Assembly: GCA_012845835.1 (NCBI GenBank)
Contig: JABAKD010000028.1
Coordinates: 13,610,648 to 13,674,647 of the forward strand
Length of the DNA stretch: 64,000 bases
DNA from: Undaria pinnatifida
Lineage: Eukaryota > Sar > Phaeophyceae > Laminariales > Alariaceae
Reading direction: 5' to 3'
The notes beneath the pieces were generated by a model. The model worked only from the letters and a program-made list of their open reading frames with translations, did no database searches and had not been told where the DNA came from. The first letter of the stretch is position 1, and each line of letters opens with the position of its first letter. The position numbers and the translations under genes are program-made. Shown here one piece after another: positions 1 through 64,000 of this stretch.

Positions 1-74
1 TGCTTCCTCTATCGTAGCTCGCGTCTCCACCCTACTAAAAAAAATAATCCGCCAGAATTAGAAGCACTACCCGA

Positions 75-562
75 CAGATGATATCATCTATTTTCCTTCC
101 CATAGCCATCTATGCTGTAGCTCCAGTGAATTTATGCGGTATTCACACGTTCAAGCAACCCCCTCCCCCTTTTCCGCCGCCCCCTCCATCACCTACTGGC
201 ATTACGAGTGCAGTAAGCTCTTCATTTAATGCGACCCGTCCCACCTATACCCTCCCCCCTCCCTCCCTCCCTTCACCAGGCATACGACTGCAGGATATAC
301 AAACTAAACTGATGCATTCCACAGTCGTCGAATTTTGTCACCCGCAAAAACGGGGTTTAGAATTTCCGCGCACAAATTGAATAACATTATCCTGTTGACC
401 CTGGTCTAAGTTACACTGTAGTTTTAAGGGGAATCGCCGATCTACACCTTTAATGAGGACATACCCAGTAATGCTTGCGATCGGAGTATCACCCACAACT
501 TGCAAATATGTGTTCCGACGACATCTTCGATCTCTCAGCGGGAGTGCGGTTTTACTTACGTA
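75..562 (+). repeat. Family A element, copy 1
   Basis: This copy begins with the short palindrome gatgatatcatc followed by a segment matching, in reverse complement, the 'gctacggcatggatggct' block of the 57-60 kb copies. It runs through C-rich stretches and ends with the diagnostic right end (rtatcacncacaacttgcaa, then cttcgatctctcagcgggag). No open reading frame of note lies inside, so the element looks non-autonomous. It lies downstream of the stop codon of the BAH gene. Confidence 0.75.
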
Positions 563-2072
563 TACTCTTATCTACGAGCGAAATCGATTTGGTTGATACG
601 TCTGGTGCATTGAAAGACGACGTGTGGACGTGCAACGCCGCAACGAAGGGAGTATGACGGACCTTCCGCTGAGTCGCGGAATGAGACGAGTTTCAAGACA
701 CGCCTAAGAACGTTGGTCCTACTATACATGGCACAATTTGTTCTGCATTTTTCTACAAACCAAATCGTAGATTACGAGATTTCCCAAATGACGGCTAGAC
801 ACTTAGAGGCGGAGGCTACGCCGCGAACGCGTCGCTTTCAGGGTCCAGCGGCTGAAGTTATCGGACGCGGTAAATATAAACTGCCGTCAAAAGAGTAAAA
901 GTCCAGAAAATATAGCGCCTGAGGAATAGCCGAAACAGAAACCAAACCTTCAAGGGATTAAAAATCCCAGCTACACTGGCTTGATTCCCTTTGGGGCTTC
1001 ATTTGTCAAAAGGTTGGCCATATTTACACGAAGCACCCAACGAATTATCAGTCCAAAATACGGTACTTTACTCCCCGGTACAGAGAGCATCTCTGCATTG
1101 GTCGCACCCCACAACAAACACGACACCTCGGTTCCTTCCAAATCGCGGAGCTGATCACCATGTCATCGTAAACCGTGGGTCGCCACCGATGTGTACCTTA
1201 GTTTTGACTACAGCGCCACTCAACGAATCGATGGTCGTCCTTCCATACAGCCAAATACAAGTGCCCCACGGGCAGTCGAAACACATGAAATGCGTGAAAG
1301 GAAGCACACGCCGGTCTAGTTCAGTACTTGACTACTACAAAGCAGTGTCGCAAGCAACCTAGGACACATCACGCAGTCGTCGCCCAAGGCATGGGTCACG
1401 CCGAGGGCCCGGCTTGAGAGGACTATACAGCGTGCACATCAATGCCTACGGAATTAAGTGCGTAGGTGACATATCTCCTGCAGTACGAGGCGCAGATTGC
1501 AGCTGTACACATCCGATGTCCCCCACGCATCTCAGGGTATTTTCGCACCAACCTGAAGAGCATACTTCATCCGCACGCTTGCTCGCCCCACACCTTCGGC
1601 GGAGTCGAATATTAAAGATGGGGTGCAACGGTCGTAGCATCGACGACTGTCACCTGGATACACAATATGCGTAATCAATACACCGCCAATAGAATGCAAC
1701 AATCGTACCACTTTCGGCTGGAACGTCACCAACAATGCCTTGCCTCACTGAGATACGCGCATCTGTGCCTAGGTTCGGCCAATGTCGTGTATCCCCGCTG
1801 TCACGGTTTGCTTTGACAAAAGCAGTGAAAGTACAGTAACATCAAAAAGGTATTTGTTTCGCCAAACATACACAACCGATTCAAAATGTTTACGGCGGGA
1901 CTCGGAATGTTGCTTTGCTGACGGGACTGGTGTAAGGAGAATGTGCTGCGCCTACGGCTACAACCAATCCCTCCGAGAGCACTCTATCACTCAAATACAA
2001 ACGGAACCACCGTATCGTGTGCTCGATTTGAGAAAAGAACAAGATGTGCCTGTACTGAAATTTCTTCACATC
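563..2072. other. 3' flank of the BAH gene, no gene recognised
   Basis: Several short open frames occur on both strands, but none has splice signals, family resemblance or biased composition. The part just below 2073 should hold the 3' UTR of the minus-strand gene; I cannot point to a convincing polyadenylation signal. Confidence 0.5.
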
Positions 2073-2730
2073 CTAGCTCCACGTGCCCCCCCCTCCACCA
2101 CTCCACGCCGGTCCTCTGCTACCTCTTCCGGTCATACTGCCAGCACCTGCCGCCGCCGATGAACCTGTTTCGGTGTGCCACTCTCCCGGGGGTTGTTGTG
2201 ACCAAGATGTTCGAACCCTTGTTTCATCGCTGCGACTCGTGTCAGGCCGAATCTCCGAACTCCCCGGCGGGTTTACGCTTATGGCCGAACGTCGCGGCCC
2301 AGTAGCAAGATGGTGAGGTGGAGGCTCGGCTCTGGTGCCCACCACATTGTCGCTCCTACTGTGTCCAACGCCACTTACTCGCCACCTGCCTGATCCATTG
2401 TGGTCATAAGGATGAATAGATCGACGGATCTCCACGCGACCACTAGCTGGCGTAGGCGCTCGAGCGTATGGATGCGACAGGGTGTTCATTAGAACGCCCC
2501 CCTCGCTACTGTCGTGAACAGGACGCGATGAAGAGGCCCCCCTGTGTTGCACCTTGAAGGTGCGAGGCGGTGGTATGTCGGGCAGAGGCAAATCGCGGGG
2601 GCTGGCGTTGATGGCACCTGCGTCTAGCGAACGTCGCACACTATACGGTGTGGACTGCGGGCGAGAGTGGAGTGCTCGTTTCCCCGGGTAGAGGGGAACC
2701 TCAGGAGGTTGGTCGATGCGGTCGAACATC
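2073..2730 (-). CDS. BAH gene exon 11 (last): Pro/Ser/Arg-rich tail
   Basis: The acceptor is a clear ...cacgtgttcag before GATG. The single G completes the Lys codon begun by the AA at the end of exon 10, and the frame then continues MFDRIDQPPEVPLYPGK to a TAG stop at 2073. The tail of about 218 residues is rich in Pro, Ser and Arg with no recognisable domain, and it ends in a Gly run. Composition suggests intrinsic disorder. The plus-strand open frames overlapping it are antisense shadows. Confidence 0.75.
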
Positions 2731-2948
2731 CTGAACACGTGGCCAAAACCGATTAGGGATACGGCGCCTTACGGCGTTAGTGGGTGAGTACAAGCAGATA
2801 TAGCATTTCGAAGTGGTTTTGACTGCGATTAGTTGACAATGAAGCGTTTGTCGCGACAACGGTCGCGAGCTCTACATTAAACTTCCGCGAGCTGAATCAA
2901 CAGGGCAACAGAGTAGGAACTACTTGACGCATGAAAGAGGGTCCTCAC

Positions 2949-3010
2949 TTCAGGAAGGCCGCGAAAATTTGTTCTTGCTCTTGGAGACAGCTCTCCGCCC
3001 TCTCTAGTAG
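2949..3010 (-). CDS. BAH gene exon 10: short helical exon
   Basis: This 62-bp exon encodes LLERAESCLQEQEQIFAAFL plus two bases of the next codon. The donor is CTGAA|gtgagg and the acceptor is gtcatcag. The sequence is strongly heptad-like (Leu/Ile/Phe with Glu/Gln), so a short coiled coil or amphipathic helix is likely, continuing from exon 9 into exon 11. The intron before it carries a 23-base C run on the coding strand about 30 bases upstream of the acceptor. Confidence 0.72.
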
Positions 3011-3042
3011 CTGATGACATTCGCATCGGGCAGCGCGCGACA

Positions 3043-3065
3043 GGGGGGGGGGGGGGGGGGGGGGG
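3043..3065. repeat. Poly-G/poly-C run, 23 bp, inside intron 9
   Basis: An unbroken run of 23 G on the plus strand is C on the gene strand. It sits in intron 9, some 30 bases before the exon 10 acceptor, where a polypyrimidine tract is expected. Confidence 0.95.
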
Positions 3066-3431
3066 CTCAATTTGTGCATGGCCGTAGTTGTATGACCATA
3101 GACCTCGTATCCCTACTATGCCGGACGGATCACGTCGGGTGTTCACCATCTAGGCGAAGGAGGGGTGTGGGGGGCTAATGGAATAAGTATTCGAAATATG
3201 GAATATTTAGTAATCGTCCAGATATATCAGAAGCAAGCGTCGGCTGTTTGAATTCGATATCTGTTGAAATGTTCGTGATGGCACAGTGCCACTGCATTGT
3301 TACGGAACGCAGACAATAATAATGTCAATCCAATTAAGGCAAAAACATCAATATCGTCCCTTTTACGAAGTGCGCATGCCATATTACTTCGCAGAAACAA
3401 GGTTCAAACATCGGAACAGTCGGGTATTCAC

Positions 3432-3497
3432 CTGGTCTCTAGACATGGGCTTCCTGACGTGTGTAAGAATGAGGCCTTTCATGTACTCGAGTTGATC
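3432..3497 (-). CDS. BAH gene exon 9: 22-codon exon
   Basis: This 66-bp exon has a textbook acceptor (cacctgcag) and donor (GACCAG|gtgaat). It encodes DQLEYMKGLILTHVRKPMSR then DQ. Both ends fall between codons, matching exons 8 and 10. It is too short to be found as an open frame; the longer overlapping minus-strand frame starting at 3723 is in a different phase and lacks splice support. The peptide is helical in character. Confidence 0.72.
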
Positions 3498-3839
3498 CTG
3501 CAGGTGCAGGCGACCATTTCAAACGAAAGGGGACGTGAAAATCAAGTGTTAGAGACGGCCGCCCCTTTCGCTGAACCAGCCGCTCGCCCGGTAAACCATC
3601 GTGGTCGTAACGAATGGTCAGTGCATCAAACCTGGTCGTGACAAGTTGGCAGTGCATTAAAAGCACGAAGTATACACATGGTGCCAACGTGTTCACATGA
3701 GGTCGGGCTGTAGTCGAAAGCATCGTCAGTAGAGAACGACAAACAAGCTGTTCGATGCATTAGTGGAGTATAATACAGAAATATACGTAAGATTTAGCAG
3801 CAGCACAACATATACCCACTGTTTAGAAAATCTACATAC

Positions 3840-4240
3840 CTGGTCCATGTAAGCTTGCCCACGCTCTAGTAGTCTCCAGCAAGGGGCCATGGATCCAAAC
3901 ATATCGTCTCTCGATATCGGTTCTGATCCAAAGTTGGCGTCTCCTTGGCTGCAGTTCTCCACGCGGTTAACTCTGATATGAGGAGTATCGCCACCATTGA
4001 CTTGACCACCTCGAGGTCGGTCATCGACCCGCCGCGGGTGCGCATTATGCCGGGTCGAAGGAGGCATCGGTGGCCGCTCCCACCTCTGCTCTCGGTGGGC
4101 GTTCGGTAAACCGGGCGCCTCACTGTAAGAATTATATCGTGCGTCGTAACCTCCTGTCCTTTGTACTTCGATGATGCCGCCATGTCGGGGTGGAGTATGT
4201 GGCGGCATGGGCAGTATTCCGCTTTCTCGAGGCTCCGGCG
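3840..4240 (-). CDS. BAH gene exon 8
   Basis: The acceptor catcatttttag and the donor ATGGACCAG|gtatgtaga are both strong. The exon starts with two bases that complete the codon left open by exon 7 (phase 1) and ends between codons. It encodes about 133 residues, first Pro/His-rich (ILPMPPHTPPRHGGIIEVQR), then Arg-rich and polar, ending LLERGQAYMDQ. No known domain is seen; disorder is likely except for the last turn of helix. Confidence 0.77.
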
Positions 4241-4477
4241 CTAAAAATGATGGAAACGCAACCAAACGAACGTTGTTGTGGTCACGCTACACTTGCGTAC
4301 CTTCGGCATAGTTTAAGTTCACGGTTCTGCTCAATTACACCGGCTATTGACGGCCACGGAAACACATGTTAATGTGTCACGATTCAACGGCACCCCACTG
4401 GACCGCATCAAAATAAATACGGTGTGATTGTCTTGGTCAGCGAGGCTTTCCAGCCAACGCAAAATTATTGGGCTCAC

Positions 4478-4664
4478 CTATTGCTGGTACTGCCTGTCGA
4501 CGCATCTGCCTTGCCACCCAGGAAAGTCCTTCTTGTCCCATCGAGTTGATGTGCCGGGCAGCGACGTCCATGTCCGATGGTCGCGTAGGCTCTCCACCAC
4601 CGGACGCCGGTCGCCCCAAATCATCATTGGTGCCCCCCGCGTCGGCGTCGTCGCTGTCTTCCAC
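4478..4664 (-). CDS. BAH gene exon 7
   Basis: The acceptor cctgctgtacag precedes GTGGAAGAC, and the donor is GCAATAG|gtgagccc. Sixty-two codons plus one base encode an acidic start (VEDSDDADAGGTNDDLGRP) and then a helical stretch around NSMGQEGLSWVARQMRRQA. The single left-over base fits the two-base start of exon 8, which strongly supports the join. The acidic opening continues the Glu/Val end of exon 6. Confidence 0.77.
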
Positions 4665-5754
4665 CTGTACAGCAGGCACATGGTGAGTCCATGAATATAC
4701 CGATGTGTCATTAGCCACGATGGTGATGCCCGTCGACCGGGTGTGTCTAAAAACTGAACACTGAATACCAGTTTGCGTAGTTTGATCTGTGGAATCTCTG
4801 GGATATTGAATGGTTGCAATCACCGAACACTTAACGCAGCCGAAGGCTATACGTTCCTCGCACTATATTGGCTCACCCACGAGATCGTGCAAATCATGTC
4901 CAAATCAATACCAGCAAAGAACAGCAAGCGCTAAATGTTTCGAAGTATCCTCGGTCATATTCAAGTCTATGTTTATATCTCCAAAACCAGCGTACTGATG
5001 TGCTGGGAGAACAATGTGCCCAACAAGAGCTGTAGGATGTGCCTTAGCATTTACATTGGCAACGGCGTATGATGCCGCGCGAGAGGCCGGCTAAAGTACA
5101 AGAAGGCGGCGACACTCGCAAACAAGGTATAGTCAGTCCCCCAGAGCACCTTGTCAGGTTTTGTCTGGTGTTTTACGTTTCAAGTAGCGGGGAACGGATA
5201 CATCCAAACCATCAGGGGACGCGGTCAGCATAGCGAAGGTCGAGCATGAAACACGGATGCCTTTACAACTTGCTACGCTATACGATAAAATGTCAGGCCT
5301 CCATATTGAAACTTTGGACTCGTGGCCCGACTCTTCCGTTCTTCTTCGCGTCTTGGTTGTTTCTCGCCGTCCAACCGACGGCCACATGCCAGCTTTCCAT
5401 GTTCAACGTAGCGGACCCTGACGTTCTTTTAGAGGCAGTGTCCCTTGTTTTCTTTCCTGTCTCTCGGCCAATGGCCCGACTGCCCACCGTTTCGGCAACA
5501 CGCGTCAGGCCCTAACTTCGTCTGGCCTGCACGGTGTCATACGTATTCCGTTCTTCCCTTCTGACATGGTTTCCGCGTCTACGCCTTCCTCTTGTTTCCC
5601 TTCACATCTTTGGGCTCAGTGGCCTCAGCCTTCGTGTTCTTGTAGGTCGATTACTGCTGGTCTACCGTAGGTACATACCTTTTCCCGAGCTTTCACGATT
5701 GTGAGCTCCATGATAGGGTTGTGAATGTTGCAATGAGGTATTTTTGCGTATCAT

Positions 5755-5830
5755 TACGAGGTGTAGGGGAATCTATAGTCTCATTTTCGTTTTTTTCGAG
5801 TAGCCGCATCTTCGATACCTTCTTCTTCTG
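5755..5830 (+). repeat. Dispersed repeat with motif gccgcatcttcga
   Basis: The block running from acgaggtgtaggggaatc to agccgcatcttcgatacc matches the reverse complement of 61620-61690 (cgaggtttaggggaattc to agccgcatcttcgacccc). The core gccgcatcttcga also occurs at about 51331. Family and ends are unknown. Confidence 0.6.
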
Positions 5831-6114
5831 GATGTTTCGTTGACAACCTTTCATTGCCATGCGATCTGCATCTACGATTATTCAGGGAGGCCTAATGTAA
5901 TGGAGTGCGAAGAAGGATCGTTTTTAGATTCGACGTGAAACCATGTCATGGTTGGGGTGAAACCACCTTATAGTAGATGTCACGCTCACATGAAGGCCAT
6001 CATAGATCGGCGACATTGTAGGTGAAGATGAAGCAAGAAGCCCCTCATAGCACTACCCTTCCTTGCCTTGCCCTGTTTCTGTCTGCCATTTGAAGCGTTC
6101 TAGCTAGGGAAATG

Positions 6115-6156
6115 AAGTATATGATCTGAGCCTAATTAAGTATATGATCTGAGCCT
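6115..6156. repeat. Direct repeat, 19-bp core, two copies 23 bp apart
   Basis: The string aagtatatgatctgagcct occurs twice, separated by aatt. It is intronic. Confidence 0.95.
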
Positions 6157-6941
6157 TGCCAGCGAGCCATGAGAGACGAATAATAGCACCGGCGTCAATG
6201 AGGCGCACGCTTCCCAACCATGACCAACCACGCATCCTCCACTCGAAGTACCACAACATCAAACGGCAACTCTACTCGTTGTTCTCCGCCACTTGCCTGA
6301 CCGTCGGTTACTATATCGCTTCATGTTTACCTTTATAGTGTTACAGTCGTGGGTATTCGAGCGTAGACTGCAGCTCTTTAGTAATATTTTTAATTCGTAG
6401 TCACGCCCTGAGTGCACTAAGAAACATAATCTAGACGCTGAGAAACACAACATGCGGAGAAGCTCGGTTTGTTACTTCCCGTCGGTATGTTTATATTCAA
6501 GTTGTTACTAACTTGCTACTATAAGGGTAACGTTGAAGGGCATATTGCAAGGAACTTTACTACAGGACAGACTGGTGATGAGTACACCAACCCGTACGAG
6601 GGCATCTGCCCGTAGCATGGGCATTGCGCCGTATTGATCAGACGGCGGTCAGCCCTACGTTGTATCACTCCTAACATTTTCTTGCTTCTGCTTACATCTC
6701 CTGCCACTCTCCTACACCCCTTTTCCATCTTTTGGCGACGTGAGTGCCACTTTTAAACTATTTTCTTCCTTGTTCACATGTGATCTTAACACACACTTCG
6801 ATGACACCTCTGCAGCTCTAAGCACTTAGACAGCCTCGAAACGTCTCAGTGTTTCTCTCCACGGTTTAAAGTTGTTTTGTTACCAAGGCAACCACACCAA
6901 AAAAGCTCGCAACGCGAACAACCATGCCTGTGAAGGCTCAC

Positions 6942-7550
6942 CTCGACTACCTCAGCGTCCGGAGGAACGGGAGGAAGGGTTCTCGAGGCTTCTCTCTCTC
7001 TCATTGCGCACCTCCGCTGCTGGGCAAAGTAGTCGCTGGCAACGCCACCGCCCGCACTTTGTTTACTTCGCTTATTCGAATCTCGAGTCGTTCCACGCTC
7101 GGAATTGGAAGTGCGGTTGTCGCCATCAACCATAGATTTGCTTGTTGCGTGTTCAGACACAGCCAGGGAGTGGGGGGTGGGCATGGCCTCCGTTACGGGC
7201 GAAACCGTGTATTTGCCGGGGGGAGAAGGAGGCCGCTCTGTCGACCTATTGCTTTTGGGTACGCTGTCGACAATGGTGCCGTCTTTAGGTTCGGGTTTCT
7301 TCACAACTGGTTGGGCTGGTTTCGGGGCAGAGAGCCGAACAACTCGAGGTTTGGGTTTTGACGCTGCCTTGGTCGCATCAGCGGGAGTGTTTGCAGGGCT
7401 GACTCGGTGCGTTGCAGGCGAAACCGGCTTGGCAACCGTCTTGAGGTTTCTTTGTTGGGCGTTGCGTCGAGTCAATCCCTCGTCGCCGTGTAGGACTGCA
7501 TCGACCTCATGGACCGTGGAGATTTCTTCTTCCTTCCGAGCTTTTGCTGC
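6942..7550 (-). CDS. BAH gene exon 6: long disordered exon
   Basis: The acceptor is ccccttgtggtcacag and the proposed donor is GTCGAG|gtgagcc; both junctions are between codons (203 codons). The product begins AAKARKEEEISTVHEVDAVL and continues with Lys/Pro/Ser/Thr-rich sequence, including many SP and TP pairs, then a basic patch (NKRSKQSAGGG) and RTLPPVPPDAEVVE. It is very likely disordered and a candidate for phosphorylation. If the donor is not used, the frame runs on to a stop at 6846, giving a possible shorter product. The long plus-strand frames here (6924-7617) are antisense. Confidence 0.75.
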
Positions 7551-8417
7551 CTGTGACCACAAGGGGAGGCGGCAAAAACAACACCTGTCAACGGAATATA
7601 GAGATGCGTGCACCTAGACCACAGATTGATATGTCCATTCCCGGCGAAGCCAATATTCCGACTTGCCCCTACTAGCGGCCGTCATCTAGGATGTGGCCCA
7701 ATCAAAATTAACACAAAAACAAAACGAGACACTCGGACTTACCTCCAGCCCGTAAACAACGTCCGTGAGAGGCTCGGCAGCCGCGAGATACCTGTAGTAG
7801 AAGGACAACACCTGCGTTGTAGGTAATAGGCCAACGTTGCTAGGTTAACCATCGCGAAAATAAGCAGACTTGAGGAAAAAAACGCCAAAGGCAAAAAAAA
7901 AATCCCCAGGCTGCGGAGGACCATAACAACTATGGCCAACTGGCCTGGCCAAAATGAAAGGGAAACAAAACGTTGTGATACGCGATACAAGAGTTTATCG
8001 CGCCGACTGAACAACACACAGAGGTGACTTGGACCTCTAAAATTGACAGATGATAGTTTTGAACCATTTCGTCACACACACGACCCCCTTCGTCAAAACG
8101 GCAACCGGCTCGGGTGGCGGTCGTACAAAAAACATTTTTAGTTTAGATAATATTAACCTTCTGTTTATGCTATCGTTTAGCAAATCAGGGATCGAAACGT
8201 GTGCCAACATACGTGGCGACACAACACACGCCCACGACGGCGTTTGAGATATTTTCTTTCGTTGTTTACGGCCTCAACATGTACCGGGTGCGACACTACA
8301 TCGGCCAGGTTATAGCGGAAACGTCCGTTGTCCGTGCTTGCAGGTTAGTTCGATTCAGTACAATGCTTCACGTCACACGGCCTACCGCGGGTTCTACGAC
8401 TACGGCACTCAAAATAC
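7551..8417 (-). other. Intron 5 of the BAH gene
   Basis: Intron of 867 bp with no recognised repeat or nested gene. Small open frames on both strands lack support. Confidence 0.55.
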
Positions 8418-8567
8418 CTGAGCGGGAGTCTTGCCAGGAACCTGCTCGCTGACATCAGCTAGGTCGATGAAGTCTTCGCGGTCCATGTCCATTCCCGGTC
8501 GAGCCCAGCCATGCAACCGCCTGTTTGGGTCGTAGTCGTCTGCGAGAGCCTTCTCAAGGGTTCTCAC
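8418..8567 (-). CDS. BAH gene exon 5: 50-codon acidic exon
   Basis: This 150-bp exon lies between acceptor gttgtag and donor GCTCAG|gtattttg. The only open frame encodes VRTLEKALADDYDPNRRLHG, then WARPGMDMDREDFIDLADVS and EQVPGKTPAQ. It is a whole number of codons and both neighbours join in phase. It begins with a helix continuing exon 4 and ends in an Asp/Glu-rich segment. No named domain is recognised. Confidence 0.77.
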
Positions 8568-8714
8568 CTACAACATCGCGGAGGGCCGGAATATCAAAGA
8601 TAACAACGACGCTTCGGAGTAAAATGGGCGCTCTAGCTTCCTTTATTCAATAAAATCAGATTAATCTAAAACAGTCAGGGTTGCAACCCATGCTCGACTC
8701 CTTCGATGACTTTT

Positions 8715-8845
8715 CCTCGGGTTTGTATGGTACAATGCACCTGGCTGGGCAGCGATCTAAGGGCGTCGCGAGAAACAATGTTAACGTCATATGCTCGGAT
8801 TTTCAGCTGTCATAAGTCATGGTCCTTGTACGGACAAACGAAAAA
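8715..8845 (+). repeat. Dispersed repeat D, copy 1
   Basis: The stretch around gcacctggctgggcagcgat, ctaagggcgtcgcgag and aacgtcatatgctcgg matches 25615-25740 (gcacctggatggtcagcgat, ctaagacatcacgag, acctcatgcgattgg) in the same orientation with moderate divergence. Nature unknown. Confidence 0.55.
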
Positions 8846-9087
8846 CTATGGCAGGCACGGTCGATCGTCGCTTCCTGTGACATAGCAACCTGGACTTGTC
8901 GGCATGTACAACCAAACGTGGATATTTTCGTAGACAGCCATCAGGTACATAGTCTATAGGTACAGCAGTGCTAGGAATGTAGTTTTCGGCATCACTGCTG
9001 CCTCAGATGTGCTGGCCTCCACCAAGTCATCATGGCCATTAAGTCCAAGTACGGAGCAGTAAGCGTACATGTTTGTCGCACCGAGCT

Positions 9088-9253
9088 ATCCCCCGAGAAC
9101 ACCACCAAGATATGCAGGCCACAATCAGCGCGGGACCGCCACGAAGGCCGGCCAAAACATTTGGCCAGCCATCCCCCGAGAGCACCACCAAGATATGTAG
9201 GCCACAATCAGCGCGGGACCGCCACGAAGGCCGGCCAAAACATTTGGCCAGCC
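9088..9253. repeat. Tandem repeat, 83 bp x 2
   Basis: Units 9088-9170 and 9171-9253 are nearly identical; they start atcccccgagarcaccacca and end aaaacatttggccagcc. The few differences indicate recent duplication. Intronic. Confidence 0.95.
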
Positions 9254-9904
9254 AAAACACAGCAGCAGTACGAGTGCTCGTTGTTCTGTTCGAGTACCAT
9301 ACCTCGAAGTATGACACGAGCAAATAACACATCCGTGCAGATAATGCATCTTCCAACATGCGTGAACAAAATTGCTTCCCACCTCACATATCGAATACAA
9401 AATACGTAGACTATATACTACAGAGTTCCACGTCAGGTCGGGGCTAATTCGATATCCCCAAGGCGTCGCGATTCGGAAAGGAGATACGCACGCGTTCCAA
9501 TGATATGTACAGGTTTGAGCTACAGTACTAATTTTGATACTGTTGCTTGTTTTTTATACCTGTTATGAGGTCCGATGATACATGTTCCAGTTTGCGTTGG
9601 GCGTGTTGGGGTGGATGAGGTTTGATACCCTGCTGCTGCGCACCAGCCACATGAACATGCACATGCCATTGGAACGTGTCCCTCTTTTGGACCTGCGACC
9701 CCCCTAGGGGACCAAATCAACCCCGTCCCGAAGGAACCTCGTATGATATATGATATGTACTGCGTGATAGCCGATTGGTCGTTTACTAATAGCTCCATAA
9801 CATAAGCCCTTTGTCGTTGGGGAGGAGTCGGTCCAAATTCTTAATAACAGTAACAATGGCTCAATAACGAGAAAACACATACGCACGAAGGCAGGCCGCC
9901 CTAC

Positions 9905-10033
9905 CTGTTCTAGCGTCCAAGGTTCAATGCTCTCAGGCGATCCCGGGTCGTCCTTGAGCATTTGCAGGGCCGGCTCGAAGTTGTCCAGAACACACCTCGC
10001 CTTCACTAATGCAGAAAGAGCCTGCTCCTCACT
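9905..10033 (-). CDS. BAH gene exon 4: helical exon
   Basis: The donor GAACAG|gtagggcgg is strong; the acceptor gaattcaacag is acceptable. Forty-three codons encode SEEQALSALVKARCVLDNFE, then PALQMLKDDPGSPESIEPWT and LEQ. The first part has helical periodicity. Both ends are between codons. The start is the least certain part, since the frame stays open a little upstream to a TAA. Confidence 0.65.
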
Positions 10034-10470
10034 CTGTTGAATTCGACGTAGATCAAACGGAAGTCGTTACTTGAAGGCTTGGTCTTGCTGCCGTCATTTT
10101 GTGGGTCGGAAACGCTTACACAGCAGTAAGGTAGGGCATAAGAAGCGGTTTCTTTAAATATCAAGGCGGCTCCGCAAGAAGCACGTGGAATCACATCCGT
10201 ACCTTCGTTTGACTCTCTTACCAAAGCAAAAGTAGAAGTATACGCAGGAAATGTTTGGGTTGGAAAATTACAGACACTCTTCCTGACGAACAATGTGGAA
10301 GGGAAACGACTTCATCCATGGCCGAGCGCCAAATGCTGTCAATGCTCCACGTACACAGCAGTATTGTTGAGTAAAATTGACAGTCGGAAATGCGAAACGA
10401 CAAGGGCTAAAGCACGCTTAGAGCGCAGCATCTGCGGTGCATGCAGATAATTGAGGACGCAGTAGCTAAC

Positions 10471-10764
10471 CTGAACTCTTTGGATGGCAGACTTTGGAAT
10501 GTCGGTTTTTGCCATTTCCGAACACGCAACTCTGACCAGCCCACACGTCTCACGCCCAGAAGATATCGCCCACACCGCAAAGCTGCTCGCAATGCCCGTG
10601 TTCTCTTCTTTGTCGACGCCACTGTTGTTTTTGCCACCGAAACGAACGTGAACTGCAACGCCAGGACTGGCCTGCTTGGCCTCGACAACCCCCTTGGCTG
10701 CGTGAAGGTAACCAGCCAACATGCCGCGAGATTGGGAGTCCCAGTCTTGGATGCTTCGCCAAAC
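10471..10764 (-). CDS. BAH gene exon 3
   Basis: The acceptor gcaattgtctttag precedes GTTTGGCGAAGC; the donor is GTTCAG|gttagc. The 98 codons read VWRSIQDWDSQSRGMLAGYL, continue through a Gly/Asn-rich turn (HVRFGGKNNSGVDKEENTG) and a hydrophobic stretch (IASSFAVWAISSGRETCGLV), and end SAIQRVQ. It looks like a compact folded piece, but I do not recognise the family. The 184-residue plus-strand frame over the same bases is treated as antisense. Joining to exon 2 across 19.7 kb is in phase but unproven. Confidence 0.65.
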
Positions 10765-11164
10765 CTAAAGACAATTGCGAGGTACCGACAAGCATACGCC
10801 GGGGTTATTTTGGAACAGTATCGACATAATATAGATTCGCTCAAAAATTCACAGTTTATCGATGAAGGGTCTTATGAAAGTAACTACGTATTTGATCGAC
10901 TTATCCTGTGGCAACAAATGTTGTCCAGTGTACTTAATCCTCGGGAACGGGAATTGGGTGGGTGGTATCGAGATGGTATCGAGATGATAATTTAATAAAA
11001 CAGGACGGAACACATTGAATGGTGAATTGTAAGACTGTTTTTGACGGTAGTTCTAGTGGGCACACCCGACATGATCATGATCGTTTCCATACATGGACTG
11101 TCAAGAAGTTTTCTATGGTGTCGGCCTTAGTAAGGGATGCTCGAGCCTCGCAGTTCTCAGCGAA

Positions 11165-11275
11165 GCTTTTTCGAACAAACGCGTTCTCCGACGGTCGGCT
11201 TTGAGCCCCTCTCACTTCCTTACCCGTTTCGTACCTCGACAAGAGCACGTACGGCGGATAAGAGAGACAAGCAAG
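11165..11275 (-). repeat. Short dispersed repeat shared with 15.2 kb
   Basis: The minus-strand sequence cttgtctctcttatccgcc followed by cttgtcgaggtacgaaac resembles the plus-strand sequence at 15185-15290 (cttgtctctcttagcgtcc, cacgtcgaggtaccgaac). The family is unknown. Because it is a repeat, a tempting exon-like frame just downstream (about 11093-11240 minus) was not called. Confidence 0.45.
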
Positions 11276-12194
11276 AAAAAAATCTTTGGACACTCTCAAA
11301 CGTTCATCTGAATCTTGAGGAGCAGGAGATGTACAAGGACACATGGAATAACTTTTCAACATTGGCATCTTGTTTGTCCCGAAACAAAGCATGATTATCG
11401 TGAAAAATATCCCATAAAACTTTCATTGAAAATTGTTACGTGCATGGCCGGCACATACACGCATGATTTACGAATGATGCGCATACGAGAAGGCACTAGA
11501 ACAAAGCTACACGCAGCTACTATACGCGGCTGCACCCCGAACACAAGCACGTACGGGTACGGGTTCATACGAGCATTGAGCGGGGTTGCTGCAATTGTTG
11601 ACGAGAAAAAACGATACAGCGAGCCATTCTGCGTTTGATATTGCTATGATACTGATACCTCATCACGAAGGACAGCTCAGATTCGTACAGGGGTAACATG
11701 CACGTCGTTCAGCCGCGCATCGTCGGTACAATGTTCCGGCAGTGATCTCACTCGATGTCGATGATAGCGAAGGAACTTGGCCGTTGCCTGTCTACGTGCC
11801 AACGCCAACCTACAAAATGTCTACTGTAGTTGTGCTGGATGCGCTTTAAGAGTATTGTACGTACACACGAAAAACGAGAGTGATGTGTGCGACAGCAACA
11901 AGCGTTATACTAGTATTCGACGAGCTGAATGACGAGGGCGTCGACCGTATTTCGCGCCTGGAACACCTGCAGCGCGTCTCTCGGCGGTCAGACTGGAGAC
12001 AGTAGTCGGTCTGCAAGGTTCGTATGTAGAGACTATCATGGGGTATCCGAAGTTCGCTCGATGCTCTCCTCTACGCTGTTACGTAGAGGACATGCAGCAA
12101 ATAAGACCCACTACCCCACCCTCCCCCCTCTCCCCCCCTCCATTCCACCAAAAACAAAATCTACCAGAGTTATGAACACCATCATGTATCGGAC

Positions 12195-13400
12195 AGGTGA
12201 TATCGTCTTTTTACATTTCGAGCCATCCATGCAGCATTTACATTTCATTTCTATGGTCTTCAGGTTCCAATGAACGCCCCCTCCCACATCACCCCCATCA
12301 ATCGCCCCCGCCATGGTCTGTTCGCATTACGCGTGCCGTAAGCACCTATTCAAATGTATGCGACCTATCCCTCCATCAACCGCCCCCCTCCCCTCACCTA
12401 TTGATGTGTACGCAGGATATTTTATGCGCGCACCGTCTGCATGATCGTCTCCCAACCTGTGCTAACCGAAGTAACATATGCCTCTACATATGCCTAGTGG
12501 AGTAACGTGGTACTCGTATAACCTCATACGATTACCCGAAAGCCCCACTCGTATAGATAGCATCAAAACCATACCTGGTAGACATCATATCTGGCATTTT
12601 TAGTCGCAATGGTATATGTAGTCACTGTGAAATATTCGTCATGGTGATATATGGTTGCACACGTAGATTGGAATATTGTATCGTACGGACGACTGCTCGG
12701 TCCATGTATAATAACACACCACGAAGCCATAAAATATAGTATTTGCTATTTTCCACCTCCGTTCCCCGCCGTCATCGCCCCCCCCCCCTGTGACACAAAC
12801 GCACACAACCCCCCTCCTTCCTCACCACCTGCACCATCGCCAAATCTTAGCATCACGCGTATATGAAGTTCCTACCGTGTATACCTCGACTTTTATGCGA
12901 TCTAAAGCGGTTTAAAATTCCCCTTCCCCCTTCCACTCCCCCGCCTTTTGAACACTTCCCCCCCCTCCCCTCGCCGGTTGTACCATTAACAGGATATTCA
13001 TTATATAATGATGTGTTCCTCCCACAACCGTCAGATGTGTGGTTTATAGCTGCTGCACAGATTCAGTTCCCCCCCCCCCCCCCGCCCCCGCCCCCCCCGC
13101 CTCCTTAAAAAATCTCCGCCCTCCCCTCAGCGGTTGTACGACTTACAAGATAAACTTGATGAATTCATGCCTTTCCTTCCAAAGCTATCAGGTTTTGTCC
13201 CCTTCAGAAACAGGGGTTATAGTTTCGGCGAACAGATTGATTAACATCACCCTGTTGAACCTCGTACAAGTTACATTAATGTTCGAAAGGGAGTCGCCGA
13301 CCTATATCCTTAATGAGTATCATACACCCAGCTTGCTAGTATTAGTTTCGACGAAATCCTCAATCTCGCAGCTGGGGTGTATTTTTATTGTTATAATATA
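12195..13400 (+). repeat. Family A element, copy 2 (near full length)
   Basis: This copy is about 1.2 kb long. It starts gatatcgtctttttac with the ccatccatgcagc block, passes several C-rich tracts, and contains the unit that begins ggttgtac, includes an accgtcag/agctatcagg block and ends at a 'tatag' stretch. That unit occurs twice (about 12977-13065 and 13128-13230), showing an internal duplication. It ends with cttgctag...tcgacgaaatcctc and cagctggggtgtattttt. No protein is encoded. Two long C-runs lie at 12778-12789 and 13069-13101. Confidence 0.75.
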
Positions 13401-13417
13401 TATACAAAGAAGGCTCC

Positions 13418-13447
13418 GCATGGGTAGGGCAGGGCAGCACTTCGACC
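13418..13447 (-). repeat. Motif C, copy 1 (gtgctgccctgccctaccca)
   Basis: The reverse complement of this stretch reads gtcgaagtgctgccctgccc followed by tacccatgcggagcc. Close copies lie at 16122-16152 and 53010-53045, and all three are near the right end of a family A element. Confidence 0.7.
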
Positions 13448-14159
13448 TGTTCGATATACTCTTCGATTGAGAGTTGAAACCGTTACCACACAACACATAA
13501 TCTGGGCTCTTGTAGAGATGTAAAGTAATGCCAAGAGATCGATATTGGCTAACAGTCGACAACTTTTTTCTGCGGGTTTGCTGCGTGAATCCGATTCCGA
13601 GCTTAATCATATTTCGATCGGATAAATCCGAGCCCATACGCAGACTGACCCTCCTGTCTGGCCTCGAAGGCACGTTTCGATTGCGTTTGTTGATGTTATG
13701 ACTGAACCAAGCATTCTGGACGTAAGAGCGGTTAAATCGCCATGTCCCGGCATACTAACAGCCATATATTGCCGACATCAAATATAAGCAATGAGTGCCT
13801 GCTTCGGCTTGTCACAAAGTGAACTTGAATCGGAATACCCCGACTGTACCCTGCTGTAATTTCTTGTCGGTGTGGCGTTTCTTAAACGCTGTTCTCATGT
13901 ATCAGTTTTTTTTTTCCATCCCATTTATTGTCCTTGCACTACTCTCGCCCTCCCTCCCAGCAGTAAAACTCAGATCCCGGGTCACATAGGGGGCCGTCCT
14001 GCCTCCTCCCCACTACGGTACGTGCCCCTATTTTATCCCGAGAATCCCGCATTTTCTTCCCTCATAGATTGGCGCTGAAGTGTACCTACCCACGACTAGG
14101 CGTTCTCAGCAGTTGTTAGTTGATCCTTTTTCTGACATTTCTGCAAATATAAAAGTCTC

Positions 14160-14245
14160 TCTCACAACGGTGGGAATCGAACTCAAGGACCAGCGCTAGT
14201 AGTATTCAGGAGTAACCACTAGACTACCGGGGCTACCCGCGTCTG
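14160..14245 (-). repeat. tRNA-like SINE head, diverged
   Basis: Read on the minus strand, gtagccccggtagtctagtg and gttact resemble a pol III A box, and gagttcgattccc a B box, spaced as in a tRNA. The acceptor and T stems do not pair, so this is not a functional tRNA gene. The start gtagccccggt resembles the gtcgccccggt start of the SINE family at 55.6, 56.5 and 61.2 kb. The body downstream is too diverged to delimit. Confidence 0.6.
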
Positions 14246-14319
14246 TAGTACTCACTAGAGATGATCAATCAGCAATCAGCAGCAAGGAGCACGTCACGTA
14301 GGAAACTACACAATTATTT

Positions 14320-14440
14320 CATGAAACTTTTCTAACTACGTCAGATGTGAGTTAGACGAAGTTAGCGTCGAAACTCATATTTTGCTAGCTGCGTACCATA
14401 ATATCGATCGCCCGTCTGTATTCGTCAGTTACGTACCAAT
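14320..14440 (-). repeat. Diverged family A right end
   Basis: The sequence acgtcagatgtgagtt, gcgtcgaaactcatattttg and ctagctgcgtaccat follows the order of the family A terminus (agctgtgagatcg, tgtcgaaactcatctttg, caagctgtgtg). Similar subfamily ends occur at 56135-56210 and 60365-60425. Confidence 0.5.
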
Positions 14441-15177
14441 ACGACCGCTTCAGCAACGGAGACCTAGGAGCCGGAGCAACAACAACCAAGCACGCCTTTC
14501 TCACCGCTTATACTTCTCCCAAGAGTCTTCTCGGGGAAAAGAACCACCCGCTGGTGCGATACCGGGACGAATTCATGCCACTGGTTTCTTCTGTGGATAC
14601 CGTGTACCACTACGTACGACCTTTGCGTGACGCAGCTTAAAAACAGAATCGATGTTTCCCCTAGTTTTTTATGTCGAAAATATATTCCCTGTATTTTCAC
14701 ACCCTCCCCATACCATCAGTCAGACAAAAAGCGTGTGTGTAATATAGCGTCATCAGTGTGCGTGCTCTTACCCGTACCTATATTACTTGCACGAGTAAAA
14801 CCTATGTCGACGTGCCCGAACTAGTATAATACCAGCCTCGAGGCCGGGGACGCAGCCACTCTTAACGCTGAGAGTGGCCTTTTCTAGCTCAGTAATTGTA
14901 ATCACTACCTCCTCGTTTTGGTCATGCGTGCGCTTGCCTCCTCTATCCACGTACGTACGTGTCACCGAATTAATAAATAAATGCACTATGATACCTACCG
15001 CGGTACCATGGGGATTTTTTTTCAGTAAGTACTCTTTGTGATGGGACAAACAATGACGCCGATTTGGAAATGGTAATGTCTAGCCAAAAAAAATTTTCGT
15101 CAACCTCTCCATACGTCAAGATAGGAAGAAAAATTGGAGAGTACTGTTAAAAGTACTCCGGAGTACGAAATTTTGCG

Positions 15178-15290
15178 CACTTCTCGCTTGTCTCTCTTAG
15201 CGTCCATCCGCGTTCACGTCGAGGTACCGAACTGATAAGGCAGGGCGACAGGCGTTGGAGCCTCTCCTCGAAGACGGCGCTTGAAACGAA
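15178..15290 (+). repeat. Short dispersed repeat, second copy
   Basis: Partner of the 11.2 kb copy in opposite orientation; see that entry for the matching strings. Confidence 0.45.
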
Positions 15291-15499
15291 CCGATTTACC
15301 CAAGAAATTCCAGTTCCGAGAATCCCATACAGACACGGAAAATACTCCTTACCATATTCCTGTCCCCTAAAATAGAAAAATATTCGATTCATATATATTT
15401 TTTTTTCATTTTTTTTTTCATTTTTTTTCTTTGTTTGTATTTTTTTTTTTGTTTCCAAGAACCGTCGATTTTTTTGGATTTTAGCTTCCACGCACAAAT

Positions 15500-15910
15500 T
15501 GCCCGCCTATCCGCCCCCCCCCCCAGTCCCCCCCTCCCCCACCCCCTCCAACCCCGCTCGCTTTTGATGAAAACCAGGCCCCCACGTCCTTCAGAACTCC
15601 GGCCTCCCCTCACCGGTTATTCGACTTACAGGATTCACTTGATAAACGGATACATTTCTCTCCACAGCTGTCAGAATTCATCCCCCTCAGAAACGGGTCT
15701 TACAGTTTCCGCGCGCAGACTGACTAACATCACCCTGATGACCCTGATAGCTACACTGTAGTTGCAAGGGGAGTCGCCGACCTATATCCTTAATGAGGAC
15801 ACACAACCCGTAATACGCGCGATCGGAGTACCACACACAGCTTGCAAAGATGAGTTTCGACAAAATATTCGATCTCACAGCTGGAGTGTGTTTTCATTTT
15901 TTTTAATATT
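15500..15910 (+). repeat. Family A element, copy 3 (left-truncated)
   Basis: This copy starts in a C-rich tract and carries the block ggttattcgacttacaggat, the cagctgtcag block, ggggagtcgccgacctatat and the right end cacagctggagtgtgttttc followed by a T run. An A/T-rich low-complexity stretch (15391-15470) precedes it. Confidence 0.85.
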
Positions 15911-16121
15911 GTCTAGTCTAAAGGTATATTTGTTACGCAAAATCTGGTCGACCTCTGAAGCGCGGAATCGAACTTCAATAACAAACGTAGTGAGTACCTG
16001 GTGGTAGTTCATTAATAATCCATGTTGAAATCTCGGCATTACTTTACATACTGTACGTGTAGACCATGCGTAAGTGTAGTACCGTTTACTGCACGCTCTT
16101 TTGAATACTGGATTAAACAAA

Positions 16122-16152
16122 TCGAAGTGCTGCCCTGCCCTACCCATGAGAG
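16122..16152 (+). repeat. Motif C, copy 2
   Basis: tcgaagtgctgccctgccct followed by acccatgaga. It lies about 200 bp after the right end of the family A copy at 15.5-15.9 kb. Confidence 0.7.
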
Positions 16153-17044
16153 GCCCTTGCGCATAGTGAATTTACACAGGGAATGTATAAGGTATCGGTT
16201 CAGGACATGCTGATTAACAATTTCCGTGCGGCTTCGAATCTCCAAGACTTCAAAATTAAATAACTGTTTCACAGAAGCTCCCGGTATACTCGAGGGCGCC
16301 CGGGGACTGGGATAGCATACACCTAACTACCCCCCCCCGCCCCCCACCCCCCGAGGGGCCGAGAAAACAATTCTTCCACATTTTTGTTGTTTGGTGTGGT
16401 AATCGTTCCGAAGAGGCATACCTTCACATCAAAGCAAAGAACGCAATATTACATCTAAAATCCCTCGTATGTGTTTTATGTACCAGGTTCGACACTACTA
16501 TCGAAATGTTTTCGACAGTGGCGATACAATAATGGTGTATATAACTTGTACAAAAAAAAAATGCAGGTAGCAGACGTGATTTTGATTATATTAAGCGCCT
16601 TTTCAATGGAGTTGGTGCTGAGAATATAGTCGAATGCTATCAACATAGTATGCCGGTGCTGTACAGCAGTACCGCGGTAACAGGGTCTAACCACATGAAT
16701 TGGTGCCTCGCCAAAATAGTGCACCCAAGTCAACCCCCCACGGCGGCAACGTTAACACACACAAAGCAACGGCTCGCAGTGTGCGCGACTGCTGTAGTAG
16801 CTGCGGGGAGCGTTGTTGCTGCTGCTGCAGTGCCAAATGGCAATATTCGCCTGTGCGAGCAAGGATTGTGCAGAAACTAGGCCGCATACCAAGGCAAAAA
16901 CGATACTGTCTGCGGTTTTAGCCTCCTCTACCACATGGTACACCACAGCATGTGCCACAGGGACGAGTTTTTTACCGGATACCAGGTACCAGATAGGATG
17001 TATATATATGGTGTCGAGGTTTTGCCACACCGCTACAGCAAACA

Positions 17045-17067
17045 GTTGTCGCGCGCCGCGCGACAAC
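17045..17067. repeat. Perfect 11-bp inverted repeat (hairpin)
   Basis: gttgtcgcgcg, one central base, then cgcgcgacaac. The arms are fully complementary. Confidence 0.95.
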
Positions 17068-17625
17068 ACCTGCCGATCGCACGGCTCACCGGGGCCTCCT
17101 GCCCCACCTAGGAGCGAGCTTATAGCTGCTTTTCGTGGTACCACTCATTATGGCTGAAGTCACCGTCACAATACGCAGCTGCTATGTTTGGCTTATCTAT
17201 GCGCTGGCCTCCCATTAGTATTATAGCACTATGGAAGGCCTTGTGTCAAGCAGAGCAGGAGAGACCGGCTATCTACCGTCCCCTATATTTTCGGTTTTAC
17301 AAAGGATTTAGTATTGGCGTTTGGGCACTATATGGAAGGCGTTGCATATCTAGCAGCGAGGGGGGGACGCTCTCTAGCGTCTCGTGTGTTCGGCTTATAT
17401 ATAATTTAGTATACGTGCGGTCAGCTTATTTGGGATTCAGTATGGCGTTTTGGGGAGGGGACGGCGGTGTCAAGTACCACTCCCCCTCTTGTCGGGAAGT
17501 TCGAAGTTGAGAAAGTTAACGTGAGGTGCCGGAAAAAATGTTTTGCGCCCTCGGCATGCTTCATACTTCGAGCATTCTTAGTGTATTTGACCTGTCCGGT
17601 TCTGCGGGTACTCGGAGTGTTACCA

Positions 17626-17894
17626 GACCCAGGCTACGGTAGGGGGGTCCCCTTTTGGGCCTTTTATTTCAGTGGCTAGGGGTCACTCGCGCGAGTAACC
17701 CCTTTGTTCCTATGCAATCTTACGCTTTCTTTATGTTTTACATTGACGAAATCAATCCGCAATGCAAAGGTGATCTAAGCTGCGGCAAACCAAGTTCCTA
17801 AACCATCTTCATCCGTAGGGTACAGAGCTACTCGTGCGAGTGGCTCAAACACACCAGTGAAAATGGGGGTACCCCTCCTACCGTAGCCTTGGTC
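17626..17894. mobile_element. MITE copy 1 with TIRs and 4-bp target duplication
   Basis: This element of 269 bp starts gacccaggctacggtagg and ends cctaccgtagccttggtc, imperfect terminal inverted repeats of about 18-25 bp. It is flanked by the direct repeat acca on both sides. A second copy at 45504-45765 is about 90% alike and has its own duplication (aaga). Near the left end lies the palindrome actcgcgcgagt, and near the right end actcgtgcgagt. It has no coding capacity. A 4-bp duplication is reported for several cut-and-paste superfamilies, so I leave it unclassified. Confidence 0.88.
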
Positions 17895-18860
17895 ACCAGT
17901 GCGTATGGCCGAAGAGAGTATGAGCAGTGGTGCTGTACGCCGAATTACTGCAATAACGGAGTTGAATACTCCGAGCACTATTGACACTGCCCGCTGCAGT
18001 CCTCGCAGTATGAAATACTGACATAAAGCAACACCTCACCTTGCAGTACGAAATGGTGAAATACTGCGAGTGAGTATCACGCGGGCAACGAAGACATTTC
18101 GTAGGGTCATCGTCCATCAACAGGTTTCTATTTCAAGTATTGTAATTGAATGCCTATTGTTGTGGTCCCTAAATGAAGACATTTTCCTCCGAGCAATATC
18201 ATTTGCCCGGAATAGGCTTGCACCTGACTCTCTTGTCCACGCGATTTCCGATATTTTTAGGTATTGTTATGTAAAATTATTACTTGCACCTAGGACAAGA
18301 ACAAGTTACTAGTACAGTATCTTGATATTTCACGACCAAATATATCGTAAGGTCAGCAGTCTGCTGCGATCGAAATCCCGATTTTACTTTCCCTGTGACA
18401 GAATGTTACAATATCAACAGTGGTCGTGTCAGTTGTGGTCGACAATCGCGCTCAGTAGCAGCTAAATAAATACAGACTGGTTCAAGTCAAGGCCACGGGG
18501 GTACCCAATCGTCGCCCGGTCTCCTTTTTTCCGGTGACTCAAATACCTAGATGTTTTTTATCGGAACAGTGCAAAACATGCCTAGGATAACACGCTGCGT
18601 TTGGATGTTGGGCTGGTTCGTTACTTAGGGTCAGGCAACACCACACTCAAGAGTCCTTCATCCACAGGTAGATGTTGCGAGTCTCTTCACTTTGGTTTCG
18701 CTCTGGCCCTCAGCAGAGCTCCACACCTCGACTTTGAGGCGCCGCGGTGATCGAAATTTGTGGTACACAAAACAAGACAAGAAGCGATTTCCAACTACGG
18801 ATGAACGTGTGCACTTCCATAGCGGGCCGCTACAGCTCCCCACAGCAACCAATGCCCGCG

Positions 18861-19130
18861 AAATTAAGCAACGCTCCAGGAGGGGGTTATGACGACGTCG
18901 GGTGCGCCAGGCAGCAGTCGCAGGCAGCCAGAAGCGACTCACAGGACGTTTTCGTGTTTTCGAACTTTCGAGCCAGCAACACCAAAAGCTACCCGAAATT
19001 GAGGAACGCTCCTGGAGGGGTTAATGACGACGTCCGGTGCGCCAGGCAGCAGTCGCAGGCAGCCAGAAGCGACTCACAAGACGTTTTCGTGTTTACGAAC
19101 TTTCGAGCCAGCAACACCAAAAGCTCCCAG
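18861..19130 (+). repeat. Tandem repeat, 135 bp x 2, in frame
   Basis: Units 18861-18995 and 18996-19130 differ at about a dozen positions. The period is 45 codons, and one plus-strand frame (18747-19139) stays open through both, giving the repeated peptides DDVGCARQQSQAARSDSQDV and DDVRCARQQSQAARSDSQDV. The minus strand is also open across part of it. I do not recognise the sequence; it may be an exon fragment or repeat DNA. Confidence 0.9.
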
Positions 19131-19354
19131 ACTCGCTGAATTATATCGGTTCATACGCGGGAGCCAAATACGATGGGGACATGCACCAATGAAAAAACGA
19201 TTTTCACCAATTGCTTGTTGCTCGCCAAGCGGATGACACAACTCTTGTTGTCGTTGGAGGAAAAATAGAGGCAAACAATATTTCATTCCCGTGAGAGAAA
19301 AGAAATTATGGAGTCCAAAAAAGTGCTATAAACGCCCGAAAATATAATACAAGA

Positions 19355-19395
19355 AAAAAAATACACTCCAGCTGTGATATCGTGAGATGTATTGT
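19355..19395 (-). repeat. Family A right-end fragment
   Basis: aaaatacactccagctgtga, the diagnostic end in minus orientation, followed by unrelated sequence. Confidence 0.55.
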
Positions 19396-19932
19396 TGATA
19401 TTTGCAGCTTTTCTCTGAACTTTCGAAAATGGGATTTCGTTTGCAAATGCCATATATTCTATATTCAGGTGGATTTATATGTACGCGAATGTCTCCATAC
19501 GAGCTCCTTCTCAAAACATCTCTGTGGGATCCCCCGTGGCCTTAAACGACAAAATGTATTCCCCGGCGCATGTCCACGCCGTTTTTCGATTCAGACCGTC
19601 AAATATTGCACACGTCTTTCATATGCCTTTTCGGAGACCTTGCCTGTCAGGGCTTTACTTGTTTGCTTAATATAATTTGGATCATCTTAAACCAAGCATT
19701 ATCGGCTAACGGAAAAAAGAAAAACCGGAGGTCTGGACTCGGGATGGGCATGTACAATCCGTGTGCAAAATGTCAGGGTCCATCTCACAGAAGAGGCATG
19801 GACATTTGGACGGGTGATGAGCTCAAAAAGTTATACTGAGTATATGTTATGTATTTCAAGGACTTGGTTTTAATGTAGGATCCAGTTATTTCTGTTTTAT
19901 GTTGAATATTGAACATCCACAGGTCAGATTTT

Positions 19933-20780
19933 AGACTTTTGGGCGAAAAAATACACAAACATGCCTCGAAGTCGTACCTCCGACCGCTTCTTGCTCAATG
20001 CGGCGCAATGTTGTTTTTGCCCCCGCTGGGAAAAAGCCTTAATTTTATTTTAAAAACCTGAATGCTTGCCATTGGTGGATAAGTTTTTTGCTCCCTCTAG
20101 CGACAGCCCGAGGCTGTTAAAAACGAAATTGGCCATGGCATCGTAGTATGATACCATATAATCATCCTTCTAGTAGATATTGCGAGCGGCCTTCGTGGGG
20201 GGGAGGGTTTCCGTTATTCAACTCAACTCACCCTGTAGACCAAATCTGAAATGGATGGGCCAGATAGTTCCACTTTATTGTCCATCTTCCACATCAATTA
20301 AACGAGCAATTACCCATTGACTAACTCTTCCTGATAAATCGTTTGATCTTGGGCCTTTTTCGCAAAACAATCCACAGACATGCCTTGGAGTATCTCCTAC
20401 CGGTTCGTGCAAAATGCGGCGCAATTTTTTCTTTGCCCCAGCTGAGAAAAAGCTTGAATGTCACTTTTAGTGAAATATTGAGGGCCTGTCTTTGGTCGAT
20501 ACGAGGTTTGCTCCTGGCGATAGCCCGAGGCCATGAATAAATAAACTGGCCATGTGATCTCTTCACACTGTCCATGGGGGTCAGTATGATACAAAAAAAA
20601 ACACCCTTTGATATTCGAGCTGCATTCGTGGGGGAAGAGTTTCTGCCGTTTAACTCGAACCACTCTGTAGACCAGATCTGAAATGGATTGTCCGGACAAT
20701 TCCACTGTGTTGTCCATCTTCCACATCTATCTGTTAGACGAACAAGTACCATTGATTAAGCCTTCCTGATGAATCGTTTT
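19933..20780. repeat. Diverged tandem duplication, about 412-435 bp x 2
   Basis: Units 19933-20344 and 20345-20780 share, in order, acatgcct-gaagt..ctcc, tgc-aaatgcggcgcaat, cagcccgaggc/tagcccgaggc, ctgtagaccaratctgaaat, gtccatcttccacatc and cttcctgataaatcgt/cttcctgatgaatcgt. The second unit has a 143-residue minus-strand frame (20752-20321) which the first unit does not keep, so coding is doubtful. Confidence 0.85.
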
Positions 20781-21059
20781 CGCACGTTTTACGATGTGAA
20801 ACTATTGCCAATCATCAATTTCCATTTGGCCGACAGCACCAAACATCCGAAGTACGTGGTCCTGACAACGTCTATTAATTGGTCAACAACCTCTTACGAC
20901 GCATTTCCGACTCCTGAATTGATCCCAGTCTAACTTCAAGTATTTTTCTCTGTTGTGTTAGTCCAGCGGTAAATGGGTTCACACCAAACCGATTGGCCGT
21001 CTACTAACAAAACTCGATATGTACTAAACTGGTACGTACTAGATGACGTTTTAAGGTTC

Positions 21060-21265
21060 AGACTGGAATACAAGCATTTCATCCATCACAACGTGGATCA
21101 CTCCCCTTGGCTGTTTGCAGTAGAGACAGTGCTATGGTCGAGGGCTGCGAAGAGTGGGGACTGGTACCGGGGGGATCGCTGACGCGGCGTACCGCCTCGT
21201 GACGATATGGCACAGGGGCGAGGCGAAGAAGAGCTGGCAGTGCCACGCAGCAGAGGACATACAAG
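21060..21265 (+). pseudogene. LINE-type reverse transcriptase C-terminal fragment
   Basis: The plus frame encodes SPWLFAVETVLWSRAAKSGDW then YRGD, and after a frameshift a segment ending VTIWHRGEA. This order (V-E-T-V-L-W, A-A-K, W-Y-R-G, W-H-R-G-E) is characteristic of the region after the reverse transcriptase domain in non-LTR elements of algae and oomycetes, and it also appears at 37.6-38.2 kb. It is truncated and frameshifted, hence non-functional. Confidence 0.65.
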
Positions 21266-21286
21266 GGCAGCGACTAGGGGAAACCC

Positions 21287-21319
21287 GGGGGGGGGGGGGA
21301 GGGGGGGGGGGGGGGGGGG
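21287..21319. repeat. Poly-G run (13 G, one A, 19 G)
   Basis: Direct observation. It is directly followed by cagctgtataaatacatcagctg, which carries a 6-bp inverted pair (cagctg). Confidence 0.95.
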
Positions 21320-21469
21320 CAGCTGTATAAATACATCAGCTGTCGACGAATGCAGAAGCGAAATGAGTGGTAGACCGTGTGGCAAGGTACTGATTCGACA
21401 AATACGCAGAACCTGTGCTACTGCTGTACCCCTGAAGCCAACAACAGACAGTGAGTACTAGCGTCTGAC

Positions 21470-22310
21470 TTATTTGTTTTCGTTGGGTTCAATGGGTGGA
21501 GCGCCAAAGAATTTCAGTAACGGTACTTGTTGTCTTGCTCTGTTCCCCCCTTGTTTCTCTGTTTGTTCCCTTATTTTCCATCCACGCCCGCCTTGTGCCT
21601 GTATCTTCTTCGTGATGTTTCGCCCGTGCGCGCAACGACAGTTATTATCTGTTCCACAGCACGTATGTCGTACCTTGGTATCGTATTATGATATGTATGT
21701 TGTTTTTCTTGCAGCCTGTATGATCTTGCATCACATCCTTCAGAACTCCTGTCGACTTCTTCGTCATTTCTTAGTTCCCATTTTTCATTTTTTCATGTTG
21801 TGGCGTGTTTGTTCTTGTTGTGTTCTCACACCCGGTACGCTAGCATTTTGCATGCTTTACCTTGATCAAGTCCGGTTTGGTATGCTCTATCAGGTCTTCT
21901 GCCTCCAATCTCCCACCTCACAACAGCAGCGGTTCCGTACGTGCTAATCAAACGCCCACTGGTTCCCTGTACCCTGCTGTATCCGGTTTGCGTTTGGGTT
22001 ACCCTCCATATCCTTCATTTTCACCTGAATGATCGAGCTCACCTCAACTAACTCGCCATCTCGTACTAGAATGTACCTTATGAAAACACGCCATCCAAAC
22101 ATATTTAGTAGCCATTCCCGCTCCACGAAGCCCAGATTTCCTACGTTCAAAGTTACACTTGTTTTCAGTTTCTCGACATCAGAGCAGTCTGTGAACATAC
22201 TCGTACAATTTGTATCTTCCAGGATTACGAATCAACACAAACCTGGGTGTACTGACATCGTCTGGAAGAAAGGACGGTTTGATGTGAAGACAACACACAC
22301 ATGAGATACC
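21470..22310 (+). repeat. Pyrimidine-rich family G, copy 1
   Basis: Shares with 36280-36870 the strings cttcagaactcctgtcg/cttcagaacacctgtcg, cccggtacgctagcatttt and, near the end, acaatttgtatc...ctgggtgtact...aaagacrrcacaca. The third copy near 39 kb keeps only the end. The plus strand is T/C-rich and encodes hydrophobic but unsupported frames. Element type unknown. Confidence 0.6.
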
Positions 22311-22629
22311 GGTATACGGTCTCGTACATATGATTTTGTACATACGTACCTGTCACCGAAGACAATGGAATATTTCGGGGGATATGATACACGGAAACGA
22401 CGTATAACGTATAAGAACAAAACATAAAACATCTCGATAATCTGCACAGCTAACACTATAGGTGAAATGTATCTAGCAGCTGAAATACGCACTTCTTTCT
22501 GTCGTCGCCAACAGATTTCGCCCAAATATATCGTACAAACACATTGCGCCGTTGTTGTCCAATATGCCCCGCGCAAAATCTCACCAGAAATCTACGACAG
22601 TTATTAATAGTCCGTTGTTAAAAAAGCGC

Positions 22630-22835
22630 TCAGGCCACAAGAACATTATCCTAAGAACACTTTCCCACCTAAAACACACGAGACGAGGAAGCGGCACAAG
22701 TGAAAATAATCAATGTGCAAACTGGACTAACATGGCAGCGGGCAGCCATTCAACTACAGCACATTATCTTCCCGTCCACACAACTACCCCACTCGTGGCA
22801 TAATCCGCAACCCGCAACTTGTTTTGAACCCACGA
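22630..22835 (-). repeat. Family B fragment, inverted relative to next copy
   Basis: Reads as the reverse complement of the later part of family B: cacctaaaacacacgag, gcacaagtgaaaat, caatgtgcaaactg, ccattcaactac. Only some 70 bp separate it from the plus-oriented copy that follows. Confidence 0.7.
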
Positions 22836-22904
22836 CGCTGCTAACCGCCGCGTGTACGTACGTACATATGCCTAGACGGTAGTGACGGTAGTGCATGTTG
22901 CTTA

Positions 22905-23580
22905 CTTCACAGGTTTTGGTGGTATTGGCAGAGTTGTATAGGTAAAGTTGTATTCGTACCCTTCATGGGTAGTAGAGTTGCGTATGGAAGAGTTGTACAC
23001 CCCTTATGGGGAACGACCTATCAACTTTCTGGGACGTGGTTGCTGTACTGCACGTTGTCAGATTGTCCGGAAAACGTGGCAATCGTTGAAATTTGTATGG
23101 TGTTTTTTGGTTCGATTGCACTTTTATCGCTGCATGCCCTCGAGTTGTTACTCTGACAGAACTCCAGACAGCAGACGAGTTCCTCTGTGCTCGCGATTAT
23201 CGAGTGCCTCGTACGGTGCAGGCAGCACTCCAGACAACAACCGCTGTAGTCAGTAGCGCTTAGTTGGTTAGTTGCGGGAACGGGGAGGACTCTATAGGCG
23301 GTAATTGGGTGGACACCAGCAGTCATGCTGTGAGTTTCCACGTTGGTTGAATTTCACTTGTGCGCCTTCTTCGTCCCGGGTGTCTTAGCTGCAGACTCCT
23401 CGCGTCCCAAACCGAACGTTGATTTCATGACGTTTTTTCGCGTGTTCCTAGGGCTTTAGCACCTCTGTGTGACCACTATTAGAGTAATATTTACCAGTGT
23501 ATATACTCGTATGAGAACAATATCAACAACAAACAACGAAAACAACCACAATCAACATGCTTTTATAAAATTAATTTGAC
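22905..23580 (+). repeat. Family B element, copy 1
   Basis: Shares with 40565-41322 and 53815-54612 the ordered blocks gagttgtacaccccttatgg, ggaacgacc, tcactgcatgcc-type block, tctgacagaactccagacag, gtacggtgcaggcagc, cacttgtgcgccttcttcgt and agcacctctgtgtgaccac, ending in an AAC-rich tail (23519-23550). More diverged than the other two copies. Confidence 0.75.
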
Positions 23581-24663
23581 GGCCCGAGTGATATTGCGGG
23601 CTGTCAGTTAAGTGGAATTTCAAGGACGATTGGTTTCACAGGCCGCCTAGTAAATGGAATTGCCACCGCCTTTGGTTTCCGGGTCCGTCTGTCAATTATT
23701 GGCCTTTAGTACATATGATGTATGCCTATACCGTGGACAAATGGTGTAGCTAAAGGGCAAATGCTCCTATCGTAGATTCCCGAATATGTATATTAATTGG
23801 AATTACACTGACAACTGATCCATAAAACACGTGTCATATGTTAATTGGAGTTGCCTCGACAACTGAATGCGGAGGCTATCTGTTGACAGGATTTGTGCAA
23901 ACAGCAAGGCTCGTCAGAATTCTGCCAATACATTTGACCGATCCCATAGATTCCACCTACATGTCGCGGAAATTTCAGCAAAAGCCACTATTTCACCACC
24001 GAGGCCATACTAACTGCAATTCTTGGTCTGGTGTCCTGGTTGCAACTGATAGACAGTCAGACAGTTATAAAAATCCAATCCAAATTGCTGAAAACCCTAT
24101 TGATAGTAACATGACAATCGAATCCGAGGAGCAAATGTAAGTCTTACTGAGATCAGCTGGATTTTCCAGAAATACTGGTGTGGTCAATAAAATTAATAGG
24201 TACTCTTCGAAATCAATCGTCCGGACGAGTATTATGAACTGAAATTCTCTAAATCACTTGTCGGTCTAATTCATGGTAATACATAGCATCCAAAGCAATT
24301 GCGAAGACCATTTCAATAAAATGGCTTTCTCGTATATAAAGCATCTGATCAATTCCAGTTAATGAAAAGCTAGCCAAATCAATGCGCGCGGACAAATCCA
24401 AGCAATAAATGTCATAGTCGCGTAAAGCAATATTTTTGGACAAACGCAATTAATACACTACTTCGTAAAGCAATTGATACAGCAAGTCAACTTGACTGGC
24501 ATTCTCGGAAAAGAAAAATAGAATATTTGAAAAATATATATCCGGTTTAATTTTATCGAATTGACAGCCCTGTAATAATATTTGTCCTGGTCATTCCAAT
24601 TTTTTGGCAGTTTCCGTAGTCAGTTGTAAACACAATGATTATTTATTTACAGCACAGAAAACT

Positions 24664-24905
24664 GTCTACGGTGTGAAAGTATTGGCAGTAAGGGCAGTAC
24701 CAACAGCCGAAATACTGCAACCTACAAGTGTCAAATACTTGGGGTATCCACGCGAAATTCGAAGTACTGTACCAGGGGTATCCACAGTATTTTTGAAATC
24801 CTTCAAGTACCGCGACTATCTGCACCCGAGAACCACAAAACACTGGGAGTACTCGTCGTATTCGCAGTACACACCAGGTAACACCGAAACACTGCGAGTA
24901 CAAGA
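24664..24905. repeat. Region dense in agtact/cagta motifs
   Basis: Within about 240 bp the strings cagta, agtac or tactg recur many times (for example gaaatactgcaac, cgaagtactgtacc, tcgcagtacacacc). A smaller cluster (cgcagtatgaaatactg) lies at 18006-18060. This reads as a degenerate repeat, not a gene, although long frames are open on both strands. Confidence 0.5.
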
Positions 24906-25614
24906 AGCATATGCACAACTTCTTCCCCGAAGTACTATAATTTATTCCCCGGTGTTGAAAGCATCTATGAACTGTTTGTTCATACGCCCATTCACTCATC
25001 CACATTCGCACGCCAGAGGCTTTGACGGAAAAAACTTGATCCACCACCACGTACGTTTTTTTCCGGGAAAGTAAAGGTCAGGCATTTTGTTGAACGTAAT
25101 TTTCGGAAACGTTCGGCAGTCAACAGCTATCAGGTCAATCAACAGGTCCCGCCGCCTGTGTTGGCGTTGTAAAACATATCAGGTATGCTGTATCAACCCA
25201 TTGGGTGAATGGTGGCATTTACCAGGTGCGCAGCACGATGTTGATCACGCCTACACGCGCGACAGTAGAACACTCCAAACGTGGCGCAGCATAATATTCT
25301 GCATAGTCTACAACAACAAGGCGACATTGTGATTCAGCTCGACTGATCATCCCTATAATGTAATACTAATCGGTCGCACTTATAGCTGACGTTTTTGCAA
25401 TTTATATAAAATATTTTACTCTAGTGTAGTGGTGTTGATAATGATGCCTGACGGGATCTTCACGACGATGCCGGTTTCTTCATGCTCGGGCTGGTGTAGG
25501 CTCTATTGTACGACACCGGACCGCCAGCGCTACCCCGACCGTGCAATCATTCAATACCATAAGAGCTGAAACAAAGAGAAAGCGTCAGAGTCTTTTGTAG
25601 CATTGCTTTGACTT

Positions 25615-25740
25615 GGATTTAGTGTGCCTTTGCGCACCTGGATGGTCAGCGATCTAAGACATCACGAGCAACAGAGAAAACCTCATGCGATTGGAGTCAT
25701 CGTCATCTGCAATGGCCCTTTCTAGGACGAACGAGAGACC
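25615..25740 (+). repeat. Dispersed repeat D, copy 2
   Basis: Partner of 8715-8845 with the same order of blocks; see that entry. Confidence 0.55.
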
Positions 25741-26257
25741 ATGGCGGCGACGATAGATAAAGGCTTCCCGTGCAGCCGTGGCCAACATAACGCACGTGAG
25801 CACCGTTCGCTGCAGCCCCATCCCCACGGGAAACATTGCACACCTCGGGCACATGACGATGTAGACGATCTAGACCATATAGACCATCTGCAGTACGTTT
25901 GTGCCTGCCGTGCAGAGGTGTTGTGCTGTGTCTGTATATAGCCTAATGATCCAGCCCAGGAAACGCGTGCTAGTTCACACATAGAGTGCGGCTCTCCCCC
26001 ATGTAAAATAAACTAGACGATACAGCTCTCCCCTGAACTATATTTACCATCAAGTAGGGATACATCATCTGTTCGAGGTGTTAAACCTTGCACGTTGTAC
26101 TGCATGTACTGCATGCCAACCCGTTGATCTCAACTTTCCAAAAATTGCCCCCTCGGCCAATGTGGCCGACAGGCCGGACCTATTTCCTAGCCAATCAATT
26201 TGCTCGCATGCAGCACCGCGTGTGAGGGAAGGGAATTGTAGATTGCTTAGAATACCC

Positions 26258-26553
26258 TCAAACTTCCTTTGCAAGCTTTTTAGGTGTCTTAGCGAGGACC
26301 AACGTCCGAATGGGTGAGGTGGACCGTGTTAATGGAGCACGTCCGGCGGAAGGCTGTTTTCTCATGGCCGGGGTTTTTGTTAGTAAGTGAGCTTCAGCAA
26401 TTCCCGCACTACCCGGATTGATGCCGTTCCGGGTGGCTATCTCCACCGCACCTGATGCCCAGGGGTTAGGTCGGGTCGACATACTCACGCATCGGTATAC
26501 AACGGCAGCTAACGCTGCTGGAGTAGTAACGGGGACCGTCGGTAAGGACAGCT
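26258..26553 (-). other. Coding-like block, possible extra exon
   Basis: The minus frame is open for about 95 codons, reading through STRPNPWASGAVEIATRNGI and KQPSAGRAPLTRSTSP to KTPKKLAKEV before a stop. Its Arg/Pro/Ser/Thr composition resembles the disordered exons of the BAH gene and it lies inside intron 2. Splice sites are weak (candidate acceptor gcgatag; donors GGTGCG|gtggag or AAGGAA|gtttga), so I do not include it in the model. Confidence 0.3.
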
Positions 26554-27249
26554 CGCGCTATCGCTATCACGGGAACTGAAGGACACGCCAGCTAGCGGTA
26601 GAGTGAGGATGCAACTGAGTTAAAATGGCATACGACAGATATGACAATACGTGGAAGTGTGGTAAACTTGAGGCTTGTTTTCCCCATCCGCCGGAGGATT
26701 TAAGAAAAAATGGTAAACTCTACGTACTAAAGGTGTATACGAGTACGTGCGGTACTAGTAGATGCCGCCGGCGCGGCGTTGACAGCACCTCAGCACTCCG
26801 GTTGCCTTAGACTGCCACTGGCCTACAAAACTTGGCGAAGTCGGCGGTATTGGGCAGATGAGGGGACGTCGAAGTTAAACCCAGAGGCAGTCGATCGAGA
26901 CACAACGGCTGGTAGACAACGAGTACAATGCGGGCGGCAACCACACGGGACCGTGAAAGCAGAGCAAGGTCGCCGAGACGCATGACGGCAATAACGACAG
27001 AAAAATATAAAGCCTATAGACCAGGCCGAGACAAGCCGCCCGCCCGCTCCCAAATATCGAAATTATGAGAACGAAAAACAAAGTAACTTCGGCGGCAGGA
27101 ACCGACAAAATTCCGAAGGTAACCTGGTGATCTCTAGAGTTAGGACTTGTGCAGGAAAGCTACGGTTCTGTACCGAATGCTCTGCCAGCAGGTTCCTGAG
27201 AGAAGTATGGAGCCACGCTGGCCATGCTGCAAATCTCCATTTTTCTATA

Positions 27250-27573
27250 CTATTCATGTTTCCGCAGCAGCTTTTTCACTTCCAGCATTCTAGCGGCATA
27301 CGAAAGACGCTTCACGCAAAGCCTCGCACGTCCTGAGTCACGCCTGCTTTGTTCAAACGCCTGATATTGGGTCATCCCGCAATCCCTAACCAAAGCAACT
27401 ACATCGGGGCGCTCATGCTGTATGGACCGCGGGGTTCCGTCGGAGACTGGCATCAAACGGGATGCCATTGATTGGCACTGTCGCCGAGGTTTAATTCGAA
27501 ATAACGGTGCGCGAGAACTCGTGCGTTTTCCAGCGTGACCAATGGATGGCACCTTGATTAATACAGCGTTAGC
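27250..27573 (-). other. Coding-like block, possible extra or terminal exon
   Basis: After a fair acceptor (aaatgcctcacag) the minus frame encodes ANAVLIKVPSIGHAGKRTSS, later PDVVALVRDCGMTQYQAFEQ, and ends EVKKLLRKHE with a stop at 27250. The phase would fit exon 2. It could be an alternative last exon of the BAH gene or part of a nested gene. No family is recognised. Confidence 0.3.
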
Positions 27574-30491
27574 CTGTGAGGCATTTCCTCGGGTTGATGT
27601 AAGCGTCCTTGGGACGTGGCACAAGTACGAAAAATATCGCGTCAAAGCAAGCCTTCTTCACATATCACATGCGTAGGGTCCCGTGCTGTGGATGACGCGA
27701 CGTGGCGTTTCCCGTCAGGCGTCATTCCCACCGCCAGACTGTAATATATCGGTATTAAAAATTGTCCAGCTTCTGCTGAAAAAAAAAAAAATACCTGGTG
27801 CAGATTTTGTAATCGAAATATCAAGTGATACACCCAAACACAAATGTCCGTAGGGGCCCTTTGAGGTGTCTCATTCGTCCGGAGACTTCTCGCAACACAG
27901 GCCTGCATTCTAAAGGACAATCGTCGGGGTTGCTGCGTAAGATGATTCAAGTTTAATGCCCACTTTGATTCTTGTGCTATATGTATTTGCTTGTTGCTTC
28001 CAAGCCTTCGAAAAGCACCAGTTCTCTTCACGTCCGGCCGTGTGTCCGACGCAATAATGCACGACTGAAGTTGGAAAAATTGATGATGACCAGGCCGAGG
28101 AGGGACATGAAACGTCTCGCAACACAATACATGTATACATCTAATCGTCGGAGTTACGGTATGTCAGTGTCCGAGTATTTCCTATTTTGATTCCCTCCAA
28201 TTTCGTTGGGTATGCTAGATCTTTCCATCGCTGATCTGCCGAATTTTTTTTTTGTGATTTGTCTGTTACGCTGCCCCCAGTGCGGTTTGCATACTTACAG
28301 CTCAGAGCATCTGTAACGATACTGCCGCTGTTTTACATGATATGATACCTACCAAGGGTAGATGAGCACAGTACATGTACGAGTATGATTTTGAGATTTC
28401 TTTGTACCTGGCGTACATGTTCTGCATATCGTGTCCCTCGAACGTGGAAACTAAGTAACGTTTTGATTGTGTGTGGACTCCATATCGTGTCCTTCTCGTT
28501 TGTTAAACCAACAAATTATTCTCATGTATTATTTATCCCCGACATACATAACTTCGAAGAAGAACGTGTTCGTTCGCACAATCCGATCAGCACTTCTACG
28601 CAGTAATATTAGCCAAACACCAAAGGTTATTTTCTGTCTGAATGACGGGAAAGCATAAATTGCTTCTGCAACAACAATATAGAATGGCCAAGATTCTTAC
28701 GAAAGGTTTTTGCGGTATCCTGGATTGTTTTTCGATCGGCTGTTTGTGCCGATGCTGCGGTTTCTCTATAGTAGCTACTATTATCCGACATGAGGTCCGT
28801 CAGCTGTCTGTCGCGCTGCTTCTCTTCGCTCTTGTTCGTGTCCCTTAAAGTCCAGGTCTATCATGTTGCTGTTGTACCATGTGATACACTACAAAGGGGT
28901 AGTATAAAGAACACGGGCGTTCGGATTTCTTTGTCTTAAGCATATTCTTCTGCTGCTAGAACCTACTTGCTTTGGCCTTTACCCTGGCGCCACCGCGGTG
29001 GGGGCTGGGGGGTACCGCTTATTCCCCAGTACGAGCAAGGAAACGAAACGTGCAAGCGTTGATGCTGGCGCACCACACAGAGACGCATTATGTGGGTGTA
29101 AACCGACATATTTAAAATTGCATGCGCATGCCGCAGACACTTTCACAACAGAGTAGGGTCTACAGAAGAAGAGAAGTCCGAATCAAAATATAATACGCAT
29201 TGATATGTCGCCAAATTCCACAAAATCAATGCTGGTGCAAAGGTATTCAGGCACGTTGAAACAAGGACGCGGCATCGAACTTACGATATCCTCGCGCGAA
29301 CCCCTGCTTAATCACCTTGGTGGTATATATGGCCAGGGCATAAGTCTTTAGTACGTGTCGTGAACGTTTGAATAATCCGTTCGTATGTACTCTGTAGGCA
29401 TGTATAAAATCCAGTTTGAGGGATAAACATTGTTTGGTGGGTTATGGAGCGAACAACACCGTACGGAAACCGACAGGTAAACGTCGAGATATCAGACACG
29501 TTGCAGGCAATGGAAGGCATGACGCTCGTCCTTGCACCTGCATGTAACATTGTATTAATGGATGCGTGATTAGCGAGTTTAGGGTCTCACAGCGTGTGTA
29601 CAGCAGATGCTATTTCGAGGTGATCACACATGCAGAGAAATTTGAGACCCCGACGGGGAATCAACATACCCCAAAAGCTAAATATATAATATGCATCACG
29701 TCGAGTAGTGGGCATCCACACGAGTGAGCCTCCGACTTTCCGCGATAGTGAAGATTCGCTGTTCCCGTTGTAGTTTGACAGCATGCCAGGTACGTTAATT
29801 ATCTTCGACACAAGCACGTATCGGAGAACCGGAAGTCACAATGCAAACAGGTAAACTGTTGCCAGCTACTTGCATCGGTGTTTCGTTTGGTGAATTTTAT
29901 GCTGTATCATAGAGAGCAAGAATAATATATACAGCAGAATCAGTAACCCGTTCTATTTGCGGCAGATAAATGTGAAAGATGTAGCATGTGGTTAACCCAA
30001 TCAATCCGCATGCTTAGATTCAACGGAAGCGATATTCCTCCTCTCTAGTAAACAAAATATGCTGTTAACAGTTATTAGATAGAGGATGATTTGCCATATT
30101 GGTGTAAACGTCTCGGTAAGCCGAAACGTCAACACAGTTTACTCCGGCAAGCCTAAACTGCAACTCAGGTTACGGTGTATCACAAAATTTCTAATTGTGG
30201 GATTCTACCACCACATTAAACTAGTTCAAATTACCAATGAGCACCCTGATATCTTCGGCAGGGGTAAAGTTGCTAGGATTATAGCCGACTAGGATATCCG
30301 ACGAATTCGTCTGCTTCCCGATTGGATATCATTAGTTATTGTGGCCACTAGCTCCAACATGAACACCCTAGGCAGGTTTAACGGCGATAAATATTCAGCT
30401 ACGTGAGGCACAATTTCATCGCTAAAAGGACAACTGCACAACAGTAAACACAACAGTAAACACAAGAGTAAAGGCGTGAAACATCACCCAC
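27574..30491. other. Rest of intron 2, no gene recognised
   Basis: A 161-codon minus frame (28127-27642) contains a good donor-like site (CTGCACCAG|gtatttttt) and an acceptor-like site (cgatatattacag), but the frames on either side do not join. Two loosely similar segments occur at 28330-28400 and 28865-28935 (tgatacct/tgatacac...gatttctttgt). No known element is seen from 28.95 to 30.49 kb. Confidence 0.4.
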
Positions 30492-32054
30492 CATTTTGGC
30501 GCCAGCCCCGGTGTGTGGTTTTTTCCTCTCCTCGTCCGATAGCAAGTCGGGTATGTCAGTCTGGTAGTCCTTTCCCACCGAAGTACGCAGGGGGGGGTAG
30601 TCTGACCGATTTGCTGCTTGTGCTGTCTTTGTTGCACCACTCCGCTTCCTCTTTGTTGCTGTTGAAAGCTGAGGCGAGGTCTTGCCAGTGTCAACCACCG
30701 AAGCAGTGCGAGGTAGTGCTGGGATAGACTTCGGCCTCAACCCCATCGACATGCGTGTCCTAACGGGACGCGTTACTTTAACCTGCACGGGCGCCTTCGC
30801 GCTAGCAGGAGAAGGAGCCTCACCTAATTGAGATGCCAAAGGCTCCTCTGCAATGGGTGGCATTGCCAAGCGTCGAGGGCGAGGCGAAAGCGGCCCTCGA
30901 CGCTTGTTGGACGACACACGTCGGCGTCTCTGCAACGTGGGGGCCGACGTTGATGGAGAGGGGTAGATGTTTGATTGGGAGCACTCCTCCACAGTAGATT
31001 CGGAGCAATTTATCTCTTGTGTTTCTGAATAATCGTCCGTTTTTGATTGAAAGGAATCGACCAACTTTGCCTCGGAGCACACCTGCACATGCGCTGCGGA
31101 GGGGTCATCCACCCTTCTTTTGGAGGAATCCTCGGCTTTTGCTTGGGGGCACTCTTCCATTTGTGTTCCGCAAGAACCGCCCGCTTGTGTTTCGGACAAA
31201 ATCTCCGCATCGGCATCAGCTGCCAGCACGGCATCAGAACCCGGCGATTGCTGGGACTTGCGCTGACGAGCCGACTTCCTGGGCTTGAAGCTTTTGCTGA
31301 CGGAGAGGTTGGCTCTTGAATTTTTCGGTGAATCGGGGTCCATGCCATCGTCGTCATCGTCCTCCCTCTCGTTCCATTCGCCGTCCTCAGAGTTGGGGGG
31401 CTCTTCAGTCCCGCTGTCGTCAGACATTGCGATCTTCATTATTGGTGGACTTACAGGTCTCTCAGTTTTGTTCAAGGATGGCTTCACGATGTCGATCCCA
31501 AGCACTGCCTCACGAGCACTCTCTCGCCCACTCCTTCGCTGGAAAACTCCCCGCTTAGGCAGCAACCAACCGTTGCTTTTCACGATTGGTTTCCCGCTCT
31601 TAGCTGCTTCGGTTTCCTGGTCCGCCCTTGAGGCGAGGGCGACCGCATTCGCTTGTCGGACTCTAGCACGCTTCAGGATGGGATCAGTGCCTTCCAGGGG
31701 ATAGAAATCGCCGGACTTGTCACAAAATGCGTGTGTAAGCAGTGGCCCCATCTTGTCCTTTCTCCCTGGAGATACTGCTGTCGTCGTGCTGGCGCTCACA
31801 CATAACATGATGGGCTTCACGATAGCACGCACCTCGAGATCCCTCACTTTGTTGGTGAGGAAAACCTCGTCAGATTCGTTTTCGACTTTGTTTGATGATG
31901 TCTTTCTCCCGGTCGCCTCATGGTCGACCGCACAGGCTTGACGGCTCTTTCTTAGCCGCCGCAAAGTGTTTGCAGGAAGGTCTGAAGCCTGTACCAGCCA
32001 GCGTGCCCTAAACTTGAACACGCCCGTGAAGGTATCTTCCCACATTGACAACAC
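30492..32054 (-). CDS. BAH gene exon 2: second part of BAH domain plus disordered region
   Basis: The acceptor gtctgtggtacag precedes GTGTTGTCAATG; the frame is open for 521 codons to the proposed donor AAAATG|gtgggtgat. It starts VLSMWEDTFTGVFKFRARWL, the W-E-D and R-W core of BAH domains, and continues to NESDEVFLTNKVRDLEVRAI, the N-E-x-F-L and I-x-x-K-C/P end of the fold. After the domain come an Asp/Glu-rich segment (EWNEREDDDDDGMDPD, about residues 285-312), a Cys/Ser/Glu-rich polar stretch with loose repeats, and basic nuclear-localisation-like patches (RRRRVSSNKRRGPLSPRPRR). If the donor is wrong, the frame runs on to a stop at 30399. Confidence 0.85.
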
Positions 32055-32461
32055 CTGTACCACAGACCATATGCCGGGGATCAGATAAAAACAAACACGG
32101 CGGTGATGCACTTTTGGTCGATGAAGGGATTACGCGTGATTCTTGGTTCATCATGTTTCGACACCGTAAGGCAACCATCACCTGTGGGCGACCCAGAAAT
32201 GTACGACGAGCACGCCATCATGGTTCAAAGAAGCAGTCAATAAAAAGCACCGGCGGGTATTATTTTCGAGGCAAGCGTAGTGTGTGGAAAGCGCGCTAAT
32301 AAACCAAATGTTGTGTGGGTTTCGACCACACTTTAGAAGAGTGTTATGATACAGCCCTTACCAGGTGCAATGGATCTCACCAGCGCTTATTCATAGGGAA
32401 ACGAGACAACAACAAGTACACGCAGCAGAGCACAAGGTGATGTTATACCTGGCATAAATAT

Positions 32462-32585
32462 ATTGAGGGCACACCCAGTAATACGCGTGATCGGAGTATT
32501 ACACACAACTTGCAATCAAGGTCAGTTTCGACAAAATCTTCGATCTCACAGTTGGTGTGATGATATTTTTACAATATATATAGAC
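32462..32585 (+). repeat. Family A right-end fragment, copy 4
   Basis: cacccagtaatacgcgtgat, ggagtattacacacaacttg, cttcgatctcacagttggtg. It faces the minus-oriented copy at 32700, making an inverted pair about 115 bp apart. Confidence 0.75.
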
Positions 32586-32699
32586 TAATGGCATTGGCGC
32601 GAGATGGAAGCGGAAAACCACCTAGCACCAGGTTTGAACATGAATATTACTGTGAATGTCACTAGTAACATGCGTGCTACGATAGAGGTACGATCATGA

Positions 32700-33190
32700 A
32701 AATAAAATTACACTCCACCTGCGAGATCGCAGATTGTGTCGAAACTCATCTTTGCAAGCTGTTTGTGATACTCCGATCGCGCGTATTACGGGTTGTGTGT
32801 CCTCGTTGAGGATATAGGTCGGCGACTCCCATTGCAACTACAGTGTAGCTTTCAGGGTCAACAGGGTGATGTTAGTCAGTCTGTGCGCGGAAACTATAAA
32901 ACCCGTTTTTGAGGGGGACAAAATCTGACAGCTGTGGAAGGAAATGGATCAGTTAATCAAGTGAATCCTGTGGGTCGAATAACCCGTGAGGGGAGGGAGG
33001 AGTTTTCAAGCACGTAGGGGCCTGGGTTTGATCAAGAGGGAGCGGGGGGGGGGGGGGGCGGGGGGGCGGGTCGGCCGGGGCAGCTCAATTTGTGCGTGGA
33101 AACTATAAATCCTTTAAGCGGATAAATCTGACGGTTTTGGAAAGAATGCACCAGTTTAGCATGGTAAAATATATCCTGTACGAGAGGAAT
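32700..33190 (-). repeat. Family A element, copy 5
   Basis: Starts with the diagnostic end (ttacactccacctgcgagat), continues ggtcggcgactcccattg, gtgcgcggaaactataaaac and a G-rich tract (33046-33068), and then shows the second, internally duplicated unit (gtgcgtggaaactataaatc, ctgacggttttgg). Confidence 0.85.
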
Positions 33191-33984
33191 TAAGGTATAT
33201 CTTTCCTGGGTAAAAAGCATTGTGAGTGATGGCACTCTTTAACCCTATATCTTAACAATTATCTTCCTGTTTCTGCATGATTACTTGTTGTTTACCTTGG
33301 TTATGAGAGGCTTCAACCCCTTGAACGAGAATATTTTTTGCCAAAGATCCGGGCGTCAAACTTGTTAGGTTAGTAGGTCTTCTCTAGCTTTTTTAGATGA
33401 GGTGTAGAGCTCTTCAAATGAACATGAGGAGCCTCAGCAATGAATTATTAATCTTACATTCCAGCACCTCTATCGTAGCATTCGTCGCACACTAACTAAA
33501 ACACACCACAACACACTAACTACAACACACTACACTAACTGCACTGCTACTGCATGTAGACTAAACTTTACGACGCTATACACGTATGGCATCACCAGCA
33601 TTTCCGTTTTGTCGCCGCCTGCTGGCTCCTTCCCGGACGTGAAGTCTGTACTTTAAGCTACCACGGGCTGGATTGATGTAGGCTGTAGGGAGTCGACGTC
33701 GGCAATATTCGTCATCGTGAACTACCGTGTGGTGGATATAATTGGGTTTAAATTCATCTAATAGGTATAATACCAGTCGTGATTAGCTTCGATGAACTGG
33801 AAGAATGCTGGGCGCGTATAGGAATTGTAGTACGGTAGAGGAAATGGATCGAGAAGAAAAAAAGGGTGTCTTTAAAGACAAGATTTTAACTGTCCATCCT
33901 ACGATACCTGGTGTGATCAACGACAGCGCGGTGCAGCCAGAGCCCGTGCCGATTCCTTATTCCATGAAAATACAATCTACCCAA

Positions 33985-34026
33985 TCTACGATAACATATA
34001 CCAAATCTACGATAACATATACCAAA
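33985..34026. repeat. Tandem repeat, 21 bp x 2
   Basis: tctacgataacatataccaa plus a, twice without mismatch. Confidence 0.95.
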
Positions 34027-34084
34027 TCTCGGTATTTTTTTGACACATGTAGACAACTCATGTATATACCAGGTACTGTAAAAA

Positions 34085-34390
34085 AGTAAAACACTGCAGC
34101 TGTAAGATCGAAGATCAGATTTGGTCGAAACTCATCTTCGCAAGACGTGTGTGATACTGCGATCGCGTATTTCACTGGGTGTATTCTCATCAAGGACATA
34201 ATAGGTCGGCGACTCCCCTAAGAACTGCAGCAGTGTAGCTTGTATCAGGGTCAACAGGATGACGTTGATCAATCTGCGCGCAGAAACTATAAAAAACGTT
34301 TTTCAGGGGGACCGATCTGACAGCCGTGGAATGCACCAGTTCATCATGTATAACCTGTAGTTGTATGACCGGTGGGGCGAGGGGGGCGGG
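34085..34390 (-). repeat. Family A element, copy 6 (diverged)
   Basis: aaaacactgcagctgtaaga, ggtcgaaactcatcttcgca, ggtcggcgactcccctaaga, aactataaaaaacgtttttc. It abuts the octamer taccaggt at 34067. Confidence 0.8.
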
Positions 34391-35059
34391 TTTATATGCT
34401 ATACGAAGTGCGTGACAGACGGGCGCTCGCCATTGGGTTCCAACAGAGGTAGTTGAACTGCAAGGAAAAGTCACGCTATAGCATGGGCCCAGAAAGAGCC
34501 AGTGAGTCAGAGACCGAAGCTGACACACTCAATATTTCTGATAATCGTGCATGTACGATGAACATCGGTTCAATGCCGCGGGCACCGCCGACGGAACACG
34601 AGGGTAAGATTGTGTTTATGCTGATTAGATACTTGCACTGGCTGCCGGGTAAGAAGTGGCTGGGCAACGCGCAAAATTAAAATCGCCATCTCATCCGACA
34701 ATTGGGAGAGCAAGCGTTCAAGAACAACCACTAAAAACGACATAAATATTGCGAAGGTAAAATGAACCAAACAGGCGCCTACGCTCTGGAGCAAATACCC
34801 ACCACCAGCTGGCGGTTCTACTTGTACGAGTTACTACAGCTGTGTTCTTTCATTATTTAGCCATCATGTTTGCACGAGTAGCTTGCGTGTATACAGATGT
34901 TTTCGTACCATATATCAAGAGTATTCGGTACCTCGTTTTTCACGTGGTAGGTACCAACACTATCGCGCGCCTAACAGCCTTTAAATGTCTGGCACTGACA
35001 CTGCTGTTGTCGTGAGTAGTACTACTTCTTGCGGAGAAATCGCTTACACGTGATATTGA

Positions 35060-35162
35060 AAAAATTAAATTACACTCCAGCTGTGAGATCGAATATTTTG
35101 TCGAAACTCATCTTTGGGAGCTGTGTGTGATACTCCGATCGCGCGTATTACGGGTTGTGTGT
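35060..35162 (-). repeat. Family A right-end fragment, copy 7
   Basis: attacactccagctgtgaga to gcgcgtattacgggttgtgt, then abruptly unrelated sequence. Confidence 0.8.
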
Positions 35163-36279
35163 GATATCTGCGTTGATTCAGATTCCTGAAGAGGTAAGCG
35201 GTTCTGATACAGTCGTACCGTGCAGTGTTTCGCGTGTAGTGAGACCCCCTCCACGAACCGGCGAGGGGGCTGTCACACACTTTTTCGGCCGTCATCAGGG
35301 TATCATATCGTATCAAAGCATTCATCTATCCGGCTCCCCGGTCTTCCATCGCTTGCCGGGTAAAATAGTTCTCTCTGGCACCCACGGATTCCGAAATCCT
35401 GTCTTACTAAAGTTGCTTTACATAACACGTGTACTACTGCTGTAGTATTACCTGGTATTAATATATATGCACTTTGCATTGTTGCACTGCCATATCGGAC
35501 GACGGCTTCGAAAAAGTATGCTGCGTTTCGAGGACGAATGGCTCGCCATCGTTGCGCATAATAAAATTAAATGGAGAGGTAGTCCTTTCAGCAATAAACC
35601 ATGTAGAGGGAATCGTTTCCGTACCCCGTGCAGTTTACTAGGCAAGACCTGTAGTCTGTAGGCAATACGTCGGACGAATAAGTACGGAGCGGGAGTCCGA
35701 CATCACAACGATGTATTGCGATGGCCCCGATAGTTATATATGACAAGTATTAGTCTAGTCTAATGTGTGCCATTACATATTATCATTTCCAGCCTTGTCG
35801 CAGGTATTTGGGTTGTGGGGTGATCGTATAAATCCTTGTACCACCTCTCTACCGGTACCTCGTGCAAAAGCGATGGGTAAACGATACCCTTCCTGGTATG
35901 CTTCTCGCGATATCGAATATGTGACTGCCGATGCCAAGACTACTTAAAACATTTGTAAGAAGTGTTTATTGCTAAGATGTTGATGACCCGTGTACAGATA
36001 GATTGGGTCCACCGAGGATGATGGAGCAATACCCTTGTTAATAGTACCAGTAAATCAAATGACGTCATTTCATTGCACTTTTACTGCATTCTGTACTAGT
36101 ATGATATAGAATATCGAAAAGGGGTTGTGGAAACTGGGGAAACCGCTACAATCAAAGGGCCGCGATCACGCCACATAGAGACACCCCACAAATACTACTA
36201 TTATAGCGGTATTAGAGCCCCAGCAACAAGCCGCGCTGCCATCGCGTTTTCATGGCCCGGAAAAATTCATAGTGCGTTC

Positions 36280-36870
36280 AAGCATTTTTTTGCTCCCCCG
36301 CATTTCCCTCCCGACCGGCCTTATTCCGATATATTTTCCCTCTTCTTCGTGTTGCTTTTGTCCGTGAATCATCAGTTATCTTCCTGTTATTTTGTCCGCG
36401 CAACAGCTGTTACCTTGTCCGTGTTTTGTCACGTGCAACAGGCATCTAATGTTCTTCAGCGCGTGTGTTTTTCTGCAGCCTTTCCTTTCCGATCTTCTTG
36501 CATTACATTCTTCAGAACACCTGTCGTTTGTTTTGCTTTGCTCGCTTCTACTTTTTTCTTTTCCTTTTTCTCCTTTCTTACGGTCTGGCTTGTTTTGGAG
36601 TGTCATACATTTTTGTTTAAAAAAAAGGTTATATATCACTATTGTGTTGTGGTGTTCTTGCGCCCGGTACGCTAGCATTTCACTTGTTCTACCTACCTTG
36701 ATGAATTGCAACTGTTTGGCCTACTCTGTTTCACAGTCTGTGGCCACATAATTTGTATACCTCTAAGAATGAATACTCATCATGGACGCTCTGGGTGTAC
36801 TCGCACCGATGTCTCGATGACGTTGGGTGGAAAACTGTTTAATGCAAAGACAGCACACACGGGCGAAAGC
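36280..36870 (+). repeat. Pyrimidine-rich family G, copy 2
   Basis: Partner of 21470-22310 (shared strings given there). The open frames of up to 182 codons across it are T/C-driven and not supported as genes. Confidence 0.6.
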
Positions 36871-36924
36871 TTCGAAAGCCAGTCAATACCTACCAGGTAT
36901 TTGACGGCAGCCAGGTATCAAAGT

Positions 36925-36985
36925 CGCATGCAAAGACGAGTTTCGATCAAGGCATTTTCGATATCCAGCTACAAGCATATTTTGC
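36925..36985 (+). repeat. Family A right-end fragment, diverged
   Basis: gcatgcaaagacgagtttcg, atcaaggcattttcgatatc and cagctac follow the family A right end (cttgcaaagatgagtttcga, cttcgatctcacagctgg). It lies 30 bp after an octamer taccaggt. Confidence 0.5.
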
Positions 36986-37182
36986 ATTTGACTTCACGTA
37001 AAATCATGACGTATTACCCGTTGACTTGGACTATAGTAACGATTAGGAAGCATCAGAGATTTCCCGAAACCCGTCCCAACACCTATACCGCGTTCCAAGT
37101 ACAGCAGTAGGTTTTACCTTGCATCCCGGGCTCCACCGTTCGTCATCGGGAAATCCGGACAAAGGTGTAAGTAGGCAATGTG

Positions 37183-37465
37183 GTTTATTTTTTTTCAGCA
37201 CACTTTCACTTTCCAGCTTCTGGACAAGCCGTGGTCACAGGTGTCATCCCTTCTCCTCCCCGGTTCTTGCCTTCAATTTTTATCGCGCATAGGGTTCAGC
37301 ATTCCCACTGCTCGTCGATTGTACATCGAATGTTGCTAACTCACGCTCTCGCGCTTTCCGCAAGTCAATTTGTCCACAAGAAAAAGTCCCAACGAGTTTA
37401 TACGAGTATGCACTCGGCGGGGCTCGAACTCACGAAACTGACCTATACCAGGCTCGAGGATATAC
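37183..37465 (-). mobile_element. tRNA-derived SINE, copy 1
   Basis: On the minus strand: a B-box-like gagttcgagccccgccgagt, the body block acttgcggaaagcgcgagag and cgtgagttagcaacat, then cacctgtgaccacggcttgt, ccagaagctgg and an A-rich tail. The A box end is truncated or diverged. Same family as 55.6, 56.5 and 61.2 kb. It lies in intron 1, in the same orientation as the gene. Confidence 0.85.
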
Positions 37466-37559
37466 CTCGGCGGCTTCATCCACGAAGGCGCTGGCCTCAA
37501 GGTTGAGATCAAACAACGAGTACGACTCATGGGGGCATGAGGGAATCCTACAACGGGTT

Positions 37560-38190
37560 TGGTCCAGGTCTACACGATATGACGACCGCCCGGCCCAGCC
37601 TGATCGTCCGCCTGCTGAAGGCCAGGGTGATGGAGACCCTGCTGTGCGGGTGTGTGACGTGGACCTCTTGAAGCGACTCACAATGACGCGCTCCGCAAGG
37701 CCCACCTCAGAGTGCCCCGGCCAATCCTTAGCTTCCACCATCGTGCCTACCACACGAATATCTCGTACGCCAAGGCCCTCAAGGAGCCAAAATGCGAGGG
37801 CATCGAAAAGACCATGCGGAAACGGCGGGTCATTTTTGCTGGGGCAATGGCACAGCGAAACAGGGGGCGATTACCCAGTCGAACGAGTTTTGCGCAGATA
37901 GCCGGCGGAGAAAACGTTGGACCATGTGGGACTCCGATAACTGATTGGGAAACCCCCAGAGACAACCACGCCGTTTTTCCATCCATCGAACGCTCTACGG
38001 AAGATTCCCCACGGCAGTTTGGAATTGAAGCCGTACTGTGGGTTCATGTAGCAAAGAAGGCCGTCAACGGGTATCATACCGGGGGATCCTCGAAGCAACC
38101 CAAAGGTCCATGGGCAAGTGGCATGTACAAGAGAAAAATAAGAGCTCGGAGAGCCGCGCAGCCCACGTGCATGACGCCCAACGGAAAGTA
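37560..38190 (+). pseudogene. LINE-type reverse transcriptase C-terminal remnant
   Basis: The plus frame from 37712 is open to 38191 and reads SYAKALKEPKCEGIEKTMRK, RRVIFAGAMAQRNRGRLPSR and later FGIEAVLWVHVAKKA. The motifs KRRxxFAG, R-G-R-L-P and F-G-I-E-x-V-L-W are typical of the post-RT region of non-LTR elements in algae and oomycetes. Upstream, in another frame, the conserved MET-LL-G-C-V-T-W-T type segment is present (37630-37665), so at least one frameshift separates the parts. No RT catalytic YxDD motif is visible, so this is a truncated, dead copy. Confidence 0.72.
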
Positions 38191-38864
38191 AGGCGGTAGG
38201 GGAAGGGGGGAAAATACTGTTGCAGAAATCAAGGAGATGGCAGACAGTGCTGCAAGGAACCAGGCCGACTGGTAACTAGAACTTGTCTACGCCGCCTGCA
38301 ACTACCTATTTTGTTTTCGTGTTTTCGTTCTTTGGATTGCCTGCTCCTTTCCAGCCGGGGCCGATTCGCGTGATTTTTGCTCATCCGGTTCTCCCTTTCC
38401 CGTTTATCCCTTTCTGCCCTTTCTTCCTACGTTCGATTGTGCTCGCTTTAGCTTTGCCCTTTTGGTTTTCCTTTTGGGTAACCTTGGGGTTTAGGGAGGC
38501 CACGGTGTCTCCATGACACTGCCGTCGAAAATAGAGTAAGTAGAGGACAGACATGGGTAGCACTGCTCTTAACCCTCTAGTAGTTGTAGGTCCATTCGGG
38601 GAACAGATTGGGTGCTGACCCGACGCCGGTTGGATGGCGTCACCTGCGTCGTTGCTGTCGTCTTGCGTGTTATTTTTTAGGCTTCGTTTTTGTATTCGGT
38701 ACGGGGGCGACGATGACTCGAAGGTATTGGCGCCAATACTGTCGTCAGACACAGTGCGCAGGTGATACACCTTGATACAGCTTGATGGACAATGCGGCAA
38801 TGCACCTACTCCCACAGCAGTAGGGTAATTTGCAACACGATATGGTTGCATTCCCCAACGTTGG

Positions 38865-39310
38865 TTGAATCGCTTCACCTGCCTGCAACTACGTTTTTGC
38901 TATATTCGTAGGTTGTGGCTGCCAGCTGTGCTTCATTTTCATTTTAGGCGTACGGTCCTATTTCCCTCAGACTTTCCAATTGTTTTTTCCTTTCTTTTTT
39001 CTTTTTTCTTACTCATCTTTTATTTTTTTCTCCCCTTTCACTGCGAGAGTCTGGTGTGCTGGCTTGCATGTTTTTGCGTTTCGCCGGCGGGCTCTTTGCG
39101 GATGGCATTGAATGGCCAACTCACCCTGCTGTATTTGCATTGAGCATTTCTGTCTCGTAGGTTTCGGTTCGTGAACACAGAGCTCGTCTCTCCACGAGGC
39201 ACAGACGCTTGTTGTGCTCGATGTAGATGGGTAAAAAGATCCGTTTAATACGAAAAACACACGCTGGTTGTGTCGGAAACAGATGGGTGTAAGTATCAGT
39301 TTAGTGAAAA
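38865..39310 (+). repeat. Family G-like, copy 3, with tandem end
   Basis: The T/C-rich body is followed by ctcaccctgctgtatttgca, similar to 21.96 kb. The end unit (gacgcttgttgtgctcgatg, gatccgtttaa, gaaaaacacac) occurs again in tandem as gctggttgtgtcgg, tcagtttagtg, aaagaacacac. A shorter related T/C-rich stretch lies at 38283-38510. Confidence 0.5.
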
Positions 39311-39967
39311 GAACACACATACAGCAGTCATAGATGCATACAAAAATATAGGATACACAGAACATAGAACACGACTACGAGAGCTCTGCGGCCATTCGTG
39401 GTGCGGAATGGAGAAAATTAAAGCGCATGCCCTTCTTGTCATACGCAGTTGATCCCTCCTCCGCGCATCCTATTTTCAGCCGAGCTGAAGAAGCTCGATT
39501 GCGGCAAGGGAGGGCGCGAAGCATGCAGCGCGAGCCTATAGTTCGGTTGTCTCAGCTAGCGCGCCCCGTCAGGCACGGAGCCAACCCAATTATTTATCAA
39601 CAACCCAAAAATACGTGCGGATTACCTGCACATCACAGGTTTCAGCCATGCTGTTGTCCTTGATGAGCAACAACATTTTACGAAAGTCCCTAAATTGTTG
39701 CGATTCGTTTCATTTGATACTTTGTTGAGGGTTTTTAGGACAGAATCGCATGGCAACAGCAAGCAAAATACCCGACCATGCAAACAGAGGCACCTTCAAA
39801 GCGTGCAGAGTGCACGTTTCTACGCTCGGTGGACCAAAACCGCCGTGTTACAGAAGAAGCAATGACGGTGCTGGTATATCGTACATTGATATTATGTACG
39901 TCGGGCTGTAGTAGTTGTTGCGCCCTGAATTATTAGCGGCAGTCAGAAATGTATGGCCCAAACGTAC

Positions 39968-40186
39968 CTGAACTAAGGCGGGATGTTGCTGAGTAGGTTC
40001 CTGCTGCTGCTTCTTTTCCGTGACCTCCACCACATCGTTAACGTTCACTTGCTCGCTCGCACCCGCAAGCTCGACAGCCCCGTAGTGCCTTTGACGTCCA
40101 AATGGAGACCGGCTGGGCTTGCTCTTGGGGGCAGGCACCGGTGGTCCCACCCATCTCGAGCGGGGGCCTCGAGCTGTGGAGTTCAT
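39968..40186 (-). CDS. BAH gene exon 1: start codon and first part of BAH domain
   Basis: The ATG at 40186 opens MNSTARGPRSRWVGPPVPAP, a basic Pro-rich N-terminus, then HYGAVELAGASEQVNVNDVV, which matches the opening of BAH domains (aromatic, beta strand, then V-x-D-x-V). It closes PTQQHPALVQ at the donor GTTCAG|gtacgttt, between codons. The next exon continues with the W-E-D core. An acceptor-like tttttag/gattttag sits just before the ATG (40192), so an upstream non-coding exon is possible. Confidence 0.8.
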
Positions 40187-40425
40187 ACTCTCTAAAATCG
40201 TTTATCGAAGATGTCGATCGACCAATGCGTGCACACACCGCACGCACTCAGTACGGGAGACAACCGACCGGAGGCGGATGAAGCAGTGGCTGCTGAGCCC
40301 CCCGAAGGTCTCTGTCTGCGCTAAAGCCGTGGCCGCGCTTTGCTTGTCTACCAGCAGCTCGTGTGCGACCCGTGTCTGTTTGTGTGCTGTATTATTCGAA
40401 AATGGTGATTTCCATCTTTTCCTAT

Positions 40426-40435
40426 ATTGGCCAAT
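40426..40435 (-). promoter_or_regulatory. CCAAT-type palindrome upstream of the BAH gene
   Basis: attggccaat is a perfect 10-bp palindrome holding CCAAT on both strands, about 240 bp upstream of the start codon in a GC-richer stretch. Placement suggests a promoter element; no TATA box is evident. Confidence 0.4.
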
Positions 40436-40564
40436 CAGCTCCGGCCATATGTCTCATCAATATCCGGCTAAAGGGCCCTTTTGGATTCTTTGGTGATGCC
40501 AACAGGTAAGTACAACTTATCAGTACCTGGTACAGGTGCTGGCGCCCCCAATAATGCAGTGTAC

Positions 40565-41322
40565 CGATTGGATTTGACCGTCAAAGAGAGCAAGTGCGAA
40601 TGAGCGGGCCGAGTGAGCTGATACGATGAGGCGGCCATGGAGAACCACAGCAGGAGGATGGCACACGAGACCCACGACCCGCACGCACATCATCACGAGA
40701 GCAGCGATCGTTCTTTTTCAGGGTTTGAATAAACAACATGTTACTTACGTCACTGATTATTGTAGAGTTGGTAGAGTTGTATACCCTTCATGGGGAACGA
40801 CCCCCCGCAATTTTCAATTTTCAGGCACGGGCGTCGTAGCTGCGCTGCAACGTGTCAGATAACTCGGGAAGACGGGGCGATCATTGATATTTGTGAGGTG
40901 GTTTTGGTTCGATTGGTCTTTTTTCACTGCATGCCCGCGGGTCGTCACTCTGACAGCACTCCTCACAGCAGGCGCGTTCGTCTGTGCTCACGATTACCGT
41001 GCGGTTCGTGCAGTGCAGGCAACCCACCCGCTGTATTTTGTAGCCGCGAGTTCATTAGTTGTGGGAACGGGGGAACTCTACGTATGCTGTAGTTGAGTGG
41101 ATACCCGCGGCCATGTGATTTCAGCTTGCACACGGGATCATTTCACTTGTGCGCCTTCTTCGTATCGTGCTTCTTTAGGCGGAAAAGCGTAGTATTTCCC
41201 GGAGGAATTTTGATTTCACTTGGTTTTTCGGATCTTCTTAGGGCTCCAGCACCTTTGTGTGACCACGGACTCCAGATGTTTGACAAGAGTTAATGCGACA
41301 ACAACAACAACAACAATAACAT
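40565..41322 (+). repeat. Family B element, copy 2
   Basis: Starts gagcaagtgcgaatgagcgg and includes gagttgtatacccttcatgg, caattttcaattttcaggca, tcgtcactctgacagcactc, gtgcaggcaacccaccc, gatttcacttggtttttcgg and ggctccagcacctttgtgtg with accacggactcc, ending (acaaca)n. Closely matched by 53815-54612. No convincing protein is encoded. Confidence 0.88.
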
Positions 41323-41379
41323 ACAGCAGTAGTGTAGCTTTTCAATAGGTGATATCGTCCCTACTAAAAAAGTCAAAGG

Positions 41380-41660
41380 TCGTGGTCTCAAGTCTCACCG
41401 GGTGCATATGATAGCGCTCCCACGGTTCTTCTTGCGAGAAAATGACGAGGGGAAACAGCAAGTAGAGTGTTTGAGACAGCATATTCGATGAAAATCGACG
41501 AGCACATAAAGCTCAAGGCTGAGAACGCCGAGCTCTATGCTCGAGAAAATCCAGCTGAAAAAAATGACGACAACTACCACCGTGGGGGAAGAAGGGAAGG
41601 CACCTGCGACCACAGCATGTCCAAAACTGCTGAGACTGGTCGTTACAAGTTGACCTAGGC
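41380..41660 (+). repeat. Diverged SINE-like copy
   Basis: Follows the SINE order with many changes: tctcaagtctcaccgggtgc in the B-box position, attcgatgaaaatcgacgag, gggggaagaagggaaggcac and ctgcgaccacagcatgtcca. The head is too decayed to show an A box. Confidence 0.5.
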
Positions 41661-42559
41661 AAGAGTAACGTGATGATTATAAAAAAAAATAGCGTAGTCC
41701 ATACGTGTGTACTGCTGTATACGCGCGGTGAGTGTTATTGATCTTTCACACTGACTGGGTATAACATTTCATCGCAAGAAACAGAACGAAACACACAACC
41801 AGGCGGGAGTCGCTCTTTCCCCAGCTGACTCTTTCTCGCATGCGCGGATTGTGACCACACTCACTGTTGCCAGGACCAAGTTTACTGCTATTCAGCAGCA
41901 GCTGCAGCTCCTTTATTAGTTGCCACGGCCCTTTCCTCGTCCAATAGACCCCATCTATCTCCCCCTACGCTCGGCGCGTGGCATGTCACTGGGGTCTGAA
42001 ATTGCGCAATTTGCGTGTTGTTCGTCTGAACTTACTTGCGCTTGCCAATTGATTAGTTTTGGAAAACAAGAAATCAATAGCAAAAAATTAATGCTGGTTT
42101 TCTAAAACCCCATCGGTGGGGATCTCGTTTTGATGCTGTGATCGGTCTAAAAACATTTAAGTGTGTGTCTTCAGTACCAGAAACTGTCATTTCCACCCAT
42201 CGATATCCCGCTCATCCACAGAGTGTCCGTGCTGATCGCTCACCCTTGACAGACTATCAAGCCTTGTGGCTACGAACCAGGAAGAAATCATAAATGTTTG
42301 GCCGTAATACACAACAAACTAACGCCTCGAACACAAACGAACGCAGATTACCCATAATAAATCAAATCTGACAAGCCAGCCAACCAGACAACTTCCACGA
42401 AAGCAGGAAAATGGACGAGTCAAAAGCACAACATGCCATAGGTGGCCCCTTCTAAGGGCCCTCACGACAATGAAATCGGTACATACCGACCTCAACCAAG
42501 TAAGTGCATCGACACCTTGCAGGTTCGTGCTGCACTTCTTCCAGCTATCAAATCGGATA
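41661..42559. other. No gene recognised
   Basis: Mixed sequence with short frames on both strands; no repeat partner found by eye. Confidence 0.45.
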
Positions 42560-42790
42560 TCTAGATATAGGTCGGCGACTCCCCTTGGAACTACAGTGTA
42601 GCTATCAGGGTCCACAGGGTGATGTTAGTCAGTCTGTGCGCGGAAACTATAAACCTGTTTTTGAGGGAGACAAAATCTGACAGCTGTGGGAGGAAATGCA
42701 TCAGTTTATCAAGTGTATCCACTGTAAGTCGTATAACCGGTGAGGGGGGGGCGGAGTTGCCCCGCCCATCCTCCCTCCCCCCGCTCCCTC
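42560..42790 (-). repeat. Family A element, copy 8 (internal part)
   Basis: atataggtcggcgactcccc, gtgcgcggaaactataaacc, ggaaatgcatcagtttatca and accggtgagggggggg. The usual right end is missing: it begins abruptly at the cggcgactcc side. Confidence 0.85.
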
Positions 42791-42815
42791 AAGTTCAAAC
42801 ACATGCCTCCACGCC

Positions 42816-43172
42816 GTGAAAAACACCGCCCCGACACTGGCCCTCGTCAAGGCCTTGCTGATGGCCCACGACGAAGCCCCCGCTCCCGTATTCTGGCAAA
42901 CCCCGGAAGAAGAGTTGGCGGAACGCAACCGGAGGAAACAGCGCCGCAACGACAGTCGCGACCGCGGGGACCGCAACCGTGATGGTGGCAGCAAAACTGG
43001 TGGGGTTGGCGACCACCAGCACCCCCGCGGGGGTGACAGCGGTGGGGGAGGCGAGGGAGGCGCATCGGGTGCTGGTGTGGCTGAGAGCACCGCCGAGGGG
43101 GAAACTTTGGTCCAACAACCGGGGCAGTTGGCCGCAGCTCTGACGGGGAGGCAAAGGAGGGCGGAGGAGTGA
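42816..43172 (+). pseudogene. Gly/Arg/Asp-rich ORF, possible gag remnant
   Basis: A 118-codon frame begins MKNTAPTLALVKALLMAHDE, continues FWQTPEEELAERNRRKQRRN and then a Gly-rich low-complexity part. It precedes the pol remnants on the same strand, and the basic/Gly composition would fit a gag-type protein, but there is no zinc knuckle or other proof. A Ser-rich frame continues to 43355 after a frame change. Confidence 0.3.
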
Positions 43173-45369
43173 CGCGAGAGGAACGTTCACCGTGGGACGG
43201 CTCGTCAACCTCCTCCCGGTCGTCTTCGTTATCGAGCACGGACGACCACAGCGAGGTGGCCGTGGTAGCAGGCAAGAGGTGTCAAGGGTCATGGCTGGAG
43301 GAGCATCTGGGACTGAGGCTTTCACCCTCCTGTTGCGTCTGCTGATGACGCACTTTGCGGGGGTTCACACAGAGGAGGGCTGCACTAAGTTGCGTTTTTG
43401 GGAATGTGTAACTGCACGCTTTTTTCTGATTTCAGACGGGCGTTTTGCGTACTTGTGTCGACCGGTACGGGGAGTGAGCGTGTTTTGTCTCCGGGGACGG
43501 ATGTGGTGTTGGAGGTGGTTTAGGTGGCGGCGAATGAGCAGTTTTCGGCTCTCCTGCCTGCGTTGTTCCCTGGTTCGAAGGCAACGGACCCGCGGCCATA
43601 CGCCTCGTTGGCTGCTATACGGCAGGCTGTCAGTGACTAAGCGCAGAATAAAACACGTGCCGTCAACGGCCGAGACAAGTTTTTCATCCCCCTCTTTCTT
43701 CGACGGGAGCGCGGTCATCCGCCACGTCGGGGCCCCGGCCCGCCGATCGTGGGTGCGGCCAGGGCCGAGTGCCCTCCCAGTCGTTCTTGTGGCAGACGGG
43801 ATCGAGCCATCATTCAGTTGTCATGCCCATCGATGATTCATCTGATTCTTGGCTTGACCACACATCGAACTGCTGGGCACTAGAAGAGCATCAACATAAA
43901 GAAGGTTTCGCCGCTAATGCCTCGTGTAAGACAGACGACCCTCCCCTTTGAAGCGGCCTCCGTTCACCGCGCGCTGATGCACTCCGAGGAAACCGGAGCT
44001 TTGCCTCAACTGCCACGAAGACAACCATTCCTTCAAGCATTGTACGCATCCTTTCACTACTGCGAGTGGATGTTTGAACCCTGAAGTTGGCCAACTTGGC
44101 GACGATGACGCACACCGATGATGACAAACACGCATGGTCTGCTACCGTAGAGACGACAGATCTTCTCGCCCGAACAACCACAAGAAGAACGGTCGCCATC
44201 TATCAGGTCAATCGCAAGAGTACCACCAAGATTAGGGCCAGGTAAATTGTCACGACGATACCACATACACGCCGGATCACCATGGTGGTATCCCACGCTC
44301 GTCCGCCTCTTCTGCCCCCGCTCGTGCTCCTCGAATGCCCTTTGGAGCCGCCAATTACTCGGGCGGAAATAGTCACGCGCGCCAGCCTGGCACATTCCGT
44401 ACCGGCAATTGACAGCTCGACGGCGGTACGGCACCGTCAAAAACACTGTCGGGGGCACCTCTTTTGGTTTCTGAAGATGCTCTTGTTCTGTTGCTAGCCT
44501 GTCCAGAAACGCAGCACAAATTGCTTCTGTCAAGAGCCCACGGGCCCCTACGCCGTCTGAGGACGATTTTCACGGCGTGGCGGGCGGCGGGAACTAGCGC
44601 TTCGAGCGTGGTTTCCTCCAGCCAGGTAATTTTTTCTTCTTCTGTTATTTTTTCGACGGCGAGAACGCGCGCTTCCAGCGACGTTCCCATCGGTCATGGT
44701 CTGAGTTCGGCGACGAGAACCGCGCTTCCAGCGCCGTTTCCCTCAACCGCGGCATAAAGTCGGCAATAAGGGTACGCGCTCCAACCGCCGCCCCCATCAA
44801 CCACGGCACGGGAGCCTGGGCTTTGCGCGCTCCCTCCCAGGCACGCGTCGCGCTACAATATAGCTGCGGTGACGGCGCGTCGCCTTCTTACGCGAATATG
44901 TTCATCCTGACCAGGCGCTGGCGGTCGGTTTGAGGTGTGGAAAGGCCAACACTAAAACACCGAGATCGTTTGCAAGGCTCGATCCGGCGTTTGCTCTCGA
45001 TAACAGTGGGCGCTCTGCCTTTTTTACATCAAGGAGGAGTCGACAAGATTAGCTACCTCGTCTCCCTTCTCCAAGGGGTAAAACGGAAAAGAGCCTCCTC
45101 AGGTAAAAGCACTATTACCACTTGCTCGAGCCCTGCTCCAGAAGACCCCCGCAGGGTCTACGGACCCTGCTTCATCTTTTAACACGATGACCCACGTGTT
45201 TCAGGTTACGCCCGCCCCTGTGGCACAGGAAGAAGATTCGACACTGCGCGACGGGCCAGTGGTGACTCCACGGCCTCGAGCCTGATCAGCTTGACGCTAT
45301 TCCCGTGAAATTACGGAAAAATCGCGCCTCTCGTCAAGCAGAAACAGCTCAGAGCCCCTGCCCGTTCGG
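43173..45369 (+). other. GC-rich, coding-like but broken stretch
   Basis: Plus-strand fragments such as EQFSALLPALFPGSKATDPR (about 43534-43593), and others in changing frames, look like decayed coding DNA, probably the 5' half of the retroelement whose pol lies downstream. I cannot assign domains. Confidence 0.35.
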
Positions 45370-45503
45370 GCGCAGTTAGAGCAGTTTTCTTGCGATTATA
45401 CGCCAAAGAGCGAAGAGGCCACGACGCGAGAAACCGTGGTTTCGGACTCGCCTCGTGCTCCCGAGGCCTGGTGTTTCTGAGGAGGACGCTCCAGGCCCAA
45501 AGA

Positions 45504-45765
45504 GACCCAGGCTACGGTAGGGGGGTCCCCTTTTGGGCCTTTTATTTCAGTCGCTAGGGGTCACTCGCGCGAGTAACCCCTTTGTTCCCATGCGATATTA
45601 CGTTTCTTTTTGTTTTACATTGGCGAAATTAATCCGCAATGCAAAGGTGATCGAAGCTGCGCCAAAACAAGTGCCTAAACCATCTTCATTCGTAGGGTAC
45701 AGAGCCACTCGTGGCTCAAACACATCAGTGAAAATGGGGGTACCCCCCCTACCGTAGCCTTGGTC
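45504..45765. mobile_element. MITE copy 2, inserted in a tandem repeat unit
   Basis: This element of 262 bp has the same termini as copy 1 (gacccaggctacggtagg; ctaccgtagccttggtc). It is flanked by aaga on both sides. Removing it and one aaga restores cccaaagaaccgaggactgg, matching the sister unit's cccaaagagccgaagactgg at about 45992, which fixes the ends and the 4-bp duplication. Confidence 0.92.
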
Positions 45766-46197
45766 AAGAACCGAGGACTGGTGTGTCCAAAGGGGGACAT
45801 TTCATGCCTTTATGTCCAACTAGGCTACCGACGGGTTGGCACCGTCGGTGTTGGACTCTTTTTCGGTTGAAGCAAGGGCGGCTTCTTACGAATTTCCGCC
45901 AGCGAGTGAGAAGGACCCGAGGCGAGAAAATCCGGGTTCGGACTCGCATCTTGCTCCCGAAGCCTGGTGCTCACGCAAACGGAAACTACAAGCCCAAAGA
46001 GCCGAAGACTGGTGTTCCCAGAAGGGGAAATTTCAAACCCACAAATGTCCAACGAGGCTACCGACGGCTTGGCACATACATTCGGTTTTTGCCATTCTCG
46101 GGCGCAGTTAGAGAGGATTCTCGCGGTTTTCCGATAAAAAGCGAAGAAAGACTCGAGGCGAGAAACCACGGGTGTGGTTCGCGTCTTGCTGCAGAGG

Positions 46198-46249
46198 CCT
46201 AGTGTTCCCGGACGGGGACATTGCCTAGTGTTCCCGGACGGGGACATTG
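46198..46249. repeat. Perfect tandem repeat, 26 bp x 2
   Basis: cctagtgttcccggacgggg plus acattg, twice without change. Confidence 0.97.
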
Positions 46250-46260
46250 CAGGCCCAAAT

Positions 46261-47009
46261 TCCGACACAGATTTGACCCTTCTCTCGAATACTCCACAAA
46301 GTTGTGTTCTTCTGGCAGCCGCCATCCTATTTTCCACCGTTGTCCCCTTCGTCGTTTGCCGTGGACGACATGCCATATTCTTGCGCGGACCAGTACATGA
46401 TGGCCTGAAAGACCAGGATTTTCCAAGATCATCGAGCAGTGGGGCTCATCGTGTCGAGGCCTAGTCCAAGCACACGCAAACGCATCGGTCGAGGCGTGCG
46501 CATCTTTGACTCCGATGTTGGGGACAGAGAGAAGCAAAACGCCGTGTTATCTGGCACCTAAGCCAAATCCACGCAGAATCCAGCCACAGCAAAATCAACG
46601 TTTGGGCTCTGACAACAAGCTTCTGGCTGAATCCAGCCCTCTGGACCCAATGTGGGGCATTGGTCTCCGGGCGGATGGTCCCAGGGCCAATAACCCATGC
46701 CAGGGGAGTGGCAAAAATTGCTCGGTGATGCACTTTCTGCCGTTCGCGAAGCTATTCGCGGCAATGAGACCGGGTCGGCGCACCCGTCTTCCCGTGCCGG
46801 TTCCGCACCTGCACTGCGAATGCAAGAAACAAGAAATCTCGTCCCCGCCGCGACCGGGCCGTTAACAGCGGCCAGCGCTCGCAAAGCCTCCCCTTCGGCG
46901 TTTCCGATCTATTTCTCCGGCGCTTTGGCCAATTAAAAGCCATGGAGTTTTGGAGATAGTTTGGCGTCGGCCCTGACCTTGCGCTATCCGAACACGGCCC
47001 CTGTTTCGT
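46261..47009 (+). other. Broken retroelement coding region
   Basis: GC-rich plus-strand sequence with several stops. The part at 46697-46936 reads as a frame (MPGEWQKLLGDALSAVREAI) of unknown identity between the repeat region and the RNase H remnant. The reverse transcriptase core expected here is not recognisable, so it is probably deleted. Confidence 0.4.
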
Positions 47010-47375
47010 GGAGGGTACTGTGACGCTCGACGACGTTTCGTTCACTATGAAAATCGTGTATATCAGTCTAGCAACGCTCGACTCGGGGAGGCACCGGGCC
47101 CCTCTACAATTGGGGACCGGCAGCATTGTTTGGGCTCGCAAACGCCTCCGAGAGTACTGTGGGGAACAAAGTTCCGCATATCCTCCGGCCACAAGACACA
47201 GGAGAGCATTGGCAAAAGTGAAGACCCTCAAGGCACGAGTCCAGCGGTAGCTTAAGTTCGTCACCGCGTTCGATTGCACACTCGAGTACCGCAAAGGATA
47301 CGCCAACGGCATCGCCGATTTTCCTGGCCCGTTTTCCAGAGCCTGCTACGGAATACGACCACAGTGACTGGACAA
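47010..47375 (+). pseudogene. Retroelement RNase H C-terminal remnant
   Basis: Fragments in shifting plus frames show the typical end of a Ty3/gypsy RNase H: SIVWARKRLREY at about 47126, a GHKTQESIGK segment (normally S-D-H-K), VKTLKARVQR, and YRKGYANGIADF at about 47290-47325, followed after one extra base by LARFPEPATE. At least three frameshifts and a stop (TAG after VQR) make it non-functional. It continues into the linker ORF. Confidence 0.75.
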
Positions 47376-47386
47376 ACTTCAACCAC

Positions 47387-48355
47387 GTGGGATTGACAAG
47401 CCCCAACCCCGTTGGAGATAGCGTTATCTACCTCCTACGGACCAGCGGGCTGCGAGGTCCCTTGTCGCCGATCCCAGGGGTCAGTTTAGGTGGACTAGAA
47501 ACCCTCGCCGAAAGCACTGTCTTGGGTGGGCTCATGTCTCACACCGAAAGCACTGCTTTAGGTGGACTCGAACCCATCGCCGAAAGCACTGTCTTGGGCG
47601 GGCTCGTGCCCCGCACTGAACATACTGCCTTGGATGGGCTCCTTCTCACCTCTACCGCATTTCACGAGTCTCGCACACAGGAGCCACGTGTAAGGATTCA
47701 CGGACTTTCTGCGTCCCCGGGGATATTCGTCGCTGGTGGCTCTGCCTCCATCGACACTATCGAAGGCTGTACCGGCCGCAGGTCGATTTCGCCTGCCGCC
47801 GACACCGTTTTCGCTCCGGTTTTCGCCGTACCCATCAAGGGCGGCATGGGCTCTGCAGAAGCCCTGGCTGCAGCGACGCCCATCGCACAGCCGACTTATC
47901 TATGCCGGAGTTCTACACAGGAGACGGCGCCGCCGCGACCACCGATTCGACTGTGTCCGTCTCCGCCTTGCTTGAACCTCCAGCGCCTTCGTCGTCGACG
48001 ACGCGCCGACGAACAGCGACAGCGACGGGTAATGCACCCCCGCTGTAGATTACGGATTCGGGCCCGGCGGGACCTCTCGGCCATCTTCCAGACGAGGTAC
48101 AACCCCGCCGCGAGTCTCACGGCCGTGGCCGGCTCCGCCCACCGCCGCGACTCCTGCTCTTGCCGACTCGTCGGTCCGCACGGTGACACTACCGTCCGAC
48201 CGCGACGACGCAGAACCTATATGGGAACTCCTCTCTTCCGGCTCACTCCTTCTCCTGGTGACACGCCGACTGCACATACAAGGTCGGACGCCCTCGGCGA
48301 CCCTGCGGAATTGCGGTTCGCTGATTCCTTCGCGCGATATTTACATGCCGATTAG
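47387..48355 (+). CDS. Linker ORF between RNase H and integrase, with 12-residue repeats
   Basis: A 322-codon frame lies between the RNase H remnant and the integrase. At 47498-47641 it carries four 12-residue repeats (AESTVLGGL, TESTALGGL, AESTVLGGL, TEHTALDGL cores), alternating in type. The rest is Ala/Pro/Arg-rich and may be out of its original frame towards the end. It is probably part of the polyprotein, not an independent gene; function unknown. Confidence 0.5.
   Translation: MGLTSPNPVGDSVIYLLRTSGLRGPLSPIPGVSLGGLETLAESTVLGGLMSHTESTALGGLEPIAESTVLGGLVPRTEHTALDGLLLTSTAFHESRTQEPRVRIHGLSASPGIFVAGGSASIDTIEGCTGRRSISPAADTVFAPVFAVPIKGGMGSAEALAAATPIAQPTYLCRSSTQETAPPRPPIRLCPSPPCLNLQRLRRRRRADEQRQRRVMHPRCRLRIRARRDLSAIFQTRYNPAASLTAVAGSAHRRDSCSCRLVGPHGDTTVRPRRRRTYMGTPLFRLTPSPGDTPTAHTRSDALGDPAELRFADSFARYLHAD
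47498..47641 (+). repeat. Four 36-bp tandem units
   Basis: Each unit centres on gaaagcactgtcttgggtgg or a close variant, with units 1 and 3 and units 2 and 4 most alike, indicating a 72-bp higher-order duplication. Confidence 0.9.
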
Positions 48356-48391
48356 AAGCAAAAGCAGCACGCTGAGCCGACGTGCCACGCC

Positions 48392-48905
48392 ATGATGCGT
48401 TATGTCTCTATCGGCCGGCCAGCGGTCCTGCCGCTCAACCTTTTGGCGTGCTTCCCCTCGCACAAGCACCCATCCCTCTCACACATGAAGGAGCTTGCGG
48501 ATAAGGGTCGACTACATACAACCGACGACGACATCGTCTTATTTGTTCGTAACCCGACACTGCCGCCAAAGAGGTCTGACAAACCCAACTCTGTCGGGCG
48601 AGCTGCTTGCTTGCTAAACGACGAGCCAGTTTGCATCTACGATCCCATGCTCATGCGCCCTTGGATCATGCGAGCTTGTCACTCGACGGCCTCTTGTCAC
48701 CTTGGCACCACGCGCACGTTGCGCATGCTGGAGCAGTTTTATTGATCGATTGGCATGAACGTGTGCACCCGGTGGTGGCTTCGCCACTGCTTGAAGTGCC
48801 AACCGCGGAAAACCCCACGGCTGACTGTACGCTGGCACATCATGTCAATGCCTCTATCGGAAGGTCCAGGTGTCGCCGTCAGTGTTGACTATTTCGGCCC
48901 CTTCC
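48392..48905 (+). pseudogene. Integrase zinc-binding head, broken
   Basis: The frame from 48392 encodes IYDPMLMRPWIMRACHSTAS then CHLGTTRTLRMLEQFY and stops at a TGA (48743-48745) where related integrases keep Trp. After the stop the same frame gives NVCTRWWLRHCLKCQPRKTP. The order H-x(4)-H ... C-x(2)-C matches the HHCC zinc-binding domain of retroelement integrases. The first catalytic Asp (SVDYFGPFP) follows at about 48885, just before a frameshift. Confidence 0.85.
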
Positions 48906-49863
48906 CGTCACACCACGAGGCAACACCTTTATCCTGCTGTTTACCGATCGCTTCAGTCGTCGGGCCGACATGTTCCCCGTCACTGCCGCTGAGTTCACCG
49001 AGGAGGGTACAGCCAAAATCCTGGTGAACCAATACATCCCCTTGTGGGGGTGCCCGCGCACCATACTCTCAGACAACGGACTGCAGTTCTGCTCCGAGCT
49101 TTCACAAGCTGTAGATCACCTGTTTTGTGTGCACAAGCTTGTTACAAGTTCCTATCATCCCAGCTGTAACGGGGGCGTTGAGCGGGTAAACCAGACTATA
49201 GGCCAAATGTTGGCTATGGTCATCAACGAGCGACAAGACGATTGGGACTTGCATCTACCCCAAGTCGAATTCGCTTATAACAATTCAGTCAGCGCGGCGA
49301 CAGGTCTGACGCCCAACGACGTCCACATTAACAGACTCCCACGGCTCTCCCTGACGTTTTTCGACCGCACTGGCGTCGTGGGACACCAGAGTCTAGCCCG
49401 CGACCACCTGGCCTATTGTGACTTGGCCACCGACCGGCACAAGCGCGCGAACGACATTGTCCGCGCACACCACGCCCTCACCGTTTCTCGTGTTAACCGC
49501 AGAAACTCCGCCCTCGCCGACGCGCTGCGTCCAGCACCTAACTTCGCTACGGATGGTTGGGCAAAGGTGTACAATTCTGTCTCTACCATCCGCCAGGGTG
49601 TGAAGGCGAACACCGACGCCAAGGTACTCAAGGCCAAACTTGCGCTTAACTGGACGGGCCCGTACAAGATCCTGGCAGTTGGTCCCTGCTTCGCCGCCGA
49701 GACCCCGGACGGTTCGCCGCTCGGAAGAAATCTCGTCTATTTGGATCTCCCTTCCGACCTGCCCAGTCGGACGCTCGTCGGCGTGTGGCTATCGAGCTCT
49801 GCAAACCCTGCGCCAACCTCCACGACAGCGGGGACATGCCCAAATACCTACCGGCGGGGCTGA
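48906..49863 (+). CDS. Ty3/gypsy-like integrase core (open frame, 5' frameshifted)
   Basis: After a frameshift near 48907 the frame is open to a stop at 49861. It reads DRFSRRADMFPVTAAEFTEE, CPRTILSDNGLQFCSELSQA (second catalytic Asp in SDNG) and SSYHPSCNGGVERVNQTIGQ (catalytic Glu), then LPQVEFAYNNSVSAATGLTP, which is the DDE integrase core in the correct spacing. The C-terminal part (NWTGPYKILAVGP) is the GPF/Y-like module. Integrases of this type join element cDNA to the host chromosome. The element as a whole is dead because the head and tail are disrupted. Confidence 0.9.
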
Positions 49864-50510
49864 TACAGAACGTGCTCAACGATATTTTCCAAGAATTCCC
49901 GGCCGTACCACGTCACTCAAGACGATGTTTAGACTCTCTTCCAACGGCTGGAGGTGGAGCAGATCACCGCTCATCAGTCGGTACGGGGGCGAGGTGAAGT
50001 CATCGCGGTTCTCTGCAAAATGCATTGGGCGGGACTCTCCAAACCTTCCTGGAAGCGGGAAATGGACCTCCACCTCTCCTGCTCCCATATCTTGCGTTAT
50101 TGAGCCGGACCCCCGGACCAGCACCGCCAAACCAACCGCCTCTACCGCCGAATGCGGATCGGGGCGATACAGCGCGAGCTCTCCCGCAACAACTGGGAAC
50201 GTTTCCTAGCGCCGGGGTACACCTGTATTCCCCGCGCCAATTGGCTCCGTCGCTACCACGACACAGTACTTCCTAAGGGCGCCGACGCTTGGTACAAGGG
50301 AGACGATGGGTTATAGTGGCTTGGAAAAAACAGCGCGAGCACTACCGAGGACAAGGTATACTTGGTCCGCTTTCTGGACTACCCGGGACCGATTAAACTT
50401 TCTCTTCCCCCGGCGCGCTAAACGACTTCGACGGGAGCCGTACGAGGCTCTTGGTGCTTGCAAGTTCATATCGCAAGCGCGTTTCATTGGGGAATCTAAC
50501 GTAGCGTAGA
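49864..50510 (+). pseudogene. Chromodomain-like integrase tail, broken
   Basis: In shifting frames the sequence keeps LQRLEVEQITAHQSVRGRGE, VIAVLCKMHWAGLSKPSWKR and EMDLHLSCSHILRY before a TGA, then RFLAPGYTCIPRANWLRRYH and VYLVRFLDYPGPIKLSLPPAR before a TAA. The hydrophobic-W-x-G-x(4)-S/T-W-x-x-E-x-D-L pattern is that of a chromodomain, as in chromovirus-type Ty3/gypsy elements that target chromatin. Several stops and frame changes show decay. Confidence 0.7.
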
Positions 50511-51440
50511 CGAATCTCGACGCGCGGCCGTTGCCAGTTTACTTTCACGCCGCCTCCGCTCCTTGATAGGTTTTCATTTTTTAGAGTTATGAGGTTTGAG
50601 TCTTTGCCTTTGGGTTGTTCGTAGTGGTTCTTTCCATTTTTTATCTTTTTATCCTGCCGAGCCCCCTACTCATTCCCGGGCCAGGGTTCGGGTAAAACGC
50701 CGCTATCTGAGGCGCAGGGCTGTCGCTTTCTCGTCATTGTTTAATTTTGCCCTGCCGACGCCCTCCTCCGCCCAAAGCTGGGGGGCGACCAGGGTACCCT
50801 GTTTGCGCGTAACGTGGTACCTGGTACAGGGCTATGTACGGGTCTGTGTGTCATCTTTTATCTTTTGTGTGTTGTATTTGTTCTACTTCGTTTTTTCGAC
50901 TAAACACTTTCCCCCCTCACGGGGCTGTAGGTGCTGCCACCTTCCATTCCGGGTGTAAGTCGTTTCCTCGTCCAACCCCCCGCCATGCCGATGGCCCGCG
51001 GGAGGTTTTTCGCATGACTTTTCCTTTGTGTTAACGTCTGTGTTTCCCTCCATATCGACGAGGGCCCGCCACGCCATAGCACCTTATCTGTGGTTGGTTC
51101 GCCTTAGAGCCTTTCCTGCTCCCCGCCGCCACACCGGCGGTATGCGGCGGGTTCTAGATAGAGCCTTTTCTTCCCCCCCCCGCCACACCGGCGGCACGCA
51201 GCAGGTTTTTGATGGGTGACGTTTGTTTGCCTTGTTGTAGGGTCTGCGTTTCTTTCAACTTCTTTTCTTGGCGTGTTCCCGGCTCCATAGCCAGACCGTT
51301 AGAGGTGTGAAAGTGGGTTTTGAGGAGCCGCATCTTCGACTCATGGCCTAGTTGGTAGAACCGGAGTTTCCCCGAAGCTGCCGTATTTCTGCATATGCGA
51401 CTCATCAGGGTGGGCTAGTGTTAAGATGCGGCCTCGAAAG
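50511..51440 (+). other. Downstream region of the retroelement with local repeats
   Basis: T/C-rich sequence after the pol remnant. A segment with ccgccacaccggcgg recurs at about 51125 and 51180 (followed by gcggcgggttctag and gcagcaggtttttg), making an imperfect tandem repeat with hairpin potential. The motif gccgcatcttcgac lies at about 51331. This could include the 3' LTR, but no matching 5' copy was found upstream. Confidence 0.35.
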
Positions 51441-52089
51441 GCCTGTAATTATCCGAATTTGAGATAATTTGAAAGGGTGTCGTATGATAAGGTCGGCGTT
51501 TAATATTCGGGAAAGTTAGGAAATAGATCGGAGGCACGTGCCGCCGATCTCAGAAGCCATCCGGGGCTCTGGTGGAATCAAGTAAAGCTACGTCTCTACG
51601 AAGGCAAAGCAAGTGAGTACTCTCCGAGGACCTGCCCAACCTACCCCATTGGCAGACCTGCAGGGGGCACTCTGTGTCCCACCCAAATAACCTTACAAGG
51701 GAGCTCGAGAGTGGGGCGAGGATAGTAAATGGGATAAAGAAAAAAAATGTTGCAAAGGTACAAATTTCATGCCACACACAGCACCCCCTGTCCTTTTCCG
51801 GGGTTTTTTATTTGTAATTGTCCATTCTTCTCTCTAGGCAAAACATATTGACATTCTACACTTTTTTGGTGCGGTAGTACACCCTGAAAAAAGATACTGT
51901 AGTGTCTGCACCCATTTTTTTCTGAAGTTTGGACTTTCAGTCGGAAATGAAAAACACCTCGTAAACATCGACCTTTTCCGCAATGCGCATAGTCCGAGAA
52001 GAAAAATACTATTTCCAGTAAATAAAATTTTACTTTCAAGTAGAAAATGCGCACGGCACTGTCATCAGTCGTCATGGTAGAGACATTAT
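51441..52089. other. No gene recognised
   Basis: A/T-richer sequence with no element recognised by eye. Confidence 0.45.
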
Positions 52090-52352
52090 TACCAATGCAT
52101 TTTCTTCCACAGCCGTCAGATTTTGTCCCCCTCAGGAACGGGCTTTATAGTTTCCGCGCACCGACTGACTAACATCACCCTGTTGACCCTGATAGCTACA
52201 CTGTAGTTGTAAGGGGAGTCGCCGACCTGTATCCTTAATGAGGACGCACGACCCGTAATACGCGCGATCGGAGTATCACACACAGCTTGCAAAGATGAGC
52301 TTCGACAAAATCTTCGATCTCACAGCTGGAGTGTATTTTCATTTTTTTTATA
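52090..52352 (+). repeat. Family A element, copy 9 (right part)
   Basis: cagccgtcagattttgtccc, tttccgcgcaccgactgact, ggggagtcgccgacctgtat, cttcgatctcacagctggag, then tgtattttcattttttt. Confidence 0.88.
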
Positions 52353-53009
52353 ATTATTGAGGGGACGCGTCCTATTTCGACTACTTCAAAGCACCCGCCA
52401 AGCAAAGACAGCAGATAGATACACACATCCCGCCTTCCCGAGTAAAAAAAGAGAAGATGCGCCACGCCAACATCCCGTACGAGCAAAGCCACCCCCGCAT
52501 CTAACTTGGACGATGCCGGCGCAACGAAAGATCGCTCTCCTCTTCTTCATTTTCCCTCTCGCCCGTGACCACGCAGACCAATGCGACAGGATTCAGGTAA
52601 TAAACAAGCTCTTCTTCCAAAACCTCGCCAGCTGACATGGCCCCATTGTGCCGACGTTTGATGCAAACCGACTTTGCATCCTGTCGATTTCGAATCTCCA
52701 AAGCCACTGGGACGGCGGGGCAGTATCTTCGTTGATGACAAGTCCTATATCGTTTCGCTTACAGGTGAAGCAGGTTCTCAATTCTCTTTTCCGTACTTTT
52801 GTTTGATATACGCCAACTTTTACTTGACGGCGCATTGACAACAGTGTGTTTAGCCAATCCTTGCCTTCTTTGTTGTACATGACGTTTTTCTTCTGTCAAT
52901 TTTTTCTTCTGTCAATTTGTGACCTTCAGAATCTCATCATTCGTATTACAATTTTAGCATTACTTTAGAGTTCAATGAATGTCAAATCGGACAGCTACAC
53001 CTAATTAAC
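52353..53009. other. No gene recognised
   Basis: Contains the short direct repeat cttctgtcaatttttt/cttctgtcaatttg at about 52890-52919. Small frames only. Confidence 0.45.
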
Positions 53010-53045
53010 TTGTCGGAGTGCCGCCCTGCCCTACCCGTAGCATGG
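53010..53045 (+). repeat. Motif C, copy 3
   Basis: cggagtgccgccctgcccta followed by cccgtag. It runs directly into the strong hairpin at 53040. Confidence 0.65.
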
Positions 53046-53071
53046 GCGCCGGCGAATGCCGGCGCCCATGC
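53040..53071. repeat. Perfect 14-bp inverted repeat with 4-base loop
   Basis: gcatgggcgccggc, loop gaat, gccggcgcccatgc. GC-rich and without mismatch, so very stable. Confidence 0.97.
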
Positions 53072-53814
53072 GGAGCTCTTGTATATCAGGCATAGTCTAA
53101 TGAATTCGGGCAGCCCCGGTTATCACGTACTGCAGCAACGGTGGTCTCGTCATTTTTCTCTGTCAGCAGCCGAAAACAGATGGAACAATCTCGCACGGAC
53201 CATGTGTACGGTAATAAAGCTAAACAGGGGGCACAGCACACGGGGCCGACATGCCGAACTGCGGTTTCGGTGAGGCGAACAGGGTCCCAGCACTGAACAC
53301 TACCTGGTAGTTTATACCGGTATAATACTTCGTTCCCCCTTGCCGCCTCGGTAAGGTATGCTGCGAAGCATGCCCTAGCAGGCTTGTAGCGAGAGTGGGG
53401 GGGTCTTTCTGGCGGGTGTAAGGCCGGACTCACCCTCAAAAAGTGATACCTTCTTGCTGCTGCGTGTGGCCGCGAGGCTTAGGCGTGGCGGTAGAGTTGG
53501 GTCGTACGTGGTGCGTTAGGCATGGTCCCCTACGATTCGCGCGTCTTTTTAGGCAGCAGCGGCGGTGTAGCAATCAATGCTTAATCGGGATGCTCGTGCG
53601 CGGAGGCAGGTGCCACCACGAGCCACGCTACGGCGCAGTCTCGGTTTGCGTGGAGGAAACTGCGCCGGCAGGAGGCTGGATTCGACGACGAAGATGGAGG
53701 GCGACTGGCCGTCGACGGGCGGGGAAGAGACGGATTGAACTCTCCCTGAACGAGAATTTTTGATTTTCAGATCAGCACCGCAAACTGCGTGGAGCATTTT
53801 GATTTTTTTTGGAC
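53072..53814. other. No gene recognised
   Basis: GC-rich stretch with unsupported frames on both strands (up to 127 codons). The octamer acctggta is at 53302. Confidence 0.4.
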
Positions 53815-54612
53815 GGGGGAGAAGGGGAACCGACTGGAATTGAGTGTGAACGAGAGCAAGTGCGAAGGAGCCGGCCGAGTGAGCTAAGGCGATGAGACGG
53901 CCACGGAGAACCACGGCAGAAGGATGGCACACGGAGACCCACGACCGGCACGCACATCATCATCATGAGAGCAGCGATCGTCTTTTTTTCAAGGGTTATT
54001 TTTACGAGGCAGTAGTACAACATGTTACTTACGTCACTGATTTTTGTAGAGTTTGTAGAAGAGTTGTATACCCTTCACGGGGAACGACCCGCCGCAATTT
54101 TCAATTTTCAGGCACGGGCGTCGTAGCTGCGCTGCAACCTGTCAAATAACTCGGGAAGGAGGGGCGATTATTGATATCTGTGCTGCTGTGGTTTTTGTGG
54201 TTCCATTGCTCTTGTTTCACGGCATGCCCGCGGGTCGTCACTCTGACAGCACTCCAGACAGCAGCCGCGTTCATCTATACTCACGATTACGGTGCGGTTC
54301 GTACGGTGCAGGCAGCCCAACCGCTGTAGTTTGTAGCCGCGAGTTGGTTAGTTGTGGGGACGGGTGAACTCTATGCTGTAGTTGAGTGGATACCCGCGGC
54401 CATGTAAGTTCAGTTTGCACATTTGACCTTTTCGCATGTGCGCCTTTTTCCGTATCGTGCGTTTTTAGGCGGGAAAGCATAGTATTTCCCTGACGAATTT
54501 TGATTTCACTTGGTTTTTCGGATCTTCCTAGGGCTCCAGCACCTTTGTGTGACCACGGACTCTAGATTTTTGACAAGAGTTAATGTGAGAAAACAACAAC
54601 AAAACAACCGGT
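53815..54612 (+). repeat. Family B element, copy 3
   Basis: Near twin of 40565-41322: gagcaagtgcgaaggagccg, caattttcaattttcaggca, tctgacagcactccagacag, tacggtgcaggcagcccaac, cacctttgtgtgaccacgga, ending aaaacaacaacaaaacaac. A minus-oriented fragment lies about 740 bp further on. Confidence 0.9.
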
Positions 54613-55353
54613 GATACTGCTATCTCGGTGTCCCTAAAAGAGCCTGCCACCCTGATCCTACCCACCGCGTGTTTGATAAAGAATCCACATATGGTGATAG
54701 AGTGATACCCTGGTTTTGGCCGACCGCTAGCGTGGTACGTTCGGTAGGTGAGTGTGCGGGTCCGGGTTTTGATTCGTATAGTCTATGCGGGCTGTCTCTG
54801 CCCGGTATATATGTCCTCACTGGATAGTCGTAATGACGATGCCTGGTGTATGTCCGCACTTGGTACGTACGTGTTATGCGATTTCCCCACTAGCTAACTG
54901 CGTCTTTTCATTGAATCGACGCACGTACTACTACTGTACTACGCACAGGCCGCTCACCCCACACACACTAGCATACGAGCAAACGTAACCGGCAACACGT
55001 AGGCATGCCAATTATACAGGACGCATGATTGTATGCAAGGTAGCTATCAATAGAGGGGAATGCGTACGTCACAAAACCGAGACACACGCACTCACATACG
55101 TCCATGGAATCAATGTTTTACCTCTTCCTTTTTCTTTCTTTTTTTTGTAACCTCCGGCGGATGGGGAAAGAAAAAGCTTACTAGAAAAGAAAAAGCTTAC
55201 TAAGGTCACCACACTTCCACGCATTTTCGAACGCGTCGCGTGTCGATTTAAATCAGTTGCTTTCACAACCGAACGCTAGCTGGTGCACCCTTCGGATCCC
55301 ACTGTAGCGATAGCGTGAGCTGTCCCTATCAGTGGTCCTCGTTACCTCTTACG
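54613..55353. other. Spacer between inverted family B copies, no gene recognised
   Basis: Includes the short direct repeat gaaaaagcttact (about 55170-55202, twice) and small unsupported frames. Confidence 0.45.
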
Positions 55354-55580
55354 TTGTTGTTGTCTCACACGAACCCTTGTCAAACATCTAGAGTCCGTGG
55401 TCACACAAAGGTGCTGGAGCCCTATTAATAGGAAGATCCGAAAAACAAAATGAAACAAAAATTCGTCCGGGAAATACTACACTTTCCCGCCTAAAAACGC
55501 ACGATACACGAAGAAGGCGCACAAGTGAAATGAGCCAATGTGCAAACTGAACTCACATATCCGCGGGTATCCACTCAACT
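55354..55580 (-). repeat. Family B fragment, inverted
   Basis: Starts gttgttgttgtctcacacga (the reverse of the AAC tail), then agagtccgtggtcacacaaa, ggtgctggagccc, gaaggcgcacaagtg and atccactcaactac. It is cut off at the SINE that begins at 55584. Confidence 0.88.
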
Positions 55581-55583
55581 ACC

Positions 55584-55890
55584 GGTCGCCCCGGTGGCGT
55601 ATCAGGTTATCCTCGGGCCTGCTATATAGGTTTCGTGAGTTCGAGCCCCGCCGAGTGCATACAAGTACTCGTATAAATTCCTCGGGACTTTTCCTTGTGC
55701 ACAAATTGACTCGCGGAAAGCGCGAGAGCGTGAGTTAGCAACACTCGATGGAAAACCGACGAGCAGTGGGATTGCTGAACCCTACGCGAGATAAAATTGA
55801 AGGCAAGAAACCGGGGGGAAGAAGAGAAGACACCTGTGACCACGGCTTGTCCAGAAGCTGGAAATCAGAACTGTGATGGAAGAATAATAA
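55584..55890 (+). mobile_element. tRNA-derived SINE, copy 2
   Basis: The head ggtcgccccggtggcgtatc, aggttatcctcg (A box) and cgtgagttcgagccccgccg (B box) spans about 75 bases. The body has acaaattgactcgcggaaag, cgcgagagcgtgagttagca and gaaaaccgacgagcagtggg. It ends with acctgtgaccacggcttgtc, cagaagctgg and an A-rich tail. It abuts a family B fragment at actcaactac. Confidence 0.9.
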
Positions 55891-56134
55891 TACCAGGTAC
55901 GTACATGTAGTCTATGGTCTAGTCGAATAGGAGAGCCAAAACTGCACCGTGCGCACGCAAATTGGGTGGTTCACGGGTTTCCATGTAATATATACCCACG
56001 CATATACTTGCCCTGACACTACGTCTGTATATGTATTATACTCAGTCTATGTCTTTTTACGAAATCTCGAATCCCAAAATGTTTTTAAAATCTCACCAAC
56101 TTGAGCTTTCTTTTATTGAATTACCATAACAACG

Positions 56135-56210
56135 TCAGCTGTGAGTTCGACGAATTTAGGGTCGATACTCAGCGAGCGGCGTGCTACATGGATCGCCATG
56201 TATACAACAA
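56135..56210 (-). repeat. Diverged family A right end
   Basis: acgtcagctgtgagttcgac, gaatttagggtcgatactca, gcgagcggcgtg: same layout as the family A terminus. Confidence 0.5.
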
Positions 56211-56275
56211 TTTCTCAAAAATTCAAACTTAAAAAGACAGGGCAAATAGTAAAATGACATACAAGTATACTGGTA

Positions 56276-56276
56276 C

Positions 56277-56351
<75 letters not shown>

Positions 56352-56430
56352 GTTGTTCTCACATTAACTCGTATAGTCAAGTCCGTGGTCACAGGACAGG
56401 CTCCAGTCACTCTGGAGCTGAGGAATACCT
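56276..56430 (-). repeat. (GTT)n microsatellite, about 25 units, on a family B-like tail
   Basis: ttg/gtt repeats run unbroken from about 56276 to 56350. They are followed by ctcacattaactcg and tcaagtccgtggtcacagg, the reverse complement of the family B 3' end (gtgaccacggactcc, gagttaat, (aac)n). The microsatellite is thus an expanded element tail. A matching segment in the opposite orientation lies at 57260-57330. Confidence 0.85.
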
Positions 56431-56529
56431 CAGACAGAGAGAAAACACAAACTCACCAACAAAGGTGATACACGCATATATCACAGCTGAAGCAGTTCAT
56501 GCCTCCACCAGAAACATATGAAAAACAGA

Positions 56530-56848
56530 GTCGCCCCGGTGGCGTATCAGGCTATCCTCGAGCCTGGTAGGTCAGTTTTGTGAGTTCGAGCCCCCCCGAG
56601 TGATTTCTCGTATACATTCGTAGAAACTCTTTCTTGAGCAAAATTCAGTTGCAGAAAGCGCAAGAGCGTGAGTTATCATCACTCGATGAAAAATCGACGG
56701 GCGGTGGGATTGCTGCACCCCATGCGCGATAGAAATCTTAAGGCAAGAACCGGCGGCGAGAAGGACGACACCCGTGACCTAGGGATCACGGCTTGTCCAG
56801 GAGCTGGTAGGTAAAGGCACATTGTGAAAAAAAAATGAAAAAAAAATA
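56530..56848 (+). mobile_element. tRNA-derived SINE, copy 3
   Basis: Head gtcgccccggtggcgtatca and gagttcgagcccccccgagt, body agttgcagaaagcgcaagag, aaaaatcgacgggcggtggg, then ggatcacggcttgtccagga, gctgg and an A-rich tail with two A runs. Confidence 0.9.
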
Positions 56849-57354
56849 GATATCGACTAGAACGGCCGACCCAGCCCTGCACAAACATCGTACCCGGAGT
56901 GACCATTACCGTCTTTTTCTTCTCTTTTCTTTCCGTTTTCATTTTGTTTCGCTTTCTTCTCTTTTCTTTCCTTTCCTTTATCTTCTTCTCTTTTATTTGT
57001 TTCTTTTCTCCAATTGACGTATGTCTGTCGTACGTATGCGTAGTGATAGATACTACGTGTAATATATACGTGGTGGTCTTTCTTGGGTGGCAATCGGAAT
57101 AGTCAGTTTCTCCAGGCGTGAGTAATGAGACGTATGCACCGGTATAGACCTCGAGCACATCGTAGACTGACTCCCGACTTCACTTTTATATGTTTCTGGT
57201 GGAGGCATGAATTGCGTAAGCTGTGATATATGCGTGGTATCGTACCACGTTGGGTTGTTTGTGCTTTTCCCTGGGGTATTCCTCAGCTCCAGAGTGACGG
57301 GAGTCTGTCCTGTGACCACGGACTTGATTATGCGACTTAATTATACCTGGTAGA
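56849..57354. other. Pyrimidine-rich spacer and family B-like tail
   Basis: T/C-rich low complexity at 56910-57010, then ggtattcctcagctccagag and tgtcctgtgaccacggactt at 57275-57325, the inverted partner of 56390-56430. No gene. Confidence 0.55.
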
Positions 57355-58500
57355 AATTATAAAAATTAAAAAATACACTCTATCCATCTGTGAGATCGAA
57401 TATTTTGTCGAAACTCATCTTTGCAATCTGTGTGTGATACTCCGATCGCGCGTATTACGGGTTGTGTGTCCTCATTTAGGATATAGGTCGGCGACTCCCC
57501 TTGCAACTACAGTGCAGCTATCAGGGTCAACAGGGTGATGTTAGGCAGTCTGTGCGCGGAAACTATAAAACCCGTTTCTGAGGGGAACAGAATCTGACAG
57601 CTGTGGAAGGAAACGCATCAGTTTATCAAGTTAATCCTGTAAGTCGAATATCCGGTGAGGGGAGGGCGGAGTTTTCAAGGACGTGGGGGGCTGATTTTGA
57701 TCAAAAGGGGGGCGGGAGGGGGGGAAGGGGGGGGAGGGGACGGGTGGGGCAGGTCAATTTGTGCGTGGAAACTCTAAATATTTCTTGTGGGGGAGGGGGG
57801 GGAATGTGGCGGGGGGGGGGCGGGGGCGGGCGGGGAGGGCTTTAGGTCGCATAGATGTAGGGGTTTGCTATACGCGTGGTGCTAGGTCTAGGCGATGGTG
57901 TGGGTGGTGGGGCGTTGGGGACGGGGGTGGGTGGGAATTGCAGCAGCGGCATGGACGGCTCTGAAAAGATAACGAGGCGATATCCAGGGCGTGGAAGTGT
58001 TTATTGCTCTGGCGGATTTCGATAGTAGGTGGGGTGTTTAAGCAAGAGGAAGCGGGAAAAAAAAAAAAAAAAAAAGCGCGGGGGGGGGAGGGGGGAGGGT
58101 TTTCAAGAGGTGTAGGTCACGTATAATGTTAAAGTCAAGGATTTGGTCGACACTGATGTTCGCAACATTGTGTGTCATCCTCCGATCGCGGGTACAAATC
58201 ATATATGTAGGGGCCTACTATACGCGCGGTGCTGGGTCTAGGCGATCGTGCGGGGTGTGGGGAAGGAGGGGGCCTTGGAGGGGGGGAGGGGGGATGAATG
58301 AAAGCTACGTCATAGATGGCTAGAAAGATAATGACGTGATATCAATGGCTTATTAGTGTTTATTACTCTGGCCGATTTTGATTGTAAGTGGGGCGTTTGA
58401 ACGAACTGGGCGGAAAACAAAGGGGGGGGGGGGGAGATGAGTTGGAGCTACGGCATGGATGGCTTGATGGGTAATGAGATGATATCAGCTGTTAGTTTGA
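57355..58500 (-). repeat. Family A composite, tandem copy 1
   Basis: Full-length element in minus orientation: right end aaaatacactctatccatct, ggtcggcgactccccttgca, gtgcgcggaaactataaaac, G-rich tracts, gtaggggtttgctatacgcg, gcatggacggctctgaaaag, a second partial unit from about 58125, and the left-end block gctacggcatggatggcttg with gatgatatcagc. The same order of blocks recurs at 58612-59945. Confidence 0.88.
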
Positions 58501-58530
58501 GAACAACAACAACAACAACAACAACAACAC
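58499..58530. repeat. (AAC)n microsatellite between the two composites
   Basis: gagaacaacaacaacaacaa and on to about 58530, separating the tandem composites. Confidence 0.95.
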
Positions 58531-58611
58531 GCGCAAGCACCGGCAACAAAGGGTACGTGTTCGGTACGGGATACGGTGCTCAGCGTATGTATGCAGTATG
58601 CTGTATGGTAC

Positions 58612-59945
58612 TATAAAAATGAAAATACACTCCAGCTGTGAGATCGAATATTTTGTCGAAACTCATCTTCGCAATCTGTGTGTGATACTCCGATCGCGCG
58701 TATTACGGGTTGTGTGTCCTCATTAAGGATATAGGTCGGCGGTGAATCCCCTTGCAACTGCAGTGTAGCTATCAGGGTCAACCGGGTGATGTTGGGCAGT
58801 CTGTGCGCGGAAACTATAAAACCCGTTTCTGAGGGGGACAAAATCTGACAGCTGTGAAGGGAAATGCATCAGTTTATCAAGTGAATACTGTATGTCGAAT
58901 AACCGGTGAGGAGAAGTGCGGATTTTTCAAGGACGTGGGGGCCTGGTTTTGATCAAAAGGGAGCGGGCGGAGGGGAGGGGGGGGAGGGGACGGGTTGGGC
59001 AGGCCAATTTGTGCGTGGAAACTATAAATTCCTCTTGTGGGGGAAGGGCGGGGGATGTGGCGGGGGCGGCGGGGGGGGACGGCTTCAGGTCGCATAGATG
59101 TAGGGGTTTGCTATACGCGTGGTGCTTGGTCTAGGCGATGGTGCGGGTGGTGGGGAAGGAGGGGGCGTTGGGGGCGGGGGCGGGTGGGAATGGCAGCAGC
59201 GGCATGGACGTCTCTGAAAAGATAAGGAGGCGATATACAGGGCGTGGAAGTGTTTCTTAATCTGGCGGATTTCGATAGTAGGTGGAGCGTTTAAGCAAGA
59301 GACAGCGAGGGAAAAAAAGGGGGGGTCGTGGGGGGGGGGGGGGGGTGAAGGGTTTTCAAGAGGTTTAGGTCACATATAATATTAGCTACACTGTAGTTGC
59401 AAGGGGAGTCGCCGACCTATATCCTTAATGAGGACACACAACCCGTAATACGCGCGATCGGAGAATCACACACAGCTTGCAAAGATGAGTTTCGACAAAA
59501 TCTTCGATCTCACAGCTGGAGTGCATTTTAATTTATTATCATATTAAAATACACTCCAGCTATGAGATCAAGGATTAGGTCGACACTGATCTTCGCAACA
59601 TTGTGTGTGATCCTCCGATCGCGCGTGCTAATCATATATGTAGGGGCTTGCTATACGCGTGGTGCTGGGTCTAGGCGATCGTGCGGGGTATGGAGAAGGA
59701 GGGGCGTTGGAGGGGGGGTGGGGGGAGGAATGAAAGCTACGTCATGGACGGCTAGAAAGACAATGGCGTGATATCAATTGCTCAGAAGTGTTTTTTATTA
59801 CTCTGGCCGATTTCGATTGTAAGTGGGGCGTTTGAACGAACTGGGCGGGGAACGAAAGGGGGGGGGGGGGGCGGAGGGCGGAGATGAGTTGGAGCTACGG
59901 CATGGATGGCTAGATGCATAATGAGATGATATCATCGGCTGGCTG
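58612..59945 (-). repeat. Family A composite, tandem copy 2
   Basis: Repeats copy 1 block by block: aaaatgaaaatacactccag, gttgggcagtctgtgcgcgg, gggtttgctatacgcgtggt, gcatggacgtctctgaaaag, then the second unit and gctacggcatggatggctag. It differs by a plus-oriented family A right end inserted at 59380-59545. Confidence 0.88.
59435..59632. repeat. Long imperfect palindrome
   Basis: Two opposed family A right ends meet at about 59540: ctcacagctggagtgcattt then taattta..., and attaaaatacactccagcta then tgag. Arms of about 95 bp (from gtaatacgcgcgatcggaga to tcctccgatcgcgcgtgcta) pair with scattered mismatches around a loop of about 10 bases. Confidence 0.85.
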
Positions 59946-60110
59946 GTAGTGTTTACTACTCTGGTAGAGTTTGATTTCAGGTGGGGCGTTTAAACAAGAG
60001 GGATCGGGGGGGGGGGGGACGAGCAATTCAATATGTGCGCGGAAACTACAAACCCTTAAAGGGGACGAATCTGACGGTTGCAGCAAGAAGACACCCGTAT
60101 ATATTACCGG
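59946..60110 (-). repeat. Family A left-part remnant
   Basis: tagtgtttactactctggta, ggtggggcgtttaaacaaga, gtgcgcggaaactacaaacc and gacgaatctgacggttgcag continue the composite pattern in minus orientation. Confidence 0.7.
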
Positions 60111-61162
60111 CCTGGTAATGTTTATTATTCTAGAAGGTTTGATGTTACACGTAGTATGCAACCCAGTTCTTGGGTGTGGTACACAACGTGTTAAAAGCTT
60201 TATAATTTGTTATTGTACATGTATCGAAAGATAGAATATTTCAATCGTAAGGTACAATCATGTAGATACCATTTTTTTCTGACATCGCTGATTATGAGGA
60301 AGAGATACTACTGCCGAAGTTTTGATATCAGGTACCAGGTATCTATTTATTATGTTTCATAAAAATATTTCAAGAACGTCAGCCCTGAGTCCGACGAACG
60401 CTTCACTGTAGAGTATAGATTGATGGTATCAGGCTAATACAATCACACCAGCACGCACAGCCGGGCGAAAAACACTGCTCTCCGAGCACTACAACGGATT
60501 ATGCACCAAATCACAGCCGCCACCGCACAGACACGCACATGCACCAGAACAGACGAACCAAACGCGGAAGGCCGACAACCGAATACGTTTTAGTTACAAA
60601 ATGTATAGTATCATTTTATACGTTATAGTTACAAAATGTATAGTATCATTTTATTGCTGTTATTATCATCGTTCGTTGTACTGTGTTGAGTTTCTAGGGG
60701 GCTTCGCCGGCGGCCTATTGAGGGCCGTGTGATGAGTCGTTGTGCCGGGAAAGTGTGAGGTGGACGCAGGGGTGTCAGCTTCGTTTGGAGACAGCACCGG
60801 TTCTTCTTTGTAGAATTGTTATCATTGGCGTTGAGCTATGAGAAGCTCGAGGAGACAGGAAAGGAGGAGAGAGACCATGGGGTTGGGGTGAGGCTGACAG
60901 AGTTCGCTTACCCCCAGCATTGCTGCTGTGCTCTCTTCTGGACCTTTCTACCTACGGAACGTACAAGGAACTTTCTCCTAGATGTTCTATATTTCTATGG
61001 GTGCTTAAGGCGCTTTCATCTATCATGTCCAACGGGGGAATGTTCCACTACCGAGAACGCTCTTGTGGTATAAGCTAGCTAGATTATACGGGTTATCTTC
61101 TCCACTCAAAATATTTAGTTCAAGAGATTTTTCTTGTGGCCAATAGACCATGAGTCTGAGCC
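60111..61162. other. No gene recognised
   Basis: Contains a diverged family A end (60365-60425, aacgtcagccctgagtccga) and the 35-bp tandem repeat at 60584-60653. The remaining frames are unsupported. Confidence 0.45.
60584..60653. repeat. Tandem repeat, 35 bp x 2
   Basis: tacgttttagttacaaaatg and tatagtatcatttta, repeated with a single t-to-a change. Confidence 0.97.
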
Positions 61163-61480
61163 GGTCGCCCGGGTGGCGTATCAGGTTATCCTCAAGCCTG
61201 GTATAGGTCAGTTTCGTGAGTTTGAGCCCCGCCGAGTGCATGCTGGTATAAATTCGTTGGGACTTTTTCTTGTGCACAAATTGACTTGCGGAAAGCGCGA
61301 GAGCGTGAGTTAGCAACACTCGATGAAAAATCGACGAGTAGTGGGAGTGCTGAACCCTATGCGCGACAAAGTATTGAAGGCAAGAACCGGGGGGGGGGGG
61401 GGGGGGGGGGATTGGACGACACCTGTGATCACGGCTTGTCCAGAAGCTGGAGAGTAGAAGTGTGCGAAAAAAAAAAAAAA
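61163..61480 (+). mobile_element. tRNA-derived SINE, copy 4
   Basis: Head ggtcgcccgggtggcgtatc and gtgagtttgagccccgccga, body cttgcggaaagcgcgagagc, aaaaatcgacgagtagtggg, a 22-base G run at 61389-61410 in place of the usual gggggaagaag, then acctgtgatcacggcttgtc, cagaagctgg and a poly-A tail. Confidence 0.9.
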
Positions 61481-62639
61481 GAGTCTGCGGGATATCTTAC
61501 CGAATATAGTGCCAGCTATAATGACAGTCTACTACATTAGCCCACCATGAATAGTCGTATATGCAGACCTCAAGACGGTCGAAGGGTGACGGCAGAGTTC
61601 ATCCTAAAGGACCGGGAAAGGGGTCGAAGATGCGGCTATTCGAAACAAAGACATGAGGCTATGAATTCCCCTAAACCTCGAAATCGGGCCTAAATGCCAC
61701 AGACAGGGCCATTTACTAATAAAGCAGATCGCCGAAAGAAAGACCCTACATAACAAGATAGAGGAAAACAGAAAACCCGGAATGGGGCAACCAACTGACA
61801 CTCTATTACAGCCGCCAACGACGCCAAGGCCCGCAGTCATACTTGCAGACAAAGCGGATTTCCAATGCCAACGGTGGGTTCAAAAATATTCGATTAATTC
61901 ATGAAACACCCCAGGCATTAATCGTGTACCAGGTATGTTGCCGTTGTTGTTGATGTTGTTGTTGTCGTTGCTGCTGTTGTTCTGACGCTTACCCGCATAG
62001 GTAAGTCCGTGGACACAGGATAATCCTCAGCCACTCGGGGGTGAAATATTACCATAGGAAAAACAAAGCACACCAAAACGTCCCATGATGGTCTATTAAT
62101 AGCGGTTACCCTCGAACGCTACTAAAATAACGCTGATTTTGACTCTCTAATCCCAGTTGGGTCGAATTTTTCAGTTTGTTTGCAAAACGAAAATGAAACA
62201 AACGGAATCAATGACTGAGAGTGTCTAGCAGCGTGGTAAGCACAATTCGATGAGTCGACGAGGGAATAAGTAACTGAAGCCTTCTCACGATAAAAATGAA
62301 GGCACGTACCGCAGTGGGGAGGGGCGGAAAGTGCCGGCCTAGTGACCCCGGTCAACACGTGATCTTGGCTATTCTTTCATCGTGGTAGAGTACGTACCTG
62401 GTGACCTATCGAAGACGGCTTCAGTGGGGTAAGCTATTTAAAAACGTTTAATACACCGAAAGATCCAGAGCTCTTGACCTTGCTATGACAGTACTCTGAG
62501 AGCATAGGAATCAGGAATGAAAGCCATATATATTCTAAGCGCAACTCGATTAGTATTTTTTTCTTTTTTTTTATATTTTTATACTTTGGTGAGCGCGGGT
62601 ACTCGAGCCAGCACATCATTTCTACCGGAGTAGGTACGT
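61481..62639. other. Repeat-derived stretch without a gene
   Basis: Holds the partner of the 5.8 kb repeat (61620-61690, minus), the octamer taccaggt at 61927, a GTT-rich family B-like tail (61935-62060, gtaagtccgtggacacagga) and, at about 62095-62390, a heavily diverged SINE-like body (caattcgatgagtcgacgag). Frames here are not supported. Confidence 0.5.
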
Positions 62640-62900
62640 TTACGATAGCACAACGCACGCACGCATAACGCACGCACGAACAACGCACGCACACACAACA
62701 TGTGCGCACAAAGTATGCATGCACAACGCACGCACGCACATACAACATGTACGCACAAGGCACGCACGCACAATGCCCGCCCGTGTAGGGCACAGCAGTT
62801 CACGCACAGTACACGAGGCACAGAGGCACACACGCACAAGGCACGCACGCAACGCACATCCACGCACAGTGCCTGCCCGCCCGCCCGCACAAGGCACTAA
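62640..62900. repeat. Degenerate acgcacgcac array
   Basis: Short units of the form gcacgcacacaac/gcacgcacaaggc repeat about 20 times with variation. Alternating purine-pyrimidine steps dominate. Open frames on both strands here are repeat artefacts. Confidence 0.9.
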
Positions 62901-62939
62901 TCACAGACGCTCTGGACTTCCGGGGCCCGCCCACCCCGC

Positions 62940-63347
62940 TTGCACATTTCTGCGCACAGTTCACGGCAAAATATTCGGGGATTTTTCAGCATACCCATTA
63001 TTACAGGCATAGAGGGTCTCCGGTGCGGGGTGTTACACCCCATCTGGCCGCGTCGGGGAGCCCAGAAGGAAGAGGGGTTGAAAACCGACGTGGGCCGGCG
63101 AACGGCGACAGAGAGCCCAGAAAGGAGATGGGTCTGGGGGCTCACGACGCAGAAGACATGGACGCCGACCATGCGCACGACACGTGTCCTCAGGGGGTTT
63201 TGCCACCAGCGCCGCCAGGAGGGCCACGTCGAGGCAAATTGCCCGAATAAAATGTGTTGTCAGACACTGAGGATTGGTTTCGATGGGATGTTGGTCCATA
63301 TGTCACGGGCCGGATTAGACCGAAACTGTGGCATGTTGTGTGCATGA
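62940..63347 (+). pseudogene. Gag-like ORF with a damaged zinc knuckle
   Basis: A 135-codon plus frame contains FCHQRRQEGHVEANCPNKMC (63198-63257), which follows the retroviral-type knuckle C-x2-C-x4-H-x4-C except that the second Cys is Arg (CGC, one transition from TGC). Upstream it is basic and Gly/Thr-rich, as in gag nucleic-acid-binding proteins of retroelements. No reverse transcriptase is seen before the window ends. The assignment rests on the motif alone. Confidence 0.5.
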
Positions 63348-64000
63348 TAGAGAGTGCTTCTGCTCAGGAGACAGCGGGGCAGACAGTAGACAGGCCTCAG
63401 GGTACGCACTGTACCTGTTTATTATTCTTTGTTTGTTTACTTGCTTGCCTGCTTGTTTGTATGTACGATCGTTGGTTTGATTTTATTTTGTTTATATGTT
63501 TGTTTTTCCGGAAGAAAGCTGGCCGCCGGATAGCACATTGGCAGTTTTTTTATAGAAGTCGGTGGAAAGAGGGAGAGGAAGGAACTGGTACCCCCTGAAA
63601 ATCCCTGACGGGGTTGGCCGGTTTCGTCGGGATCCACAAGCATAAGAGGGGCAAAGAATATTGGTTGAGCCTCCGACAAGCACACATTATGAAGAGGAGA
63701 GGGGTCGTTTTGCCCCCCCCCCCCCCCCCCCCACCCCCTCACCCAACGCAGCGCACACGCGTGTAAGGTGGTTTGAAATGGGTCTCGCGAGGTGGTTTAG
63801 AAGGTGTCCGTTCGTTTGCCAGCTTTCCTGATCGCGTTGCTTTGAAAGCAGCGTAAGGGACAACAGGTGCCGAGCGCCCGGGAGAATGAGTTTTGCCCCC
63901 CTCTGCCGCGTGTGTTTGGAATGAGCCCAGGAGATCACACAAGTTGACACGGTAGACCTCGAGGCAGAGTTGCAACTACAAAACATTATGTTATGACATT
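63348..64000. other. No gene recognised to window end
   Basis: tttg/ttgc low-complexity stretch at 63420-63510 and a C run at 63712-63732. Frames on the minus strand (63986-63687) are unsupported. Confidence 0.45.

What the first reader, a model, noticed from the sequence alone, without database searches (positions are those of the whole stretch)
2073..40186. A 38-kb BAH-domain gene whose introns house most of the local transposons
Eleven exons can be joined by eye with continuous phase, including two junctions that split codons in matching ways, which is unlikely by chance. The BAH domain is recognised from family knowledge. The rest of the roughly 1445-residue product has no domain I can name, so it may be a lineage-specific chromatin protein. 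Introns 1 and 2 make up about 28 kb and are nearly all repeat debris, including LINE, SINE and MITE copies.
Basis: partly seen in the sequence, partly recalled or inferred. Interest (0 to 1): 0.8.

Follow-up and report, generated by a model that had tools for sequence, protein, structure and literature searches.

The report
Brown-algal HDAC corepressor-like scaffold gene
A seaweed (wakame) gene spread over 38 kb encodes what looks like a gene-silencing scaffold protein, laid out like animal MTA/RERE corepressors but with an extra SIN3-like module, in a lineage reported to have lost two common silencing systems.

Summary
The gene is real. Brown-algal homologues bridge both giant introns. The window is Undaria pinnatifida: a public Undaria gene model is identical over 325 + 479 residues but skips 270 residues and lacks the last 395. 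ELM2 is cut by the 19.7-kb intron 2 and passes Pfam's cut-off only when exons 2 and 3 are joined, which ties the two sides together. Best reading: a class I HDAC corepressor scaffold that works like MTA1/RERE/MIDEAS; HDAC binding is inferred, not shown. The family was found only in brown algae, within the sensitivity of the searches, and has several copies in Ectocarpus. Its SANT keeps the inositol-phosphate-pocket aromatics but not the two lysines. 'Introns house most of the local transposons' is not supported: in-window repeats cover 13.8% of introns against 29.6% of flanks.

The parts
39968..40186 (-). exon 1, aa 1-73 (ATG; first part of BAH)
   Evidence: junction to exon 2 continuous in 10 of 13 homologues
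32055..39967 (-). intron 1, 7,913 bp, lies inside the BAH-coding region
   Evidence: in-window repeats 1,300 bp
30492..32054 (-). exon 2, aa 74-594 (rest of BAH, acidic/basic linker, ELM2 motif)
   Evidence: also seen with a few substitutions in P0032
10765..30491 (-). intron 2, 19,727 bp, cuts the ELM2 domain
   Evidence: in-window repeats 3,032 bp
10471..10764 (-). exon 3, aa 595-692 (end of ELM2); absent from my first model
   Evidence: present in P0001, P0002, P0003; ELM2 27.6 bits with it, 17.4 without
9905..10033 (-). exon 4, aa 693-735
   Evidence: junctions continuous in 10 and 13 of 13
8418..8567 (-). exon 5, aa 736-785 (SANT)
   Evidence: junctions continuous in 13 of 13
7743..7811 (-). 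exon 6, aa 786-808 (end of SANT, FYYRYLA)
   Evidence: junctions continuous in 13 of 13
6942..7550 (-). exon 7, aa 809-1011 (linker)
   Evidence: next junction continuous in 11 of 13, weak identity in some
4478..4664 (-). exon 8, aa 1012-1073 plus one base of the next codon
   Evidence: same donor in the public model P0001
3840..4240 (-). exon 9, to aa 1207 (linker and start of the C-terminal helical block)
   Evidence: junction 8/9 continuous in only 2 of 13
3432..3497 (-). exon 10, aa 1208-1229 (helical block)
   Evidence: junctions continuous in 13 and 11 of 13
2949..3010 (-). exon 11, aa 1230-1249 plus two bases (helical block)
   Evidence: next junction continuous in 13 of 13
2073..2730 (-). 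exon 12 with TAG stop, to aa 1468
   Evidence: C-terminal residues alignable in several homologues
31821..32054 (-). BAH-like domain, second part (aa 74-151); first part at 39968-40051
   Evidence: Pfam BAH aa 46-151, 14.0 bits against a cut-off of 30.8; folds
30492..30578 (-). ELM2 domain, first part (aa 566-594); second part at 10693-10764
   Evidence: Pfam ELM2 27.6 bits against a cut-off of 21.7
2706..3902 (-). span that codes, in exons 9-12, the conserved PAH-like four-helix block (about aa 1187-1258)

Best explanation
The gene encodes a nuclear corepressor scaffold. Shown by sequence: one 12-exon gene of 1468 residues with an ELM2 domain; supported by profile or fold: a BAH-like domain before it, a SANT domain after it, and a conserved four-helix C-terminal block of PAH-like fold. 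Inferred: ELM2-SANT wraps and activates a class I histone deacetylase as in MTA1, RCOR, MIER, RERE and MIDEAS; the BAH-like domain touches the nucleosome; the PAH-like bundle docks amphipathic helices of repressors, so the protein brings deacetylation to chosen genes. Both lysines of the inositol-phosphate pocket appear to be replaced, so activation by inositol phosphate is predicted to be weak or absent.
Confidence: 0.65

Rival explanations
1. A chromatin protein with the BAH-ELM2-SANT layout that does not bind an HDAC: the domains have been kept for another scaffold role (for example a histone or nucleosome reader).
For: Pocket lysines replaced in 14 of 14 rows; SANT with a conserved insertion and ELM2 followed by an extra beta-rich insertion; BAH and SANT below Pfam cut-offs.
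Against: ELM2 motif and hydrophobic/aromatic SANT helix 3 are the most conserved parts of the family; the review says ELM2 is required for HDAC1/2 recruitment in MTA, RCOR, MIER and RERE (PMC4244562, passage).
Confidence: 0.28
2. Two neighbouring genes joined by eye: a BAH gene (exons 1-2) and a SANT gene (exons 3-12).
For: A 19.7-kb intron full of repeats separates the two; the public model P0001 is spliced differently.
Against: ELM2 needs both sides (18.9 bits for exon 2 alone, 27.6 joined); the junction is continuous in 10 of 13 homologues; even P0001 joins exon 2 to exon 3, from an inner donor.
Confidence: 0.02
3. A decaying or transposon-captured pseudogene.
For: Repeat-rich introns; fast-evolving linkers.
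Against: No stop or frameshift in 1468 codons, GT-AG at 11 of 11 introns; 0 of 4,404 exon bases lie in in-window repeats; domain blocks conserved in Laminariales and Ectocarpales, ELM2-SANT also in Ascophyllum.
Confidence: 0.02

Closest known systems
MTA1-3 (NuRD) and RERE/atrophin corepressors of animals
   Same: Order BAH, ELM2, SANT (MTA1: PMC4244562, passages; RERE order recalled); SANT profile match to MTA1/MTA3/RCOR1.
   Different: No GATA zinc finger: no CxxC in 1468 residues. Long linkers between the domains; insertions after ELM2 and inside SANT; pocket lysines replaced; a C-terminal PAH-like block that I do not know from MTA or RERE (recalled).
MIDEAS (MiDAC), RCOR (CoREST), MIER: ELM2-SANT corepressors
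   Different: A BAH-like domain in front (not a feature of these as I recall them) and the C-terminal block.
Fungal Snt2/SntB
   Same: BAH and SANT, in Magnaporthe Snt2 also ELM2 (PMC7160234, passages); partner of the deacetylase RpdA (PMC9508808, title and start of abstract in the listing).
   Different: Snt2/SntB carries PHD fingers; none here (no CxxC; no PHD in Pfam at E <= 10).
SIN3 PAH domains
   Same: Four-helix fold of the C-terminal block; 9 of the first 11 VIA rows for P0029 are SIN3 PAH.
   Different: Single block, no detectable PAH sequence family match, no SIN3 HDAC-interacting region in the Pfam scan. The genome has separate canonical PAH matches at 6 places on 3 contigs.

Membership tests
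ELM2-SANT corepressors (broad class) | ELM2 domain | tested here: met
   27.6 bits, cut-off 21.7
ELM2-SANT corepressors (broad class) | SANT domain after ELM2 | tested here: met
   Below Pfam cut-off, but profile E 6.4e-5 against MTA/RCOR SANT, 0 of 200 shuffles as high; fold hits ISWI, MIDEAS, CoREST3
ELM2-SANT corepressors (broad class) | inositol-phosphate pocket: two tyrosines and two lysines | tested here: not met
   By alignment by eye: Tyr in 12 of 14 at each tyrosine position (Phe in the rest), but acidic in 14 of 14 and Leu in 14 of 14 where the lysines stand; residue numbers of MTA1 recalled
ELM2-SANT corepressors (broad class) | binds class I HDAC | not testable with these tools
   needs an experiment
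MTA / RERE | BAH domain in front of ELM2 | tested here: inconclusive
   Pfam 14.0 bits against 30.8; best member E 1.1e-4, 22.5 bits; fold matches Orc1/Sir3/DNMT1 on a low-confidence part of the model
MTA / RERE | GATA zinc finger after SANT | tested here: not met
   no CxxC anywhere; none in Pfam
SIN3 | PAH domain(s) | tested here: inconclusive
   fold yes, sequence weak or absent
SIN3 | HDAC-interacting region of SIN3 | tested here: not met
   not among the Pfam matches at E <= 10
Snt2/SntB | PHD fingers | tested here: not met
   no CxxC; none in Pfam at E <= 10

The most novel reading that the evidence does not exclude
Brown algae carry a single-chain corepressor that joins an MTA/RERE-type BAH-ELM2-SANT module to a SIN3-type PAH docking module, is no longer governed by inositol phosphate, and multiplied in a lineage that lost PRC2 and DNA methylation, supplying part of its gene silencing.
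Probability: 0.3. Interest if true: 0.75.

Novelty: new variant of a known kind. Interest (0 to 1): 0.5.

Why it matters
[quoted passage not shown] Ectocarpus is reported to lack PRC1 and PRC2 (PMC7784034, abstract and passages), and brown algae to lack PRC2 subunits and DNA methyltransferases other than DNMT2 (PMC13076208, section 6). Which repressors they use instead is open; PMC13076208 puts forward DOT1/H3K79 methylation, and its main text has no occurrence of ELM2, BAH, deacetylase, NuRD, HDAC, SANT or SIN3 (supplements not read). A BAH-ELM2-SANT family with a PAH-like block is a concrete deacetylase-based candidate that can be tested. The 12-exon model also shows where a public Undaria gene model is incomplete.

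Tried and rejected
Two-gene reading rejected (shared ELM2; junctions). My own first 11-exon model was replaced once homologues showed exon 3. Zinc fingers: no CxxC. phmmer of residues 1-913 of the 11-exon model against the PDB found nothing at E <= 1; the profile of the full-length alignment A1 found one low-complexity hit. The profile of the C-terminal block found six PDB sequences, E 0.13 to 0.82, none of them a PAH. Besides MIDEAS the core profile also gave two hits at E 1.7-1.8 that I take for chance. Rfam: no match in the window at gathering thresholds. ELM2 search of the own genome found nothing, as expected for a domain cut by an intron, and its 14 control genomes rang nowhere. The VIA list for P0029 shows no MTA1 row among the 50 printed, which is no evidence of absence. 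A bacterial promoter/terminator scan upstream of exon 1 says nothing for a eukaryote. Literature: 'ELM2' with 'brown alga' held by 0 papers; the listings showed no title or abstract start on a brown-algal ELM2 protein.
Full report
WHAT IS THERE. On the minus strand between 40186 and 2073 a chain of 12 exons reads through 1468 codons without a stop, with GT-AG at every intron. Exons: 40186-39968, 32054-30492, 10764-10471, 10033-9905, 8567-8418, 7811-7743, 7550-6942, 4664-4478, 4240-3840, 3497-3432, 3010-2949, 2730-2076, with TAG to 2073. Introns 1 and 2 are 7,913 and 19,727 bp; all introns together 33,707 bp. My first model had 11 exons and missed 10764-10471; the homologues revealed it.

WHOSE GENE. 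A gene model P0001, labelled jgi/Undpi1 g12762 in EukProt (I read Undpi as Undaria pinnatifida), is identical to the window model over residues 1-325 and, from residue 595 on, over 479 residues. The published Undaria assembly has 511 Mb of contigs and 50.14% GC (PMC7058681, passages); the window's own genome has 511,146,479 bases in 68 contigs. P0001 leaves out residues 325-594, including the ELM2 motif, and after exon 8 takes another acceptor and frame, so it lacks residues 1074-1468. Whether the skipping is a real isoform is untested.

CONTINUITY. Three protein searches gave 29, 28 and 19 proteins. All hits with a species label are brown algae: Undaria, Laminaria digitata, Scytosiphon promiscuus, several Ectocarpus, Ascophyllum nodosum. 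P0009 and P0018 (EukProt) and P0032 (ENA) have no species label; P0032 is exon 2 of this gene with a few substitutions, running on into the intron. These searches need shared exact five-residue words, and only the nearly 8,000 candidates sharing most words were scored, so distant relatives elsewhere are not excluded. In the alignment with 13 homologues, counting five residues either side of each junction without a gap: exon 1/2 in 10 of 13, 2/3 in 10, 3/4 in 10, 4/5, 5/6 and 6/7 in 13, 7/8 in 11 (identities 0 to 8 of 10), 8/9 in 2, 9/10 in 13, 10/11 in 11, 11/12 in 13. These homologues are predictions too; the three E. siliculosus ones are named 'expressed unknown protein' by the source.

DOMAINS. 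Pfam ELM2: 17.4 bits without exon 3, 18.9 for exon 2 alone, 27.6 with exon 3, cut-off 21.7. So the 19.7-kb intron cuts this domain and the domain ties the two sides together. BAH spans exons 1 and 2 (aa 46-151) with 14.0 bits against a cut-off of 30.8; neither exon alone matched it at E <= 1; 7 of 14 members match at E <= 1, best 1.1e-4. SANT is below Pfam's cut-off (12 bits against 24.4; not listed for the 12-exon model; 3 of 14 members), but the family's SANT block matches MTA1/MTA3/RCOR1 SANT with E 6.4e-5 over 24 columns, a score not reached in 200 column shuffles, and the ELM2-SANT core profile finds MIDEAS first in the PDB, E 0.092.

HOW IT MOST LIKELY WORKS. ELM2-SANT of MTA1 recruits HDAC1 and activates it with inositol phosphate, through a pocket to which MTA1 gives two lysines and two tyrosines; these residues are said to be conserved in RCOR, MIER and RERE (PMC4244562, section 7 and passages). 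In this family the tyrosine positions are Tyr in 12 of 14 rows each (Phe in the rest), while the positions that I align by eye with MTA1 K305 and K331 are acidic and Leu in 14 of 14 (MTA1 sequence). The residue numbers are recalled, checked only for number and kind against the review. Arg 765 (13 of 14) and Arg 792 (14 of 14) lie close by and could compensate. Prediction: an HDAC scaffold with altered regulation, with the PAH-like module for targeting.

FAMILY HISTORY. A tree of 30 rows puts the window with P0001 and Laminaria's two copies. Ectocarpus rows fall into four clades and Scytosiphon has three rows; the tool warns of long branches. Undaria's own paralogues could not be counted because the genome search was busy. 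Pfam PAH matches at six places on contigs C28, C20 and C34, so SIN3-like proteins probably exist separately.

CONTEXT. Ectocarpus lacks PRC1, PRC2 and H3K27me3 (PMC7784034, abstract and passages) and has predicted deacetylases (section 5). Brown algae lack PRC2 subunits and DNA methyltransferases other than DNMT2 (PMC13076208, section 6); a discussion passage says that such loss would have required other repressive systems. That the present family is one of them is inference.

TRANSPOSONS. In-window repeats cover 13.8% of introns and 29.6% outside the gene. The commonest family, pieces of about 100-450 bp, lies in about 12 places, six of them in introns 1 and 2. An integrase frame lies outside the gene at 48889-49863 (Pfam rve, E 3.4e-4, below the cut-off). 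By this measure the introns carry repeats but do not house most of the local ones. The genome is reported as 54% repeats.

VERDICT. A real gene with a corrected model and an identifiable domain order; a new variant of a known kind; the mechanism is inferred.

Noticed in passing
48889-49863 (+): Open frame of 324 residues with a weak integrase match (rve, E 3.4e-4, 21.3 bits against a cut-off of 32.6); probably a Ty3/gypsy-type retrotransposon (class recalled).
   Followed up: partly
257-557, 13069-13399, 15449-15915, 32461-32577, 32693-33158, 34072-34390, 35052-35162, 42564-42758, 52095-52355, 57351-57779, 58607-59029, 59383-59545: One interspersed repeat family in about 12 places, both orientations, six in introns 1 and 2 and six outside the gene; class not determined.
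   Followed up: partly
40563-41313 and 53829-54602: A stretch of about 770 bp present twice at 86% identity outside the gene; a related piece lies at 22985-23476 in intron 2.
   Followed up: no
9084-9254, 18859-19125, 56277-56357: Tandem arrays: period 83 (2.1 copies) and period 135 (2.0 copies) inside introns, and a TGT microsatellite of 27 units outside the gene.
   Followed up: no
58001-60000: Strong GC skew of 0.395 over 2 kb, where several repeat copies cluster.
   Followed up: no
30492-32054 (exon 2): The public Undaria gene model splices from residue 324 straight to exon 3, skipping the ELM2 motif; either a mis-annotation or an isoform.
   Followed up: partly
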